A program made the position numbers and the translations under genes. The notes under the pieces are model-generated. The model saw only the letters and a program-made list of their open reading frames with translations. It had not been told where the DNA came from and did not search any database. Shown in pieces: positions 1 through 64,000 of a DNA stretch of 64,000 nt. The stretch comes from Jeotgalicoccus saudimassiliensis. GTDB lineage: Bacteria; Bacillota; Bacilli; Staphylococcales; Salinicoccaceae. The stretch's first letter is position 1; each line of letters starts with the position of its first letter. The stretch lies in contig NZ_CCSE01000001.1 in the NCBI RefSeq assembly GCF_000756715.1, forward strand, positions 496,001 through 560,000, given 5' to 3'.

Positions 1-84
1 GAAATCCCTGATGAGGAAGCTGAAAAAATCAACACAGTAGGCGACGCATTAGATTTCATTGACAAAATTGAAAAAGAACAATAA
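1..84 (+). CDS. acpP: Acyl carrier protein, C-terminal end (partial)
   Basis: The window opens inside this gene; only 27 codons before the TAA at 82-84 are present. They encode EIPDEEAEKINTVGDALDFI and a short charged tail. This is the helix III-IV end of bacterial acyl carrier protein, just after the phosphopantetheine-serine region, which lies outside the window. AcpP carries growing acyl chains on a 4'-phosphopantetheine arm during fatty acid synthesis in the cytoplasm. The gene directly upstream of rnc in Firmicutes is acpP, which supports the call. A strong terminator follows, so acpP ends its transcription unit here. Confidence 0.9.
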   Translation, partial: EIPDEEAEKINTVGDALDFIDKIEKEQ

Positions 85-92
85 AACACTTG

Positions 93-125
93 AAAAATCC
101 ACTTATGATGAAGTGGATTTTTCTT
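93..125 (+). terminator. Intrinsic terminator of acpP
   Basis: A perfect 12-bp stem (93-104 with 111-122) and a 6-nt loop, followed by a T-rich run. It lies 8 bp after the acpP stop codon and separates acpP from rnc. Confidence 0.9.
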
Positions 126-168
126 TGTGGATAAATACAAAAAATAGTAAAATAAATGAGGTGGATAT

Positions 169-930
169 ATGGATTTTAAAGTAGTGCTGGACAAAGTTAA
201 AACCGATGCTTCGGCACAAAATAAACTCGATAATTTTAACGTTATATTTAAAGAATTCGCGGACAAAATTAATATTAAAGTCGATAAAACAGGTCTTTAT
301 CAGCAGGCGTTTATGCACAGCTCTTATATTAATGATCTCGGGCTCGATAAGAGATACAACAACGAGCGTCTCGAATTTCTCGGCGATGCAGTACTAGAAT
401 TGATGGTATCAGATCATATTTTTAACAAGTACGAAGAACTTCCTGAAGGCAGGCTGACTAAACTTCGTGCGAATATCGTGTGTGAACCTTCACTTGTAGT
501 ATTTGCCTCGAAACTCGATATGCCGGCATTAATTCTGCTCGGACGCGGCGAAGAAAAGACCGGGGGCAGAAACCGCCCGTCAATCGTCAGTGATGCGTTT
601 GAAGCATTTCTCGGTGCACTGTATCTCGACCAGGGAAGCGCCGGTGCGTGGAAATTTTTAGAGGACTTTGTTTTCCCGCACATCGTTTCAAAAGACTATA
701 ATGCAGTCATCGACTATAAGACGATGCTGCAGGAATATTCGCATCAGGCGTTTTCCGAAAGTGTCACATATGAACTGGTGAGCGCATCTGGACCGAGCCA
801 CCACCGCAAGTTTGATACGGAAGTATCCATCGGCGGCAAAGTGCGCGGTACGGGGACAGGTTTATCGAAAAAAGAATCAGAACAACAAGCAGCGAGAAGC
901 GCATTACATGCGCTCGGCCAAGAGGTGTAG
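169..930 (+). CDS. rnc: Ribonuclease III
   Basis: Endonuclease that cuts double-stranded RNA during rRNA maturation and mRNA or antisense turnover. The 253-residue protein has the usual two domains. The catalytic domain carries the signature NERLEFLGDAV (residues 65-75), giving metal ligands E66 and D73, with D142 and E145 in SDAFEAFLG. A C-terminal double-stranded RNA binding domain spans about residues 180-250, with conserved GPSHH and SKKESEQQAA. The ATG follows a GAGGTGG ribosome site. smc starts 6 bp after the stop, and together with ftsY, ylxM and ffh this forms an operon as in other Firmicutes. Nothing is unusual about length or residues. Confidence 0.97.
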   Translation: MDFKVVLDKVKTDASAQNKLDNFNVIFKEFADKINIKVDKTGLYQQAFMHSSYINDLGLDKRYNNERLEFLGDAVLELMVSDHIFNKYEELPEGRLTKLRANIVCEPSLVVFASKLDMPALILLGRGEEKTGGRNRPSIVSDAFEAFLGALYLDQGSAGAWKFLEDFVFPHIVSKDYNAVIDYKTMLQEYSHQAFSESVTYELVSASGPSHHRKFDTEVSIGGKVRGTGTGLSKKESEQQAARSALHALGQEV

Positions 931-936
931 GGACAA

Positions 937-3900
937 ATGGTATTTTTAAGGCAGATCGATGCACATGGTTTTAAATCATTTGCAGACAAAGTCAATATAA
1001 AGTTCGACAGCGGTGTGACTGCTGTCGTTGGTCCCAACGGGAGCGGCAAAAGTAATATTACCGACGCTATCAGATGGGTACTGGGTGAGCAGTCGGCACG
1101 CGTGATGCGCGGTGCGAAAATGGAAGACATCATCTTCGACGGTACGGAAAACCGTACACCGATGAACTACGCTTCGGTCAGTCTGATTTTAAACAACGAC
1201 GACCGTGTGCTCGGTGAATCAGCAGAAGTCGTTATTTCAAGAAATCTGTACCGGAGCGGTGACAGCGAGTACTTTATCAACAATGAAAAGTCGAAGCTGA
1301 AAGATATTACGGAACTGTTTTTAGATTCCGGGCTCGGCAAAAATGCATATAATATTATCAGCCAGGGCCAGGTCGATGAAATACTGAAAGCAAAACCGGT
1401 TGAACGCCGTAAAATTATCGAAGAAGCAGCAGGCGTTATGAAATATAAAAACCGCAAGCACGAGTCTGAAAAACGTCTCGATGAAACAAAGCAGAACCTT
1501 GCGCGTGTTCACGACATCATCGAGGAAATCAGTTCCCGCGTCAACCGTCTGGAGCGCGAAAGTGCGATAGCAGAAGAGTACCTGGCACTGAAAGAGGAAA
1601 TGACACAGAGCGATATCGAAGTGAATGTCTTCGATACGATGCAGCTGTTAACAGAACTCGATGAAATTACCGCGCGGATTAAAAAAGAAGAGACAAATCT
1701 TGAAACTGCACGGGAAACGTTAAAAGAAGTACTGACTGCACTGGATGCACTGGAAAAAGAACGCGATGCCCTGCAGCAGGAAGAACGGACGCAGAATCAG
1801 CAGCTCCTTGAAACGACGCGTGAACTTGAGAAAATCGAAGGACGTATAGCATTGTATGCAGAGCGTGAAACGAACAAGGAAACGCTGAAACAGGATCTTA
1901 AGAAGCGTCTCACAGGTTACGAAGAAGAACTGGAAACTTTAACAGCTTCACTGCAGCAGGAAGAACAAAAAAAGAACGGTATGACAGAAAAGCAGAGTAT
2001 GCTGATTAAAACAGTAAAAGAGAAAAAACGTGAGCTGAATGTCGTGCAGTCGACAGATGACAGCAATATCGAAAAGCTGAAAGACGAATATTACGAGCTG
2101 ATGGTTAAAAAGACCACACTCGAGAACGATAAACGAAGAAGCCGCGACGAACAGTCGAAGCTCGCTGACAATATTCAGTATAAAAAAGAGAGACTCGCAT
2201 CGCTCGCTGAAGAGATTAAAGAGCTGGAACGTACATTCGCTGACAAAAAGTCAGCGCTCGATGCTGCAGCTGAAAAATTAACGGCAGCACGTGATGATTA
2301 TAAGGACGTACGCATCAGACTGAACGACTTGAATGCGCAGTATGACAAATCAAAAAATGATTACAACCGGGCAGCGAACTTTATCCAGAACCAGCAGTCA
2401 AAACTCGATATGCTGAAAAATATGGAAGAGAACTATCAGGGCTATTATCCGGGTGTCCGTGCAGTGCTTAAAAATAAGGACAGCATTCCCGGCGTCATCG
2501 GTGCTGTCGGAGAACTGATATCGGCACCGTCTGAATATATGACAGCACTCGATACGGCGCTTGGCCAGGCGAGCCAGAACATCGTTATGGATGTCGAACA
2601 CAACGCACGTACAGCTATTACGTTTTTAAAACAGAAAAATCTCGGTTTCGCGACGTTCCTGCCGCTTGATACGATTCGCGAACGTCACTTATCAGTCGAT
2701 GTTGAAAAATCTCTCGCATCATCGAATATCGATTATGAAATATTATCCGAAGTTGCAAATATTAAGCGCGAATACCGGAAAGTGCTGCTGCACCTCGTAA
2801 ATACGACTGTTGTCGTAAAAAATATGAGTGATGCCTCGGCACTGGCACGTGCAACCGGCCAGCGTGTCCGCATCATAACGCTCGACGGTGAAACGATTAT
2901 GCCGGGCGGGGCGATGAGCGGCGGTTCGCGTAACCGCAAAGGTTCGATAATGGAATCGAAAAAAGAAATTGCGGAAATCAGCGAAAAAATTAAAGAATAT
3001 ACATCGCAGACATCTGCGCTTAAAAAAGCAGTCGACGATGCGTCCGCACAAATTGCAGATGCAACAGTTGAACTGAAGCAGCTTGAAGAGGCCGGGACAA
3101 CGCTCGGTGAAACCCACGATGCGCTGCAGCATGAAGTGACTCAGCTTGAATTTACGCTGACGAACAAAAAAGATGCATCAGCCGAACTGAAACAGGAAGT
3201 GGACGGACTCACTCCGGCTGAAGAGGCCCATGACTTCGATGCTAAAATTGAGAACTATACTCATCAGATGGGCGACATAAATACGCGCATCGATATGATG
3301 AGCCGCTCTCAAAGTGAAAAAGATGAGCAGATTGCACAGCTTCAAAGTGAACTCCAGCAGCTGAATAATGATAAAATAACATTAGACGGTGAAATCCGCT
3401 TTACCGGTGCGGCAATTGAACGCATCACTGTGAATATCGATAATGTGAAGCACAATATCGATAACACGAAGGCTGAAGCGGAAATGATTAATGAGGATCT
3501 CGGGGCAATGGATATTTCCGAACTCGAGGAGAACAAATCAAATCTCACAGCATCTCTCGAAAAGACTGACAGCCGTCTGAAAGAAATTACGGACAAGCTG
3601 ACAGCGATTAAAGAAGATCACAAGAAGCAGACAGACAAAGAAGATGAACTCCGTAAAGCAGCGGATCTGAGCCAGCAGCAGCTGCGCACAGATTCCGCGG
3701 CCGGGGAAGGTCTTGATACGCAGATCGAAAACAAAATGACGTACTTAAGCGACAACTACAAAATGACTTACGAACTTGCGAGAGGGCAGTTTGAAACATT
3801 TGAAAATATAGAAGCGAAACGTCAGAAGATTTCATTGAATAAGAAGAGCATCGAAGAACTCGGACCGGTAAACATCGGTGCAATCGAAGAGTTCCGTACA

Positions 3901-4485
3901 GTCAACGAACGCTACACATTCTTAAAAGAACAGGAAGATGATTTAATCGAAGCACGCCAGACGCTGCTCGATGTAATCAGCGAGATGGATGAGGCGGTAT
4001 CGGAACGCTTTAAAGATACGTTCCATCAGGTAAACCATTATTTCCAGGACGTGTTCACGGACATGTTCGGGGGAGGACGTGCAGAACTGCGTCTCCTTGA
4101 AGAAGGCAACTACCTGGATTCCGGCATCGAAATATTTGCCGAGCCGCCGGGCAAAAAACTGTCATCACTGTCGCTGTTATCCGGCGGCGAGCGTGCACTG
4201 ACTGCTATCAGTCTGCTGTTCAGTGTACTCCGTGTGAAAGTCAGCCCGTTCATCATTCTCGACGAAGTGGAAGCAGCGCTCGACGAAGCCAACGTGACAA
4301 GATATGCGAAGTACCTGAAAAAACTGTCAGCTGATACGCAGTTTATCGTAATTACACACCGTAAAGGAACGATGGAAGAAGCGGACCGCCTGTTCGGCGT
4401 CACGATGCAGGAAAAAGGTGTAACGAAACTGATCAGCGTCGATTTAAAAAATTATGAAGAACCGGTAAGAGAGGACGGAAATTAA
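937..4485 (+). CDS. smc: Chromosome partition protein SMC
   Basis: Structural maintenance of chromosomes ATPase, which acts with ScpA and ScpB to organise and separate the nucleoid. The 1182-residue protein has the family layout: Walker A GPNGSGKS at residues 32-39, a long coiled coil, a central hinge (around residues 500-660, with YYPGVRAVL and GGAMSGGS), a second coiled coil, then the ABC signature LSGGE at 1081-1085 and Walker B FIILDE at 1105-1110. The ribosome site lies in the end of rnc (AAGAGGTG), 6 bp separating the genes. Its stop codon overlaps the ftsY start by one base (TAATG), so smc and ftsY are probably translationally coupled. Confidence 0.97.
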   Translation: MVFLRQIDAHGFKSFADKVNIKFDSGVTAVVGPNGSGKSNITDAIRWVLGEQSARVMRGAKMEDIIFDGTENRTPMNYASVSLILNNDDRVLGESAEVVISRNLYRSGDSEYFINNEKSKLKDITELFLDSGLGKNAYNIISQGQVDEILKAKPVERRKIIEEAAGVMKYKNRKHESEKRLDETKQNLARVHDIIEEISSRVNRLERESAIAEEYLALKEEMTQSDIEVNVFDTMQLLTELDEITARIKKEETNLETARETLKEVLTALDALEKERDALQQEERTQNQQLLETTRELEKIEGRIALYAERETNKETLKQDLKKRLTGYEEELETLTASLQQEEQKKNGMTEKQSMLIKTVKEKKRELNVVQSTDDSNIEKLKDEYYELMVKKTTLENDKRRSRDEQSKLADNIQYKKERLASLAEEIKELERTFADKKSALDAAAEKLTAARDDYKDVRIRLNDLNAQYDKSKNDYNRAANFIQNQQSKLDMLKNMEENYQGYYPGVRAVLKNKDSIPGVIGAVGELISAPSEYMTALDTALGQASQNIVMDVEHNARTAITFLKQKNLGFATFLPLDTIRERHLSVDVEKSLASSNIDYEILSEVANIKREYRKVLLHLVNTTVVVKNMSDASALARATGQRVRIITLDGETIMPGGAMSGGSRNRKGSIMESKKEIAEISEKIKEYTSQTSALKKAVDDASAQIADATVELKQLEEAGTTLGETHDALQHEVTQLEFTLTNKKDASAELKQEVDGLTPAEEAHDFDAKIENYTHQMGDINTRIDMMSRSQSEKDEQIAQLQSELQQLNNDKITLDGEIRFTGAAIERITVNIDNVKHNIDNTKAEAEMINEDLGAMDISELEENKSNLTASLEKTDSRLKEITDKLTAIKEDHKKQTDKEDELRKAADLSQQQLRTDSAAGEGLDTQIENKMTYLSDNYKMTYELARGQFETFENIEAKRQKISLNKKSIEELGPVNIGAIEEFRTVNERYTFLKEQEDDLIEARQTLLDVISEMDEAVSERFKDTFHQVNHYFQDVFTDMFGGGRAELRLLEEGNYLDSGIEIFAEPPGKKLSSLSLLSGGERALTAISLLFSVLRVKVSPFIILDEVEAALDEANVTRYAKYLKKLSADTQFIVITHRKGTMEEADRLFGVTMQEKGVTKLISVDLKNYEEPVREDGN

Positions 4486-5594
4486 TGGGTATTTTTGACC
4501 GCTTTAGACGGAAGAAGAAAAAACAGGAAGAACAGCCGGCGTCACTCGAAGTACAGACAGACAAACTCGATGACGGCTTGATATCCCTCGATGAGTTCGA
4601 GGAATGGGAGCAGGAACAGCTCAGCTATAAATTTGAAGTCGGACTTAAAAAGAGCCGTGACAAATTCCAGCAGGACATCAATGCTTTAATGTCACGCTAC
4701 CGTACGGTGGATGAGGATTTCTTCGAGGCACTGGAAGAAGTGCTGATTTCAGCCGATGTCGGTTTTAACACTGTGATGGAATTAACAGAAGAGCTGCGCC
4801 GCGAAGCACAGCTGAGAAATATTACGGAAACATCGGATCTCCGGGAGACGATCGTTGAGAAGATGGTTGAGATTTACGAACGGAATGGTGATGCTTCCGA
4901 TGAAATGACGATTAACGAAGAGGGTCTGACTGTCGTGTTAATGGTCGGCGTTAACGGTGTCGGGAAGACGACATCGATCGGCAAGCTCGCACACAAGTAT
5001 ACGCAGGAAGGCAAAAAGGTAATGCTCGCTGCGGGGGATACGTTCCGTGCGGGTGCGATTAACCAGCTGCAGGTATGGGGCGACCGTGTAGGTGTTGACG
5101 TTATCAAACAGGCGGAAGGTTCAGATCCTGCTGCTGTAATGTTCGATGCAGTCAACGCTGCGAAAAAGCGCGGGGCGGACATTCTGCTTTGCGATACAGC
5201 AGGACGATTGCAGAACAAAGGCAACTTAATGAACGAACTGTCAAAAATTAAAAAAGTTATTCAGAAAGTTGTGCCTGAAGCACCGCACGAAGTACTGCTT
5301 GTCTTAGACGCGACGACAGGACAAAATGCACTCAGTCAGGCGAAGGCATTTAAGGAAGTCACTGACGTAACAGGTATTATTCTGTCGAAACTGGACGGTA
5401 CTGCAAAAGGCGGAATCGTACTGGCAATTAAAAACGAACTTGGTATTCCGGTTAAATTTGTCGGACTTGGTGAGCAGCTCGATGATCTGCAGCCGTTCGA
5501 TGCGGAAAACTATGTGTACGGACTGTTTGCTGATATGATTCAGGAGAGCGAGACGCTCGAAGAAAAATTAGAGGAAGATAAAGATGACGAATGA
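4485..5594 (+). CDS. ftsY: Signal recognition particle receptor FtsY
   Basis: SRP receptor GTPase that docks ribosome-nascent chain complexes carrying Ffh at the membrane translocon. The 369-residue protein has a short charged N-terminal region (residues 1-60, basic then acidic), an N domain, and a G domain with GVNGVGKTT at 155-163, DTAGR in the G3 region and [10 protein letters not shown] near the end. The acidic A domain is short, as in most Firmicutes. The start overlaps the smc stop by one base, and the end overlaps ylxM by 11 bp. It is the partner of Ffh, encoded two genes downstream. Confidence 0.97.
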
Positions 5595-5919
5595 TTTAGA
5601 ACGCACGATGCGGATGAATTATCTGTATGATTTTTATCAGTCTCTGTTAACTGACAAACAGCAGAAATATATCGAATTATATTATCTTGAAGATTTTCAG
5701 TTCAGTGAGATCGCAGAAGAGATGAATGTGACACGTCAGGCTGTCTATGATAACCTTAAGCGTTCACGCGATATGCTCGAACAATATGAAGAAACACTTG
5801 GAATGTATAAAAACTTTAATAAGCGTCTTGAACTATATGCCGAGCTGAAATCAAAACTCGGTAATAACATGACAGACGATGTTGAACAGATAATCGGCAA
5901 GTTAGAGAATTTGGATTAA
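5584..5919 (+). CDS. ylxM: YlxM-family helix-turn-helix protein, SRP-associated
   Basis: Small (111-residue) protein of the UPF0122/YlxM family, which in Firmicutes is encoded next to ffh and in streptococci was linked to SRP function. A sigma-70 region 4-like helix-turn-helix is visible: [20 protein letters not shown] followed by the recognition-like segment [13 protein letters not shown]. The start overlaps the end of ftsY by 11 bp, and ffh follows 13 bp downstream, so it is co-transcribed with both. Whether it binds nucleic acid or only modulates SRP cannot be read from the sequence. Confidence 0.92.
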
Positions 5920-5932
5920 GGAGGACGGCACT

Positions 5933-7279
5933 ATGGCTTTTGAAGGTCTAGGAGAACGTCTGCAGTCCACTATGGACCGCATTAAAGGTAAAGGTAAAGT
6001 AACTGAATCCGACGTAAAAGTAATGATGCGCGAAGTGCGTCTTGCACTGCTCGAAGCCGACGTTAACTTTAAAGTTGTGAAACAGTTCGTCAACGACGTT
6101 AAAGAACGCGCACTCGGTTCGGATGTTATGCAGAGCTTAACACCCGGCCAGCAGGTCATTAAGATCGTTCAGGAAGAATTAACATCGCTGATGGGCGGGG
6201 AAAACCAGAAGATTAATCTGGCGCAGAAACCGCCGACAGTCATAATGATGGTCGGCCTGCAGGGTGCAGGTAAAACGACGACAGCAGGTAAGCTTGCCCT
6301 TCACCTGCGTAAAAAACACAATAAGCGTCCCCTGCTCGTAGCGGGAGACATCTACCGTCCGGCAGCGATTGACCAGCTGCAGACGGTCGGTAAACAAATC
6401 GATATTCCGGTATTCTCGATGGGTGATCAGGTTAAACCTGAAGAAATTGTTGAGAATGCGATGAAACACGCAAAAGAGGAACACCTCGACACAGTAATCA
6501 TCGATACGGCAGGCCGACTGCACGTCGATGAAGCTCTGATGAACGAACTTAAAAACGTTAAGGAACTGTCAAACCCCGATGAAATCATGCTCGTTGTCGA
6601 CTCGATGACGGGTCAGGATGCAGTTAACGTTGCTGAAAGCTTTAACGAGCTGCTGGATATTACGGGCGTGACACTGACTAAACTGGACGGTGATACGCGA
6701 GGCGGGGCTGCGCTGTCAATTCGTTCCGTGACTGAAAAACCGATTAAGTTTATCGGGGTTTCCGAGAAGATGGACGGACTGGAAGCATTCCACCCGGAAC
6801 GCATGGCTTCGCGTATTCTCGGTATGGGTGACGTTTTATCCATTATCGAAAAAGCACAGGCGAACGTTAACGAAGATGAACAGAAGGCGCTTGAGAAAAA
6901 ACTGAAAGACTCAAGTTTTACACTCGACGACTTCCTGTCTCAGATGGATCAGGTGAAAACACTCGGGCCGCTCGACGATCTGCTTAAGATGATGCCGGGT
7001 GCAAACAAAATTAAAGGGCTCGATAAAATGCAGTTCACCGGCAAGGAAATCGACCACGTCCAGGCGATTATCCGTTCGATGACACTGGAAGAACGCGAAC
7101 ATCCTGAAAAGCTGAACGCGAGCCGCAAGAAACGTATTGCGAAAGGCTCCGGCCGTTCACTGCAGGAAATCAACCGCTTATTAAAACAGTTTAACGACAT
7201 GAAGAAAATGATGAAACAGATGACAAGCGGCAAACGTAAAGGTAAAAATCCGTTTGGCGGCATGGGTCTGCCGTTTTAA
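5933..7279 (+). CDS. ffh: Signal recognition particle protein Ffh
   Basis: SRP54 GTPase that binds signal sequences and the SRP RNA, then delivers ribosomes to FtsY. The 448-residue protein has an N domain, a G domain with GLQGAGKTT at 108-116, DTAGRLHVDE and TKLDGDTRGG, and a methionine-rich M domain (about residue 300 to the end) finishing in the typical glycine-rich tail NPFGGMGLPF. A strong AAGGAGG ribosome site precedes the ATG. The gene ends in a terminator, so ffh closes the rnc-smc-ftsY-ylxM-ffh unit. The SRP RNA gene is not in this window. Confidence 0.97.
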   Translation: MAFEGLGERLQSTMDRIKGKGKVTESDVKVMMREVRLALLEADVNFKVVKQFVNDVKERALGSDVMQSLTPGQQVIKIVQEELTSLMGGENQKINLAQKPPTVIMMVGLQGAGKTTTAGKLALHLRKKHNKRPLLVAGDIYRPAAIDQLQTVGKQIDIPVFSMGDQVKPEEIVENAMKHAKEEHLDTVIIDTAGRLHVDEALMNELKNVKELSNPDEIMLVVDSMTGQDAVNVAESFNELLDITGVTLTKLDGDTRGGAALSIRSVTEKPIKFIGVSEKMDGLEAFHPERMASRILGMGDVLSIIEKAQANVNEDEQKALEKKLKDSSFTLDDFLSQMDQVKTLGPLDDLLKMMPGANKIKGLDKMQFTGKEIDHVQAIIRSMTLEEREHPEKLNASRKKRIAKGSGRSLQEINRLLKQFNDMKKMMKQMTSGKRKGKNPFGGMGLPF

Positions 7280-7284
7280 AATAA

Positions 7285-7326
7285 AAAACACACATGTAAA
7301 GGAAAAACTCTTTACATGTGTGTTTT
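7285..7326 (+). terminator. Intrinsic terminator of ffh
   Basis: A 17-bp perfect stem (7285-7301 with 7310-7326) around an 8-nt loop, A-rich on the left and T-rich on the right, so it could work in both directions. Its right arm also contains the -35 box of the rpsP promoter. Confidence 0.88.
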
Positions 7327-7339
7327 CATTTGTTATGAT
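7311..7339 (+). promoter_or_regulatory. Promoter of rpsP, embedded in the ffh terminator
   Basis: TTTACA (7311-7316), a 17-bp spacer and TATGAT (7334-7339) preceded by TGT, an extended -10. The -35 box is part of the right arm of the ffh terminator stem. It lies 40 bp before the rpsP start. Confidence 0.65.
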
Positions 7340-7378
7340 AAGAAAGTCGAAAAGAAGTATAGAGAGGAGTTTTCACAC

Positions 7379-7654
7379 ATGGCAGTAAAAATTAGATTAA
7401 CTCGTATGGGTTCTAAAAGAAATCCTTTCTACCGTATCGTAGTTGCAGATGCACGCAGCCCGAGAGATGGTAGAATCATCGAACAAATCGGTTCATATAA
7501 CCCGGTTTCTAAATCTGAAGATAACGTTGTATTAGACAACGAAAAAGCGTTAGAGTGGTTACAAAATGGTGCTAAGCCAAGCGACACTGTACGTAACATC
7601 TTCAGTGACAAAGGCATCATGGAACAGTTCCACAATGCTAAATTCGGGAAATAA
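7379..7654 (+). CDS. rpsP: 30S ribosomal protein S16
   Basis: Small-subunit protein S16, which binds 16S rRNA early in 30S assembly. The 91-residue protein begins [12 protein letters not shown] and includes [19 protein letters not shown], both typical of S16. I chose the ATG at 7379 because it follows AGAGAGGAG and gives the normal N terminus; the reading frame is open further upstream only through the promoter and terminator. khpA follows after 5 bp, so the two are co-transcribed ahead of rimM and trmD. Confidence 0.96.
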
Positions 7655-7659
7655 TTCCG

Positions 7660-7887
7660 ATGGACAAATTACTTCAAACAATTCTTGAACCGATGCTGGA
7701 TTATCCGGAAGAACTCGTCATTACATGTGATGAGACGCCGCATAAAGTTTCGTATAAAATAAGCGTACATGAATCAGATGTCGGGCGAATAATCGGCCGC
7801 GGCGGCCGTTTTATTAAAGCGCTCCGCATCGTAGTTTCAAACGCTGACAGAGACGCGTCAAAGAAAGTGTTTGTTGATTTGCATTAA
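7660..7887 (+). CDS. khpA: KH-domain RNA-binding protein KhpA
   Basis: A 75-residue single KH domain of the YlqC/KhpA family, which in Gram-positives pairs with KhpB (Jag/EloR) to bind RNA and affect cell elongation. The GxxG loop is visible as RIIGRGGRF, followed by the helix IKALRIVVSNA. It starts 5 bp after rpsP, with its ribosome site apparently inside the end of rpsP. Its stop codon lies in the left arm of the following terminator. The gene order rpsP-khpA-rimM-trmD matches Bacillus. Confidence 0.93.
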   Translation: MDKLLQTILEPMLDYPEELVITCDETPHKVSYKISVHESDVGRIIGRGGRFIKALRIVVSNADRDASKKVFVDLH

Positions 7888-7915
7888 GACACACTTTAAC
7901 AGTGTGTCTTTTTAT
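7886..7915 (+). terminator. Intrinsic terminator after khpA
   Basis: A 10-bp perfect stem (7886-7895 with 7901-7910) with loop TTAAC and a T run. It overlaps the last bases of the khpA stop codon. rimM starts only about 20 bp later with no clear promoter of its own, so some readthrough seems likely. Confidence 0.85.
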
Positions 7916-7936
7916 TCTTTATAAGAGGTGTTCATC

Positions 7937-8431
7937 TTGCGAATTAAAATTGGTAAACTGGTAAATTTCCACGGTGTACGCGGTGAAGTTAAAATATTAA
8001 GCAACTCGGATTTTCTGGAAGACCGCTTTGCAGCGGGCAATACAGTCGAAATCGCCGGCCGTACGCTGACGATTGATTCGTACCGTACGCACAAAAACTT
8101 CCACATGCTGAAGTTTGAAGGCGTGTCGAACATGAACGATATTCTTCATTTAAAAGGCGAGGATGTTTTTATCGAAGAAAGCGATGAAGATCTTGATCTC
8201 GATGACAATGAATATCACGTTAAAGATATTGTCGGGCTGACTGTAATCAATCTCGACGACAATACAGAACTCGGAAAAATTTCCGAAGTCATGTTCACCG
8301 GTGCAAACGACGTCTGGGTTATCCAGGGGGAGCGCGAATATTTAATTCCGTATATCGAACAGGTTGTTAAAACTGTCGACATCGAACGCGGCATTGTAGA
8401 AATTACACCACTCGAAGGATTGTTGGATTAA
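7937..8431 (+). CDS. rimM: Ribosome maturation factor RimM
   Basis: Binds S19 and the 30S head domain during 16S rRNA processing. The 164-residue protein has an N-terminal RimM domain ([17 protein letters not shown]) and a C-terminal PRC barrel ([25 protein letters not shown]). I chose TTG at 7937: the GTG at 7928 lies inside the ribosome site AGAGGTG (7924-7930), which is correctly placed 6 bp before the TTG. The stop overlaps the trmD start (TTAATG), as usual for this gene pair. Confidence 0.94.
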
Positions 8432-9102
8432 TGAATATATATTATTTAACACTGTTTCCGGACATGTACGAAGGTGTCCTCGGTGCATCTATTTTAAAGC
8501 GTGCAAAAGATAAAGGCATCGTCGATTATCACATGATTAATTTCCGTGATTTTTCAGGCGATAAACACAATAAAGTCGATGATTATCCATACGGCGGGGG
8601 CGCAGGCATGGTCTTGAAACCGGAACCTGTATTCAACGCGATGGACAGTCTTAATATCGGCGATAACAAGCGCGTTATTTTAATGTGTCCGCAGGGCAAG
8701 CCGTTTGATCAGAAGCTTGCAGAAGAGCTCGCTGAAGAGGACAACATCGTCTTTATAAACGGCCATTACGAAGGTTACGATGAACGTATCCGTACGCTCG
8801 TTACCGATGAAGTATCAATCGGTGACTACGTTTTAACAGGCGGCGAACTCGCATCGATGACAATGACCGATGCAATCGTCCGTCTGATTCCCGATGTGCT
8901 GAGCAACCAGGCGAGCCATCAGGAAGACTCATTCTCAACGGGAATGCTTGAACATCCGCATTACACACGCCCGAGAGAATACCGCGGCATGAAAGTGCCG
9001 GAAGTACTGCTGTCAGGCAACCATAAGCACATTGAAGAATGGCGTCATGAACAAAGTTTAAAACGCACAAGAGAACGCCGTCCGGATTTACTGGACGGGT
9101 AA
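8431..9102 (+). CDS. trmD: tRNA (guanine-37-N1)-methyltransferase TrmD
   Basis: Adds a methyl group from S-adenosylmethionine to G37 next to the anticodon, preventing +1 frameshifts. The 223-residue protein is slightly shorter than the usual 240 or so. It shows the SPOUT-class knot: [25 protein letters not shown] and [15 protein letters not shown], plus the C-terminal helical region ending RRPDLLDG. It begins by overlapping the rimM stop. rplS follows after 143 bp with its own promoter and leader. Confidence 0.96.
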
Positions 9103-9128
9103 AAGGTTAACTTTATTTCTAAAAGTGA

Positions 9129-9157
9129 TTGAATGGTCACCATTAGTATGATAATAT
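9129..9157 (+). promoter_or_regulatory. Promoter of rplS
   Basis: TTGAAT (9129-9134), 17-bp spacer and TAATAT (9152-9157), placed about 90 bp before the rplS start, leaving room for a leader RNA. Confidence 0.5.
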
Positions 9158-9162
9158 TATAC

Positions 9163-9235
9163 GAGTGTAAATACACGTAAATATCACAATCATCCGCTGC
9201 CAAAGAACTTCGGGCAAGATAATTGGAAGAAGGAG
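9163..9235 (+). ncRNA. Candidate L19 (rplS) leader RNA
   Basis: The transcribed segment before rplS contains CCGCTGCCAAAGAACTTCGG and GGGCAAGA, which resemble the Firmicutes L19 leader placed directly before rplS, thought to mediate autoregulation by L19. I matched this by eye only; a covariance search is needed to confirm it. Confidence 0.5.
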
Positions 9236-9245
9236 AAGATATATT

Positions 9246-9593
9246 ATGTCACAGGAATTATTAAATTCTATCGTTAAAGAACAGCTTAAAACTGATATCC
9301 CTGAATTCAAAGCAGGAGACACAGTTAAAGTACACGTTCGTATCGTTGAGGGAGACCGCGAAAGAATCCAGCTATTCGAAGGTGTTGTAATCAAACGCCG
9401 CGGTGGCGGAATTTCAGAAACATTCACAGTACGTAAGATTTCTTACGGTGTTGGTGTTGAGCGTACATTCCCTGTTCACACGCCTAAGATCGAGAAAATC
9501 GATGTTGTTCGCCGTGGACGCGTACGTCGTGCTAAACTTTACTACCTGCGTAACCTGCGCGGTAAAGCTGCTCGTATCAGAGAAATCCGATAA
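9246..9593 (+). CDS. rplS: 50S ribosomal protein L19
   Basis: Large-subunit protein L19, which lies at the 30S-50S interface. The 115-residue protein is of normal length and has the typical [30 protein letters not shown] and a basic C-terminal part [14 protein letters not shown]. The ATG follows GAAGGAGA. It has its own promoter and a likely leader RNA upstream, and a strong terminator downstream. The gene marks the left edge of the first intergenic site occupied by a NERD-family gene. Confidence 0.97.
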
Positions 9594-9604
9594 GACTGCT
9601 TATA

Positions 9605-9642
9605 AAATACCCGGACCTCACAGAGGCCCGGGTATTTTTTTG
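9605..9642 (+). terminator. Intrinsic terminator of rplS
   Basis: Stem AAATACCCGG with inner CCTC/GAGG, pairing with CCCGGGTATTT, followed by seven T. It sits 11 bp after the rplS stop. Confidence 0.92.
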
Positions 9643-9953
9643 TTTTCCTCTATCAACTTCCGGGCTGTGGACAGAAGTGTCTCCGTGAATTTTTTGATGT
9701 TTATTGGAATTATAAGAATCAGGAGTGTGGGCCGGCCGTAACGCTGTAACAAACGTATCTAATTAATTGAAGTAGTAATTTCAATTACTGTTCTCCCCCT
9801 TGTTCCGGTATTTTAATGTGTGTTTAACAGGTTTTTATCCGTAAATGAATCTGGAGATTCATTGTATCAGGCTTATATTGTTAACTTTTGTTGCATTTAT
9901 ATTTAAATTTGTTGTATAAAAGTGTTAACAGAAATGTTAAGGGAGGATGGCAT
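9643..9953 (+). promoter_or_regulatory. Intergenic region with dyads and putative promoter before NERD copy 1
   Basis: No gene was recognised here. It contains a perfect 20-bp inverted repeat, AATGAATCT-GG-AGATTCATT (9844-9863), which could be an operator. A plausible promoter, TTGCAT (9891-9896), 18-bp spacer and TATAAA (9915-9920), ends 33 bp before the start of the next gene. GTTAAC-type hexamers recur near 9880 and 9925. The leader shared by the other two NERD copies is not present here. Confidence 0.45.
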
Positions 9954-10934
9954 TTGTTTATAACAATCCGTAAGAAACCGGAAGAGCTGCTGTTTTTAAA
10001 TGCGCTTGGCAGGCGTACTGCACTATCTGTATATGATGCCGATAAATTGAACAGACTGGAAATCGGGATGACTGGTGAACGAGAGTATGACCGGATATTT
10101 GGTGATGCAGGGCATAACGGGCTGTACATATACCGCGATATTTATTTAAAGATAGAGAATTCTGTTACACAGTACGATACTTTAATCATCAGTGAATCCG
10201 GCATTGTTGTAAACGAAATAAAAAATTTTACGGGAGATTACCGGGTGGCAGGCAGTATGTGGACGAGAGAGGGAAGCGGACCGGTTCCGGACGACGCGCT
10301 CAGCCAGCTCAGGCGCGCCGTCGGCAAACTGATGCGCCTCGGCACTGCTCACGGAATGAATTTCGACGTCAGCGGCAAACTTGTATTTCCGAATGAAAGT
10401 TTCCGGTTGTTCAGTAATGAGGAAAATGTGTGGAAACAAGTAGTGCTGCGGGTGGATCTCCGGCAGTATTTTGGCGGATTCCGTAACGAGTACAGCGGAA
10501 CATACGCATCACAGGTTGCCGATATAATCGAACGGCACATCGTGCCGAACCCGTACTTTAAACAGCGTGTCGAATTCGATTCGGTCAGGCACGGCCTGTA
10601 CTGTGGCGGGTGCGGGAGCTTTAAGCTCGAAAAACATCAATTTCACTTACGCTGTCAGACATGCGGATCACGTGAAAGCAATGAAACCCATCTGGTCCGC
10701 GCGATGAGTGACTTTAAATATCTGTTCGGACCGCTTGAGATGACGAGCAGGCGGATGACGGAATTTACAGGCGGAATGGTGAATTACAGGACAGTGTTGC
10801 GAGCCCTTGCTAAGTATTGCTATAGTCACGGACAAAAGAAATCAACCAGTTACGAATTCAAGTACTATGATTTTGAAGAAGCAATGATAAAAGAAAGGTC
10901 AAATAGAAAATATAAAGATTATATCAAAAAATAA
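9954..10934 (+). CDS. NERD-domain, zinc-ribbon protein, family copy 1
   Basis: First of three related genes in this window; no characterised homologue is known to me. The 326-residue protein has an N-terminal NERD (nuclease-related) domain with GEREYD at 41-46, then QYDTLIIS (D75) and VNEIKNFTG (E88, K90). D...ExK is the PD-(D/E)xK-like nuclease motif expected for NERD. A zinc ribbon follows with C217, C220, C234 and C237 (CGGC and CQTC), then the conserved SNETHLVRAM. The last 75 residues end in a motif (EFKYYDFEEA) shared by all copies and may be a winged-helix DNA-binding domain; this is inference. TTG at 9954 is the chosen start: GGGAGG lies 7 bp upstream, and the N terminus then aligns with the other copies. 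The nearby ATG at 9947 is out of frame. It lies between rplS and rbgA, followed by array 1. It is the most divergent copy. Confidence 0.8.
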   Translation: MFITIRKKPEELLFLNALGRRTALSVYDADKLNRLEIGMTGEREYDRIFGDAGHNGLYIYRDIYLKIENSVTQYDTLIISESGIVVNEIKNFTGDYRVAGSMWTREGSGPVPDDALSQLRRAVGKLMRLGTAHGMNFDVSGKLVFPNESFRLFSNEENVWKQVVLRVDLRQYFGGFRNEYSGTYASQVADIIERHIVPNPYFKQRVEFDSVRHGLYCGGCGSFKLEKHQFHLRCQTCGSRESNETHLVRAMSDFKYLFGPLEMTSRRMTEFTGGMVNYRTVLRALAKYCYSHGQKKSTSYEFKYYDFEEAMIKERSNRKYKDYIKK

Positions 10935-10985
10935 AATATGACCATCCTGTAAATATGAATTGAAATATATCTTGTTTTTCACACT

Positions 10986-11108
10986 GTCACTCAAATTGTT
11001 TTGACTGACAGTGTGAAAAAGACATAGTCACTCAAATGGAATTGAGTGACAGTATAGAATCGACATTGTCACTCAAGTTAGTTTGACTGACAATGTTGAA
11101 TGCTTGTA
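10986..11108 (+). repeat. 41-bp tandem array 1 (3 units) after NERD copy 1
   Basis: Three consecutive units begin GTCACTCAA at 10986, 11027 and 11068, a period of exactly 41 bp with no gaps. The units have diverged (for example TTGACTGACAGTG, TTGAGTGACAGTA and TTGACTGACAATG), but each forms a dyad GTCACTCAA...TTGA(C/G)TGAC. The first unit extends into a 15-bp stem, TTTTTCACACTGTCA with TGACAGTGTGAAAAA. The array starts 52 bp after the gene's stop codon. Confidence 0.9.
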
Positions 11109-11154
11109 CAGGAAGTTTATCGATTTCCAGAATTAATATAGTGAAAACTGCTAA

Positions 11155-11212
11155 ATGTCGACACCTCACTGCACCCCGCAATCAATCCCTCTCACATCCC
11201 GCCCCAAAATCA
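11155..11212 (+). other. C-rich, G-poor tail after array 1
   Basis: About 57 bp strongly biased to C over G on the plus strand (for example CACTGCACCCCGC and CATCCCGCCCC), followed by AT-rich sequence before rbgA. No gene or clear stem-loop was seen. Similar C-rich stretches follow the other two arrays. Confidence 0.5.
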
Positions 11213-11295
11213 TGATAAAATATAAGGGGAATATACCAACCATTCAACTAACCAGCAAAACTAAAATAATTTACAGAAGAAAGGGGCAACCAAAG

Positions 11296-12153
11296 ATGTC
11301 TATTAACTGGTTCCCGGGACATATGGCGAAGGCTCGCCGTCAAATTGAAGAAAGCCTGAAAAAAGTGGATGTTGTAATCGAGATTCTCGATGCGCGTATT
11401 CCGTACGCGTCGAAAAACCCGATGCTAGATCATGTAATCGGCGACAAACCGAGAGTTGTCGTCCTGAACAAAAAAGATATGGCAAACGGCAAGGAGACAG
11501 ACCGCTGGATTGCACGCCTGAAAGCTGAAGGTGTTTATCCTGTAGCGCTGAACGGCAAGGAGCCGAATGTTCTGAAGAAAATAGAGAATACGGTAGTCGA
11601 AGCGACGAGGGAAATTTTCGAGCGCATGGAGCGTAAAGGTATTAATCCGCGCGCAATCAGAGCGATGATTGTCGGCATTCCTAACGTAGGGAAATCGACG
11701 ATTATTAACAATATTGCAAAGCGTAAAGTTGCGAAAACAGGTAACACACCGGGTGTTACGAAGGCCCAGCAATGGATTAAAGCGGGAACGAAAATGGAAC
11801 TGCTCGATACGCCGGGTGTGCTGTGGCCGAAATTTGAAGACGCGTCTATCGGTCAGAAACTGTCGCTTACCGGAGCAATCAAGGATAACGTCGTAAACCT
11901 CGACGATATCGCGATATATGCACTTAAATTCATGCAGACACACCATCTCGAAGGGCTGAACAAATTTTACAACATCAATATCGACGCGAACACGGAAATC
12001 GTGGAAATCTTTGATGCGATCGGCCGGTCGCGCGGTTTCAAGATGAGCGGCAACGAAATCGACTACGAGCGCGTCACAGAAAGAGTAATCTACGATACAC
12101 GTGATGCGAAAATCGGTAAGCTGACATTCGATTTTGCACAGGAAGAAGAATAA
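11296..12153 (+). CDS. rbgA: Ribosome biogenesis GTPase RbgA (YlqF)
   Basis: Circularly permuted GTPase needed for a late step of 50S assembly. The 285-residue protein begins [14 protein letters not shown], typical of RbgA. The G motifs appear in permuted order: NKKDM (G4), then GIPNVGKST (G1), then DTPGVLWP (G3), followed by a C-terminal helical domain. I chose ATG 11296, which follows AAGGGG and gives the known N terminus. An in-frame ATG 141 bp upstream falls in the C-rich tail and would add an unrelated extension. rnhB follows after 4 bp and appears co-transcribed. Confidence 0.95.
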
Positions 12154-12157
12154 TTAT

Positions 12158-12916
12158 ATGAAGATAAGCGATATAAAACTCGAAATCAACAAGATAAAAA
12201 CCATCGAAGATTTAACGGCCTCTCCATTTAACGAAGACGAGCGCAAAGGTGTACAGAGCGCGCTTAAATCAAGGGCGCGCCTCCTCGAAAAAGAAAGGGC
12301 ACTGCTCGAACACTACGAAACGATGCTGCAGCATGAAAACAAACATCAGGGTGTCATCATTGCCGGCATCGATGAGGCGGGCCGCGGACCGCTCGCGGGC
12401 GAAGTGGTTGCGGCCGCTGTAGTACTGCCGGAAGACCGTAAAATCATCGGCCTCGACGACTCGAAAAAAGTCCCGCTCGCTAAACGCCTCGCACTTCGTG
12501 AAGAGATAATGGAGCATGCGGCGTACGGTATCGGCATCGTCACGGCTGAAGAAATCGACACGCACAACATTTATAACGCAACGAAAATTGCGATGCAGCG
12601 TGCGCTCGATAATTTACCTGTGTCACCCGGACATTTACTGATCGACGCGATGACCCTCGACAACGGTATTCCGCAGACGTCGCTGATTAAAGGGGATGCT
12701 GTGTCCAATTCAATTGCGGCGGCTTCGATTATTGCGAAGACGACACGGGATATGATGATGGAAAAGTACGATACTGAATATCCGGAATACGGCTTTGGAA
12801 ATCATAAAGGATACGGCACGAAAGCGCATCTTGAAGCACTTGAAAAATACGGTGCGGCACCGATTCACAGAAAGACATTTGAACCGGTTAAAAGTATGTT
12901 CGGTATGCAGTTTTAA
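12158..12916 (+). CDS. rnhB: Ribonuclease HII
   Basis: Removes RNA primers and single ribonucleotides from RNA-DNA hybrids. The 252-residue protein has an N-terminal extension of about 65 residues before the catalytic core, as in Bacillus RNase HII. IAGIDEAGRGPLAGE gives metal ligands D72 and E73, and LLIDAMTLD gives D163. The later AASIIAKTTRD helix and GYGTKAH are also typical. ATG 12158 fits better than the TTG at 12134 because GGAAGAAG precedes it at a normal distance. It forms a two-gene unit with rbgA, as in Bacillus. Confidence 0.96.
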   Translation: MKISDIKLEINKIKTIEDLTASPFNEDERKGVQSALKSRARLLEKERALLEHYETMLQHENKHQGVIIAGIDEAGRGPLAGEVVAAAVVLPEDRKIIGLDDSKKVPLAKRLALREEIMEHAAYGIGIVTAEEIDTHNIYNATKIAMQRALDNLPVSPGHLLIDAMTLDNGIPQTSLIKGDAVSNSIAAASIIAKTTRDMMMEKYDTEYPEYGFGNHKGYGTKAHLEALEKYGAAPIHRKTFEPVKSMFGMQF

Positions 12917-13064
12917 GTAATATTATTCACAATCTTTATGCTCATAAAACAGTGAAAAACATGATAATAGTGCGTATTCGAACTATATTCTTTATAACTT
13001 GTGAAATACTTTTCAAACTTTCTCAAAATAACAATAATTTGTTTGAATAGTTACCACTTACACG

Positions 13065-13093
13065 TTTACAATCAGGTAACTGTTTCCTATAAT
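13065..13093 (+). promoter_or_regulatory. Promoter of sucCD
   Basis: TTTACA (13065-13070), 17-bp spacer and consensus TATAAT (13088-13093), 42 bp before the sucC start. The 218-bp gap holding it is AT-rich and shows no gene. Confidence 0.8.
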
Positions 13094-13134
13094 TAGGAAT
13101 GTAAGCTTTATTAAAAAGTCTTAGGAGGAAAATC

Positions 13135-14304
13135 ATGAATATCCATGAGTATCAGGGAAAAGAAATTTTTCGCTCAATGGGTGTAAACGTACCTAAAGGT
13201 AACGTTGCTCTTACACCAGAAGAAGCAGTTGAAGTAGCAAAAACACTTGATTCAGATGTCTACGTTGTCAAAGCTCAAATCCACGCAGGTGGCCGTGGGA
13301 AAGCAGGCGGCGTTAAGATAGCAAAATCTGTCGATGAGGTTAAAGAATACGCTGAAGAATTATTAGGCAAAGTATTAGTAACTCATCAGAACGGTCCGGA
13401 CGGGACTGAAATCAAACGTCTTCTTATTGAAGAAGGGTGCGATATCGACAGCGAATACTACTTAGGTTTCGTAATTGACCGCGCGACGAACCGCGTTACA
13501 TTAATGGGTTCTGAAGAAGGCGGGACAGAAATCGAAGAAGTGGCAGAAGCAACTCCTGAAAAGATTTTTAAAGAAGTTATTGATCCGGTTGTAGGTCTTC
13601 TGCCGTTCCAGGCTAAGAGACTGGCATTCAACATCAACATTCCAACAGCATCGGTAAACAAAGCTGCTAAATTAATGCTTGCTTTATATGATGTATTCAT
13701 GGAAAAAGATGCAGCAATTATGGAAATTAACCCGCTTGTAACTACAGGTGCAGGTGAAGTTATCGCACTTGATGCGAAAGTTAACTTCGATGCTAACGCT
13801 CTTTTCAGAAACAAAGATGTCGTTGAGTTACGCGACTTCGATGAAGAAGATGAAAAAGAGATCGAAGCATCTAAACACGATTTAGCGTATATCGCTTTAG
13901 AAGGTAATATCGGCTGTATGGTTAACGGTGCCGGACTTGCAATGGCAACGATGGATACTATTAACCACTTCGGCGGAAAACCTGCTAACTTCCTTGACGT
14001 AGGGGGCGGCGCGACTGCTGAGAAAGTTACTGAGGCATTCAAGCTTATTTTAAGCGACAAAGCTGTTGAAGGTATCTTTGTAAATATTTTCGGCGGAATC
14101 ATGAAGTGTGACGTTATTGCTGAAGGTGTAGTAGAAGCAGTTAATAACGTAGGACTTGAAATTCCACTGGTTGTTCGTTTAGAAGGTACGAACGTAGAAG
14201 CTGGTAAGAAAATTCTCGCAGATTCAGGTCTTGCAATCACACCGGCAAGCACAATGGCTGAAGGTGCTCAGAAGATCATCGCTGCTGTAAACGAAAATAA
14301 ATAA
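13135..14304 (+). CDS. sucC: Succinyl-CoA synthetase, beta subunit
   Basis: With SucD it converts succinyl-CoA to succinate in the citric acid cycle and makes a nucleoside triphosphate. The 389-residue protein has the ATP-grasp fold: [16 protein letters not shown] in the nucleotide-binding half, MEINPLV as the metal-binding strand, and the C-terminal CoA-ligase domain with [11 protein letters not shown] and [10 protein letters not shown]. Length is normal. A strong AGGAGG ribosome site and a near-consensus promoter lie upstream. sucD follows 17 bp later. Confidence 0.97.
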
Positions 14305-14321
14305 TAACGGAGGAATATATT

Positions 14322-15230
14322 GTGGCTGTATTTGTAGATAAGAATACTAAAGTTATGGTACAGGGTATCACGGGTTCAACAGCACTATTCCACACGAAGC
14401 AGATGCTTGAGTACGGTACTCAGATCGTTGCTGGTGTGACACCTGGTAAAGGCGGACAGGAAGTTGAAGGCGTACCTGTATTTAACACTGTAGAAGAAGC
14501 TAAAAAAGAAACTGGCGCTACTGTATCAGTAGTATACGTGCCGGCTCCATTCGCAGCAGATTCAATTATGGAAGCTGCTGACTCGGAACTTGATCTGGTA
14601 ATTTGTATTACAGAGCATATCCCGGTACTCGACATGGTTAAAGTAGTACGTTACCTGGAAGGTAAAAACACGCGTCTGATTGGACCGAACTGTCCTGGTG
14701 TTATTACTGCCGACGAAACTAAAATCGGTATTATGCCTGGATATATCCACAAAAAAGGACACGTTGGTGTCGTATCACGTTCAGGGACGTTAACTTATGA
14801 AGCAGTTCATCAGTTAACTCAGGAAGGTGTCGGCCAGACAACTGCTGTCGGTATCGGCGGAGACCCTGTTAACGGAACAAACTTTATCGATGTATTAAAA
14901 GAATTCAACGAAGACCCTGAAACATACGCTGTAGTAATGATCGGGGAAATCGGCGGTACTGCTGAGGAAGAAGCTGCAGAGTGGGTTCGTGATAACATGA
15001 CTAAACCTGTAGTCGGCTTCATCGGCGGACAAACTGCACCTCCAGGGAAACGTATGGGCCATGCCGGTGCGATTATCTCAGGCGGTAAAGGTACTGCAGA
15101 CGAGAAAATCCGTATCATGAACGAATGCGGAATTGAAACAGCTGCTACACCATCTGAAATCGGTGAAACGCTGATCAGCCGTATTAAGAAAGAAGACGGA
15201 CTTTACGAAAAATGTCTGACTGTAAAATAA
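14322..15230 (+). CDS. sucD: Succinyl-CoA synthetase, alpha subunit
   Basis: Alpha subunit that binds CoA and carries the phosphohistidine intermediate. The 302-residue protein has the CoA-binding Rossmann region near the start ([25 protein letters not shown]) and the active histidine H247 in [15 protein letters not shown]. It starts with GTG at 14322 after GGAGGAATATATT. It is the second gene of the sucCD operon and ends before a strong terminator. Confidence 0.97.
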
Positions 15231-15258
15231 ATTTAATATAACTCGCTTAAGTGAGTGG

Positions 15259-15297
15259 AAAAGACGGTAATCCTGACGGATTATCGTCTTTTTTTGT
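15259..15297 (+). terminator. Intrinsic terminator of sucCD
   Basis: Stem of about 15 bp (15259-15273 with 15278-15292, one G-T pair), loop TGAC, then a T run. A smaller ACTCGCTTAAGTGAGT dyad precedes it at 15241-15256. Confidence 0.9.
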
Positions 15298-15387
15298 CTT
15301 TTACTGGAAGTTTTTGTCGGTAAAATGAAATCTGATTTCTCCCGGAAACTCATATAATAGAAGTAATACGATTACGGAGTGATGAGA

Positions 15388-16191
15388 ATGGATTTACTGC
15401 TTTTGAGTCATGCAGGTGTAACGTCAAAAGAATATTTGACACTCGTTAATAACGGCTGGATTTCACCGGAACTGAAACGGAAACTCAAAGTCGCGGAAAC
15501 ACTCGACAGAGCTGAAATTCTGGCTGTTCTGGAACGGGAAAACATAGGCTATATCACGCATAACCACAGGCTTTATCCGTCATTATTAAAAGAAATTTAT
15601 GATTTTCCCTACATATTATATTATCGTGGAAATCCATCGCTGCTTACATTAAAGATGCTCGGGGTAGTCGGGAGCCGTAAAGCGACGGATTATACGACGA
15701 AATCACTGGAACACCTCTTGCCGTCTTTGGAAAATATTGCTATTATATCAGGACTTGCGTACGGTGCTGATGAAGCAGCTCACAGGATAGCAGTTAAAAA
15801 CGGACTGCACACAATCGGTGTGCTCGCATTCGGGCATAATACGCACTATCCGAAAACGACGGCGGATATTCGAAATACGATGGAAAAAACACATTTAACA
15901 ATCAGTGAATATCCGCCGGATACGCCGATTCAGAAGTGGCAGTTTGTTGCACGGAACAGAATTATTGCGGGCTGTGCGAGAGGTGTGCTGGTCACTGAAG
16001 CGGAAGAAAAAAGCGGGAGTTTAATTACTCTGGAAATGGCACTCGATGATAACCGGAGTGTATACTGCCTGCCGGGAAACATTACATCAGCCCTGTCGAA
16101 AGGAACGAATTTACGTATTAAGGAAGGCGCTGAAGCAGTTACTGAATCAGCAGATATCCAGCGTGATTTCGATGAAAACGGGCAGCTGTGA
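15388..16191 (+). CDS. dprA: DNA processing protein DprA
   Basis: Loads RecA on incoming single-stranded DNA in natural transformation. The 267-residue protein is of the short Firmicutes type. After a helical N-terminal part it carries the Rossmann-like DprA core: GVVGSRKATDY, IISGLAYGADEAAH, ISEYPPDTPIQKW, ARNRIIAGCARGVLVTEA and SGSLITLEMA. There is no C-terminal winged helix. I chose ATG 15388 since GGAG lies 8 bp before it; a GTG and an ATG a few codons upstream overlap or touch that site. A TATAAT at 15353-15358 may be its -10 box. Confidence 0.94.
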   Translation: MDLLLLSHAGVTSKEYLTLVNNGWISPELKRKLKVAETLDRAEILAVLERENIGYITHNHRLYPSLLKEIYDFPYILYYRGNPSLLTLKMLGVVGSRKATDYTTKSLEHLLPSLENIAIISGLAYGADEAAHRIAVKNGLHTIGVLAFGHNTHYPKTTADIRNTMEKTHLTISEYPPDTPIQKWQFVARNRIIAGCARGVLVTEAEEKSGSLITLEMALDDNRSVYCLPGNITSALSKGTNLRIKEGAEAVTESADIQRDFDENGQL

Positions 16192-16213
16192 AATTTTTAT
16201 AAGTCGATTTTTA

Positions 16214-16243
16214 TTGACAAAGTAAAATTTTACTGTGTATCAT
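16214..16243 (+). promoter_or_regulatory. Promoter of topA with internal palindrome
   Basis: TTGACA (16214-16219), 18-bp spacer and TATCAT (16238-16243). The spacer contains a perfect 14-bp palindrome, AGTAAAATTTTACT (16221-16234), a position where a bound repressor would block RNA polymerase. No regulator was identified. Confidence 0.6.
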
Positions 16244-16284
16244 TTGGACTTGAATAGATTAAAAGCAAATTAGGAGGCAGCAGA

Positions 16285-18348
16285 GTGGCAGACAATTTAG
16301 TTATCGTAGAATCACCTGCGAAAGCAAAGACAATTGAAAAGTACCTCGGTAAACGTTATAAAGTAATTGCTTCCATGGGACACGTGAGAGATCTTCCACG
16401 CAGTCAGACTGGAATTGATACAGAAAATAATTACGAACCAAAATATATTACTATACGCGGGAAAGGTCCGCTGTTAAAAGAATTAAAAAAAGAAGCTAAA
16501 AAAGCAAAGAAAGTATTTCTCGCAAGTGACCCCGACAGAGAAGGGGAAGCGATAGCATGGCATCTGAGCCACGCACTCGGACCCGACAACGATTATTACC
16601 GCGTGGTCTTCAACGAGATTACAAAAGATGCAGTGAAAGAGAGTTTTAAAACACCGGCTGAGATCGACATGCAGCTTGTTGATGCACAGCAGGCGCGCCG
16701 AATACTTGACCGCCTGGTGGGCTATAACATCTCACCTGTATTATGGAAGAAAGTCAAAAAAGGATTATCCGCGGGGCGTGTGCAGTCAGTTGCACTTAAA
16801 TTAATTATCGACCGTGAAAATGAAATCCGTAAATTCGTACCTGAAGAATACTGGTCTATTGAAGGTACATTTAAAACAGGCCGTTCGAAATTCACAGGCA
16901 AGTTCAACAAGCTTGCTTCTGATAAACAGAAGACGAAGCTTAATACGAAAGCCGATGTCGACAAAGTCATGGCTGAAATTAAAGGTGACGAATTCCACAT
17001 CGACTCCGTTGAAAAGAAAGAAAAGAAACGTTACCCGGCACAGCCGTTTACGACATCTTCGCTGCAGCAGGAAGCGGCGCGCAAACTGAACTTTAAAGCG
17101 CGTAAGACAATGATGCTTTCCCAGCAGCTGTATGAAGGTATCGATATTAAAAAAGAAGGTACAGTCGGTCTGATTACTTATATGAGAACGGACTCGACGC
17201 GTATATCAGATACGGCGAAAAACGAAGCGTATGATCTGATACAGTCGACATACGGTAAGGAATTTACCGGTGTACAGAAATCGAAAAAGGCAGCGCAGGA
17301 TGCACACGAAGCGGTGCGCCCGACATCTGCAAACCGTACACCTGATAATATGAAACAGTATTTAAGCCGCGACCAGCACCGTTTGTATAAACTGATCTGG
17401 GACCGTTTCATCGCGAGTCAGATGGCTCCTGCTGTTCTCGATACAGTTAAAATTGATCTGAGCAATAACGGTGTATTATTCAGAAGTACAGGTCAGACTA
17501 TTAAATTTAAAGGATTCATGCAGATTTACATCGAAGGTACCGACGACAAGGAAGATGATCTAAACAGCAAGCTACCTGAAATGCATGAAGGCGATACGGT
17601 GAAATCGGAAAAGATTGAACCGGCTCAGCACTTTACTCAGCCGCCGCCGAGATTTACCGAGGCGCGTTTAGTTAAAACGCTCGAGGAATCGGGAATCGGA
17701 CGTCCGTCAACATACGCACCGACGATTGATACGATTCAAAAACGCAACTACGTCCGTATGGACCAGAAGCGTTTTATCCCGACTGAAATGGGAGAAATCG
17801 TTAACGAGCAGGTTGTGGAATACTTCCCGGACATTATCGATATTGCGTTTACGCGTAATATGGAAGAAAGTCTCGACTCCGTTGCCGAAGGCGATAAAGA
17901 GTGGAGAGTTGTCATCGATGAATTCTATAAAGGATTCAGTCCGCAGGTGGAACGTGCAGAAGAAGAAATGGAAAAAATCGAAATCAAAGACGAACCGGTC
18001 GGTGAAGACTGTGAGAAATGCGGTTCACCAATGGTATATAAAATGGGCCGCTATGGAAAATTCATGGCATGTTCTAATTTCCCTGACTGCCGCAATACAA
18101 AAGCAATCGTTAAAGAAATCGGCGTGAAGTGCCCGACTTGTAAAGAAGGTCAGGTTGTAGAACGTAAATCGAAGAGAAACAGAATTTTCTTCGGCTGTGA
18201 ACGATATCCTGAATGTGATTACGTTTCGTGGGATCGTCCAATCGGACGCGACTGCCCGAAATGCGAACATCACCTGGTCGAAACGAAGAAAGGCAAAAAA
18301 GCGCAGGTTAAATGTACGAACTGCGATTACAAAGAAGACGCAAGCTGA
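16285..18348 (+). CDS. topA: DNA topoisomerase I
   Basis: Type IA topoisomerase that relaxes negative supercoils. The 687-residue protein has an N-terminal Toprim domain ([30 protein letters not shown]), the catalytic tyrosine Y299 in [12 protein letters not shown], and three C-terminal zinc ribbons: CEKC..CSNFPDC, CPTC..CERYPEC and CPKC..CTNC. It starts at GTG 16285 after TAGGAGG. In most staphylococci trmFO follows topA; here a 414-bp gap leads straight to xerC. Confidence 0.97.
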
Positions 18349-18351
18349 TTT

Positions 18352-18387
18352 AAAAGCCGTATCCGGTATGCCGGGTGCGGTTTTTTT
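18352..18387 (+). terminator. Intrinsic terminator of topA
   Basis: Stem with outer GCCG and inner CCGG (loop TATG) pairing with CCGG and CGG, then seven T, directly after the topA stop. Confidence 0.82.
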
Positions 18388-18762
18388 GTGTAAGTGGAGT
18401 CTGTCATCTGTTTTCAGCCGCACGAACGCTTCATATGTGGTTGCAATATTTTATTAACACCACGAACCGTTACGCTCTGCGATATACCGTCACAGGAATA
18501 TTTTGCAATACCCAAAAAGGTCCTGGCCCCATATGCCCCTTCTGTTCATTAAATGTTCGTATTTCTCTGAATCCCGCCATTATCGAAATGAAAGCGCCTT
18601 ATTGTCTTCCATTCCGACAGAATTATAAATAGTTGCACAATTAAGTGCAATTTAATAAGAAATAGTTTAAAATAGCTAATGTTGTTTATTTATTGGACAG
18701 GTTTACATTGTATTACTTGGATAAATATTTTAAATTATGATAAAATTCAGACAAAGAATGAG
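18388..18762 (+). other. Gene-free gap between topA and xerC, with an inverted repeat
   Basis: About 375 bp where trmFO is usually found. Short open frames exist on both strands (an 85-codon plus frame at 18375-18632 and a 36-codon minus frame), but none has a ribosome site or a recognisable protein. The only clear structure is the dyad TTGCAC-AATTAA-GTGCAA at 18633-18650, which may be an operator or part of the xerC promoter. The rest may be the decayed remains of a gene; this is inference. Confidence 0.4.
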
Positions 18763-19650
18763 GTGATTGAAATTTACGTCAATGACTTTTTACGAATGTT
18801 AAAATATCAGCGTAATTTTTCGGATCATTCTATAAAAAGTTATGATCATGACATTCATGAGTTCATAACTTTTTTGAAGACAGAAAGTTTATCTGTTCAG
18901 ACGTTTAAATATATTGATGCAAGAAATTACCTGGCAATGCTGTATGAGCGCAATTTTAAAAAAACTACCGTTTCGAGAAAAATATCGACGCTCCGGAGCT
19001 ACTATAATTATTTGGCGGACCGGGCATGCGTCGATATCAATCCGTTTACGGCACTGCCTTTCCCAAAAAAGGAAGCAGTTCTGCCGGACTTTATGTATCC
19101 GAACGAAATCGAGGGACTGTTTGACAGCCTGGATCAGAATCACAAAATGTATGAGCGAGACCTCGCGATATTGGAACTGCTTTATGCAACCGGTATGCGG
19201 GCAGGCGAACTTATTTCATTGAGGCTGAAAGATATCGATTTTACAGTGCAGATTGTCCGGTTGCTCGGAAAGGGGCGTAAATGGCGCGTCGTGCCTTTTC
19301 ATGACCGCGCAGCCGAAGCGCTCAAAAACTATGCTGAAATTTACAGCGAAGACATACTTAAAAATGATGCAATGTGGGTAAACCATAGAGGGGGACCGCT
19401 GACAGTACGCGGGCTCCGTCATATAATCGATATGACCGTGAAGCGCAGTGCGCTTCACCTCGACATTCATCCTCATACTTTCAGACATACGTTTGCAACA
19501 CATTTACTGAACAACGGAGCAGATTTAAGGGCAGTGCAGGATTTGCTCGGCCACGAGTCTTTATCGACGACACAGCGTTATACGCATGTGACGACAGAAC
19601 AGCTTAAGAAGACTTATTTAAATGCACACCCGAGTAATAAGAAGAGGTGA
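18763..19650 (+). CDS. xerC: Tyrosine recombinase XerC
   Basis: Site-specific recombinase that acts with XerD at dif to resolve chromosome dimers. The protein has about 295 residues, normal for XerC. An N-terminal SAM-like core-binding domain ([19 protein letters not shown]) precedes the catalytic domain with R146 (ATGMRAGEL), the lysine hairpin [34 protein letters not shown] and nucleophile Y273 (QRYTHV). The start is uncertain. GTG 18763 overlaps the GAGGTGA site; an ATT at 18772 would be better spaced but is rare. The reading frame is open further upstream without a ribosome site. It heads the xerC-hslV-hslU-codY unit. Confidence 0.93.
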
Positions 19651-19655
19651 CGTTG

Positions 19656-20183
19656 ATGACGACGATATTCGCGATTAAGCACAAAGGCAAAATGGCGATT
19701 GCAGGTGATGGCCAGGTAACACTCGGCAATCAGGTCGTAATGAAACATACAGCAAAAAAAGTCCGCCGTTTATTTAATGAACAGGTGGTGGCAGGATTTG
19801 CGGGCAGTGTGGCAGATGCTTTTACATTGTTTGAAAAATTCGAAGCGAACCTGTACGAGTACAACGGCAACCTGCAGCGTGCTGCAGTGGAGCTGGCAAA
19901 AGAGTGGCGCGGCGATAAAATGCTCCGCCAGCTTGAAGCGATGTTAATCGTAATGGATAAAGACCATTTGCTGCTCGTGTCGGGTACGGGTGAAGTGATT
20001 GAGCCGGATGACGGCATACTCGCAATCGGTTCCGGCGGCAACTATGCGCTTGCAGCAGGACGTGCGATGAAAAAGCATGGTGATGAATTAAGCGCTGAAA
20101 CAATCGCCAGGGACAGCCTGCTCCTCGCAAGTGAAATCTGCGTCTTTACTAACGACAATATAATAGTAGAAACAATTGATTAA
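19656..20183 (+). CDS. hslV: ATP-dependent protease HslV (ClpQ)
   Basis: Proteolytic subunit of HslUV, a proteasome-like two-ring peptidase. The 175-residue protein begins MTTIFAI, so removal of the methionine would expose the N-terminal threonine nucleophile; [13 protein letters not shown] follows as usual. Another family landmark is [16 protein letters not shown] 19656 is placed 6 bp after GAAGAGGTG, which contains the xerC stop, so xerC and hslV are probably coupled. hslU starts 16 bp downstream. Confidence 0.96.
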
Positions 20184-20199
20184 AGTGAGCGTGAATTAA

Positions 20200-21579
20200 A
20201 TGCCAAACAATAATCTTTCTCCGAGAGAAATTACAGCACGGCTGGACGAAAGCATTGTCGGACAGCAGGAAGCAAAACGAAAAGTCGCAATTGCGATGCG
20301 GAACCGCTACAGAAGAATGCTGCTCGATGATGAACTTAAAGAGGAAGTCATTCCAAAAAACATTTTAATGATCGGTCCAACCGGTGTCGGTAAGACAGAA
20401 ATAGCGAGGCGAATCGCTAAAATTACAGGCAGTCCCTATACGAAAGTCGAAGCGACGAAGTATACGGAAGTCGGCTATGTCGGACGCGATGTTGAATCGA
20501 TGGTCAGAGACCTTGTGGACAATGCGGTGCGCATGGTTAAAGAAACTAAGAAAAAAGAAGTAGCCGACGATGCAGTGGAATTAGCGAATGAACGACTCAC
20601 CGGGCTTCTCGCACCGGGACGTAAAAAACAAAAACAGACAAGTACGAATCCTTTTGAAATGCTGATGAATCAGCAAAACCGGGATGAAGAGCTTGAAGAA
20701 ATAGATGACACGGTCAGAATGAAGCGCCGCGACATCAAAGCGAAACTGCTTGCCGGACAGCTCGAAGATGAAAAGGTGACGATCGAAGTTGCTGAAACTT
20801 CAAATCAGCTTGGCATGATGATGCCGGGTATGGATAATAACGGTATGGGAGACATGCTGCAGAACTTAATGCCGAAGAAAACCCACAAGCGTACAATGTC
20901 AGTTAAAAAAGCACGTCAGTACTTAATCGATGAAGAAGCTGAAAAGCTGATCGACCTCGATAATGTAAACGACGAAGCTGTTGAACTGGCAGAGACGACA
21001 GGTATTATTTTCATCGACGAAATCGATAAGATTGCAAAAGGCAGCCAGAACTCGGGCGATGTTTCGAGAGAAGGTGTGCAGCGCGACATTCTGCCGATTG
21101 TTGAAGGTTCCACAGTGCAGACGAAATACGGTTCGATTAAAACGGATTATATTTTGTTTATCGGTGCGGGGGCGTTCCACGTTGCCAAGCCGAGCGATTT
21201 AATTCCGGAACTGCAGGGGCGATTCCCGCTCCGGGTTGAGCTGAACAAGCTGACGACGGATGATTTCGAACGTATTTTAAAAGAACCGAAAAACTCACTG
21301 CTTCAGCAGTACGAGGCACTGCTGAAAACAGAAGACGTATCCGTTTCATTTACCGATGATGCAATCAGGGCACTTGCTGAAATTGCATATAAAGTAAACT
21401 CGTCAAACGACGATATCGGTGCACGGCGTCTCCACACGATTCTGGAAACGCTGCTTGAAGAGCTGCTTTACGAAGCCAGCAATATGCAGGGTGCGCACGT
21501 TGAGATTACGAAACAGTACGTCGATTCAAAACTAAACCACATTTCCACAGATAAAGACTTAAGCGAATTTATTTTATAA
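20200..21579 (+). CDS. hslU: HslU ATPase (ClpY)
   Basis: AAA+ unfoldase that feeds substrates to HslV. The 459-residue protein has Walker A GPTGVGKT at 59-66, a pore-loop region [14 protein letters not shown], an inserted I domain of mixed charge (about residues 105-240), Walker [13 protein letters not shown], a sensor region [25 protein letters not shown], and the HslU C terminus ending DLSEFIL that docks into HslV. Length is normal. It is the third gene of the xerC-hslV-hslU-codY operon. Confidence 0.97.
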
Positions 21580-21599
21580 TTTAACAGGAGTGAAATATT

Positions 21600-22370
21600 A
21601 TGCCAACTTTATTACAGAAAACACGTGAGATTAACAATTTAATTCAGGGCAGTTCAAATATTAAGGTAGACTTTGAGGAAGTAGCGGACAAATTAAGCCG
21701 CATTATCGAATGTAATACATTTATCGTTTCTAAAAGAGGTAAATTACTTGGAATCGGTGTCGTTCAGACAATCGAAAACGAGCGTATCGTTGATATGCTT
21801 GATAACAGACAGTTCCCGGAGTATTACGTAAACCAGATTATGCGCATTACTGAAACGCGTGAAAACATCGCGTTTGAAGATGACCTGACAATCTTCCCTG
21901 CAGAAGACCCGTACCAGGATTCAGAAACATGCATCGTGCCGATTTACGGCGGCGGCAACCGATTAGGTACCTTAGTACTTGGACGCAGAGAAAATGAATT
22001 CTCAGAAGATGATCTGGTACTTGCCGAGTACGCGGGCACAGTTGTCGGCATGGAAATTCTGCGTGAGAAGAACGAAGAAGTTGAAAAGAAAGCGCGTGAC
22101 AAAGCGAGCATCGCGATGGCAATCCGTTCGCTGTCATATTCAGAGCGTGAAGCAATCGAACATATCTTTGACGAGCTTGATGCAGACGAAGGGCTTCTTG
22201 TTGCATCTAAAGTTGCAGACCGTGTAGGTATTACGCGTTCAGTTATCGTTAACGCATTGCGCAAACTTGAAAGTGCCGGTGTTATCGAGTCCCGTTCACT
22301 CGGTATGAAAGGGACATTTATCAAAGTTAAAAAAGAAGACTTCCTACCGGAATTAAGGAAAGATAACTAA
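21600..22370 (+). CDS. codY: GTP- and branched-chain amino acid-sensing repressor CodY
   Basis: Global repressor of nutrient-limitation genes in low-GC Gram-positives, activated by isoleucine or valine and GTP. The 256-residue protein has an N-terminal GAF domain ([14 protein letters not shown], then [18 protein letters not shown]) and a C-terminal winged helix with the near-invariant [20 protein letters not shown] and [10 protein letters not shown]. It is the last gene of the xerC operon, the standard place in Staphylococcaceae. The rpsB promoter begins 2 bp after its stop codon. Confidence 0.97.
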
Positions 22371-22372
22371 GG

Positions 22373-22401
22373 TTGCACAGATATTTTAAATATGCTATAG
22401 T
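22373..22401 (+). promoter_or_regulatory. Promoter of rpsB
   Basis: TTGCAC (22373-22378), 17-bp spacer and TATAGT (22396-22401) with a TGC extension just before the -10. It starts 2 bp after the codY stop. Confidence 0.8.
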
Positions 22402-22407
22402 ATTAAA

Positions 22408-22500
22408 TGGTCAAAAGACCAAATACACACAGCAGAGTAAGGGATTAACCGGTGCCTTTAAACAGGTGGTTATTCAGCACGATGCTGGAGGTATAAACCA
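22408..22500 (+). ncRNA. Structured leader of rpsB
   Basis: The roughly 110-nt leader has three simple stems: TGGTC-AAAA-GACCA near 22408-22421, AACC...GGTT around the middle, and CAGCA-CGA-TGCTG near 22477-22489. Autoregulation by S2 is plausible because ribosomal leaders in this group often bind the product, but I cannot match a named family. Confidence 0.4.
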
Positions 22501-22518
22501 ATTAGGAGGAAACAAATC

Positions 22519-23286
22519 ATGGCAGTAATCACTATGAAACAATTGCTTGAAGCAGGTGTACACTTCGGACACCAGACACGTCGCTGGAACCCTAAGATGA
22601 GCAGATACATCTTCACAGAGCGTAACGGCATCTACATTATCGACTTACAGAAAACAGTTAAGAAAGTTGCAGAAGCTTACGACTTCGTTAAGTCAGTTTC
22701 TGAAGAAGGCGGACAAGTTCTATTTGTCGGTACTAAAAAGCAGGCACAGGACGCTATCAAAGAAGAAGCAGAACGTGCAGGTCAGCTTTACATTAACCAG
22801 CGCTGGTTAGGCGGTATCTTAACTAACTACCAGACTATCAACAAGCGTATCAAGAGAATTTCTGAAATCGAAAAAATGGAAGCTGACGGCGTATTCGACG
22901 TACTTCCTAAAAAAGAAGTTGTAGAATTACGTAAAGAGTATGCACGCTTAAACAAATTCTTAGGCGGTATCCGCAACATGAAGAAAATGCCTAGCGCTAT
23001 TTTCATCGTTGACCCTCGTAAAGAGCGCAATGCAATTGCAGAAGCTAAAAAACTAGGAATTCCAATCGTAGCAATGGTTGACACTAACTGTGATCCGGAT
23101 GAAATTGACTACGTAATCCCGGCTAACGACGACGCTATCCGCGCGGTTAGACTTATGACTAGCAAAATGGCAGACGCTGTTTTAGAAGGTCAGCGTGGTA
23201 TTTCTGATGAAGAAGTTGCAGCTGAACAAAACATCGACTTAAAAGAAGAAGATGCAGAAGCTGAAACTAAAGAAGAAAACGCGTAA
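22519..23286 (+). CDS. rpsB: 30S ribosomal protein S2
   Basis: Small-subunit protein S2, bound late to the 30S head-body junction. The 255-residue protein has the family motifs [33 protein letters not shown] and [19 protein letters not shown], plus an acidic tail. A strong AGGAGG site precedes the ATG. It has its own promoter and structured leader. A hairpin terminator lies between rpsB and tsf, so tsf may be made partly by readthrough, a common arrangement for this pair. Confidence 0.97.
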
Positions 23287-23303
23287 TAATTAATTGAGAA
23301 TTC

Positions 23304-23336
23304 AGGTGATAAGCGTAATACTTATCACCTTTTTTA
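23304..23336 (+). terminator. Terminator or attenuator between rpsB and tsf
   Basis: A 10-bp perfect stem (23304-23313 with 23321-23330), 7-nt loop and six T. It sits inside the usual rpsB-tsf unit and could lower expression of tsf relative to rpsB. Confidence 0.85.
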
Positions 23337-23361
23337 AAACAATTATATGGAGGACTGAACA

Positions 23362-24240
23362 ATGGCTATTTCAGCAAAATTAGTTAAAGAACTACGTGAT
23401 AAAACAGGCGCAGGTATGATGGATTGTAAAAAAGCGCTTGTAGAAACTGATGGAGATTTAGACAAAGCGGTCGACTATCTTCGTGAAAACGGTATTGCGA
23501 AAGCAGCTAAAAAAGCTGACCGTATCGCTGCAGAAGGTGCTGTTTACATTACTTCTGAAGGCAACGATGCAGTAATCGTTGAAGTTAACTCTGAGACAGA
23601 CTTCGTTGCACGTAACGAATCATTCCAGGAGCTTGTTAAGAAAATCGCTTCACACATCCTTGCAACAAAACCTGCAGATGTAGAAGCTCTTTACAACTCT
23701 GAATTAGACGGTGAAACTGTTACTTCAGTAATGAACAGTGCAGTTGCGACTATCGGTGAAAAATTAAGCATCAGACGCTTCGCAGTTGAAACTAAAACTG
23801 ACAACGACGCATTCGGTCAGTACATGCACATGGGCGGACGCATCGGTGTGTTAACTGTTGTAGAAGGTACAACTGAAGAATCTGTTGCCAAAGATGTTGC
23901 TATGCACGCTGCAGCACTTAACCCTAAATATGTTTCACGCGACCAGGTTGATCAGGCAGAACTTGATCACGAGCGCGAAGTTCTGCGTCAGCAGGCACTA
24001 AACGAAGGAAAACCTGAAAAAATCGTCGACAAGATGGTTGAAGGTAGAGTCCGCAAGTACTTAGAAGAAATCTGCATCGTGGATCAGCCGTTTGTTAAAG
24101 ACTCTGATCAGACTGTTAAGCAGTACCTGGATTCACAAAAAGCTTCAATCCGCACTTTCGTTCGTTACGAACTTGGTGAAGGTATGGAAAAACGCGAAGA
24201 AAACTTTGCCGATGAAGTTTTAGGACAAGTTAAAAAATAA
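23362..24240 (+). CDS. tsf: Elongation factor Ts
   Basis: Exchange factor that removes GDP from EF-Tu. The 292-residue protein shows the N-terminal UBA-like domain ([20 protein letters not shown]) with the TDFVARN motif that contacts EF-Tu, then the dimerisation and C-terminal helices. Ribosome site GGAGG lies 8 bp upstream. It lies between the rpsB-tsf hairpin and its own strong UUCG-loop terminator; pyrH follows about 35 bp after that. Confidence 0.97.
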
Positions 24241-24249
24241 ATTAATTTT

Positions 24250-24278
24250 AAAAAAAGACACTTCGGTGTCTTTTTTTC
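24250..24278 (+). terminator. Intrinsic terminator of tsf
   Basis: Stem with core GACAC/GTGTC closed by a UUCG tetraloop (24262-24265), flanked by an A run and seven T. Confidence 0.92.
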
Positions 24279-24312
24279 TAAGTAATAAATTCAATGAAAA
24301 GGATTGAAAAAC

Positions 24313-25035
24313 ATGGCTGAATCTTCTAAATTTAAACGTATCGTGTTAAAGCTCAGCGGGGAAGCACTTGCAGGAGACGACGGTTTCGGAATTAACCCGG
24401 TTGTCATTAAAGATATCGCTTCACAGGTTTCCGAGGCACAAAAATTAGGCGTTGAAATGGCGATTATCGTCGGCGGCGGCAACATTTGGCGCGGTAAAAT
24501 CGGCAGCGATCTGGGTATGGACCGCGGTACAGCAGATTATATGGGAATGCTTGCTACAGTAATGAACTCGCTTGCATTACAGGACAGTTTAGAGCAGCTT
24601 GGTCATGAGACAAGAGTGCTGACTTCCATCGAAATGAAACAGGTTGCAGAACCTTATATCAGAAGACGTGCAATCCGTCATCTTGAAAAAGGACGCGTTG
24701 TTATTTTTGCAGCAGGTATCGGTAACCCGTACTTCTCAACAGATACGACAGCAGCACTGCGTGCAGCGGAAATTGAAGCAGATGTTATCCTGATGGGTAA
24801 AAACAACGTAGACGGTGTTTATTCTGCAGATCCGAAAACCGATTCGTCAGCAGTTAAGTACGACGAGCTGACATACATTGAAATGTTACAGGAAAACCTT
24901 CAGGTGATGGATGCAACTGCATCATCGTTCTGTATGGACAACGATATCCCGCTTATGGTATTTTCAATTACAGAAGAGGGTAATATTAAGCGTGCCGTTT
25001 CAGGAGAAACAATCGGTACGACTATTACAAAATAA
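24313..25035 (+). CDS. pyrH: Uridylate kinase
   Basis: Phosphorylates UMP to UDP in pyrimidine synthesis; bacterial UMP kinases are hexamers of the amino acid kinase family regulated by GTP and UTP. The 240-residue protein has [13 protein letters not shown] at the start, [25 protein letters not shown] and a C-terminal [16 protein letters not shown] 24313 is preferred over an in-frame TTG three codons earlier, which overlaps the AAAAGGA site. frr follows 17 bp later. Confidence 0.96.
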
Positions 25036-25052
25036 TAGGAGAAGATATTAAT

Positions 25053-25610
25053 ATGAGTGAATCCGTTTTGAAAACAGCCGGAGACAAAATGTCTAAATCA
25101 ATCGACAGTCTTGCAAGAGAACTTGCTTCAATCCGTACAGGTGCAGCAAACTCAAGCATGCTTGACCGTGTTAACGTTGAATATTACGGTGCACCGACAC
25201 CGTTAAATCAGCTTGCGAGCATCACTGTGCCTGAAGCACGTATGCTTGTTGTAACACCGTACGACAAAAGTTCTGTCGACAGTGTGTTAAAAGCAATACA
25301 GATGGCAGATTTAGGTGTGAACCCGACAAGTGACGGTACACTGATCCGCATCACTGTGCCTCAGCTGACAGAAGAGCGACGCAAAGAGTTTGTTAAAGAT
25401 GCACGCAAAGAAGGCGAAAATGCCAAAGTTGCAATCCGTAACGTACGCCGTGATGCAAATGACGATCTTAAAGCTGCAGAAAAAGCAGGCGATATTTCAG
25501 AAGATGAATTAAGAGGCCTGACTGACGATATTCAGAAACTAACAGATAAACACATCGCTGAAGTTGACGCAATGTGTGATGCTAAAGAAAAAGATATTCT
25601 CGAAGTTTAA
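25053..25610 (+). CDS. frr: Ribosome recycling factor
   Basis: With EF-G, splits the post-termination ribosome into subunits. The 185-residue protein has the standard two-domain shape: the helical bundle beginning with [20 protein letters not shown] and ending in [17 protein letters not shown], and the small domain with [23 protein letters not shown] 25053 follows AGGAGA. It shares a unit with pyrH and ends at a clear terminator. Confidence 0.97.
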
Positions 25611-25614
25611 TCTT

Positions 25615-25647
25615 AAAAACAGGTAAGGGGACTTACCTGTTTTTTTA
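25615..25647 (+). terminator. Intrinsic terminator of pyrH-frr
   Basis: A 13-bp perfect stem (25615-25627 with 25632-25644), GGGA loop and T run, 4 bp after the frr stop. Confidence 0.93.
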
Positions 25648-25729
25648 TTGTATAACTATGTTAAAATAAAATAATTGAAGAAGTATATAAAAATTTATCA
25701 AAGATACATATTTGGCACGGAGGATCGTC

Positions 25730-26491
25730 ATGTTTAAAGCGACTAAAGATAAATCTCTGACAGAGAGACCACTACCGGAACATATTGCGATTATTATGGA
25801 TGGCAACGGCAGGTACGCTAAACTGCGCAGTATGCCGCGTATTAAAGGTCACTACGAAGGAATGCAGAATGTTAAACGCATTGTGAGGCATGCTGTGGAT
25901 ATAAAACTTAAGTACTTAACGCTCTATGCGTTTTCAACTGAAAACTGGTCCCGTCCAAAGAGTGAAGTGAACTACCTGCTTAAACTGCCGACGGACTTCC
26001 TCGGTTCATTTTTACCGGAGCTGATTGAAAAGAATGTCATCGTGAAAACGATCGGTGACTTCAGTGCACTGCCGAAGCATACGCGAAAAGCAGTACAGAC
26101 AGCAATGGACAAAACAGCAGATAACACCGGGCTGACACTCGTCTTTGCGCTGAATTACGGCGGACGTGATGAACTGATTGGGGCGGTGAAGGAAATGATC
26201 GCTGATGTACAGGCGGGAACGCTCGACAGAAACTCCCTTAACAGCAGTACTTTTGATGATTACTTAATGACAAAAGACATGCCGGATCCTGAGATGATTA
26301 TCAGAACTTCAGGTGAATACCGGCTGAGTAATTTCTTATTATGGCAGGCATCCTACAGCGAGCTTTTCTTCTCACATACGCTGTGGCCGGAATTTTCTAC
26401 TGAAGAACTGGATGAACTGATCAGCCAGTATCAGAAGAGAGAGAGGCGTTTTGGGGGCCTGAATGAGGAGGATGAACCAGATGAAGACTAG
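25730..26491 (+). CDS. uppS: Undecaprenyl diphosphate synthase
   Basis: Cis-prenyltransferase that makes the C55 lipid carrier precursor for cell wall synthesis. The 253-residue protein has HIAIIMDGNGRYAK with catalytic D24, the FSTENWSRP loop, ALNYGGRDEL, and the substrate-binding RTSGEYRLSNFLLWQ. ATG 25730 sits 6 bp after CGGAGG; an upstream TTG lies before that site. Its end overlaps cdsA by 11 bp, so the two are coupled, heading the uppS-cdsA-dxr-rseP-proS-polC stretch. Confidence 0.96.
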   Translation: MFKATKDKSLTERPLPEHIAIIMDGNGRYAKLRSMPRIKGHYEGMQNVKRIVRHAVDIKLKYLTLYAFSTENWSRPKSEVNYLLKLPTDFLGSFLPELIEKNVIVKTIGDFSALPKHTRKAVQTAMDKTADNTGLTLVFALNYGGRDELIGAVKEMIADVQAGTLDRNSLNSSTFDDYLMTKDMPDPEMIIRTSGEYRLSNFLLWQASYSELFFSHTLWPEFSTEELDELISQYQKRERRFGGLNEEDEPDED

Positions 26492-27266
26492 AACGATAAC
26501 TGCAGTCATCGCACTGCTGTTATTTTTACCGGTTGTAATTATCGGCTCATGGCCACTCTTAATATTAGTCTACCTCATGGCAATTACCGGTCTGTACGAA
26601 ATTTTAAAGATGAACCGGATTCATATCTTTTCACTGCCGGGTTTTTTATCTTTAATTGCACTCTGTATGGTATTGATTCCAAAGGAATCCTTTTCACCGG
26701 CAATCGCTGACTTTCAGCTCGAAATTATCGTTGCTCTGGCACTGATTATGCTGTCGACGACAGTTGTATCAAAAAACAGATTTACTTTTGTTGATATGGG
26801 TTTCTGTGTACTTGCGGTTGCATATATAGGTATCGGCTTCATGTACTTTTTTGAAACGCGTGAATCAGGTCTGATCTATATTTTATATGCACTTCTGATT
26901 GTCTGGCTGACGGATACAGGTGCCTATCTGTTCGGAAAAGCTTTCGGCCGACGCAAACTGTGGCCGCAGATCAGTCCGAATAAAACCATTGAAGGATCGC
27001 TCGGCGGGACGCTCGTATCGGTAATTATTCCGGTGGTTTTCGTTCTGCTCGGAGTGATGGAAGGTTCACTGTGGCTCTTAATTCCGTTTACGATTGTTCT
27101 CAGCATATTCGGGCAGATGGGGGACCTCGTGGAATCCGCACTGAAACGTCACTTTGACGTTAAAGATTCAGGTACATTTTTACCGGGACACGGCGGTATA
27201 TTAGACCGCTTTGACAGTTTCATCTTCGTACTGCCCCTGATGAACATCTTACCGATTATTTCATAA
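26481..27266 (+). CDS. cdsA: Phosphatidate cytidylyltransferase
   Basis: Integral membrane enzyme that makes CDP-diacylglycerol from phosphatidate and CTP, feeding PgsA. The 261-residue protein consists mainly of hydrophobic helices (about seven), beginning RTITAVIALLLFLPVVII. The C-terminal signature GDLVESALKRHFDVKDSG, followed by PGHGGILDRFDS, is diagnostic. ATG 26481 is chosen because GAGGAGG lies 9 bp before it, inside uppS; earlier ATGs overlap that site. Confidence 0.95.
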   Translation: MKTRTITAVIALLLFLPVVIIGSWPLLILVYLMAITGLYEILKMNRIHIFSLPGFLSLIALCMVLIPKESFSPAIADFQLEIIVALALIMLSTTVVSKNRFTFVDMGFCVLAVAYIGIGFMYFFETRESGLIYILYALLIVWLTDTGAYLFGKAFGRRKLWPQISPNKTIEGSLGGTLVSVIIPVVFVLLGVMEGSLWLLIPFTIVLSIFGQMGDLVESALKRHFDVKDSGTFLPGHGGILDRFDSFIFVLPLMNILPIIS

Positions 27267-27281
27267 TAACAGGTGAAAACT

Positions 27282-28409
27282 ATGACAAAAACCATTTCTA
27301 TACTGGGTGTCACAGGTTCTATCGGAACCCAGGCACTGGATGTTATTAAACACAATCCGGAACATTTTAAACTCGGCGCGATTTCCGCCGGACGCAACAT
27401 GGCAAAGCTTGAAGAAATTTTATCGGACTTTAATCCGCCGCTCGTATCGGTGCAGGATGAAAGTGCTGTAAAAGAGCTGAAGAGTAAATATCCGGAGATT
27501 GAATTTACTGCGGGTGACGCAGGTCTTATCGAAGTTGCAACATATGACAGCAGCCTGCTGCTGACTGCTATTTTGGGCAGTGTCGGCTTACGTCCGACGC
27601 TTGCGGCGATCGATGCGGGTATTGATATTGCACTTGCCAATAAGGAAACGCTGGTCGCAGCCGGAGATATCGTTATGAACCGTGCACGTGAGAAAAATGT
27701 ACAGATTATTCCGGTGGACTCGGAACATTCTGCGCTGTATCAGTGCCTGAAGGGTGAAGACGAAAAGGAAATCAGCAGTCTGATAATTACTGCGAGCGGC
27801 GGCTCATTCAGAGAGCTGACGCGTGAGGCACTCGGTTCGGTAACGTTAAAAGACGCACTGAACCATCCGAACTGGTCGATGGGACAGAAAATTACAATCG
27901 ATTCAGCAACGATGATGAACAAAGGTTTTGAAGTCATCGAAGCGAAGCACTTATTCGACGTTGAGATTTCACAAATTAAAACGGTGCTTCATAAAGAGAG
28001 TATTATTCATTCGATGGTTGAATTTATCGACAACAGCATTATGGCACAGCTTGGCAACTCGGATATGAGAACGGCTATTCAGTACGCATTTACGCATCCA
28101 AAGCGGATACATAAAAATAATCCGCTGTCACTCGATGAATTATCACAGCTGAACTTCAAACCAATGGATTTTGACCGCTTTAAAATGTTAAAATTCGCTT
28201 ATGATGCGCTGGAAGCAGGCGGTACACTGCCGACGGTAATGAACGCTGCGAACGAATACGCAGTCGGAGAGTTTCTCGCAGGCAGAATTAAGTTTCTGGA
28301 AATTGAAGAAATCGTGGAATCCCGCATGACGCAGCACGACAATATCCAAAACCCGGATCTTGAAACGATACTGAGCCTTGACGCGCGCTACAAATCGAAT
28401 ATGAGGTGA
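27282..28409 (+). CDS. dxr: 1-deoxy-D-xylulose 5-phosphate reductoisomerase
   Basis: First committed enzyme of the MEP isoprenoid pathway, making 2-C-methylerythritol 4-phosphate with NADPH. The 375-residue protein has an N-terminal NADPH site [15 protein letters not shown], the metal-binding [15 protein letters not shown] and a flexible loop [22 protein letters not shown]. Its presence means this organism uses the MEP route at least in part, whereas Staphylococcus itself relies on mevalonate. ATG 27282 follows AGGTGA. rseP starts 5 bp after the stop. Confidence 0.96.
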
Positions 28410-28414
28410 AGTAA

Positions 28415-29698
28415 GTGACAGGGATTTTAGCATTTATAGTTGTTTTCGGTCTGCTTGTTACCGTTCATGAATATGGCCACATGTTCTTCGCAAAACGCGC
28501 AGGAATTATGTGTCCCGAATTTGCCATCGGTATGGGGCCGAAAATTTTTTCATATAAGTACAATGATACGCAGTACACAGTGCGTCTTCTGCCGATTGGC
28601 GGCTACGTGCGCATGGCTTCAAAAGATATGGAAGTAAATCCGCTTAACGCCGGTATGCGTATCAATATTAAGCTGAACCAAAAAGACGAAATTACACATA
28701 TTCTGCTGGATGATAAACATAACTTCCAGCACGTTGAAGAAATTGAAGTGGTTGCAAGCGACATTTCAGAACAGATGTATGTCAGAGGACTTAAGCTGAA
28801 TGACAACAGTGAAGTTATTTATCATTTCAGTGAGGAATGCTACTTCGTTGAGAACTCTGAACTCGAGCGCATCGCTCCGCTGTCCGGCAGATTTGAGACG
28901 AAATCTGTCTGGCAGCGTTTCATCACGTTGTTTGCAGGGCCGTTATTCAATTTCCTGCTTGCATTCGTGCTCTTTACAATTCTGTTCTATATCCAGGGTA
29001 AACCGATGGATGAACCGGTTGTCGGCACAGTGGTGGAAAATACACCGGCAGCTGAAATCAACCTGGAAGAAGGCGACCGTATCCAGTCAATTGACGGTAC
29101 TGAAGTCGACAGCTGGGGTCACATGACACAGCTGATTCAGGAAGGTGAAGGTAATCCGCAGGTACTTCTTATTGAGTCGGGCGGAGAAACGCGTACCGAA
29201 ACACTTGAACCGATTGTGGATACGACGGAACTGCCTGACGGTAATACAGAAGAACGCCTGATTATCGGTGTCGGCAGAGATTTCGAACACGGTATAATTG
29301 CACCGCTGTGGTGGGGAGTTGAGCAGACAGTGTCCAGCATGTCACTGATCTTTGAGCTCGTCGTTAACATGATCGGTACTGTTTTTGCCGGCACGTTCAG
29401 TTTTGATATGCTGAACGGCCCGGTCGGAATATATAAAGTGACCGAAACTGTTGCGTCACAGGGTATAATGGTTCTGATGCAGTTTACTGCACTGTTAAGT
29501 GTAAACCTCGGTATTATGAACCTGCTGCCGATTCCGGCACTGGACGGCGGAAGGATTTTATTCGTATTATATGAAGGAATCTTCCGACGCCCGCTAAACC
29601 GTAAAGTAGAATTAAATATACAGTTGCTCGGCGTACTTTTCGTCCTTGTAATTATGGTGCTTGTCACCTGGAACGACATTAAAACATTTTTCTTATAG
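28415..29698 (+). CDS. rseP: Site-2 membrane metalloprotease RseP
   Basis: Zinc protease that cuts substrates inside the membrane, including leftover signal peptides and anti-sigma factors (RasP/Eep group). The 427-residue protein has HEYGH at 18-22 in the first membrane helix, a PDZ domain in the middle (VVENTPAAEINLEEGDRIQ, then IDGTEVDSWG), and the second zinc motif NLLPIPALDGGRI near the C terminus. It starts at GTG 28415 after GAGGTGA. It lies between dxr and proS, the normal Firmicutes order. Confidence 0.96.
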   Translation: MTGILAFIVVFGLLVTVHEYGHMFFAKRAGIMCPEFAIGMGPKIFSYKYNDTQYTVRLLPIGGYVRMASKDMEVNPLNAGMRINIKLNQKDEITHILLDDKHNFQHVEEIEVVASDISEQMYVRGLKLNDNSEVIYHFSEECYFVENSELERIAPLSGRFETKSVWQRFITLFAGPLFNFLLAFVLFTILFYIQGKPMDEPVVGTVVENTPAAEINLEEGDRIQSIDGTEVDSWGHMTQLIQEGEGNPQVLLIESGGETRTETLEPIVDTTELPDGNTEERLIIGVGRDFEHGIIAPLWWGVEQTVSSMSLIFELVVNMIGTVFAGTFSFDMLNGPVGIYKVTETVASQGIMVLMQFTALLSVNLGIMNLLPIPALDGGRILFVLYEGIFRRPLNRKVELNIQLLGVLFVLVIMVLVTWNDIKTFFL

Positions 29699-29710
29699 GA
29701 GTGAATCAAT

Positions 29711-31405
29711 ATGAGGCAATCACAAATGTTTATCCCGACACTTAGGGAAACACCAACAGAAGCCGAAAGTTTAAGTCACCGCCTGATGCTGAAATCAGGC
29801 ATGATTAAACAGCTCGCACGCGGTATTTACGCATACCTGCCGATTACACAGCTGGTACTGAACAATATTCAGGATATTGTACGCGAGGAAATGATGAATA
29901 TCGGCGGTGCAGAGGTGCACTTACCGGTACTGCATCCGCGTGAATTATGGGAAGAATCAGGAAGATGGCAGGCATACGGCAAAGAGCTGATGAGAGTCAG
30001 TGACCGTCACGACAGGGAATTTGCATTAGGGCCGACGCACGAGGAAGTCATTACTGCACTTGTCCGCGATGAATTGAAAAGCTATAAAAAGCTGCCGCTG
30101 ACGTTATTCCAGATCCAGACTAAATTCCGCGATGAGCTGAGACCTAGATTCGGCCTCCTCCGGGGACGCGAATTTATAATGAAAGACGCTTATTCTTTCC
30201 ATGTCGATGAAGAATCACTCGATAAAACTTACAACGATATGTACGATGCATACAGCCGTATATTTACGAGACTGGACCTGAACTTCAGAGCAGTTGAAGC
30301 AGACGGCGGTTCTATCGGCGGCAGTCATACACACGAATTTATGGCGCTGGCTGATATCGGTGAAGATACGATTGTCTATACAGATGACAGCAGCTATGCT
30401 GCAAACATCGAGAAGGCTGAATGTGCAATACCTGTAGAGAAGAGTATTGCGGATATGCTTGAGACAGAAAAAATCGCTACACCTGACATCGCTACAGTTA
30501 AAGATCTTGCTGAGTTCCTTGAAAAGGACCTGACGTTAACGACGAAAACAATGGTCGTTAAAACAGATGACGGCCTTAAGATGATCGTTATCCGCGGAGA
30601 CCAGGAGCTGAACGATGTTAAAGTAAAAGCATACTTTAACTCAGAAATTCTTGATATGGCAACGGATGATGAAATCACGGCTGAACTGAATGCATCACCA
30701 GGTTCTCTCGGTCCGGTTAACTCCCCGATTCCTGTATATATCGATTACCAGGTTGAAGCGATGAGAAACTATCCCGTCGGTGCCAACGAAACAGGCTACC
30801 ACATTCTAAACGTAAACAACGGGCGCGACTTTGAAGCGGCAGGCAGAGGAGACTTCAGATTTATTAACGAAGGAGAAATGGTTGCAGACGGTTCAGGCGC
30901 GGCTAAATTTATGCGCGGTATTGAAGTTGGACAGGTATTCAAACTCGGCACTAAATATTCCGAGTCAATGAACTTAAACGTCCTTGATCAGAACGGCCGT
31001 GCGAAACCTGTATTAATGGGCTGTTACGGTATCGGGATTTCACGGGTGCTGTCGGCGATTGTCGAAAGCCACCACGATGACAAAGGCATTTACTGGCCGA
31101 AATCAGTTACACCATTCGATATTCATCTCATTACAGCGAATACGAAAGATGAGACGATAACAAATACAGCGTCAGAACTGTACGATATTTTATCGAAAAA
31201 CAACCGTGTACTGTACGATGACCGCAACGAGCGTGCAGGTGTTAAATTCGCCGATTCAGAGCTGATCGGACTGCCCGTCAGAATTGTAGTCGGGCGCGGT
31301 GCGAAAGACGGCGTTGTAGAAGTAAAAGGCCGTCTCGATGAAGAATCACAAGAAGTACAGATTGCAGAACTAACATCATATCTGGCAGACAATGACTACG
31401 CGTAA
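29711..31405 (+). CDS. proS: Prolyl-tRNA synthetase, bacterial type
   Basis: Charges tRNA-Pro and, through an insertion domain, deacylates mischarged Ala-tRNA. The 564-residue protein is the prokaryote-type ProRS: class II motifs 1-3 (for example [24 protein letters not shown] in part), the INS editing domain between motifs 2 and 3 (about residues 225-405), and a C-terminal anticodon-binding domain ([10 protein letters not shown]). ATG 29711 follows AGGAGTGA. Its stop codon lies within the left arm of the following terminator. Confidence 0.96.
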
Positions 31406-31426
31406 ATCTTAGATTTACGCGTTTTT
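31398..31426 (+). terminator. Intrinsic terminator of proS
   Basis: An 11-bp perfect stem (31398-31408 with 31412-31422), loop TTA, then T run. The proS stop codon is inside the left arm. Confidence 0.88.
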
Positions 31427-31476
31427 CTAAGAAGACCTGTGCAGATATGGAATTTTTTACTGGGAGTGTTTTCTAA

Positions 31477-34400
31477 TTGGAAAGCCACGATAAATTAAAA
31501 ATTTTACTTGAACAGGCAAATATAACTCAAAACAACTATCTGGAAGATGCGGAACTTGAACGCGTTGTCGTCGATGATGACAAACGGGTGTGGCAGTTCC
31601 ACCTTAAAACGGCACGGATTATTCCGAGTACGCTGTACCAGCTGATGAGCAATAATATAAATAAAGCATTTAAAGATATTGCGAAGACTGAATTAATAAT
31701 GTCACCGGGCGAGTTTGACGAGCAGCTCGTTGCCGATTATTTTACGAGTGCGGTGCAGAGTCTGTCGATTAACGACAACATTAAGCATCAGCTCGAACGC
31801 ACTGCTAAAAAGCTCGATGACGGAGTTCTTTATATCGCAGTAAAAAATTCCATCGAACAGTCCCATTTCAACAAACATATAAACGGCAATCTCCTGAATG
31901 CGTATAAATATTTCGGTATTCACTTAAAGGGACTCGAAGTAACGATTGATGATGACCTGCAGTCATCGTTATCGGAAGAACTCGAAAACCGGATTAGTGA
32001 AGAACGGGAAACGCTCATTACACAGTTTATTTCAGACAGGGAAAAACAGGAAGAGCAGATGGAGCGTCAGGGCAATGTGCCTAAACAAATCGGTAAGCCC
32101 CAGACATTTGACGGAGTGCGTCCGCTTGAAAATATCTTCGATGAGGAACACAGCGTGAAAATTGAAGGACATATTTTCTCGAAAGAAATTCGCGATTTAA
32201 GAAGCGGACGTAAAATTCTGCAGCTGAAACTCACGGACTATACGGATTCAATTATGGCTAAAATGTTCTCGCGTCACGGCAAGAACGACGATGAAGTATT
32301 CGAAGTTCTTGAAGCAGGCGACTGGGTCATTATCGAAGGCCGTGTGGAATACGACGAATTCACTAGAGACATGGTATTAAATATCCGTAATCTGACTGCA
32401 ATCAATAAAAAACCAAAGCGTGACAATGCGGAGAAAAAACGCGTTGAGCTGCACCTGCACTCTGCCATGAGTCAGATGGACGGCATGACGAATATTAAAG
32501 AATATATTAGCCGTGCGAAACAGTACGGACATGCAGCGCTTGCTGTGACGGATCACAATAACGTGCAGGCATTCCCTGATGCATTTAATGCGACGAACGG
32601 CGATGATGATTTTAAAATGATTTTCGGTATGGAAGGGATGCTCGTCGATGACGGTGCACCGATTGCCTACCGTCCTCAGAATTATTCATTGGAAGATCAC
32701 GAGTTTGTCGTGTTTGACGTTGAGACGACGGGGCTGTCGTCAAAATACGATTCAATTATCGAGCTTGCCGGGGTTAAAGTGAAAAACGGCGAAGTGATCG
32801 ATAAATTCGAACGTTTCAGTAATCCGGGTGAAAAGCTGTCGGAGCTGATTAAGGAATTAACGGGAATTACCGATGACATGCTTGTCGGTGCCCCGGATAT
32901 CAGTTCTGTAATTACCGAATTTAAAGACTGGGTCGGCGATGCAATATTCGTTGCACATAATGCGAGTTTTGATATGGGCTTTATCGACGAAGCGTATGAA
33001 AAAGAAGGGTTCGGCAAATCGACGAACGGTGTAATTGATACGCTGGAGCTGTCGCGTACGATTAACACGAAGATGAAAAAGCACGGCCTCAACATATTGG
33101 CAAAACACTACAACGTAGACTTAACACAGCACCACAGAGCGATTTACGATGCGGAGGCAACAGCTTACATTTTCATTAAAATGATGGCTCAGCTGAAAGC
33201 GGACTACGGCATTACGAACCATAAGGATATTAACTTGAGCCTGTCAAACAGTGACTCGTATAAACGGGCAATGCCGACTCACGTGTCCATTCTCGTACAG
33301 AATAATACCGGCTTAAAAAACTTATTTAAAATTGTCAGCCTGTCACTGACCGATCATTTTTACCGTTCAGCCCGCATAAAACGCCAGGTGCTGGAAGAAC
33401 ACCGCGAAGGGCTGTTAATCGGCAGTGCGTGCGATAACGGTGAAGTGTTTACGGCAATGATGCAGAAGTCATACGAGGAAGCGAAGAAAAAAGCGCACTT
33501 TTATGATTATCTGGAAGTATTCCCGAAACCTCTGTACCAGCGCCTTTTAGAAAGGGAAGTCGTGCGCGATGAAGCCACGCTTGAAGAAATTATTACGAAC
33601 ATTGTCGAGCTCGGCAAAGAACTCGGCAAACCGGTTGTGGCGACAGGGAACGTTCATTATCTGGAAGAGTCAGATAAACTGTCCCGTGATATTTTAGTCA
33701 GAGCGAACCCGGGTAACCCGCTGTCACGCGGCAATCTGCCGGAAGCACATTTCCGCTCAACAGAGGAAATGCTTGAACTGTTCGACTTCCTGGATGAGGA
33801 CACGGCATTTGAAATCGTTGTGGATAATACGCAAAAAATTGCTAATATGATCGACAAAGTTGAAGTGATTAAAAAAGATCTGTATCCTCCGGAAATCGAC
33901 GGAGCGGAAGAAGAAATCAGGCAGATGAGTTACGATAATGCGAAGGCTCTGTACGGTGAAGAAGTGCCGCAGATCGTAGTCGACCGTCTGGAAAAAGAAC
34001 TCGACAGTATTATCGGTAACGGCTTCGCGGTAATTTACCTGATTTCACACAAACTTGTTAAACGTTCACTGGATGACGGCTACCTGGTAGGGTCCAGGGG
34101 ATCGGTCGGTTCCAGTCTCGTTGCAACGATGACAGAAATTACCGAAGTGAACCCGCTGCCGCCGCACTACGTCTGTCCGGAATGTAAGGAATCGGAATTC
34201 TTTACCGACGGTTCGGTGTCGAGCGGTTATGACCTGCCGGATAAAAAATGCGCGAAGTGTAATGTTGATCTAATTAAAGAGGGACAGGATATTCCGTTCG
34301 AAACGTTCCTCGGCTTCAAAGGGGACAAAGTCCCGGATATTGATTTAAACTTCAGTGGTGTGTATCAGCCGAATGCCCACAACTATACGAAAGATCTGTT

Positions 34401-35760
34401 CGGTGAAGACTACGTTTTCCGTGCAGGAACGATTGGTACTGTCGCAGAGAAAACAGCATTCGGTTACGTTAAAGGGTATTTAAACGACAACGGTCTGCAT
34501 AAACGAGGCGCAGAAATCGACCGTCTCGTACTCGGCTGCTCCGGCGTTAAACGTACGACAGGTCAGCACCCGGGCGGTATAATCGTAGTACCGGACAACA
34601 TGGATATATACGACTTTACGCCGATACAGTATCCGGCGGATGACGTTGAAGCGGAATGGAAGACGACGCATTTTGATTTCCATTCAATCGACAACAACTT
34701 ATTAAAGCTCGATATTCTCGGACACGATGACCCGACGATGATACGCATGCTGCAGGATTTATCGGGCATTGATCCGACAACCGTTCCGACCGATGATGAG
34801 GAGACGATGAAACTGTTCAGCGGACCCGAATCCCTCGGCGTGACGCAGGATCAGATTTTATGTAAGACCGGAACACTCGGTATTCCGGAATTTGGTACCG
34901 GCTTCGTCCGTCAGATGCTGGAAGATACGAGACCGTCGACGTTCAGCGAGCTCGTACAGATTTCCGGCTTGTCGCACGGTACGGACGTATGGCTCGGTAA
35001 CGCGCAGGACTTAATACGTAAAGGGACCTGCGACCTGTCAAACGTTATCGGCTGCCGTGATGATATTATGGTAACCCTGATGTATAAAGGACTCGAACCG
35101 AGTCTCGCATTTAACATCATGGAGAAAGTGCGTAAAGGTAAAGGACTGACAGAAGAACACGAGCAGGCTATGAAGGACAACGGTGTTGAGAAGTGGTACA
35201 TCGATTCATGCAAGAAAATCAAGTACATGTTCCCGAAAGCCCACGCCGCTGCCTACGTTCTGAACTCGGTAAGGATTGCATACTTTAAAGTGCACTTCCC
35301 GCTGTTTTACTACGCAAGCTATTTTACTGTACGTGCATCGGATTTTGACCTGTTAACGATGGTGAAGGATAAAGATACAATCCGTCACCGCGTCAACGAA
35401 CTGAACCAGAACTTCCAGGAGCTGTCGAAAAAAGAGAAAGATACGCTCGTCGTACTGGAACTCGTTAACGAAATGACGCAGCGGGGCTTTAAGATGCAGC
35501 CTGTCAACGTCGATAAGTCGGATGCATTTGACTTTATTATCGAAGGGGACACGCTGATTCCGCCGTTTATCGCGGTGCCGGGACTCGGCGCCTCGGTGGC
35601 TAAACGGGTAGTGGAAGCCCGTGAGGACGAGGGGTTCATCTCAAAAGAAGATTTAAACAAAAAAGCGGGTGTCTCTCAAAAGCTGATTGATTACTTAACG
35701 GAACTCGGCAGTCTTGATCACCTGCCTGACAAAGCCCAGCTGTCAATCTTTGACATCTAG
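31477..35760 (+). CDS. polC: DNA polymerase III alpha subunit, PolC type
   Basis: Main replicative polymerase of low-GC Gram-positives, with built-in proofreading. The 1427-residue protein has an N-terminal and OB-fold region (about 220-310), a PHP domain beginning VELHLHSAMSQMDG (about 322), and the inserted DEDDh exonuclease (VFDVETTGL, D414 and E416, closing with HHRAIYDAEAT). Next come a CPEC...CAKC zinc finger, polymerase palm motif PDIDLNF (D954, D956), and finger and helix-hairpin-helix parts. It starts at TTG 31477 after GGGAGTG. Confidence 0.97.
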   Translation: MESHDKLKILLEQANITQNNYLEDAELERVVVDDDKRVWQFHLKTARIIPSTLYQLMSNNINKAFKDIAKTELIMSPGEFDEQLVADYFTSAVQSLSINDNIKHQLERTAKKLDDGVLYIAVKNSIEQSHFNKHINGNLLNAYKYFGIHLKGLEVTIDDDLQSSLSEELENRISEERETLITQFISDREKQEEQMERQGNVPKQIGKPQTFDGVRPLENIFDEEHSVKIEGHIFSKEIRDLRSGRKILQLKLTDYTDSIMAKMFSRHGKNDDEVFEVLEAGDWVIIEGRVEYDEFTRDMVLNIRNLTAINKKPKRDNAEKKRVELHLHSAMSQMDGMTNIKEYISRAKQYGHAALAVTDHNNVQAFPDAFNATNGDDDFKMIFGMEGMLVDDGAPIAYRPQNYSLEDHEFVVFDVETTGLSSKYDSIIELAGVKVKNGEVIDKFERFSNPGEKLSELIKELTGITDDMLVGAPDISSVITEFKDWVGDAIFVAHNASFDMGFIDEAYEKEGFGKSTNGVIDTLELSRTINTKMKKHGLNILAKHYNVDLTQHHRAIYDAEATAYIFIKMMAQLKADYGITNHKDINLSLSNSDSYKRAMPTHVSILVQNNTGLKNLFKIVSLSLTDHFYRSARIKRQVLEEHREGLLIGSACDNGEVFTAMMQKSYEEAKKKAHFYDYLEVFPKPLYQRLLEREVVRDEATLEEIITNIVELGKELGKPVVATGNVHYLEESDKLSRDILVRANPGNPLSRGNLPEAHFRSTEEMLELFDFLDEDTAFEIVVDNTQKIANMIDKVEVIKKDLYPPEIDGAEEEIRQMSYDNAKALYGEEVPQIVVDRLEKELDSIIGNGFAVIYLISHKLVKRSLDDGYLVGSRGSVGSSLVATMTEITEVNPLPPHYVCPECKESEFFTDGSVSSGYDLPDKKCAKCNVDLIKEGQDIPFETFLGFKGDKVPDIDLNFSGVYQPNAHNYTKDLFGEDYVFRAGTIGTVAEKTAFGYVKGYLNDNGLHKRGAEIDRLVLGCSGVKRTTGQHPGGIIVVPDNMDIYDFTPIQYPADDVEAEWKTTHFDFHSIDNNLLKLDILGHDDPTMIRMLQDLSGIDPTTVPTDDEETMKLFSGPESLGVTQDQILCKTGTLGIPEFGTGFVRQMLEDTRPSTFSELVQISGLSHGTDVWLGNAQDLIRKGTCDLSNVIGCRDDIMVTLMYKGLEPSLAFNIMEKVRKGKGLTEEHEQAMKDNGVEKWYIDSCKKIKYMFPKAHAAAYVLNSVRIAYFKVHFPLFYYASYFTVRASDFDLLTMVKDKDTIRHRVNELNQNFQELSKKEKDTLVVLELVNEMTQRGFKMQPVNVDKSDAFDFIIEGDTLIPPFIAVPGLGASVAKRVVEAREDEGFISKEDLNKKAGVSQKLIDYLTELGSLDHLPDKAQLSIFDI

Positions 35761-35765
35761 CATTG

Positions 35766-35794
35766 TTGCACGGCTGTAGCGGCTATGGTATAAT
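35766..35794 (+). promoter_or_regulatory. Promoter of the rimP-nusA-infB operon
   Basis: TTGCAC (35766-35771), 17-bp spacer and consensus TATAAT (35789-35794) with TGG just before it (extended -10). It begins 5 bp after the polC stop. Confidence 0.85.
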
Positions 35795-35823
35795 ATTAAT
35801 GATTAAAAATACTCAGTCTGCAG

Positions 35824-35852
35824 GAGAAGAACGGGTTTACCCCGTTCTTCTC
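35824..35852 (+). promoter_or_regulatory. Leader hairpin before rimP (possible attenuator)
   Basis: A 12-bp perfect stem GAGAAGAACGGG with CCCGTTCTTCTC and loop TTTAC, lying between promoter and ribosome site and followed by a weak T-rich run (TTAGTTTT). It might terminate part of the transcripts; NusA, encoded downstream, could act on it. The regulation is inference. Confidence 0.5.
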
Positions 35853-35877
35853 TTAGTTTTGAAAGGGGGACTTTGAC

Positions 35878-36345
35878 ATGAATGCAACCGAACAGAAAGT
35901 ATTTACTCATGTCGAGCCAATTGCTAAAGACAACGATTTAAAACTGGTTGAAGTTAACTACGTTAAAGAAGGACCGGATTTTTTCCTGAGAATTTTCCTG
36001 GATAAAAAAGGCGGGATTTCACTCGATGACTGTGCAGCGTTCTCGGAAATCATCAGCGCGAAGCTTGATGAATGGGATATTGTTCAAGGCGCTTATTACT
36101 TAGATGTGTCATCTCCCGGGGCAGAACGTCCAATCAAAGATGAAGAAGATCTCGAGCTCACACTGAACAAAGGTATTTACGTTAAGACATACCAGCAAAT
36201 TGATGGTGAAAAAGAGTGGACAGGTGTATTAACTGCTTACGATGAAAATTCTGTAACGATTGACTACAAAGTAAAAACACGCAAAAAAACAATTACAATT
36301 GAACGGGACAAAATAGCAACAATTAGAAAAGCCGTCTTATTCTAG
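35878..36345 (+). CDS. rimP: Ribosome maturation factor RimP
   Basis: Needed for 30S maturation. The 155-residue protein has the two RimP domains: an alpha-beta N-terminal part with VEVNYVKEGPDFFLRIFLDK and DVSSPGAERPI, and an SH3-like C-terminal part from about residue 90. Strong AAGGGGG ribosome site. First gene of the rimP-nusA-ylxR-ylxQ-infB-rbfA operon, in the order conserved through Firmicutes. Confidence 0.96.
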   Translation: MNATEQKVFTHVEPIAKDNDLKLVEVNYVKEGPDFFLRIFLDKKGGISLDDCAAFSEIISAKLDEWDIVQGAYYLDVSSPGAERPIKDEEDLELTLNKGIYVKTYQQIDGEKEWTGVLTAYDENSVTIDYKVKTRKKTITIERDKIATIRKAVLF

Positions 36346-36361
36346 AATGGAGGAAAATTGA

Positions 36362-37417
36362 GTGAATCAGGAACTAATTAATGCAGTTGAATTTATTCAT
36401 AAAGAGAAAAATATTCCGATGGAAGTGCTTGTGGACGCAATTGAAGCGGCACTGATTACTGCATACAAGAAAAACTATACAGAGCACAAAAACGTGTCGA
36501 TCGATTTAAACATGGAATCAGGTGCCTACCGCGTAATTTCACGTAAGGATGTTGTGGCTGAAGTCGAGGACCCGACTGCGGAAATCGATCTGTTAACAGC
36601 ACAAAACTACAATCCTGCATATGAAATCGGTGATCCGTTTGATGAAGACGTAACACCGCAGGACTTTAACCGCGTTGGTGCACAGGCAGCAAAACAAGCT
36701 GTAATGCAGCGTATCCGCGATGCTGAGCGCGGCATTCTGTACGATGAGTTTATCAACAAGGAAGACGAAGTGCTGACTGGTCTTATCGACCGTGTCGACC
36801 ACCGTTTCGTTTACGTTCAGCTTGGCAAAACTGATGCAGTACTTGCCGAATCAGAGCGTATGCCGAATGAGTCATACATTCCGAACGAACGTATTAAAGT
36901 TTACGTAAACAAAGTGGAACAGACGACGAAAGGACCTCAGATTTTCGTATCGAGAACTCACCCGAATCTGTTAAAACGTTTATTCGAAGAAGAAGTGCCG
37001 GAAATTTTTGACGGTACTGTTGAAGTAATGAGCGTTGCACGTGAAGCGGGCGAACGTTCGAAAATCAGTGTCTTCGCCAAAAACGAAGATGTTGATGCTG
37101 TCGGTTCATGTGTGGGTGCGAGAGGTGCGCGTGTTGAAGCGATCGTTGATGAGCTTAACGGCGAAAAAATCGATATCGTCCTGTGGGATGAAGATCCGAA
37201 AGTATTCGTAAGAAACGCACTGAGCCCGTCTCAGGTAGTCAGCGTAAACGTTGACGAGGAAAATAAGTCAACAGTCGTTGTTGTACCTGACCACCAGCTG
37301 TCACTGGCAATTGGTAAAAAAGGACAAAACGCACGCCTTGCTGCAAAACTCACTGGCTGGAAGATCGATATCAAGAGCGAAACTGATGCCAAAGAATCAG
37401 GCATCAGTAACGACTAG
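36362..37417 (+). CDS. nusA: Transcription elongation and termination factor NusA
   Basis: Binds RNA polymerase and nascent RNA to control pausing and intrinsic termination. The 351-residue protein has the short Gram-positive form: an N-terminal polymerase-binding domain, S1 domain ([18 protein letters not shown]), KH1 ([15 protein letters not shown]) and KH2 ([16 protein letters not shown]), with no C-terminal acidic repeats. It starts at GTG 36362 after GGAGG. ylxR follows 11 bp downstream. Confidence 0.97.
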
Positions 37418-37428
37418 AGGTGAATTGA

Positions 37429-37713
37429 ATGGCACGGAAAATTCCGATGCGCAAATGCATCCTGACAAACGAAATGCATCCTAAAGCAGATTTAATCCGC
37501 GTCGTTGTCAACAAAGAGGGCGAAGTTGCTGCAGATGCAACAGGTAAACTGAACGGCCGCGGCAGCTATGTCGTAAAAGATCTCGACAAAGTGAACGATG
37601 CCCGCGCCAAAAAAGTGCTGGAGAAGGTCATCGGTAAATCCACCGAAACACTGGACCCGGTATACGATGAGATTATCCGTCTTATATACAGAGAGGATAT
37701 TCCAAAACGATGA
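37429..37713 (+). CDS. ylxR: YlxR-family RNA-binding protein
   Basis: Small basic protein (94 residues) of the YlxR family, always found between nusA and infB and reported in Bacillus to bind RNase P. The family motif is visible as KIPMRKCILTNEMHPKADLI, followed by GRGSYVVKDLDKV. Its last bases overlap ylxQ by 4 bp (ATGA). It belongs to the nusA operon, consistent with a role in RNA metabolism. Confidence 0.94.
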   Translation: MARKIPMRKCILTNEMHPKADLIRVVVNKEGEVAADATGKLNGRGSYVVKDLDKVNDARAKKVLEKVIGKSTETLDPVYDEIIRLIYREDIPKR

Positions 37714-38006
37714 ATGACAGAATTTTAAATTATATCGGTTTAGCAACGGGTGCAGGTAAAACTGTGACCGGTGAAGAGAAAACTCTCGAGGCTATAAAAA
37801 CCGGCAGAACAAAAGTTGTGTTACTTGCGTCAAATGCGGGTAAAAGTACAGCGAAGAGAATTAAAGACAAATGTGCAACGTATGATGTCACGGTAATTGA
37901 CAAGTACACAAACGAAGAGCTGTCTCAGGCGACCGGCACATACAACAGGGTCGTAATGGCAATATCCGATAAAGGATTCGCCAGGAAGATAAAAGAGCTC
38001 CTATAG
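37710..38006 (+). CDS. ylxQ: L7Ae-family RNA-binding protein YlxQ
   Basis: A 98-residue member of the L7Ae/L30e family, which binds kink-turn RNA. The fold is evident from [18 protein letters not shown], followed by [18 protein letters not shown] and [10 protein letters not shown]. The start overlaps the ylxR stop by 4 bp. The specific RNA target in the cell is not known from the sequence. Confidence 0.93.
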
Positions 38007-38020
38007 AAGGGATTGGTTCA

Positions 38021-40117
38021 ATGAGTAAAATTAGAATTCATGAGTACGCCAAAGAAAAAGGTTTAACAAGCAAGGAGATTATCGATTTCCTTGAGTCGAA
38101 AAATATCGAGGTTAAAAGCCACATGTCTTCACTGGAAGACGACGTGCTGAAAGTACTCGATGCCGAGTTTAACAAAGCTGCGAAAAAAGCAGACTCAAAA
38201 CCGGCCGGCAACAAACCTGCTGCAAAACAAAACAGCAAACCGAACCAGCAGAAAAACAACAAAAACAAAAATCAGAAAAACAATAAAAACCAGAAAAACC
38301 AGAAAAACAGCGCTCCTAAAAAACCGGAAGCTAAAAAAGAAGCACCAAAACAGGAGAAACCTGCCGAAAAGCACTTCACATATGAAGAAGGCATTACAGT
38401 GGGCGAACTTGCAGAAAAAATCGGCGTAGACTCTTCAGTCATTGTTAAAGATTTATTCATGCTCGGTATCGTAACGAACATTAACCAGTCGCTTGACCAG
38501 GACTCGGTTGAAGTCGTTGCGGAAAACTACGGTTTCACTTCTGAACTGGAAGTGTTTGTGGATGACACTGACCTGACGAACTTCTTTAACCTTGAAGAGC
38601 AGAACCTTGACGAAGAACGTCCAAGTGTTGTTACAATTATGGGACACGTTGACCACGGTAAAACAACGCTGCTTGACTCGATCCGCAACACGAAAGTGAC
38701 TGCAGGCGAGGCCGGCGGTATTACACAGCATGTCGGTGCCTACCAGATCGAACACGGCGACAAGAAAATTACTTTCCTTGATACACCGGGACACGCGGCA
38801 TTCACGACAATGCGTGCACGCGGTGCACAGGTAACGGATATCACTATTCTTGTTGTTGCAGCGGATGACGGTGTAATGCCGCAGACGATTGAAGCAATTA
38901 ACCATGCGAAAGCGGCTGAAGTGCCGATTATCGTAGCGGTAAACAAAACTGACAAGCCGACAGCAAACCCTGACCGCGTAATGACTGAGCTTGGTGAACA
39001 CGGTCTTTATCCTGAAGACTGGGGCGGCGACACGATCTTCGTACCGCTTTCAGCATTAACAGGCGACGGTATTGACGAGCTTCTTGAAATGATTACTTTA
39101 GTCGGTGAAATGGCCGAGCTTAAAACGACGAGCGACATGCCGGCAATCGGTACTGTTATCGACGCTGAGCTCGACAAATCACGCGGGCCGGCGGCGAGCC
39201 TGCTCGTACAGCACGGTACGCTGAACGTCGGAGATTCAATCGTTGTCGGTTCTACATTCGGTAAAGTCCGTGCGATGGTTTCCGATACAGGTCAGCGCAT
39301 TAAATCAGCAGGACCGTCTGTACCGGTTGAAATTACGGGTATTAACGACGTTCCTGAAGCGGGCGACCGTTTCGTCGTATTCGCAGACGATAAGAAAGCC
39401 CGCCAGATCGGTGAGGCGCGTCACGAAGACAAAGTAATGCGTGACAGAGAAGTGAACCAGAAAGTTTCGCTCGACAATCTGTTTGAACAGATGAAAGAGG
39501 GCGAAATGAAAGATCTTAACGTCATCATTAAAGGTGATGCACAAGGTTCGGTTGAGGCACTCGCTGCTTCACTGATGAAGATCGACGTGGAAGGCGTTAA
39601 CGTCCGCATCATCCATACGGGTGTAGGGGCAATTAACGAATCGGATGTTACACTGGCTAATGCTTCAAGCGCAATTATTATCGGGTTCAACGTCCGTCCG
39701 GATGTCAACGCGAAACGTGCGGCTGAGCAGAACCAGATAGACATGAGACTGCACCGTATTATCTACAAAGTTATCGAAGAAATCGAATCAGCGATGAAGG
39801 GTATGCTTGACCCTGAATACGAAGAGCAGGTTATCGGTAATGTGGAAGTACGTGAAATCTTCAAAGTATCCAAAGTGGGTACAATTGCAGGGGCTTATGT
39901 TACAGATGGTAAAATTACACGTGACAGCGGTGTCCGTGTTATCCGCGACGGCATCGTCGTATTCGAAGGCGAACTCGACACGCTGAAACGTTTCAAAGAC
40001 GACGCAAAAGAAGTGACAACAGGTTACGAATGTGGACTTACAATTAAGAACTTCAACGATATCAAAGAGGGCGACCAAATAGAGCCATTCATTATGGTAG
40101 AGATTGAGAGGAAATAA
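38021..40117 (+). CDS. infB: Translation initiation factor IF-2
   Basis: GTPase that brings fMet-tRNA to the 30S and promotes subunit joining. The 698-residue protein starts with an IF2-N domain ([20 protein letters not shown]), then a long linker rich in Asn, Lys and Gln (about residues 48-118), a second IF2-N-like part, and the G domain with GHVDHGKTT beginning at about residue 208, DTPGHAAF and NKTDK. Domains II-IV follow. The low-complexity linker is of the kind that varies in length between species. rbfA follows 2 bp later. Confidence 0.97.
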
Positions 40118-40119
40118 TT

Positions 40120-40473
40120 ATGTCAACGAGAAATGAACGCATAGCAGAAGAAATTAAAAAAGTGCTTAGCGAAGAAATCCGTACAACAGTAACAGAAAAA
40201 GAACCTGACATCGGTATGGTTACAATTACCGAAGTCGAAGTCACAAAGGAAAACGAAACTGCAACGGCGTACTATACAGCGCTGAACAATAACAGAGAAT
40301 TCGTACAGGAAACGCTTGATAAGTTCAACGGCTTATTCAGAAAAGCAGTTGCATCAAACATCCGTCTCCGTAAAGCGCCTGAAGTGAAGTTTAAATACGA
40401 TACTTCAATCGATTACGGCAAGAAAATCGAATCACTCTTAAGCGACATTAAAGAGCGCGACGAGAAGCAGTAA
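40120..40473 (+). CDS. rbfA: Ribosome-binding factor A
   Basis: Cold-shock 30S maturation factor with a single KH-like domain. The 117-residue protein has RNERIAEEIKKVLSEEI at the start and RLRKAPEVKFKYDTSIDYG near the end, both typical. The ATG lies 2 bp after infB. It is the last gene of the nusA operon, and a long structured terminator RNA follows. Confidence 0.96.
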   Translation: MSTRNERIAEEIKKVLSEEIRTTVTEKEPDIGMVTITEVEVTKENETATAYYTALNNNREFVQETLDKFNGLFRKAVASNIRLRKAPEVKFKYDTSIDYGKKIESLLSDIKERDEKQ

Positions 40474-40482
40474 ATAATAACG

Positions 40483-40605
40483 GCTGGTGGAGCGGGAAAG
40501 CAGTCACCAGCATGACCAGATAAAACCGCACCCGACTCCGAGAGGGACATTACCGGTATGAGACTTTACTCATGCGGTGTCCCCGGGAAACCGGGTGCGG
40601 TTTTT
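40483..40605 (+). ncRNA. Compound hairpin RNA or large terminator between rbfA and truB
   Basis: Two stacked structures. First, GCTGGTG (40483-40489) pairs with CACCAGC (40505-40511). Second, a 13-bp outer stem AAAACCGCACCCG (40522-40534) pairs with CGGGTGCGGTTTT (40592-40604). Inside it GGGACA pairs with TGTCCC and GTATGAG with CTCATGC. A T run follows. It surely ends the nusA operon, but it is far larger than the other terminators in this window, so it may be an unnamed cis-regulatory or small RNA. Confidence 0.6.
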
Positions 40606-40650
40606 ATTATTTTGTAATATACTATTCATAAATTAAGCAGGTGAGTTTTA

Positions 40651-41601
40651 ATGACAAATAATAATATTCACGGCGTTATTCCGGTAGACAAACCGGCAGG
40701 CATGACTTCACACGATGTTATATATAAAATGCGCCGCGTACTCGGTACGAAGAAAGTCGGACATACAGGTACGCTTGACCCGGCAGTTACAGGTGTCCTG
40801 CCGATCGTTATCGGAGACGCGACGAAACTGACTGAAATTCTGCAGGAGCGCGACAAGCGCTACAGTGCAACGGTAACGCTCGGCTATACGACTGACACAG
40901 AAGATGCGACAGGCAAAACACTCGAGTCGGAGGAAGTTAAAGAAGGCAGTGTGACAAAAAAAGATGTGCTGGCAGTAATCGAACAGTTTAAAGGGGACTA
41001 CAGTCAGACGGTGCCCCTGTACAGCTCGGTTCGTGTAAACGGCCGCAAACTGTACTGGTACGCACATGAAGGCATCGAAGTTGAACGCCCGTCACGCACG
41101 GTACAGATTAAAAACCTGGAGCTGACCGGCGATGTTCGTTATGAAGACGGTAAAATTTCTTTTGATATTGATGTAACGTGTTCGAAAGGAACGTATATCC
41201 GCACACTCGCAGTCGATATCGGCAAAGCGCTGGGATACCCGGCGCATATGTCATACCTCCGCCGGACAGGCTCATGCGGCTTCTCAATCGAGCAGTCGAT
41301 CAGGCTGGATGATTTACGAAGCGGTGCTGTTAAAGCGGAACCAATTCCGATTATCGACATGCTGGCAGGTATGCTACAGCACGACATTACAGACGAAGAT
41401 TTATTATTTCAAATCACACACGGGCAAAAAGTAGTAAAAAGTGATATATTAACAATGCTGGGGTTAACTGAACTCGATACTATATTATTTACCCGCGGTG
41501 ACATGCCGCTCGGAATTTACAAAACACATCCGGAAAAACCTGATCAGTTAAAACCATCTAAAATGTTTAACAACGTATGGGGGACTTATGGAAATAATTA
41601 A
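40651..41601 (+). CDS. truB: tRNA pseudouridine-55 synthase TruB
   Basis: Makes pseudouridine at position 55 in the T loop of tRNAs. The 316-residue protein has HGVIPVDKPAGMTSHDV at the start, catalytic D43 in GHTGTLDPAVTG, YSSVRVNGRKLYWYA and CSKGTYIRTLA, and a C-terminal PUA-like domain. ATG 40651 follows CAGGTGA. It overlaps ribF by 14 bp, the standard truB-ribF pairing. Confidence 0.96.
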   Translation: MTNNNIHGVIPVDKPAGMTSHDVIYKMRRVLGTKKVGHTGTLDPAVTGVLPIVIGDATKLTEILQERDKRYSATVTLGYTTDTEDATGKTLESEEVKEGSVTKKDVLAVIEQFKGDYSQTVPLYSSVRVNGRKLYWYAHEGIEVERPSRTVQIKNLELTGDVRYEDGKISFDIDVTCSKGTYIRTLAVDIGKALGYPAHMSYLRRTGSCGFSIEQSIRLDDLRSGAVKAEPIPIIDMLAGMLQHDITDEDLLFQITHGQKVVKSDILTMLGLTELDTILFTRGDMPLGIYKTHPEKPDQLKPSKMFNNVWGTYGNN

Positions 41602-42526
41602 ATTGCATTATCCAAATGATGAAGCACTTTCAAACATAGAGCCGTCAGCAGCAGCATTAGGTTTTTTTGATGGTCTCCACTTAGGTCATATCGATGTAAT
41701 CGATAAGATGAAGGAGATTGCCAAAAAACGCGGCTTAAAAAAAGCAGTCATGACATTCGATCCGCATCCGTCTGTCGTACTGGACCCAAAAAAACAGCGT
41801 ACAACTTATTTAACGCCGTTTGATATTAAAATGAAAAAGCTGGAAGAACTGGACATAGATTACGTATTTGTCATTAATTTCTCAAGTGCGTTTGCAGGAC
41901 TCGATAAAGATTATTTCGTTAAGGAATATATTATCGGCAGCAAGATTAAAGAAGTGATTGCCGGATTTGACTATACATACGGCAAAAAAGGCAGCGGTAC
42001 CGTTTTTGACTTAAAGCAGTATGACGAATTTAATACGACGGAAGTGTCAAAACACGAACAGGGCGACGCTAAAGTGTCGACGACGCGCATCCGCGAATAT
42101 CTCGATAATCATCAGCTCGATGAGGCCAACAAAGCACTCGGCCGCGCTTATGATATCGAGGGGATAGTCGTGCAGGGGGAGAAGCGCGGCCGTACGATCG
42201 GCTTCCCGACAGCAAACATCGAACCGAACTACCGCTACTTTATGCCGGCTAAAGGTTCATACGCTGTTACGATGACAATTGAAAACGACGATACGCTTTA
42301 CAAAGGTGTGGCGAGCGTCGGTGTTAAACCGACATTCCATGAAAACGCACGCCTGACGACAGAAGTCTACATCTTCGACTTTTCACGCGATATTTACGGT
42401 GAAAACGTGACGGTTCACTGGCACCACTTCGTCCGCGGAGAAGAAAAGTTCGACGGCATCGAACCGCTGATTGAAGCAATCGACTCCGATGCGAAAATTG
42501 CACGCCGGATGCTCGAAGACAAATAG
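41588..42526 (+). CDS. ribF: Bifunctional riboflavin kinase / FAD synthetase
   Basis: Converts riboflavin to FMN and FMN to FAD. The 312-residue protein has an N-terminal nucleotidyltransferase domain (LGFFDGLHLGH, TFDPHPSVVL, AGFDYTYGKKGSG, STTRIREYL) and a C-terminal flavokinase domain (VVQGEKRGRTIGFPTANIE, GVKPTF). It starts inside truB, indicating translational coupling. A short terminator follows, then the rpsO promoter. Confidence 0.96.
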   Translation: MEIIKLHYPNDEALSNIEPSAAALGFFDGLHLGHIDVIDKMKEIAKKRGLKKAVMTFDPHPSVVLDPKKQRTTYLTPFDIKMKKLEELDIDYVFVINFSSAFAGLDKDYFVKEYIIGSKIKEVIAGFDYTYGKKGSGTVFDLKQYDEFNTTEVSKHEQGDAKVSTTRIREYLDNHQLDEANKALGRAYDIEGIVVQGEKRGRTIGFPTANIEPNYRYFMPAKGSYAVTMTIENDDTLYKGVASVGVKPTFHENARLTTEVYIFDFSRDIYGENVTVHWHHFVRGEEKFDGIEPLIEAIDSDAKIARRMLEDK

Positions 42527-42555
42527 TCCTGCCGTTCAAACAGGACCGGTTTTTA
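42526..42555 (+). terminator. Intrinsic terminator of truB-ribF
   Basis: Stem GTCCTG (42526-42531) with CAGGAC (42541-42546), 9-nt loop, followed after three bases by five T. Confidence 0.65.
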
Positions 42556-42571
42556 TCTTGTAAATGAATAC

Positions 42572-42600
42572 TTGAAAAACCGTCCGGAAACGTATATAAT
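42572..42600 (+). promoter_or_regulatory. Promoter of rpsO
   Basis: TTGAAA (42572-42577), 17-bp spacer and TATAAT (42595-42600), 84 bp before rpsO. Confidence 0.85.
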
Positions 42601-42609
42601 ATTACGAGT

Positions 42610-42670
42610 ACCGTATCTTGGCATTGTTGAAACTCCGACGCATGCTCGGATACAGGTGTATATAAAATTT
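42610..42670 (+). ncRNA. Candidate S15 (rpsO) leader RNA
   Basis: The leader contains a stem TCCGA (42634-42638) with TCGGA (42646-42650) and an alternative GTATC (42613-42617) with GATAC (42649-42653) that cannot form at the same time. Mutually exclusive pairings before rpsO fit S15 autoregulation, known in several bacterial groups. The match to a named family is unproven. Confidence 0.45.
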
Positions 42671-42684
42671 TAGGAGGAATTACA

Positions 42685-42954
42685 ATGGCAATTTCACAAG
42701 AAAGAAAAACAGAACTAATCGAAGAATACCGCGTACACGAAACTGATACTGGGTCACCAGAAGTTCAAATCGCTGTATTAACTGCAGAAATCAACACGTT
42801 AAACGACCACTTACGCACGCACAAGAAAGACCACCACTCAAGAAGAGGTCTTCTTAAAATGGTAGGTCGCCGTAAGCACCTGCTTACTTACCTGCGTAAC
42901 AAAGACGTTGTAAGATACCGCGACTTAATCGCTAAACTTGGTCTTCGTCGTTAA
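42685..42954 (+). CDS. rpsO: 30S ribosomal protein S15
   Basis: Primary 16S rRNA binding protein of the 30S central domain. The 89-residue protein shows the full S15 pattern: [54 protein letters not shown] and [13 protein letters not shown]. Strong TAGGAGG ribosome site, own promoter and probable regulatory leader. It is followed by a terminator and then by the second NERD-family gene, which separates it from its usual neighbour pnp. Confidence 0.97.
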
Positions 42955-42964
42955 TTTATATTTT

Positions 42965-42998
42965 AAAAACCGTTCCTCACTGAGGAGCGGTTTTTTTG
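42965..42998 (+). terminator. Intrinsic terminator of rpsO
   Basis: Stem of about 14 bp (42965-42978 with 42982-42995, one T-G pair), loop ACT and seven T. Confidence 0.92.
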
Positions 42999-43096
42999 TT
43001 GTGTTAACTTTTTATTATATAACGCAGTGAGTAGTTTCGGGAATATATTTTACTTTATTTGTGCATACATATAATGGGAATATCCGACTGCTTTTA

Positions 43097-43204
43097 GTAA
43101 AAAGCATCCCGGTTTTGCTATTTTTGTTTTAAAGTAACTTTTTTAAAAGAGAATCGCGGTTTTCGCCTATATATAGGGTAGAGGGAACTTTTTATATAAG
43201 GAGG
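43097..43204 (+). promoter_or_regulatory. Conserved leader of NERD copy 2
   Basis: This segment is shared, at matching spacing, with the region before NERD copy 3. It contains GTTTTGCTATTTTTG, AAAGTAACTTTTTTAAAAG and the perfect palindrome CCTATATATAGG (43166-43177), whose centre could also serve as a -10 box. The palindrome ends 35 bp before the start codon. Operator, promoter or RNA element cannot be told apart from one genome. Confidence 0.65.
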
Positions 43205-43212
43205 AAATACCG

Positions 43213-44193
43213 ATGTATTTAAACGACAGAAATACGACACCTGAGCTCCTGCATTACAGAACACTCGAAAGACGGCTTGTATTCGATAAGGGGAATTTGA
43301 GGATTTATGAGAACGGCTTTCTCGGAGAGTGTTTATACGATAAACTCTTTGACGAAGTCGGGCATGATAATCTTTATATTTTCCGTGACGTTTATCTTAC
43401 TGCAGGAAAAAGCGGCGCACAGTATGACAGTATTATTATTTCCGGCGACAATGTAACGGTAAATGAAATTAAAAATTACAGCGGAGAGTACTCTTTTACA
43501 GACGGGCGGCTCGTTAAAAATAATGAAGTTGTGCCGGACAATCCGTTTACCCAGGTCGACCGTGCAGTAAGCAAACTGTACCGCATATTCAGGGGATTGA
43601 GCGGGAGAGTGCCTGTTGAAATAACCGGAAAAGTCATATTCCCAAACGATGACTTCAGACTGTATTCCGAAGATCACTCCATCTGGAAGAATGTCGTCAT
43701 CCGTATGGACATGAAGAAATACTTCAGACAGTTTAAAGGCACATACAACACTGACCGTGCTGACCGGATCATCTCACTCATCCGGGCGAACATGACTCCA
43801 AATCCGTATTTTAACGGCAGTCCGGATACGGCCCGGGTCAAAAAAGGACTGTATTGCGGAGAGTGCGGCGGATTTGAGCTGAAGAAAGGGAGATTCCAGT
43901 TAACATGTACAAAGTGCGGTACAATAGAAAGCAATGAAACACATCTGCTTCGAGCCATGAGTGATCATAAATTTTTATATTACAATCAGCCGATGACCAA
44001 ACGGTCATTACTGGAGCTTATAGATTGCGAGCTTCACAATATTACAGTATTGCGTGCACTTCAGAAACATTGTGATGTAACGAAGAAGGGAAGGCAAACC
44101 TCATATCTGTTTAAATACTACGATTATGATGATGCGATTAAAAACGTGCGGAAATTCCAAAGATATAAAGATAAATCCGGAGAATTTATTTAG
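43213..44193 (+). CDS. NERD-domain, zinc-ribbon protein, family copy 2
   Basis: Second member of the family, 326 residues like copy 1, and closer to copy 3. NERD domain: GECLYDKLFDE at about 38-48, AQYDSIIIS (D72) and VNEIKNYSG (E85, K87). The zinc ribbon has CGEC and CTKC with SNETHLLRAM after it. The C-terminal block has MTKRSLLELIDCEL, TVLRALQKHC and LFKYYDYDDAI, a pattern that could be a winged helix. If active, the protein would be a metal-dependent nuclease with DNA-binding parts, in the cytoplasm; no signal peptide or membrane helix is seen. ATG 43213 lies 8 bp after GGAGG. It sits between the rpsO terminator and pnp, with array 2 starting 15 bp after its stop. No partner gene such as a methylase or antitoxin adjoins it. 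Confidence 0.82.
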   Translation: MYLNDRNTTPELLHYRTLERRLVFDKGNLRIYENGFLGECLYDKLFDEVGHDNLYIFRDVYLTAGKSGAQYDSIIISGDNVTVNEIKNYSGEYSFTDGRLVKNNEVVPDNPFTQVDRAVSKLYRIFRGLSGRVPVEITGKVIFPNDDFRLYSEDHSIWKNVVIRMDMKKYFRQFKGTYNTDRADRIISLIRANMTPNPYFNGSPDTARVKKGLYCGECGGFELKKGRFQLTCTKCGTIESNETHLLRAMSDHKFLYYNQPMTKRSLLELIDCELHNITVLRALQKHCDVTKKGRQTSYLFKYYDYDDAIKNVRKFQRYKDKSGEFI

Positions 44194-44208
44194 AAGCAGT
44201 GATTGGAC

Positions 44209-44408
44209 GGCTCCAAAGTAACAATGAGCGCTCTTCATAGTAACGGAGCGGCCCCAAAGTAACAATGAGCGCTCTTCATAGTAACGGAGCGACCCCAAAG
44301 TAACAATGAGCGCTCTTCATAGTAACGGAGCGGCCCCAAAGTAACAATGAGCGCTCTTCATAGTAACGGAGCGGCCCCAAAGTAACAATGAGCGCTCTTC
44401 ATTGTTAC
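44209..44408 (+). repeat. 41-bp tandem array 2 (5 units) after NERD copy 2
   Basis: Units start at 44209, 44250, 44291, 44332 and 44373, period exactly 41 bp. The unit runs GGCCCCAAAGTAACAATG, then AGCGCTCTTCATAGTAAC and GGAGC. Units are nearly identical apart from the first few bases, so expansion looks recent. The last unit differs: its end reads CATTGTTAC, so GTAACAATGA and TCATTGTTAC form a perfect 10-bp stem with a 7-nt loop. All units contain the palindrome GAGCGCTC. Confidence 0.95.
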
Positions 44409-44482
44409 ACAAGACCCGACGACCCGTCACGACACCTGCGCCATGCTCTCAAAACGCATGACGCCGCACTAAAACCCATCAC
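44409..44482 (+). other. C-rich tail after array 2
   Basis: About 74 bp with an excess of C over G on the plus strand (ACCCGACGACCCGTCACG, AAAACCCATCACC). It ends in an AT-rich block where the pnp promoter should lie: TTTACA at 44499-44504 is a possible -35 box. No gene was seen. Confidence 0.45.
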
Positions 44483-44557
44483 CTTTTTATATATATATTT
44501 TACAACAAAAATGATATGATAATTATAAGTGCCAAAGCTAAGGAGAGAAAACAAATT

Positions 44558-46678
44558 ATGAATGAACAGACTAAACAAGTGTTTGAAACTGAGTGGGGCG
44601 GTCGCCCGCTTATTATAGAGTACGGGGAAATGGCTAAGCAGGCGAGTGGTTCTGTACTTGTACGTTACGGCGATACAGTAGTACTCTCTACAGCAACAGC
44701 GTCGAAAGAACCGAAGAACATCGGTTTCTTCCCGTTAACAGTAGCTTACGAAGAGAAGATGTACGCAGCAGGGAAAGTCCCGGGCGGCTTTAACAAGCGT
44801 GAAGGGCGTCCGAGTGAAGATGCTACGCTGACGAGCCGTTTAATCGACAGACCGATTCGTCCGTTATTCCCGGACGGTTACCGTCACGATGTACAGGTAA
44901 TGTCGATGGTACTATCTGTCGACAATGATGCTTCTCCGCAAATGGCAGCAATGCTCGGATCTTCAATGGCGCTAAGCGTATCGGATATTCCGTTTGACGG
45001 ACCGATTGCTGGTGTTACTGTAGGTTTAATCGACGGGGAGTTTATCATCAACCCGACAACTGAACAGCTCGAACAGTCGGAGCTTGAACTTCAGGTTGCG
45101 GGTACTTACGATGCGGTAAACATGGTTGAAGCAGCGGCACAGGAAGTTCCTGAAGATATTATGTTACAGGCGATTCTTTTCGGTCACAAAAACATTCAGG
45201 AGCTTGTTCAGTTCCAGAACGAAATTATTGAACAGATCAATCCTCTCAAACGTGAAGTGACAATCGAACAGATTAACGAAGAGTACCGCGCACAGATTAC
45301 AGCACAGGCTGAAGCGATGGATCTTTACGCTAAGATTCAGGAAAATGATAAACAGACACGCGAAGAAAATATTACTGCGGTGAAGCAGAGCATTATCGAC
45401 AGTATCGACGAAGATGCTGAGGACTACGACTTATTAGTTGCGGATGCATCAACAGTATTCGACGATCTTGTTAAAGCTGAAGTGCGCCGTCTGATTACTG
45501 ACGATAAAGTACGTCCTGACGGCCGTGAGCCTGCGGAAATCCGTCCGTTAAATTCACAGGTTGGATTACTGCCGCGTACACACGGTTCTGCGTTATTTAC
45601 ACGCGGGCAGACTCAGGCGTTATCTGTAGCAACACTCGGCGGTCTTGGTGAACACCAGATTATCGACGGGCTCGGCGTTGAAGAGAACAAACGCTACATG
45701 CACCACTATAACTTCCCGAACTTCTCAGTCGGTGAAACTGGTCCGATCCGCGGACCGGGACGCCGCGAAATCGGTCACGGTGCATTAGGAGAACGTGCAT
45801 TACTGCAGGTTATTCCAAACGAAACGGAATTCCCGTACACAATCCGTGTCGTATCTGAAGTACTTGAATCAAACGGTTCATCTTCACAGGCATCAATCTG
45901 CGGATCGACACTTGCGTTAATGGATGCTGGTGTACCGATTAAAGCACCGGTTGCAGGTATCGCAATGGGTCTTGTTAAAAAAGGTGAGAATTACACAATT
46001 CTTTCCGACATCCAGGGCATGGAAGATGCGCTTGGAGACATGGACTTTAAAGTAGCAGGTACACCGAAAGGTATTACTGCAATTCAGATGGACATTAAAA
46101 TCGACGGCCTGAGCAAATCTATTCTGGAGGAAGCTCTGGAACAGGCGCGCATCGGACGTCTGCACATTTTAGAAAATATGCTTGCAACAATCGACACGCC
46201 GCGCAGCGAATTATCAGCACATGCGCCGAAAGTTGAAGTAATGCATATTAAACCTGCGAAGATCCGCGACGTTATCGGACCGGGTGGTAAGAAAATCAAC
46301 GAAATTATCGACGAAACAGGCGTTAAACTGGACATCGAACAGGATGGTACTGTGTACATCGGTTCAAGCGACCAGGATGCCATCAAAGCAGCGCGTAAAA
46401 TTATCGAAGATATTACACGCGAAGCGGAAGTCGGCGAAATCTACGAAGGTGAAGTACGCCGTATCGAGAAGTTCGGTGCGTTCGTACAGTTGTTCCCGGG
46501 CAAAGATGCGCTCGTACACATTTCACAGCTCGACACATCACGCGTCAACAAAGTTGAGGATATCGTCAAAGAAGGCGATAAAATGCGTGTTAAAGTAACT
46601 GAAATCGACAGACAGGGCCGTGTGAATGCATCGCGCAAAGTACTGCTTGAAGCAGCAAAAGAGAACAAAGAAGACTAA
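44558..46678 (+). CDS. pnp: Polynucleotide phosphorylase
   Basis: Phosphorolytic 3'-5' exoribonuclease and degradosome component with RNase Y and RNase J, both also encoded here. The 706-residue protein has two RNase PH domains (first: [19 protein letters not shown]; second: [15 protein letters not shown] and [19 protein letters not shown]), a KH domain ([16 protein letters not shown]) and an S1 domain ([20 protein letters not shown]). ATG 44558 follows AAGGAGA; the frame is open 14 codons further upstream without a ribosome site. rnjB follows 37 bp downstream. Confidence 0.96.
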
Positions 46679-46715
46679 AATATAACTGCCGGAAATTAAC
46701 AAGGAGGACATTAAT

Positions 46716-48389
46716 GTGAAGAAAGATAACAAAAAAGCACATGTGAAAATCGTTCCTCTCGGCGGCGTTGGTGAGATTGCAAAAAACATGTACGTTGTTG
46801 AAGTCGACAACGATATGTTTATTCTCGATGCGGGTCTGATGTTCCCGGAAGATGAAATGCTCGGTATCGACATTGTCATACCTGACATTTCATACGTTCT
46901 GGAAAACAAGGATCGCCTTAAAGCGATTTTTGTTACACATGGACATGAAGACTCAATCGGAGCAATTCCATACATTATTCAAGAATTAAACGTACCTGTT
47001 TACGGCTCCCGTTTAACGCTTGCTCTAATTAAAGAACGTCTGAAAGAGAAGAACGTTAAAAAGAAGGTTAAGTTTTACGCAATCAACAATGAATCAGTAA
47101 TGAAGTTCGGCAACACGAACGTGGAGTTCTTTGAAACTTCACACAGTATTCCGGATTCATACGGTATCAGCATGAATACACCTTATGGTTCAGTCGTTTA
47201 TACAGGCGAATTCAAATTCGACCAGAGCTTAAAAGGCAACTACGACTACAACATGTCGAAGATGTATTCACTTGCAGCCAAAAACAAAACGCTTGCGCTG
47301 ATCAGCGACTCGACAGAAGCTGAGAAACCGGGCTACAACACGGCGGAAAACCTGATTGAAGGAACGATTTTAGATGCGTTCCAGAAATCGAAAAACCGTA
47401 TTATCGTGTCGTGCTATGCATCAAACTTCGTACGCATCCAGCAGGTGCTGACTAATGCGGCGAAAGTTAACCGTAAAGTATCGTTCCTCGGACGTACGCT
47501 TGAATCATCATTTAAAGTGGCAAGAAAACTCGGATATTTCGATATTCCGGACGGGCTGCTTTTACCGAGCCATGAAATTAAAGACTATCCGGACAACGAA
47601 GTCGTAATTATCGCTTCAGGTTCACAGGGTGAGCCGATTGAAGCACTTGGTAAAATGTCGCGCGGCCAGCATGAAGTAACGAATATAAAAGAAGGCGATG
47701 AAGTGTTTATTCTGACGACACCGTCATCTAATATGGAAGTTGTACTGTACACGACACTTAACGAACTCGTTAAAGCCGGTGCAGTCATCAATACGCCTTC
47801 GAGAAATATTCACGCTTCAGGTCACGGTCTTGCTGAAGAACTGAAAATGATGCTTAACATTTTCAAACCGGAACATTTCATTCCTGTACAGGGTGAATTC
47901 AAAAATCAGATTGCACACGCACGTCTGGCAACTGAAACCGGTGTTAAAGCGGAAAACATTTTCCTTCTCGAGAAAGGGGACGTCGTTCAGTATGACGGCG
48001 AGAAAATGTTCAGCACGGACAAAGTCGAAGCAGGCAACGTACTGATCGACGGCAGCGGTGTCGGAGATGTCGGTAACATCGTCCTGCGCGACCGCAGATT
48101 GTTATCGGAAGACGGGATCTTTATCGCTGTCGTAACAATCGACCGTGAATCAAGAGTAATTATGGCAGGTCCTGAAATTCAATCACGCGGTTTCGTTTAC
48201 GTGAAAGAGTCGGAAGAGCTTATGAAAGAAGCTTCCGAGCACGTCAAAGGTATTGTCGAAGACAATATCAGTGCCGGCAAAATTGAATGGAGTGTCTTAA
48301 AACAAAATATCAGAGATGACCTCGGTAAATTCCTATACGATGAAACGAAGCGTCGTCCGATGATTATTCCAATCATTTCTGAAATATAA
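46716..48389 (+). CDS. rnjB: Ribonuclease J2
   Basis: Metallo-beta-lactamase/beta-CASP RNase that pairs with RNase J1 in mRNA decay. The 557-residue protein has [11 protein letters not shown] at about 73-83: the expected HxHxDH motif reads H75, H77, D79 and then S80, so one metal-ligand histidine is missing. That matches RNase J2, which is weakly active or inactive alone and supports J1. The position between pnp and ftsK is the rnjB locus of staphylococci. It starts at GTG 46716 after AAGGAGG; the overlapping ATG at 46714 runs straight into a stop. Confidence 0.93.
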
Positions 48390-48403
48390 TATAGTTTAAA
48401 GCG

Positions 48404-48435
48404 ACGGAGATATTAGGATAACCTTATATCTCCGT
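48404..48435 (+). terminator. Hairpin after rnjB
   Basis: A 10-bp perfect stem ACGGAGATAT with ATATCTCCGT and 12-nt loop. The following T run is poor, so termination is likely but not certain. A TATAAT just downstream (about 48440) may belong to the ftsK promoter. Confidence 0.55.
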
Positions 48436-48472
48436 TGTTATAATTAAAAAGTGAAAATGAAGGTGGTAAAAG

Positions 48473-50914
48473 ATGGCGACTAAACGAAAGCGCACTGCGA
48501 AAAAGAAAAATAATGATAAAAAAACGTATTATGCGAGTTTTGCTTTACTCATTATTATTTTACTTATCATTACAGTATTTCAGCTGGGCCTGGTCGGGGA
48601 ATATGCCGATGCAGCTTTTAATTTTCTTTTTGGTACAAGCCGCTACTTTACATACCTCGTGTTACTGCTCGCGAGTTTCTATTTGGCGACACATTTAAAA
48701 TTTCCGTTTACTAAACGCATGCTCGGCTACTTAATGATGCAGTTCGGCCTGTTGTTCCTCCTGCATTCGATATTGTATTTATCGGACCGTGGCAGAACAG
48801 ACCGCTATTTCACATTTGAAGATATGATGAATATGACGCGGGAACCAGGGTTTGATTTTACCGGCGGGGGAATTATCGGACAGACACTGTTTAATTTCTC
48901 GGCTACGGGAATCAGTTTCTTCGGGACACTTTTAATCGGTTTAATATTTATTTATCTGAGTATTATTATCGTGCGTCATAAGAGCATCGAGGAATCACTC
49001 CGCAACGATTTCAATTTTGTTATCCGCGGGCTGACAGCGATCGGTGCAGGTCTTGCCGGCATGTTTATGAAACTCTCTGAATGGTTTAAAAACCGTCCGA
49101 AGAAAGAAAAAGCACCGAAAGCTAAAAAAGAGCAGAAGAAATCAGAACCGATTATCGAATCACCTGACGATGATGAGCCGGTGGAAAAACGTACAGAGAA
49201 GAAACGTAAAGCACGCTTCAGCAAAAAAGAAGAGGAACAGGAATCAGATCCGCTCTTTGAAGAAGATGAATACGTGGAACCGGAAGTGTACGATTCGGAA
49301 ATTCTGATGGAAGAATATAAAGATGAACCGGTGCCGGATAACATGACACCGGAAGAACACGCACTGCAGATCGAAAAAGAAGTGGAAGAGAAAAAAGAAC
49401 TTGAGTACGAGAATCCGGATGACGAAGGGTTTGATTCGAATATTCCGGACGGTGAGACAGAAGACAGTGAATTCGAAGAATTTGACGATAAAGAACTCAA
49501 ACAGTTAATAGAGTATAAACTGCCGTCGATTGATTTACTGAACGATGCGGAGCCGACGGAAAAAGTCAGCAACAAAGAAGTCATCCAGCAGGGACGTATA
49601 CTGGAAGAAACTCTGAAAAACTTCAATGTTAATGCGAAAGTATCGAAAATCAGAATCGGTCCGGCAGTTACGCAGTTTGAAATTCAGCCGGATGTCGGAG
49701 TGAAAGTATCGAAAATTATTAACCTACAAAATGATATTGCACTCAGTCTTGCTGCGAAAGATATTCGTATCGAAGCACCGATTCCAGGTAAATCTGCAGT
49801 GGGTATTGAAGTGCCGAACTCGGTAGTGAGCATGGTCACGCTGCGTGAAGTAATCAAGCGTAAATCATCGGACAATCCGCTTGAAGTCGCGCTTGGTAAA
49901 GATATTTCCGGTGCACCGATTATGGCGGAACTGAACAAAATGCCGCACCTTCTTGTTGCCGGTTCTACCGGAAGCGGTAAATCCGTCTGTATCAACGGCA
50001 TTATCATCAGTATTCTGCTGAATGCGAAACCTCACGAAGTGAAACTGATGATGATCGATCCGAAGATGGTTGAGCTTAATGTATATAACGGCATTCCTCA
50101 TCTGCTTGCACCGGTTGTAACGAACCCGCAAAAAGCGAGCGATGCGTTAAACCGTATCGTCAGTGAAATGGAACGCAGATACGATCTGTTCAGTGCATCG
50201 CATACGAGAAATATCGAAGCGTACAACCAGTATCTGACGCGTCAGGCGGACGATCCGGAGAAAGTTCAGAAACTGCCCTATATCGTCGTTATTGTCGATG
50301 AGCTTGCGGACTTAATGATGGTGGCATCGAAAGACGTCGAAGCATCGATTACACGTATTGCACAGATGGCACGTGCAGCGGGTATTCATTTAATTATCGC
50401 CACACAGCGTCCTTCAGTGGATGTTATTACAGGTATTATTAAAGCGAACATTCCGTCGAGAATTGCATTCAGCGTAAGCTCGCAGACGGACTCGCGTACG
50501 ATCATCGATTCGATGGGTGCTGAGAAACTGCTCGGCCGCGGGGACATGCTGTTCCTGCCATCCGGACGCTCGAAGCCGATCCGTGTACAGGGGGCATTCC
50601 TCGACGATGACGAAGTTACGGATATCGTGAAGTTCATTACGGATCAAATGAAAGCAAATTATGAGAAATCAGTTATAATGAATCAGAAAGAGACTGCTGC
50701 AGCGCCGGTTGAGTCGGAGGACGAACTTTATCCGGACGCGAAATGGTTTGTTATCGAGGAACAGCGTGCGTCGGCGAGTCTGCTGCAGCGCCAGTTCAGA
50801 GTCGGTTACAACCGTGCAGCCCGTCTCGTCGATGATTTGGAAGCGAACGGGGTTATCGGACCTGCGAGCGGATCGAAACCGCGCAGCGTGCTGATTGAAA
50901 ACCACGAAGACTAG
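48473..50914 (+). CDS. ftsK: DNA translocase FtsK/SpoIIIE
   Basis: Pumps chromosomal DNA through the closing septum. The 813-residue protein has about four N-terminal membrane helices (residues 20-180), a long charged linker rich in Glu, Asp and Lys (about 200-360), the RecA-like motor with GSTGSGKS at 497-504 and Walker [12 protein letters not shown], and a C-terminal winged gamma domain ([21 protein letters not shown]) that reads polarity sequences. It is of the SpoIIIE group by position. ymfF starts 15 bp after it. The GntR regulator often found here in related genomes is absent. Confidence 0.95.
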
Positions 50915-50929
50915 TTAGGAGTTTTATAA

Positions 50930-52204
50930 ATGTCAGGTGTAGACAAAAGAGTCATAAACAATGTGCCAATCGTAAAAATATATACAGAGAAATTCAAAAC
51001 AGTTGTCGTGAGCGTGTACTTCAGAGCACCGCTCACGGGTTCTGATGTCACGACACGCAGTCTGTTAAGCCGCATGATGGTGAAGCAGACGGATAAACTG
51101 ACATCAAATGCGGTGCTGCTTGAGTATCTGGCAGAACATTACGGTGCGCATTTAACATCGAATGTCGTCAAAAAAGGCAGCGACCATATTGTGAAGTTCT
51201 CCATAGAATTTGTGAATGATAAATTCATTATGGAAGATATCGATATGCTTGGAGATATTACAGCGCTGTTAAAGGACGTACTGTACACACCGTTTAATTA
51301 CGATGAGTCTGATGAAGCATTTTTCCAGCGTGAAAAACGACTGATGAAAAACCGTCTGAAGAGCATGAAAGACAATCACGCACAGCGTGCTTTCGAAATG
51401 CTGCTCGGTACGATGTTTGAAGATGAAGACTATAAATATTTATCATTTGGTGATCTGGATGCACTTGAAGCGCTGACACTCACTGACGTTAAAGATGCCC
51501 ACAGCCGTATGATGCAGGACGATGATATGTCAGTTCTCGTTGCGGGTAAAGTGGAGGATAACGTATTTGACTACCTGTCGCAGCTCCATGAGCACGTTGA
51601 AGCGAAAATGTATCCATATAAAGGATATCCGATTCGTGAAACTGGTGACGTGAAGTACGAAACAGCCTACGAACGTATCGAGCAGGCAAAAGTAAATCTC
51701 GGGTTCCGTGTTCAGTATTCAACGCCGGGTGATATTATGGCGCTGAACGTCTTTAATCAGCTGTTTGGCGGCAGTGCGGCGTCACTGTTATTTACGAATA
51801 TCCGCGAGAAAATGAGTCTGGCATATTCGATTCATTCTCAGGTCGACGTGAAAAACGGCTATATGTTTGTACTTGCCGGGGTCGACAACGAAAACGTACA
51901 GGTATTTGAAGATGCAGTGAAACGCGAACTGCAGCGTGTAATTGACGGCGACTTTGAAAAATCATTCGTCGAAGAAATTAAACGCAATATGCAGTCGAGC
52001 CGCAAAGAGTCGATGGACAAACCGCGCGGTCTCATTTCATTAAACTACAATACGCTGTTAAGAGAACAGTCGGTTAAAACTCCGGTCAGAAGCTGGACGG
52101 AGCAGCTTAATGCAATTACGAAAGACGACGTCATACAAATTGCAGAGAAAATTAAGCTCGATACAGTATTTACGCTGAAAGGCGGTATAGATAATGACAA
52201 ATAA
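50930..52204 (+). CDS. ymfF: M16-family peptidase-like protein YmfF (probably inactive)
   Basis: Member of the M16 zinc peptidase (pitrilysin) family, 424 residues. The zinc motif HxxEH is not present at its expected place: the region reads LLEYLAEHYGAHLTS, so metal catalysis is unlikely. It is followed, overlapping by 11 bp, by the intact paralogue ymfH; the two probably form a heterodimer like other active/inactive M16 pairs. In Bacillus the same pair adjoins ymfI and pgsA. The substrate is not known. Confidence 0.88.
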   Translation: MSGVDKRVINNVPIVKIYTEKFKTVVVSVYFRAPLTGSDVTTRSLLSRMMVKQTDKLTSNAVLLEYLAEHYGAHLTSNVVKKGSDHIVKFSIEFVNDKFIMEDIDMLGDITALLKDVLYTPFNYDESDEAFFQREKRLMKNRLKSMKDNHAQRAFEMLLGTMFEDEDYKYLSFGDLDALEALTLTDVKDAHSRMMQDDDMSVLVAGKVEDNVFDYLSQLHEHVEAKMYPYKGYPIRETGDVKYETAYERIEQAKVNLGFRVQYSTPGDIMALNVFNQLFGGSAASLLFTNIREKMSLAYSIHSQVDVKNGYMFVLAGVDNENVQVFEDAVKRELQRVIDGDFEKSFVEEIKRNMQSSRKESMDKPRGLISLNYNTLLREQSVKTPVRSWTEQLNAITKDDVIQIAEKIKLDTVFTLKGGIDNDK

Positions 52205-53489
52205 ATTTACGACAATCCGCTATGATCACCTGGACGAAATTGTTCATAAGCAGGTGATGGATAACGGACTTGAGGTCTTTATCATCGATAAAAAAGGATA
52301 CAATAAAAAGTTTGCAACGTACACGACGAAGTACGGTTCTGTGGACAATCATTTTAAGGCAAACGGTGAAGTTCACAACGTGCCGGACGGAATCGCACAC
52401 TTTTTAGAGCATAAAATGTTCGATAAAGAATCGGGCGATGTGTTCAATAAGTTTTCTGAAATGGGTGCAAGTGCGAACGCATTTACATCGATCGACCGGA
52501 CGAGCTATCTGTTCAGTACAACGGAAAACTTTTTTGAAAACCTGCAGCTGTTAATGGATATGGTGGAAATTCCATATTTCACACCTGAAAAAGTGGAGAA
52601 GGAAATCGGCATTATTAACGAAGAGATTAAAATGTACCAGGATAATCCGGGATACCGTCTGTACCATGAAACGCTGAGCGCAATGTATGAAAATTCACCG
52701 GTGGCAATTGATATTGCGGGAACGCTTGAATCGATTTCGGAAATTACGGCAGAGCATCTGTACTTATGCCACAAGACGTTTTATGCGCCGGACAATATGG
52801 TTATGATTCTTGCGGGAGATTTTAATATAGAAGACACTTTCAACTATATAGAAAATCACCAGAATTCACGTCCGTCAGCTGAATCGTCTGAAATCGAACG
52901 TTTTATTCCGGAAGAACCGTACGGTGTGAAAACACAAAAGACGGTTATGGAACTGGCGGTATCGACGCCGAAAGTAATGCTCGGCTTTAAAGCACTGCCT
53001 GACGACAGCGATAACGAAACGCGTGAGCGCCGCGATGCGGCAATGCTGTTTGCGCTGGATATGGTGTTCGGCGAACAGTCTCCGTATTATGAAACACTCG
53101 TTGAACGCGGAATTATCGATGATTCATTTAACTTTGCCTATCAGGAAGAGGAAATGGTCAGACACACATTGATGGCAGTTGAAACGGATGATTACGAAAC
53201 ATTTACATCCGAAATTGTCCGCATTATTGAAGAAGTAAAATCGACTGATTTCTTTACGGAGAAACGTCTGAAAAGCCAGAAACGCGAATTAATGGGAGAC
53301 TATTTAACAAGTCTGAATTCACCGGAATATATCGCGAACCAGTATACTAAATATTATTTTGACGGCTACGATCTCTACAACGTGCCGCAGGTTGTCGACA
53401 GCATTACACTCGATGACGTTAAAAATTATTTCAACAGTTCCATCGATACAAAAAACATGGTCGAAGTGATCGTGAAATCTTATGAGTAA
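52194..53489 (+). CDS. ymfH: M16-family zinc peptidase YmfH
   Basis: Active-type partner of YmfF. The 431-residue protein has the inverted zinc motif HFLEH at 69-73 (GIAHFLEHKMFDKESGDVF), the distal glutamate in GIINEEIKMYQDNPGYRLY, and NAFTSIDRTSYLF, typical of M16. No signal peptide or membrane helix, so it should be cytoplasmic. It overlaps ymfF by 11 bp and ymfI by 8 bp, so the three are translationally linked. Confidence 0.92.
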   Translation: MTNKFTTIRYDHLDEIVHKQVMDNGLEVFIIDKKGYNKKFATYTTKYGSVDNHFKANGEVHNVPDGIAHFLEHKMFDKESGDVFNKFSEMGASANAFTSIDRTSYLFSTTENFFENLQLLMDMVEIPYFTPEKVEKEIGIINEEIKMYQDNPGYRLYHETLSAMYENSPVAIDIAGTLESISEITAEHLYLCHKTFYAPDNMVMILAGDFNIEDTFNYIENHQNSRPSAESSEIERFIPEEPYGVKTQKTVMELAVSTPKVMLGFKALPDDSDNETRERRDAAMLFALDMVFGEQSPYYETLVERGIIDDSFNFAYQEEEMVRHTLMAVETDDYETFTSEIVRIIEEVKSTDFFTEKRLKSQKRELMGDYLTSLNSPEYIANQYTKYYFDGYDLYNVPQVVDSITLDDVKNYFNSSIDTKNMVEVIVKSYE

Positions 53490-54168
53490 CGTCGTTTTAG
53501 TCGGTGCAACAGGTGATATCGGCAAGAGCATTCACGAGTGCTTAAAAGATGAAAACCTCATCACATTTTCAAACCGCAATACACCTGAACTCGCCAGTAC
53601 ACATCATTATCTCGATCTGTCCCGTCCGTTTACAGAAAGTGAACTGGAAGCTGCATTTGCCGGTGTGGATTCAGTCGATACGCTGATTTTTACACCTGGT
53701 GAGGCACTGTTTGAACTGATTCAGGATACGACGCTCGAACAGGTCGACGGGCAGTACAACGTCAGTGTGAGAGCGCTGATTACCTTTATTAAAGTGATGC
53801 TGCCGAGATTACGCATGAGTGAACGGGCGAGCATTATCGTCATTTCAAGTGTCTGGGGGACGTACGGTGCGAGCATGGAAAGCATCTACAGTACGTTCAA
53901 AGGGGCCCAGGAAACACTCGTAAAATCACTTGCCAAGGAACTGGCACCGTCAAATATTACAGTTAATGCTGTAGCACCCGGTGTCGTCCGTGGTAAAATG
54001 ACATTAAAGCTGACTGAAGAAGACATTGAAATGATGCTTGAAGATCTTCCGCAGGGCCGGTTAATCGAGCCGTCGGAAGTTGCATCTGCAGTGGAGTACT
54101 TAATATCTGATAATGCGAGGAGCATTACGGGAGAAGTATTAAAAATTAACGGGGGATGGTATACGTGA
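53482..54168 (+). CDS. ymfI: Short-chain dehydrogenase/reductase YmfI
   Basis: SDR oxidoreductase of 228 residues. Nucleotide-binding VVLVGATGDIGKSI at the N terminus, serine in IIVISSVWGTYG (about 122), and the catalytic pair Y136 and K140 in YSTFKGAQETL. LAPSNITVNAVAPGVV is another SDR landmark. Most like 3-oxoacyl-ACP reductases, but the substrate cannot be named. Overlaps ymfH by 8 bp and the next gene by 4 bp. Confidence 0.9.
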   Translation: MSNVVLVGATGDIGKSIHECLKDENLITFSNRNTPELASTHHYLDLSRPFTESELEAAFAGVDSVDTLIFTPGEALFELIQDTTLEQVDGQYNVSVRALITFIKVMLPRLRMSERASIIVISSVWGTYGASMESIYSTFKGAQETLVKSLAKELAPSNITVNAVAPGVVRGKMTLKLTEEDIEMMLEDLPQGRLIEPSEVASAVEYLISDNARSITGEVLKINGGWYT

Positions 54169-54986
54169 ATACTGAAAAACCTAATTTTTATCCGGAGCGC
54201 AATGAAGAAGTTTATCTCGAGTATAAAAATCTGGACGACCGTCCGGGACTGCTCGGTGATATTTTAAGTCTGATGGGGAATATCGGTCTCAGCATTAAAA
54301 CGATTAACGGTGTGGAAGTATCACAGCGTGCATTGCTGGTGCGGACTGATAATCTGTGGAAGCTCGAACGTTTTAAATGGATATGCGAGCATGTCGATGA
54401 AATTGAAGTCGGCAAAATGCGGACGCCGACAATTACGGACAGGCTGACGCTCCGTCATGGACGCTTCATTAAACGGGCGGAAGAAAATAAGAATATTTTC
54501 AGATTTACACGTGCCGAAATCAGTGTTGTTGTAGACTTTCTCGCAATACTGTTCGATATCGATGATACGTTCCTGATCGGTGTGCGCGGTATGCCGCGTG
54601 TCGGTAAAACAGAGTCTGTCGTTGCAGGCAGTGTTTCTGCCGGCGACAAATGGCTGTTTTTATCATCGACAATGCTGAAACAGACAGAGCGCACGAGCCT
54701 TCACAAGCAGGAATTTGATAAGGGCAACGTTTACATTATCGACGGTGCGGTGACATCGAAATCGACAAGCACCGACCATAAACGTCTCGTTAACCAGGTG
54801 ATTAATTACGACGGCACGACAGTTGTCGAACACCCGGATTTATTAATCGACGATCCTTTCTTTAAATTGACGCAGGACGATTTTGATTACATTATCGAAA
54901 TCCGCGAGCATGAAGATCAGGAAATTACTTATGAAAAACATAAGAAACGTCACTGGTTCGAAAGTGACAATATGGACTTTTTCTAA
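54165..54986 (+). CDS. ymfK: YmfK-family protein with ACT-like and P-loop-like parts
   Basis: Conserved Firmicutes protein (DUF3388 family) of unknown role, here 273 residues. Residues about 18-60 (LDDRPGLLGDILSLMGNIG) look like an ACT small-molecule-sensing domain. A later segment has GMPRVGKTE (142-150), which fits a P-loop pattern, followed by VSAGDKWLFLSSTMLKQT. Its position between ymfI and ymfM is conserved. GTG 54165 is preferred; an ATG three codons earlier touches the GGGGG ribosome site. Nucleotide binding is inference. Confidence 0.82.
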   Translation: MNTEKPNFYPERNEEVYLEYKNLDDRPGLLGDILSLMGNIGLSIKTINGVEVSQRALLVRTDNLWKLERFKWICEHVDEIEVGKMRTPTITDRLTLRHGRFIKRAEENKNIFRFTRAEISVVVDFLAILFDIDDTFLIGVRGMPRVGKTESVVAGSVSAGDKWLFLSSTMLKQTERTSLHKQEFDKGNVYIIDGAVTSKSTSTDHKRLVNQVINYDGTTVVEHPDLLIDDPFFKLTQDDFDYIIEIREHEDQEITYEKHKKRHWFESDNMDFF

Positions 54987-55002
54987 TTGGAGATAACAAA
55001 CT

Positions 55003-55878
55003 ATGAAACTTGGGACATATTTACAAAATAAACGAGAAAAATCAGGTGTCACATTAAAAGAAATGGAACACGGTTCCGGTATTAAACGGAGCGTGATTCA
55101 GATTATTGAAGCGGGTGACCTGACGCTGCTGCCTGAACCGAGACATACGCGCTTTCTGATTAGAAAGTATGCGGACTTTCTGAACCTGGATGCCGAACAG
55201 TTACTTGAGCGCTTTGAAGATGAAATTCCGGATACTTCAGGAGGAAACCAGAAACGCAATCAGAAATCCAATCAGGATTTCCAGTATTTGAAAAAAGTAC
55301 TGCTCGGTTTTATAACAATGATTGTCGTACTGTTTGCCGTCTGGCTTGTTCTGCTGCAAATTGGTTCCCAGGGTGATATTTTCGAAACGAAAAGAGTCTA
55401 CGAAACCGATGAACGAGTTACAAAAAGCGTGGCGGACAACGAATCGGATGATGAAGCATCTAATGAGGATGAGGCAGCGGAAGAAGAACAGTCTGCTGAA
55501 GGTGAATCCGAAGAAAAAGCGGAAACCGAAGAAGAGGCTGCAGAAGAAGCACCAAAACAGCCGTCAGCTGAAGTGAATTTCGTTAACCGTGAAGGCAATA
55601 CACTGAATTACAACATTACTGCACCAGAAGACCTGACGATTGAACTGTCTGGTGATGAAACTTCATGGGTCAGTATGACCGATGATCTTGACAACAGCTA
55701 TCTTTACGAAGAGTCGGACGGCGGCAGTTTTGACATCGATCCGGACGCGAAGATAGTCAATCTCGCGCTCGGCAATTCCACAACATTTGATATTTCGGTA
55801 AACGGTACGGCAATCGACAACTCGCAGCGCGGGGATACCGTAACAGTTTATTATCAATTTAACATCACAAGGGAGTGA
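55003..55878 (+). CDS. ymfM: RodZ-like membrane protein YmfM
   Basis: Membrane-anchored helix-turn-helix protein of the RodZ/YmfM type, involved in cell shape through contact with MreB in rods; in cocci its job is less clear. The 291-residue protein has an N-terminal Xre-like HTH (LGTYLQNKREKSGVTLKEM, then YADFLNLDAEQLLERF), one membrane helix at about 99-121 (LLGFITMIVVLFAVWLVLL), a very acidic linker (about 140-185) and a C-terminal beta domain outside the cell. pgsA starts 6 bp later. Confidence 0.9.
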   Translation: MKLGTYLQNKREKSGVTLKEMEHGSGIKRSVIQIIEAGDLTLLPEPRHTRFLIRKYADFLNLDAEQLLERFEDEIPDTSGGNQKRNQKSNQDFQYLKKVLLGFITMIVVLFAVWLVLLQIGSQGDIFETKRVYETDERVTKSVADNESDDEASNEDEAAEEEQSAEGESEEKAETEEEAAEEAPKQPSAEVNFVNREGNTLNYNITAPEDLTIELSGDETSWVSMTDDLDNSYLYEESDGGSFDIDPDAKIVNLALGNSTTFDISVNGTAIDNSQRGDTVTVYYQFNITRE

Positions 55879-55884
55879 CAATAA

Positions 55885-56469
55885 ATGAACATACCTAACT
55901 GGCTGACAGTCTTCAGAGTAGTTTTAATACCGGTTTTTCTGGTTTTTGCACTCCTTGATTTCGGATTCGGCACCATGTCATTTTTAGGCGGTGAAGTCAT
56001 CCGCGTTGAGCAGTTTATCGCTGCAGTAATTTTCGTTATCGCAGCACTGACTGATTTTCTGGACGGCTACCTTGCCCGTAAGTGGAACATGATTACGAAC
56101 ATGGGTAAATTCCTCGATCCTTTAGCTGATAAACTGCTCGTTGCAGCAGGGCTGATCGTGCTGGTCGAATGGCACACAATTTCAAGCTGGATTGCGGTTG
56201 TTATTATCGCAAGAGAGTTCGCAGTGACAGGTCTGCGTCTGTTACAAATAGAGCAGGGGTTCGTCTCTGCAGCGGGACAGCTCGGGAAAATTAAAACAGT
56301 TTTCCAGATGCTTGCACTTGTATTCCTATTATTCGGTGATATCTTTACGGCATATCTGCCAATTTCACCGGGGCAGTGGTTTATGTATATCGCAGTGTTC
56401 TTTACGATACTGTCGGCAATAGAATACTTCTATAAAGGCCGCGACGTGTTTAAAGCGGATAAGAAATAA
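55885..56469 (+). CDS. pgsA: CDP-diacylglycerol-glycerol-3-phosphate 3-phosphatidyltransferase
   Basis: Makes phosphatidylglycerophosphate, the precursor of phosphatidylglycerol, from the CDP-diacylglycerol supplied by CdsA. The 194-residue membrane protein has the full CDP-alcohol motif: D57, D60-G61, A64-R65, G74, D78 and D82. Several hydrophobic helices surround it. It ends at a terminator. In most relatives cinA follows; here recA is next, 169 bp on. Confidence 0.95.
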
Positions 56470-56498
56470 AAAACTGCGGTGACTTCACTGCAGTTTTT
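56469..56498 (+). terminator. Intrinsic terminator of pgsA
   Basis: Outer stem AAAAACTGC (56469-56477) with GCAGTTTTT (56490-56498) and inner GTGA/TCAC, ending in a T run. Confidence 0.88.
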
Positions 56499-56568
56499 AT
56501 TGTTTTGGCGGTTAACTTTACGGTTATAGCAATACTGTCCGCAATTATTAAATTTATGTTTTTAAAAG

Positions 56569-56608
56569 CGAACATATATTCGCTTTTTTATTTTGTGCAT
56601 GATATAAT
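56569..56608 (+). promoter_or_regulatory. recA promoter with LexA (SOS) box
   Basis: CGAACATATATTCG (56569-56582) matches the Gram-positive LexA site CGAAC-N4-GTTCG with one change in the right half. It overlaps the likely -35 region, with -10 TATAAT at 56603-56608. This position fits repression of recA by LexA until DNA damage. Confidence 0.75.
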
Positions 56609-56638
56609 AATTTATGAGATTACGACTGGAGGTACATT

Positions 56639-57700
56639 ATGGACGAGAGACATAAAGCGATAGATACAGTTATTAAAAACATGGAAAAGTCATTTGGTAA
56701 AGGTGCCGTTATGAAGCTTGGGGACGATGCGGGACGCAAAGTTAAAACCACTTCATCGGGATCAGTTACATTAGATAGAGCATTAGGGGTAGGCGGTTAT
56801 CCGCAGGGCCGTATTATAGAAATCTATGGACCGGAATCATCAGGTAAAACGACAGTATCACTGCATGCCATTGCAGAAGTGCAAAAAAACGGCGGAATCT
56901 GTGCGTTCATCGATGCGGAGCACGCACTCGATCCCGAATACGCTAAAAAACTAGGTGTCGACATCGACAACCTTTATATTTCACAGCCGGATACAGGTGA
57001 GCAGGGACTTGAAATTACAGAAGCATTCGTACGAAGCGGCGCGGTTGATATGGTCGTTGTCGATTCGGTTGCAGCACTGACACCAAGAGCTGAAATCGAA
57101 GGTGAAATGGGAGACTCTCACATGGGTCTGCAGGCGCGTTTAATGTCACAGGCATTAAGAAAGCTGTCAGGTGCCATTTCGAAAAGTAATACGACAGCAA
57201 TTTTCATTAACCAGGTCCGCGAGAAAATCGGTGTAATGTTCGGTAACCCGGAAACGACAACCGGCGGACGTGCGCTTAAATTCTACAGTTCGGTACGTCT
57301 TGAAGTCCGCCGTGCGGAAAGCTTAAAAATCGGTCAGGATATCGTAGGTAACCGTACGAAGATTAAAGTAGTTAAAAACAAAGTGGCACCGCCGTTTAAA
57401 GTTGCAGAAGTGGACATTATGTACGGGGAAGGTATTTCACACACAGGTGAAGTAATCGATTTAAGTGTTGAAGAAGACATCGTTGAGAAAAGCGGTGCGT
57501 GGTATTCCTACAATGGCGAACGTCTCGGCCAGGGTAAAGAAAATGCCAAGAAGACACTGAAAGAAAATCCGGAACTGTTTGCGGAAATCGAACGCAAATT
57601 ACGTTCGTCACTCGGATTCGGCGAAGATATTCCTGAAGAAGAACAGGACGATGAAAACGACGAAGCGACGGGTTTATTTGATGAGGACGAATTAAAATAA
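56639..57700 (+). CDS. recA: Recombinase RecA
   Basis: Strand-exchange ATPase and SOS co-protease. The 353-residue protein has Walker [10 protein letters not shown] at about 64-72, [20 protein letters not shown], the L2 region [20 protein letters not shown], and an acidic C-terminal tail rich in Glu and Asp. ATG 56639 follows CTGGAGG. Preceded by a LexA-type box. It also works with DprA, encoded at 15.4 kb, during transformation. Confidence 0.98.
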
Positions 57701-57730
57701 TAATAAAAGCCTGATTTAGTCGGGCAGCTG

Positions 57731-57772
57731 AATCAAGCACCGGTATTATAAATACTCGTGCTTGATTTTCTT
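57731..57772 (+). terminator. Intrinsic terminator of recA
   Basis: Stem AATCAAGCAC (57731-57740) with GTGCTTGATT (57758-57767) and an inner GTATT/AATAC pairing, then a short T-rich run. Confidence 0.82.
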
Positions 57773-57866
57773 TATGTTTATATTTAGAATTGAATTATAT
57801 AATATTTAATTAATACTCATATTATATTTAACACACTTTAGAACCTTAGTTAGGGAGGTGTTTATT

Positions 57867-59426
57867 GTGGACTTAATAGACATTCTCTTAATCTTACTTG
57901 GTATTATTCTGGGTGTTGTTATCGGATATTTTATTGTCAATAACATATTGACTAACAAGCAGCGTCAGGCAAGGACTTCAGCTGAACATATTATAAATGA
58001 AGCGAAAAAGGAATCCGAAAACCTGAAGAAAGAAAAACTGCTCGAAGCGAAAGAAGAAAACCAAAATCTGAAAGAAGCATTCGATAAGGAAATGAATGCG
58101 GAACGCAACGACTTGAAAGCGTTTGAAAACAGATTATTGCAGCGTGAGACATCACTGGATCGTAAAAGTGAAACACTCGATAAGAAAGATGACATGCTGG
58201 AAAACAAAGAAGCTAAAATTGAAGAAAAACAGCAAATGGTAGATGCCAAGGATAACGAGATTAATGAAAAGATAAGTCAACAAGAAACAGAATTATCCCG
58301 CATCTCCGGATTGACGCGCGATGAAGCACGTCAGGAAATGTTCTCTCAGGTAGAACACGAACTGTCACACGATATGGCTGTAATGGTAAAAGAAAAGAAA
58401 GAAAAAGCGGCTCGGGAAGTAGACAAAGAAGCGCGTGAACTGCTCGCATTAACAGCGCAGCGATACGCAGCCGAATATACCAGTGAGTCTACAGTATCAG
58501 TAGTCTCACTGCCGAACGATGAAATGAAAGGCCGTATTATCGGCCGTGAAGGACGAAACATCCGAACGCTCGAAACACTGACAGGTGTCGACCTGATAAT
58601 CGATGACACACCTGAAGCAGTAATTCTGTCAGGATTTGATCCAATCAGAAGACAAATTGCGAAGAGTGCACTGGAAGCATTAGTGCAGGACGGCCGAATT
58701 CACCCCGGACGCATTGAAGAAATGGTGGACAAGGCAAGACGCAATATGGAAACTGAAATCCGTGACGCAGGTGAAGCTGCAGCGTTTGAACTCGATATTC
58801 ACAATCTTCATCCTGAGCTTGCAAAACACTTAGGTAAGATGAAATACCGCTTAAGTTACGGACAAAATGTGCTTAAGCACTCGATTGAAGTCGGTTACCT
58901 CGCAGGAATTCTTGCGAGTGAACTCGGCGAAAATGTCGCTTTAGCCCGCCGTGCAGGACTGCTGCATGACATCGGTAAAGCAATCGACCACGAAATTGAA
59001 GGCTCCCACGTAGAAATCGGAGTCGAACTCGCAACCCGTTATAAAGAACAGGATACGGTAATTAATGCGATTCAGTCACACCACGGTGATGTTGAGCCGA
59101 CAAGTGTCATTTCAATTCTCGTAGCAGCAGCAGATGCACTCTCAGCAGCCCGTCCGGGCGCCCGTCGTGAAACGCTTGAAAACTACGTTAAACGACTTGA
59201 GAGACTCGAGCATATTGCAGAAAGCTACGATGGCGTAGAAAAAACATTTGCAATTCAGGCCGGACGCGAAATCCGAGTAATGGTAAGCCCTGAAGATATC
59301 GACGACTTAAAAGCACACCGTCTTGCAAGAGACATTAAGAAACGTGTAGAAGATGAACTGCAATATCCAGGACACATAAAAGTGACAGTTGTCCGCGAGA
59401 TGAGGGCCATAGAATACGCAAAATAG
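57867..59426 (+). CDS. rny: Ribonuclease Y
   Basis: Membrane-anchored endoribonuclease that starts mRNA decay. The 519-residue protein has one N-terminal membrane helix ([20 protein letters not shown]), a long coiled coil (about 30-195), a KH domain ([17 protein letters not shown]) and an HD domain with H367-D368 ([12 protein letters not shown]). GTG 57867 is preferred because GGGAGGTG just upstream would otherwise overlap the earlier GTG at 57858, and the length then matches Bacillus RNase Y. The third NERD gene and its arrays separate it from its usual neighbour ymdB. Confidence 0.95.
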
Positions 59427-59460
59427 AAAGATCAGAGACGGAAGTCTCTGATCTTTTTTT
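59427..59460 (+). terminator. Intrinsic terminator of rny
   Basis: A 13-bp perfect stem (59427-59439 with 59444-59456), GGAA loop and T run, starting right after the stop codon. Confidence 0.94.
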
Positions 59461-59479
59461 ATTTGGTGTGGGTGTAGGG

Positions 59480-59725
59480 AAAACAGGGTTGTTGGCCCAA
59501 CGAGCGGCCGACGACGGTCCAAAACAAGGCTGTTGGCCCAACGAGCGACCGACGACGGACCAAAACGAGCGGATTGACCCTACGAGCAGCCGACGACGGT
59601 CCAAAACGAGCGGATTGGCCCAACGAGCGACCGACGACGGTCCAAAATGAGCCGATTGACCCAACGAGCGACCGACGACGGTCCAAAACAGGGCTGTTGA
59701 CCCAACGAGCAGTCGACGACGGACC
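59480..59725 (+). repeat. 41-bp tandem array 3a (6 units) upstream of NERD copy 3
   Basis: Six units of exactly 41 bp, starting at 59480, 59521, 59562, 59603, 59644 and 59685. The unit begins AAAAC, has a variable block (AGGGCTGTTG or GAGCGGATTG), then CCCAACGAGCGACCGACGAC and GGTCC or GGACC. The two variable blocks alternate in a mosaic order (types A A B B B A). The sequence is GC-rich and free of stop codons in all minus-strand frames. The TGTTGGCCC core recalls staphylococcal STAR repeats. Confidence 0.95.
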
Positions 59726-59889
59726 AACCTAGAAAGACAAAACATGCTGCCTAAACTATACAATAACCAGACAAAACGGATGAATTAAAAATATACCTAA
59801 TCTTTAATTATATAACCTGACAACCGATCCGGTATATAGTCTTGATGAATTTCTCACATACATAAAAAGGAAAAAATCAATAAACCTGT

Positions 59890-59998
59890 GTAAAAAGTAA
59901 ACCAGTTTTGCTATTTTTGTTTAAAAGTAACTTTTTTAAAAGGAATACGCCATTTCCTCCTATATATAGGGTAAGAAGTATTTTTTATAAATGGGAGG
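59890..59998 (+). promoter_or_regulatory. Conserved leader of NERD copy 3
   Basis: Near-copy of the leader before NERD copy 2: GTTTTGCTATTTTTG at 59905, AAAAGTAACTTTTTTAAAAG, and the palindrome CCTATATATAGG at 59959-59970, ending 36 bp before the chosen start. The 164 bp between array 3a and this leader are AT-rich and hold no gene. Confidence 0.65.
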
Positions 59999-60006
59999 CG
60001 ATGAAT

Positions 60007-60990
60007 TTGTTTATTAATAATCGTAAAATACCAGTTGAACTTTTATATTACAATGCGCTTTCAGCACGTACTGACTTAACCACGAGTGAAAGGTATCAAA
60101 TGGAGTCAATTAGAAAGGGATATGAAGGTGAGTGTTTATACGATAAAATATTTGATGAAACCGGACATAAGAATTTATATATTTTTAGAGATGTTTATCT
60201 GAAAATAAAAAACACAACTGCGCAGTATGACAGTATTGTGATTTCTGATGATTGTGTGACTATAAACGAGATCAAAAATTTTCAGGGTGATTTCAGATTT
60301 TCAAAAGATATGTGGTATAAAGATGAACGACTGCTTGAAGATGATGCTTTTACTCAGTTAAGAAGGGCAAAAGGAAATTTGATGAAAATAAATAAAGACT
60401 CTGATGTGCAATTTGAAGTGAAAAACGCATTAATTTTTATTAATGACGACTTCAGATTATCAAGTGAAAATGATGATATTTGGGAGAAAACAATAGTACG
60501 CAGTCATTTAAGAAAATACCTCCGCAATCTAAATAATAGTTATCGTGGTGAAAAGGCGAAGGAAATTGCTAATGTTATTAATAAATACAGAGTTAGGAAT
60601 ACATTTTTTAATGAGAGACCGGATACTTCGAGACTTCGGTTGGGGTTTTATTGCGGTGAATGTAAGAGCTTTGATTTGTCAAAATACCGTTTCCACTTTA
60701 AGTGTAATAACTGTGAAACGATAGAAACTAAAGAAACACATTTTCTTCGTGCATTAAGTGACCATAAATTTTTATTTTACAATGAACCGGTAACAAAAAA
60801 ATCTATCAGTCATCTAATAGACAACCAGCTGAGTAAAACAACATTGTTAAGATTTATGAATAAACATTGTAACCTGATAAAGAAAGGCTCGAGGTCGACT
60901 CATACTTTTAAATATTATGATTTTAACGATGCAGTAAAGACAATAACCGGTGGAAGATATAAAAATACAATTAGAAAACAGAGTGAATAA
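60007..60990 (+). CDS. NERD-domain, zinc-ribbon protein, family copy 3
   Basis: Third member, 327 residues. NERD domain: GECLYDKIFDE at 41-51, AQYDSIVIS (D75) and INEIKNFQG (E88, K90). Zinc ribbon CGEC and CNNC, followed by KETHFLRAL; the C-terminal block VTKKSISHLIDNQL, LLRFMNKHC and TFKYYDFNDAV matches the other copies. TTG 60007 is preferred: it lies 8 bp after GGAGG and lines the protein up residue by residue with copies 1 and 2, whereas ATG 60001 is only 2 bp from GGAGG. The gene is clearly more AT-rich than the core genes beside it and than its GC-rich flanking arrays, which suggests transfer from elsewhere. It lies between rny and ymdB, with 41-bp arrays of the same unit on both sides. 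Confidence 0.82.
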   Translation: MFINNRKIPVELLYYNALSARTDLTTSERYQMESIRKGYEGECLYDKIFDETGHKNLYIFRDVYLKIKNTTAQYDSIVISDDCVTINEIKNFQGDFRFSKDMWYKDERLLEDDAFTQLRRAKGNLMKINKDSDVQFEVKNALIFINDDFRLSSENDDIWEKTIVRSHLRKYLRNLNNSYRGEKAKEIANVINKYRVRNTFFNERPDTSRLRLGFYCGECKSFDLSKYRFHFKCNNCETIETKETHFLRALSDHKFLFYNEPVTKKSISHLIDNQLSKTTLLRFMNKHCNLIKKGSRSTHTFKYYDFNDAVKTITGGRYKNTIRKQSE

Positions 60991-61004
60991 AGCGGGATGG
61001 AGTT

Positions 61005-61250
61005 TGTATGGTTCGATTGGCCCAACGAGCGGCCGACGACGGACCAAAACGAGCGGATTGATCCAACGAGCGGCCGACGATGGACCAAAACAGGGCTGTT
61101 GGCCCAACGAGTGACCGACGACGGTCCAAAACAGGGCTGTTGACCCAACGAGCGGCCGACGACGGCCCAAAACAGGGCTGTTGACCCAACGAGCGGCCGA
61201 CGATGGTCCAAAACGAGCGGATTGATCCAACGAACAACCGACGACGGACC
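61005..61250 (+). repeat. 41-bp tandem array 3b (about 6 units) downstream of NERD copy 3
   Basis: The same unit, in the same direction, as array 3a. The first unit (61005-61045) is degenerate at its left side; five full units follow, starting at 61046, 61087, 61128, 61169 and 61210. Variable blocks run B B A A A B. Units end GGACC, GGTCC or GGCCC. It starts 14 bp after the stop codon of the NERD gene. Confidence 0.95.
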
Positions 61251-61302
61251 AAGGCACCGAAACAACAACCACCCCCCCAAACTCCCTCTAACCATCCACA
61301 CG
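61251..61302 (+). other. C-rich, G-poor tail after array 3b
   Basis: About 50 bp with many C and few G on the plus strand (CAACAACCACCCCCCC, CTCCCTCTAACCATCC), then an AT-rich block before ymdB. It matches in position and composition the tails after arrays 1 and 2. Confidence 0.5.
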
Positions 61303-61341
61303 AAAATAATGTATAATTAGCACAATAGATAGGGTGATTTG

Positions 61342-62100
61342 ATGAGGATTTTATTCATTGGAGATGTGGTCGGAAAAATTGGCCGACGCATGATCAAAAA
61401 TTATTTACCGCAGCTTAAAAAGGAACATGGTGCACATTTTACTATTGTTAATGGTGAAAATGCGGCCCACGGTAAAGGGATAACTGAAAGTACTTATAAG
61501 GAAATTTTAAATGGCGGTGCGGATTTTATCACGCTGGGCAACCACGCGTTTGCGAAGCGTGAAGTGTATGAACTGCTTGAGAAAGATGTCAAAATGGTGC
61601 GTCCGGCGAACTTCCCGGAAGGAACACCGGGTGACGGCAGCCGCATCGTTAATATTAACGGCAAGAAACTGTTAATCGTTAACCTGCAGGCGCGGAGTTT
61701 CCTTGAGCCAATCGAGAATCCGTTTAAAGTAATCGATAAAATTCTGGAAGAGAATGAATACGATGCTGCATTTGTTGACTTCCACAGCGAGACGACGAGT
61801 GAGTCGATTGCGATGGGCTATCATCTGGACGGCCGTGTCAATGCGGTGGTCGGCACGCATACGCATGTGCAGACAAACGACGCGACCCGTCTGCCGAACG
61901 GGACAGTATATATTACCGATGTCGGCATGACCGGTTTTAAAGACGGCATTCTCGGAATCCGTAAAGACGAAGTCATCCGCAGATTTATTACGAATCTGCC
62001 AGAGCGCCATGTTGTACCGGATGAAGGTAAAGGCGTCATCAGCGGTGTCATTATCGATACCGACAGCAAAACGATTAAAAACTTTAAAATTGAAGAGTAG
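61342..62100 (+). CDS. ymdB: YmdB-family metallophosphoesterase
   Basis: Phosphodiesterase active on cyclic nucleotides such as 2',3'-cAMP in Bacillus, where it affects biofilm and motility decisions. The 252-residue protein has the dinuclear metal motifs FIGDVVGKIGR, NGENAAHGKG, LGNHAF, FHSETTSE and GTHTHVQT. ATG 61342 follows AGGGTGA; a TTG one codon earlier is too close. It normally sits directly after rny; here the NERD gene and arrays lie between. Confidence 0.95.
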   Translation: MRILFIGDVVGKIGRRMIKNYLPQLKKEHGAHFTIVNGENAAHGKGITESTYKEILNGGADFITLGNHAFAKREVYELLEKDVKMVRPANFPEGTPGDGSRIVNINGKKLLIVNLQARSFLEPIENPFKVIDKILEENEYDAAFVDFHSETTSESIAMGYHLDGRVNAVVGTHTHVQTNDATRLPNGTVYITDVGMTGFKDGILGIRKDEVIRRFITNLPERHVVPDEGKGVISGVIIDTDSKTIKNFKIEE

Positions 62101-62109
62101 TACGAGAGC

Positions 62110-62146
62110 AAAAACGGATGTCACCAAAAATGGGGCGTCCGTTTTT
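62110..62146 (+). terminator. Intrinsic terminator of ymdB
   Basis: Outer stem AAAAACGGA (62110-62118) with TCCGTTTTT (62138-62146), 9 bp after the ymdB stop. Confidence 0.85.
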
Positions 62147-62303
62147 ACATTTAAAAATAAAATCAGCTAATCCGGACAAGTTTAGTGAAAATTATGTCAC
62201 TTTTATGGCATAATATAATTAATTCGGATTTCGAAAGAATATCATCGAAGGGGATTTGTAACAATTTGGCAGACACGTCACAGATACAAAGGGTGGTTTC
62301 ACA

Positions 62304-64000
62304 ATGATTACAGTTTACCGTTATGCCATGAAATACAAATGGATGATTGTTATTGCTTTATTCTTTATGTTCGTCGAGTTAATCGTCGAGCTGATTCAGC
62401 CGCTGTTTATCCAGCAGGTGATCGACAACGGGATTATGGTTAACAGTATCGACAATGTCATACTGTACCTGTTCATCATGTTCGGGGTGTCTTTAATTGC
62501 GCTCATTGCAGGGATATTAAATACATATTTTACGAGCCACTTAACGAACATGTTCGGCTACGACCTCAGAATGGCGATTTTTACCCGTGTACAGCATTTT
62601 ACGCTGGCGACGTTATCGCGCTTTTCAACGTCGAGTCTGATTACCCGCATGACGCAGGATGTGCTGCAGACTGAAATGCTGCTCTTTATGAGTTTACGCA
62701 TACTGCTCCGTGCACCGCTGCTCGTTATCGGGTCGCTCGTCATGTCTTTCCTCGTCAACCCGACGCTCGGAATATATTTATCGCTGCTGACACCGGTTCT
62801 CGTAATATTTCTGTTTTTTGCATCGAAAAAGGGTGCGGAAATTTTCTTAAGAGTACAGCACTGGCTGGACAGAATTAACCGTTTTATTCAGCAGAATTTA
62901 GAAGCTGTCAGACTGATAAAAGCTAATGATACGGGAGATTACGAAACCGGGAAGTTTGCGAAAGTTGCAGCTAAACTGCGCGACGATACAGTATTTGCAC
63001 TTCGTTTAATGGAATCTATACTTCCGGTTCTTCTTCTTATAATGAACGGCAGTCTGCTGCTCGTTCTGTGGGTGGCGTCAGATCTTCTGCAGGCGAATGA
63101 AGTCGCAGTCGGTGAAATTGTCGCAGTCATTAACTACGCTCTCCGTATGCAGGGCGGTTTTTCGATGTTTGCGTTTCTGATTATCGCGACGTCACGTGCG
63201 AAAGCTTCCAGTGACCGTATCAGTGAAATCCTTCATGCACCGGTTGCTGTTTTGGAAAAGGAAACGTTTGAATCAGCAGACAGTACCGGCACTGTTAAGT
63301 TTGAGAATGTGTCATTTAAATATCCGAATACGGGACGCTACGTACTGAAAGATGTTTCATTTGAAATTCACGATAATGAGAACTTCGTCATAATGGGTGG
63401 GACCGGTTCCGGTAAGAGTTCTTTAATCAGTCTCATACCGAATATGTACGATGCAACAGCCGGTAAAGTAATCGTTAACGGTAAAAATGTACAGGACTGG
63501 CATACAGGAGAGCTCAGACAGGCGATTGGTTACGTGCCGCAGCGTGCGATTCTTTTTACCGGCAGTATATACGAAAACCTGTTATGGGGGAATCTGCAGG
63601 CTGAAGAGGATGACGTATTCATGTCGTCAGAAAAAGCACAGATTCACGATAATATTATGAACTTTGATGATACTTATGAAACGCCGGTCGGACAGATGGG
63701 TGTCACATTATCCGGAGGTCAGAAACAGCGCCTGTCTATTGCACGTGCACTTGTGAGAAAGCCGTCCATTCTCATACTGGATGATTCGACATCGGCGCTC
63801 GATGTCAGAACGGAGAATAATCTGTGGGATGCGCTGGATGGGGAGAATGTTACGCGTATTGTCATTACGCAGAAGATTTCGACTGCTGAACAGGCAGATC
63901 GTGTACTGCTGCTTGACGATGGTGAGATTTCAGCACTCGGGACTCATGATGAGCTGCTGGCAACGTCACCGCTCTACAGAGAGATTTACGAATCGCAGAA
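62304..64000 (+). CDS. ABC exporter half-transporter, degenerate-site type (partial)
   Basis: Type IV ABC exporter with fused membrane and ATPase parts; 565 codons are present and the 3' end lies outside. About six membrane helices (residues 15-300) precede the ATPase: GGTGSGKS at 365-372, LSGGQKQRLSIARAL and ILILDDSTSALD. The catalytic glutamate after Walker B is replaced by D494, and the switch histidine by Q523 (VITQKIST). Such changes mark the degenerate subunit of heterodimeric exporters like BmrCD, so an active partner gene probably follows. ATG 62304 follows GGGTGG. The substrate (drug, lipid or peptide) cannot be told. Confidence 0.9.
   Translation, partial: MITVYRYAMKYKWMIVIALFFMFVELIVELIQPLFIQQVIDNGIMVNSIDNVILYLFIMFGVSLIALIAGILNTYFTSHLTNMFGYDLRMAIFTRVQHFTLATLSRFSTSSLITRMTQDVLQTEMLLFMSLRILLRAPLLVIGSLVMSFLVNPTLGIYLSLLTPVLVIFLFFASKKGAEIFLRVQHWLDRINRFIQQNLEAVRLIKANDTGDYETGKFAKVAAKLRDDTVFALRLMESILPVLLLIMNGSLLLVLWVASDLLQANEVAVGEIVAVINYALRMQGGFSMFAFLIIATSRAKASSDRISEILHAPVAVLEKETFESADSTGTVKFENVSFKYPNTGRYVLKDVSFEIHDNENFVIMGGTGSGKSSLISLIPNMYDATAGKVIVNGKNVQDWHTGELRQAIGYVPQRAILFTGSIYENLLWGNLQAEEDDVFMSSEKAQIHDNIMNFDDTYETPVGQMGVTLSGGQKQRLSIARALVRKPSILILDDSTSALDVRTENNLWDALDGENVTRIVITQKISTAEQADRVLLLDDGEISALGTHDELLATSPLYREIYESQ

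Follow-up and report, generated by a model that had tools for sequence, protein, structure and literature searches.

Three genes with a NERD nuclease domain lie on a stretch of 64,000 nucleotides from Jeotgalicoccus saudimassiliensis (hereafter the window), each accompanied by tandem repeats, and the question raised by this locus is why these arrays share a period of 41 bp and differ in unit sequence. An initial annotation had proposed that every NERD paralogue is paired with repeats of its own, which the protein acts on, makes or maintains, much as in RAYT/REPIN gene-repeat pairs. We followed up this interpretation in the window, in the genome and in related loci, and find it partly supported as a whole.

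NERD genes and arrays of the window

The three genes matched PF08378 with 37.0-44.2 bits (curated cut-off 22.1), and no domain besides NERD was found in them above the Pfam cut-off. In the product of NERD gene 1 the NERD nuclease domain is followed by a zinc ribbon and then by a winged helix. All three genes are flanked by housekeeping genes, with no neighbour common to them (Table 1). The observation of 41-bp arrays beside the genes was confirmed by TRF and Pfam, in part: the unit sequences are three distinct ones, arrays 3a and 3b belonging to one repeat family, and arrays 1, 2 and 3b do start just past a NERD stop codon, whereas array 3a trails the RNase Y gene by 54 bp and lies 274 bp upstream of the start of NERD gene 3, which is thus flanked by arrays on both sides. 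TRF detected no further array with a period of 40-62 bp in the whole window.

Table 1. NERD genes and tandem arrays, in positions of the window
Feature	Position	Strand	Support	Neighbours
NERD gene 1	9954..10934	+	Pfam NERD PF08378, E 5.4e-11, alignment; TTG start inferred	L19 gene 9246-9593 (PF01245) on one side, GTPase/RNase HII genes on the other
NERD gene 2	43213..44193	+	Pfam NERD, E 3.1e-11; AlphaFold model, pLDDT 93.2	S15 gene 42685-42954; PNPase 44516-46678
NERD gene 3	60001..60990	+	Pfam NERD, E 5.3e-9; E 4.1e-9 over 60007-60990	RNase Y 57858-59426; YmdB 61339-62100
Array 1	10980..11108	+	three 41-bp units; TRF 10981-11092, 2.7 copies	
Array 2	44208..44408	+	five 41-bp units; TRF 44208-44402, 4.8 copies, 98% match	
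Array 3a	59480..59727	+	six 41-bp units; TRF 6.0 copies	
Array 3b	61003..61252	+	six units; TRF 61017-61252, 5.8 copies	directly past NERD gene 3

The pairing of each NERD paralogue with its own repeat was borne out and could be generalised. In the Jeotgalicoccus genome 11 of 12 NERD genes are followed by a tandem array; the constant period did not extend to all of them, two paralogues having a period of 42 bp and one of 51 bp. That every NERD gene carries an array has to be rejected on account of the membrane-type gene L008, which lacks one and in which neither zinc ribbon nor winged helix was seen. From its layout we take L008 for a putative counterpart of SmdA. SmdA is a membrane protein of S. 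aureus with the NERD domain likewise placed behind a membrane helix, and passages of the paper that describes it call NERD function previously unstudied in bacteria (PMC9040797).

Array periods and palindromes across related loci

For a wider comparison we used 159 related loci, which are matches among those listed and not a random set, after removal of L008, whose NERD is of the membrane type, and of L186, which duplicates L057. A phased array adjoins the gene at 123 of the 159 loci and an adjacent tandem repeat of any kind at 128; at 114 the gene-linked array is located downstream of the gene. Rather than a constant 41 bp, the relatives show adjacent arrays with periods of 40-42 bp (n=107), 50-52 bp (n=24) or 61-62 bp (n=5). 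The class means of 41.1, 51.3 and 61.8 bp, calculated without ten adjacent rows with periods of 20, 20, 21, 26, 68, 83, 83, 156, 235 and 244, equal 4, 5 and 6 turns at 10.27-10.30 bp. Scoring periodicity over a range of turn lengths gave a flat profile without information, as a single period is the rule within an array. The period class fits the protein tree, which comprises 122 of the 123 phased-array loci (those with a protein of at least 200 aa), with 3 changes while the sequence diverges. Copies are arranged head-to-tail in a single orientation and vary in number, the units within one array are homogeneous, and at several loci the array precedes an apparent intrinsic terminator, as read from the sequence.

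Many of the units are palindromic. The first copy of array 1 (L009D) forms an imperfect 36-bp palindrome at 10980-11015, and the palindromy of this array was reached by none of 100 shuffles. Array 2 (L007D) contains palindromes of the form GTAACAATGA-N7-TCATAGTAAC, located at 44218-44244 and then repeated each 41 bp, with perfect 10-bp arms in the last copy (44382-44408); taken alone it does not pass the shuffle test, 10 of 100 shuffles reaching its palindromy. Palindromy is not significant in arrays 3a (L012U, 42 of 100 shuffles) and 3b (L012D, 80 of 100). Among 57 arrays, 31 have a palindromy reached in at most 5 of 100 shuffles, and by a stricter test it is clear in 28 of 122. Within one family (12 arrays from 4 species) comparison of the sequences shows conserved palindrome arms, 93% alike, around a spacer that is free in sequence (41% alike) and fixed in length, with 14 bp in 69 of 70 instances. 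The annotated expectation that a length or helical-phase rule is kept as the sequence diverges is thus upheld, both by period classes that follow the protein tree and by the fixed spacer length.

In type III toxin-antitoxin systems (ToxIN) a nuclease gene likewise stands beside a tandem array with family-specific repeats, where the array precedes the toxin and serves as an RNA antitoxin. A comparable RNA device, in which the array is co-transcribed with the gene and yields hairpin RNAs such as an RNA antitoxin, would be consistent with the prevailing downstream position, ahead of an apparent terminator in several cases, and with the many palindromic units. However, no strand signature was seen: 55 of 122 arrays fold better as the sense strand, and the numbers of G.T (7) and A.C (9) mismatches between arms show no strand asymmetry. 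The periods are moreover multiples of the B-DNA turn, and several of the dispersed arrays described below are found past terminators. A search of six loci yielded no Rfam family. The NERD arrays differ from those of type III systems in being mostly downstream, also dispersed, helix-quantised and without a visible RNA-strand signature. Given the missing asymmetry and the lack of an Rfam match in the six loci, an RNA hairpin or antitoxin appears very improbable, and we give it the smallest chance of all the readings considered here.

Dispersed arrays and the specificity of the repeat

According to the initial annotation no array occurs apart from NERD genes, which holds for the window and is false genome-wide. 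In 400 kb of the same genome that contain no NERD genes, sampled as stretches hand-spaced around the known ones, we found 15 arrays, corresponding to 37.5 per Mb and 1.3% of bases. Arrays far from NERD genes had been named as evidence against the pairing, yet 14 of the 15 match one of the genome's own NERD-linked units; since they belong to the same families, they turn the picture of pairs in cis into that of a trans system and leave the pairing unrefuted. Dispersed copies were located for eight own families with 40 of 86 candidates scored; no dispersed array of the own families L003, L009 and L011 was among these 40, and the hand-spaced sample did contain one of L011 type. The dispersed arrays occupy intergenic sites, and at a given site the array family differs among species. 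Comparison of filled with empty sites gave no readable target-site duplication, and an insertion footprint was rejected on this basis. Dispersed arrays are depleted near Jeotgalicoccus NERD genes (0 seen against 9.4 expected), an outcome not foreseen by simple local spreading: the flanks of 40 Jeotgalicoccus NERD loci, 267 kb in all, contain no additional phased array, and the flanks of 67 other loci (271 kb) contain four. Set against the 123 of 159 loci with an adjoining phased array, these counts place the pairing above chance.

Other genomes were sampled as well. The sample from genome G003 contains 7 arrays: for 4 the match to an own unit beats every control by at least 2 letters, for two the margin is 1 letter (one of them is a repeat of 2 copies), and the last is level with the controls. 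In G006, 3 of the 4 arrays found were compared with two units, and none clearly matches either; a third NERD locus of this genome carries a 51-bp array. G022, with one NERD match, has no array in 200 kb. The control genome G037, with no NERD match, yielded 4 arrays of 42 or 51 bp, which are probably coding repeats as all four are situated inside open frames of 229-1258 codons.

With gene-adjacent copies left out, dispersed palindromes follow their cognate gene from species to species in two families (P 0.008 and 0.012) of the four tested. No clear tracking was seen without these copies for the L006 type (41, 3, 20 / 0, 5, 1, 0, 0, 20; P 0.08) and the L010 type (187, 9, 0 / 2, 6, 0, 0, 4, 19; P 0.27), so that a strict dependence on the cognate gene is not borne out. 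Raw counts partly favour gene tracking, because the cognate gene was defined by C-terminal identity together with the unit adjoining the gene. Orphan copies occur in J. coquinae (5), J. psychrophilus (19) and an 81%-complete MAG (20) and are possibly relics of a lost gene or signs of a switched specificity; the missing L006-type gene was absent from the extra loci fetched for this comparison. Regarding the protein, the proposed co-variation with the C-terminal domain is visible in natural chimeras, in which the repeat goes with the C-terminal winged helix and not with the NERD domain, but the C-domain has no advantage among pairs in which the identity of one domain is 0.5-0.7. The clearest contrast (5 C-high pairs versus 46 N-high pairs) reflects largely one C-domain exchange. 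Over all pairs the correlation between unit and protein is weak (rho about 0.2), since units reach saturation quickly, and we set this measure aside as too weak, the chimeras alone being clear.

Ordinary minisatellites, made and kept by slippage and recombination and linked to NERD genes by hitch-hiking, would be expected to vary in copy number and to form homogeneous arrays as seen here, and the two palindrome families without clear gene tracking agree with them. Slippage fails, however, to account for quantised periods along the protein tree, for a spacer of fixed length and free sequence, for C-terminal tracking and, in two families, for cognate-gene tracking, and we therefore regard this explanation as very improbable.

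Active site, candidate mechanism and known systems

The NERD proteins are predicted to combine a PD-(D/E)XK fold, close to the Can2 and McrC nucleases, with a winged helix, and the catalytic residues are kept in nearly all of the 159 proteins (E39 in 154, D72 in 158, E/D85 in 158, K87 in 157, Q114 in 157). Such a fold and active site, several paralogues with separate repeats and a weak resemblance of the NERD part to MADS6 in NCBIfam (15.6-17.1 bits, cut-off 460) would suit a defence or addiction function, with a conditional nuclease that its own arrays would license or keep harmless and that is freed by invading DNA or by array loss. No PADLOC model was matched at E 0.01 by the three window genes or L011, however, and the surroundings of the window genes, housekeeping throughout and without a shared neighbour, also argue against it; we hold it to be improbable. 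A chromosome organiser or addressing system that serves the host, its paralogues binding dispersed phased arrays and its nuclease conditional or mostly structural, seems to us unlikely, if less remote. It would fit the density and intergenic position of the arrays, the strict helical phase and the fact that several species have NERD loci at the same site. The conserved catalytic residues speak against it, as do the array families that change from species to species at one site, and a spread of 0 to 11 matches among 33 genomes of the family, G027 being the single one with none, would be odd for a core function.

The pairing, the helix-quantised periods, the C-terminal tracking, the dispersed families and the conserved catalytic residues, all established at the level of sequence, suggest a gene-plus-repeat system of undescribed kind, composed of a nuclease-like gene and its own, often palindromic, helix-phased repeat. 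As its mechanism we favour, with somewhat more confidence than doubt, a sequence-specific dimeric nuclease that would assemble on helically phased palindrome arrays and help to spread them, resembling RAYT/REPIN with an unrelated protein. The N-terminal NERD (PD-(D/E)XK) domain with zinc ribbon and winged helix behind it would make a sequence-specific DNA nuclease, and in the best-studied family its dimer would read a palindromic site of ~27 bp, with half-sites of ~10 bp and a 7-bp centre. Sites would be spaced by 4, 5 or 6 helical turns, the number being set by the protein clade, and this fixed spacing would place bound dimers on one face of the DNA, stacked on each other. They would be maintained in the flank of each gene and in numerous intergenic arrays served in trans, and the nuclease, acting on arrays that are bound or being replicated, may provoke recombination by which copies are added, homogenised and re-seeded. 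What we infer here comprises binding as a dimer, stacking, cleavage, the seeding of new sites with copies and any advantage for the host. More tentative, and in our judgement rather doubtful in its entirety, is an extended form with up to ~ten parallel paralogous nucleases per chromosome, private repeat codes residing on an exchangeable winged helix, regular nucleoprotein lattices with a repeat of exactly 4, 5 or 6 turns that is inherited with the protein clade, arrays made, maintained and re-seeded by their own protein at conserved intergenic docking sites, and families replacing one another at these sites when specificities change.

RAYT (TnpA-REP)/REPIN systems are described, in the abstracts of PMC3116915 and PMC8266576, as a single-gene protein beside a cognate palindromic repeat, with a dispersed extragenic family and co-evolution of protein and repeat. 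The likeness drawn in the initial annotation extends to the layout, in that a cognate and often palindromic repeat adjoins the gene (123 of 159 NERD loci), and to dispersed extragenic families belonging to several genes (14 of 15 sampled arrays; eight families); gene tracking is supported in two of the four families tested, with P 0.08 and 0.27 in the other two. In contrast to RAYT, an HUH tyrosine transposase, the NERD protein is a PD-(D/E)XK nuclease with a winged helix, and its repeats are head-to-tail and helix-quantised instead of inverted REP doublets. STAR elements are intergenic tandem repeats of Staphylococcaceae that have a common motif, locus-specific spacers and loci differing in each species, their function and spread being given as unknown (passages of PMC3532100, PMC5294841). 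Their motif is GC-rich and 14 bp long, with spacers of 40-44 bp, and no linked gene is described in these passages. In the window the STAR motif TNTGTTGNGGCCC was matched once, at a place outside the arrays and with one mismatch, which at 0.53 expected by chance is no enrichment; with the motif absent from the arrays, their identity as STAR elements was rejected.

These results connect defined DNA targets with a widespread nuclease domain whose role in bacteria has hardly been studied, and they offer a testable mechanism for intergenic tandem repeats of staphylococcal relatives. In the series of 4, 5 and 6 turns, the geometry of a protein-DNA assembly seems to be readable from genome sequence alone. 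Since a genome has about ten specificities in parallel and natural domain chimeras exist, sequences could also serve to decode target recognition. Should the protein indeed build the arrays, it would represent a second, unrelated solution to the task of RAYT/REPIN.

NERD genes and their adjoining arrays

The three NERD genes and four arrays that the initial annotation described in the window, a 64-kb piece (positions 496001–560000) of the 2,191,063-bp Jeotgalicoccus genome, are present, with some details corrected. We found 12 NERD genes in the whole genome, 11 of them with a tandem array 3' of the gene; at two loci, L010 and L012 (window gene 3), arrays flank both sides. The uniform 41-bp period claimed earlier applies to eight loci, but the period is 42 bp at L003 and L005 and 51 bp at L011. 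The twelfth gene (L008) is of the membrane type, has no array at its locus and is, judging by its layout, probably the SmdA counterpart. Ten of the 11 array-bearing genes belong to one paralogous family, nine of which align to the tenth, window gene 2, with 41–62% identity. Several of these paralogues partly share an upstream region (see table), which contains CCTATATATAG and in some cases also TTTTGCTATTTTTGTTTWAAAGTAACTTTTTTAAAAG, as if gene and promoter had been copied together or a common regulator were involved. The active site is conserved in sequence; in the L006 protein E replaces the catalytic lysine (NEIEN for NEIKN), which is unique among 159 proteins, and despite this 49 L006-type palindromes (repeat families are named after the NERD locus carrying the unit) are present in the genome.

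Among named genomes, scanning turned up 49 relatives, from Jeotgalicoccus, Lacicoccus, Salinicoccus and one Alkalibacterium. In whole-genome searches, 32 of the 33 genomes searched in the GTDB family carried the NERD family, as did 60 of 157 in the order. An array in one of three period classes adjoins the gene in 123 of the 159 loci read, with a phased array downstream in 114 of these. The adjacent arrays number 107 at 40–42 bp, 24 at 50–52 bp and 5 at 61–62 bp, and ten further rows have other periods, some near multiples (e.g. 83 bp). From stop codon to downstream array start the median is 14 bp (105 arrays, computed before the final 20 loci joined the set). Loci lacking an array partly carry single palindromes or decayed copies, as seen by eye in six Jeotgalicoccus cases listed in the table. 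At L019 the single palindrome is perfect, CTCCGCAATGA-N7-TCATTGCGGAG, and is perhaps a minimal or collapsed state of an array.

Features and loci, with coordinates where available
Feature	Coordinates	Observation
Partly common upstream region, window paralogues	window 43110-43190; 59890-59975	also at L001, L003, L004, L005, L010
Split NERD gene, J. coquinae	L222:1800-3095	closest to L003; broken across two frames; keeps adjoining 42-bp array, 6.2 copies
51-bp array	L092:1512-1802 (genome 21512-21802)	5.7 copies, 95%
326-aa protein gene	L092:1879-2859 (genome 21879-22859)	51-bp array lies 77 bp upstream
L019, array-less		one palindrome 3' of stop (by eye)
L041, array-less		one palindrome 3' of stop (by eye)
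L043, array-less		two palindromes 3' of stop (by eye)
L029, L050, array-less		degenerate copies (by eye)
L060, array-less		assembly gap (by eye)
L006 gene site, window genome		gene and array
L006 gene site, G007		gene and one palindrome
L006 gene site, G008		gene and array interrupted by assembly gap
L006 gene site, J. coquinae		L007-type array, no gene
L006 gene site, two genomes		empty site

Helical period and palindromes

The class means of 41.1, 51.3 and 61.8 bp, divided by 4, 5 and 6, give 10.28, 10.27 and 10.30 bp, near the turn of B-DNA. On the protein tree (122 rows) the period class changes three times, compared with a mean of 25.4 in 200 shuffles, none of which was as low, so that the number of helical turns belongs to the protein clade, although the exact count is soft, the FastTree tree having some long branches, and the three classes represent few independent events. 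Between the 12 arrays of the L007 type (window gene 2 and array 2), from four species, identity is 93% in the arms, 42% in the 7-bp centre and 41% in the spacer; the centre length and part of the arm identity are fixed by the search pattern (≤2 mismatches) and are not independent evidence, unlike the spacer length, which is 14 bp in 69 of 70 cases. In this family length is kept without sequence.

Palindromy was reached by ≤5 of 100 shuffles in 31 of the 57 arrays first examined, and a stricter fixed-arm test placed 28 of 122 arrays at ≤2 of 40 shuffles. Array 1 is the sole window array passing the first test, in which 10 of 100 shuffles reached the palindromy of array 2, and 42 and 80 that of arrays 3a and 3b. 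The arms of array 2 are conserved across the 12 L007-type arrays, and its final copy has perfect 10-bp arms.

Protein domain followed by the repeat

Co-variation of the repeat with the C-terminal domain, proposed earlier as a check, was found. In the 41-bp class (95 loci), how alike two units are is related to C-terminal identity with the NERD domain controlled (partial correlation 0.137, 0 of 300 permutations as high), and hardly to identity of the NERD domain with the C-terminus controlled (0.051, 20 of 300). The natural chimeras agree, in sequence, that the repeat goes with the C-terminus rather than the NERD domain: in L013 and L017, both from one genome, identity is 81% for the NERD domain and 47% for the C-terminus, and the units are unrelated (similarity 37%, against 42% after shuffling); in L004 and L024 the two domains stand at 46% and 72%, and similarity between the units reaches 76%. 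Where one domain lies at 70–80%, mean unit identity is 0.727 in pairs with the higher C-terminus (n = 5, not independent, as four pit L004 or L017 against L024 or L026) versus 0.474 in those with the higher NERD domain (n = 46); pairs with one domain at 50–70% show no such difference.

Dispersed families, their sites and a proposed mechanism

In the window no such array had been seen away from NERD genes, yet 400 kb of the genome remote from these genes contained 15 (37.5 per Mb, 1.3% of bases). Fourteen resemble a NERD-linked unit of the same genome more closely, by two letters or more, than they do any of the controls (43 units taken from other genera), and the fifteenth does so by one letter. 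A joined-array search, giving lower bounds as 40 of 86 candidates were scored, located L010-type arrays at no fewer than 13 additional places, L002-type arrays at four, six other types at one or two places each, and no arrays of the L003, L009 (window gene 1) or L011 type. The 51-bp array of L092 matches no NERD-linked unit well. The 326-aa protein encoded beside it matches PDDEXK_4 weakly, with an E of 5.8e-4 that misses the cut-off, and has weak PADLOC PDC-S26 matches; the pair perhaps represents the same arrangement with another nuclease family.

Palindromes were counted in nine Jeotgalicoccus genomes, copies adjoining the gene being removed before genomes with and without the cognate gene were compared (exact one-sided P, the genomes being related and not independent). 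Counts were 31, 46, 6, 5 versus 0, 0, 0, 1, 2 for the L007 type (P = 0.008), 58, 27, 11 versus 1, 0, 1, 1, 0, 0 for L023 (P = 0.012), 41, 3, 20 versus 0, 5, 1, 0, 0, 20 for L006 (P = 0.08) and 187, 9, 0 versus 2, 6, 0, 0, 4, 19 for L010 (P = 0.27); by these values the first two families track the gene and the other two do not clearly do so. The L010-type and L023-type proteins are mutual closest matches between genomes (C-terminal identity about 70%), and where a genome now has an L023-type protein, its L010-type copies may be left over from a specificity that came before.

According to a mechanical ORF finder, 11 of the 14 sampled arrays with an ORF on the left begin 62–121 bp from it, and 7 of the 13 with ORFs on both sides sit between convergent ORFs; several, by reading, come after an apparent intrinsic terminator. 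The site 3' of one gene carries L007-type arrays in two species, another type in two, an L036-type array in one, a single degenerate palindrome in two and no array, by eye either, in two. Together with the L006 gene site (see table), the differing occupants indicate that array sites are more stable than the occupying family. The surroundings of Jeotgalicoccus NERD genes are depleted of dispersed arrays: the 267 kb flanking 40 loci (L013–L051, L060) contain none, where a density of 35 per Mb would give an expected 9.4. Four were present in 271 kb around 67 further loci, one being a 42-bp repeat of 2.7 copies.

Among the matches listed in the open-access literature, no title or abstract opening pairs NERD genes with arrays. 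RAYT/REPIN and STAR elements are the nearest known kinds; each has defining features that the NERD genes and their arrays lack. The sequences show the pairing of gene and array, the helical phase, the tracking of the C-terminal domain in chimeras, the dispersed families and the conserved active site, whereas binding, cutting, movement and any function for the host are inferred. A NERD protein dimer would read the palindrome through its winged helices, neighbouring dimers would stack because their sites lie on one helical face, and the nuclease may act at the assembled array, leading to gain, homogenisation and re-seeding of copies.
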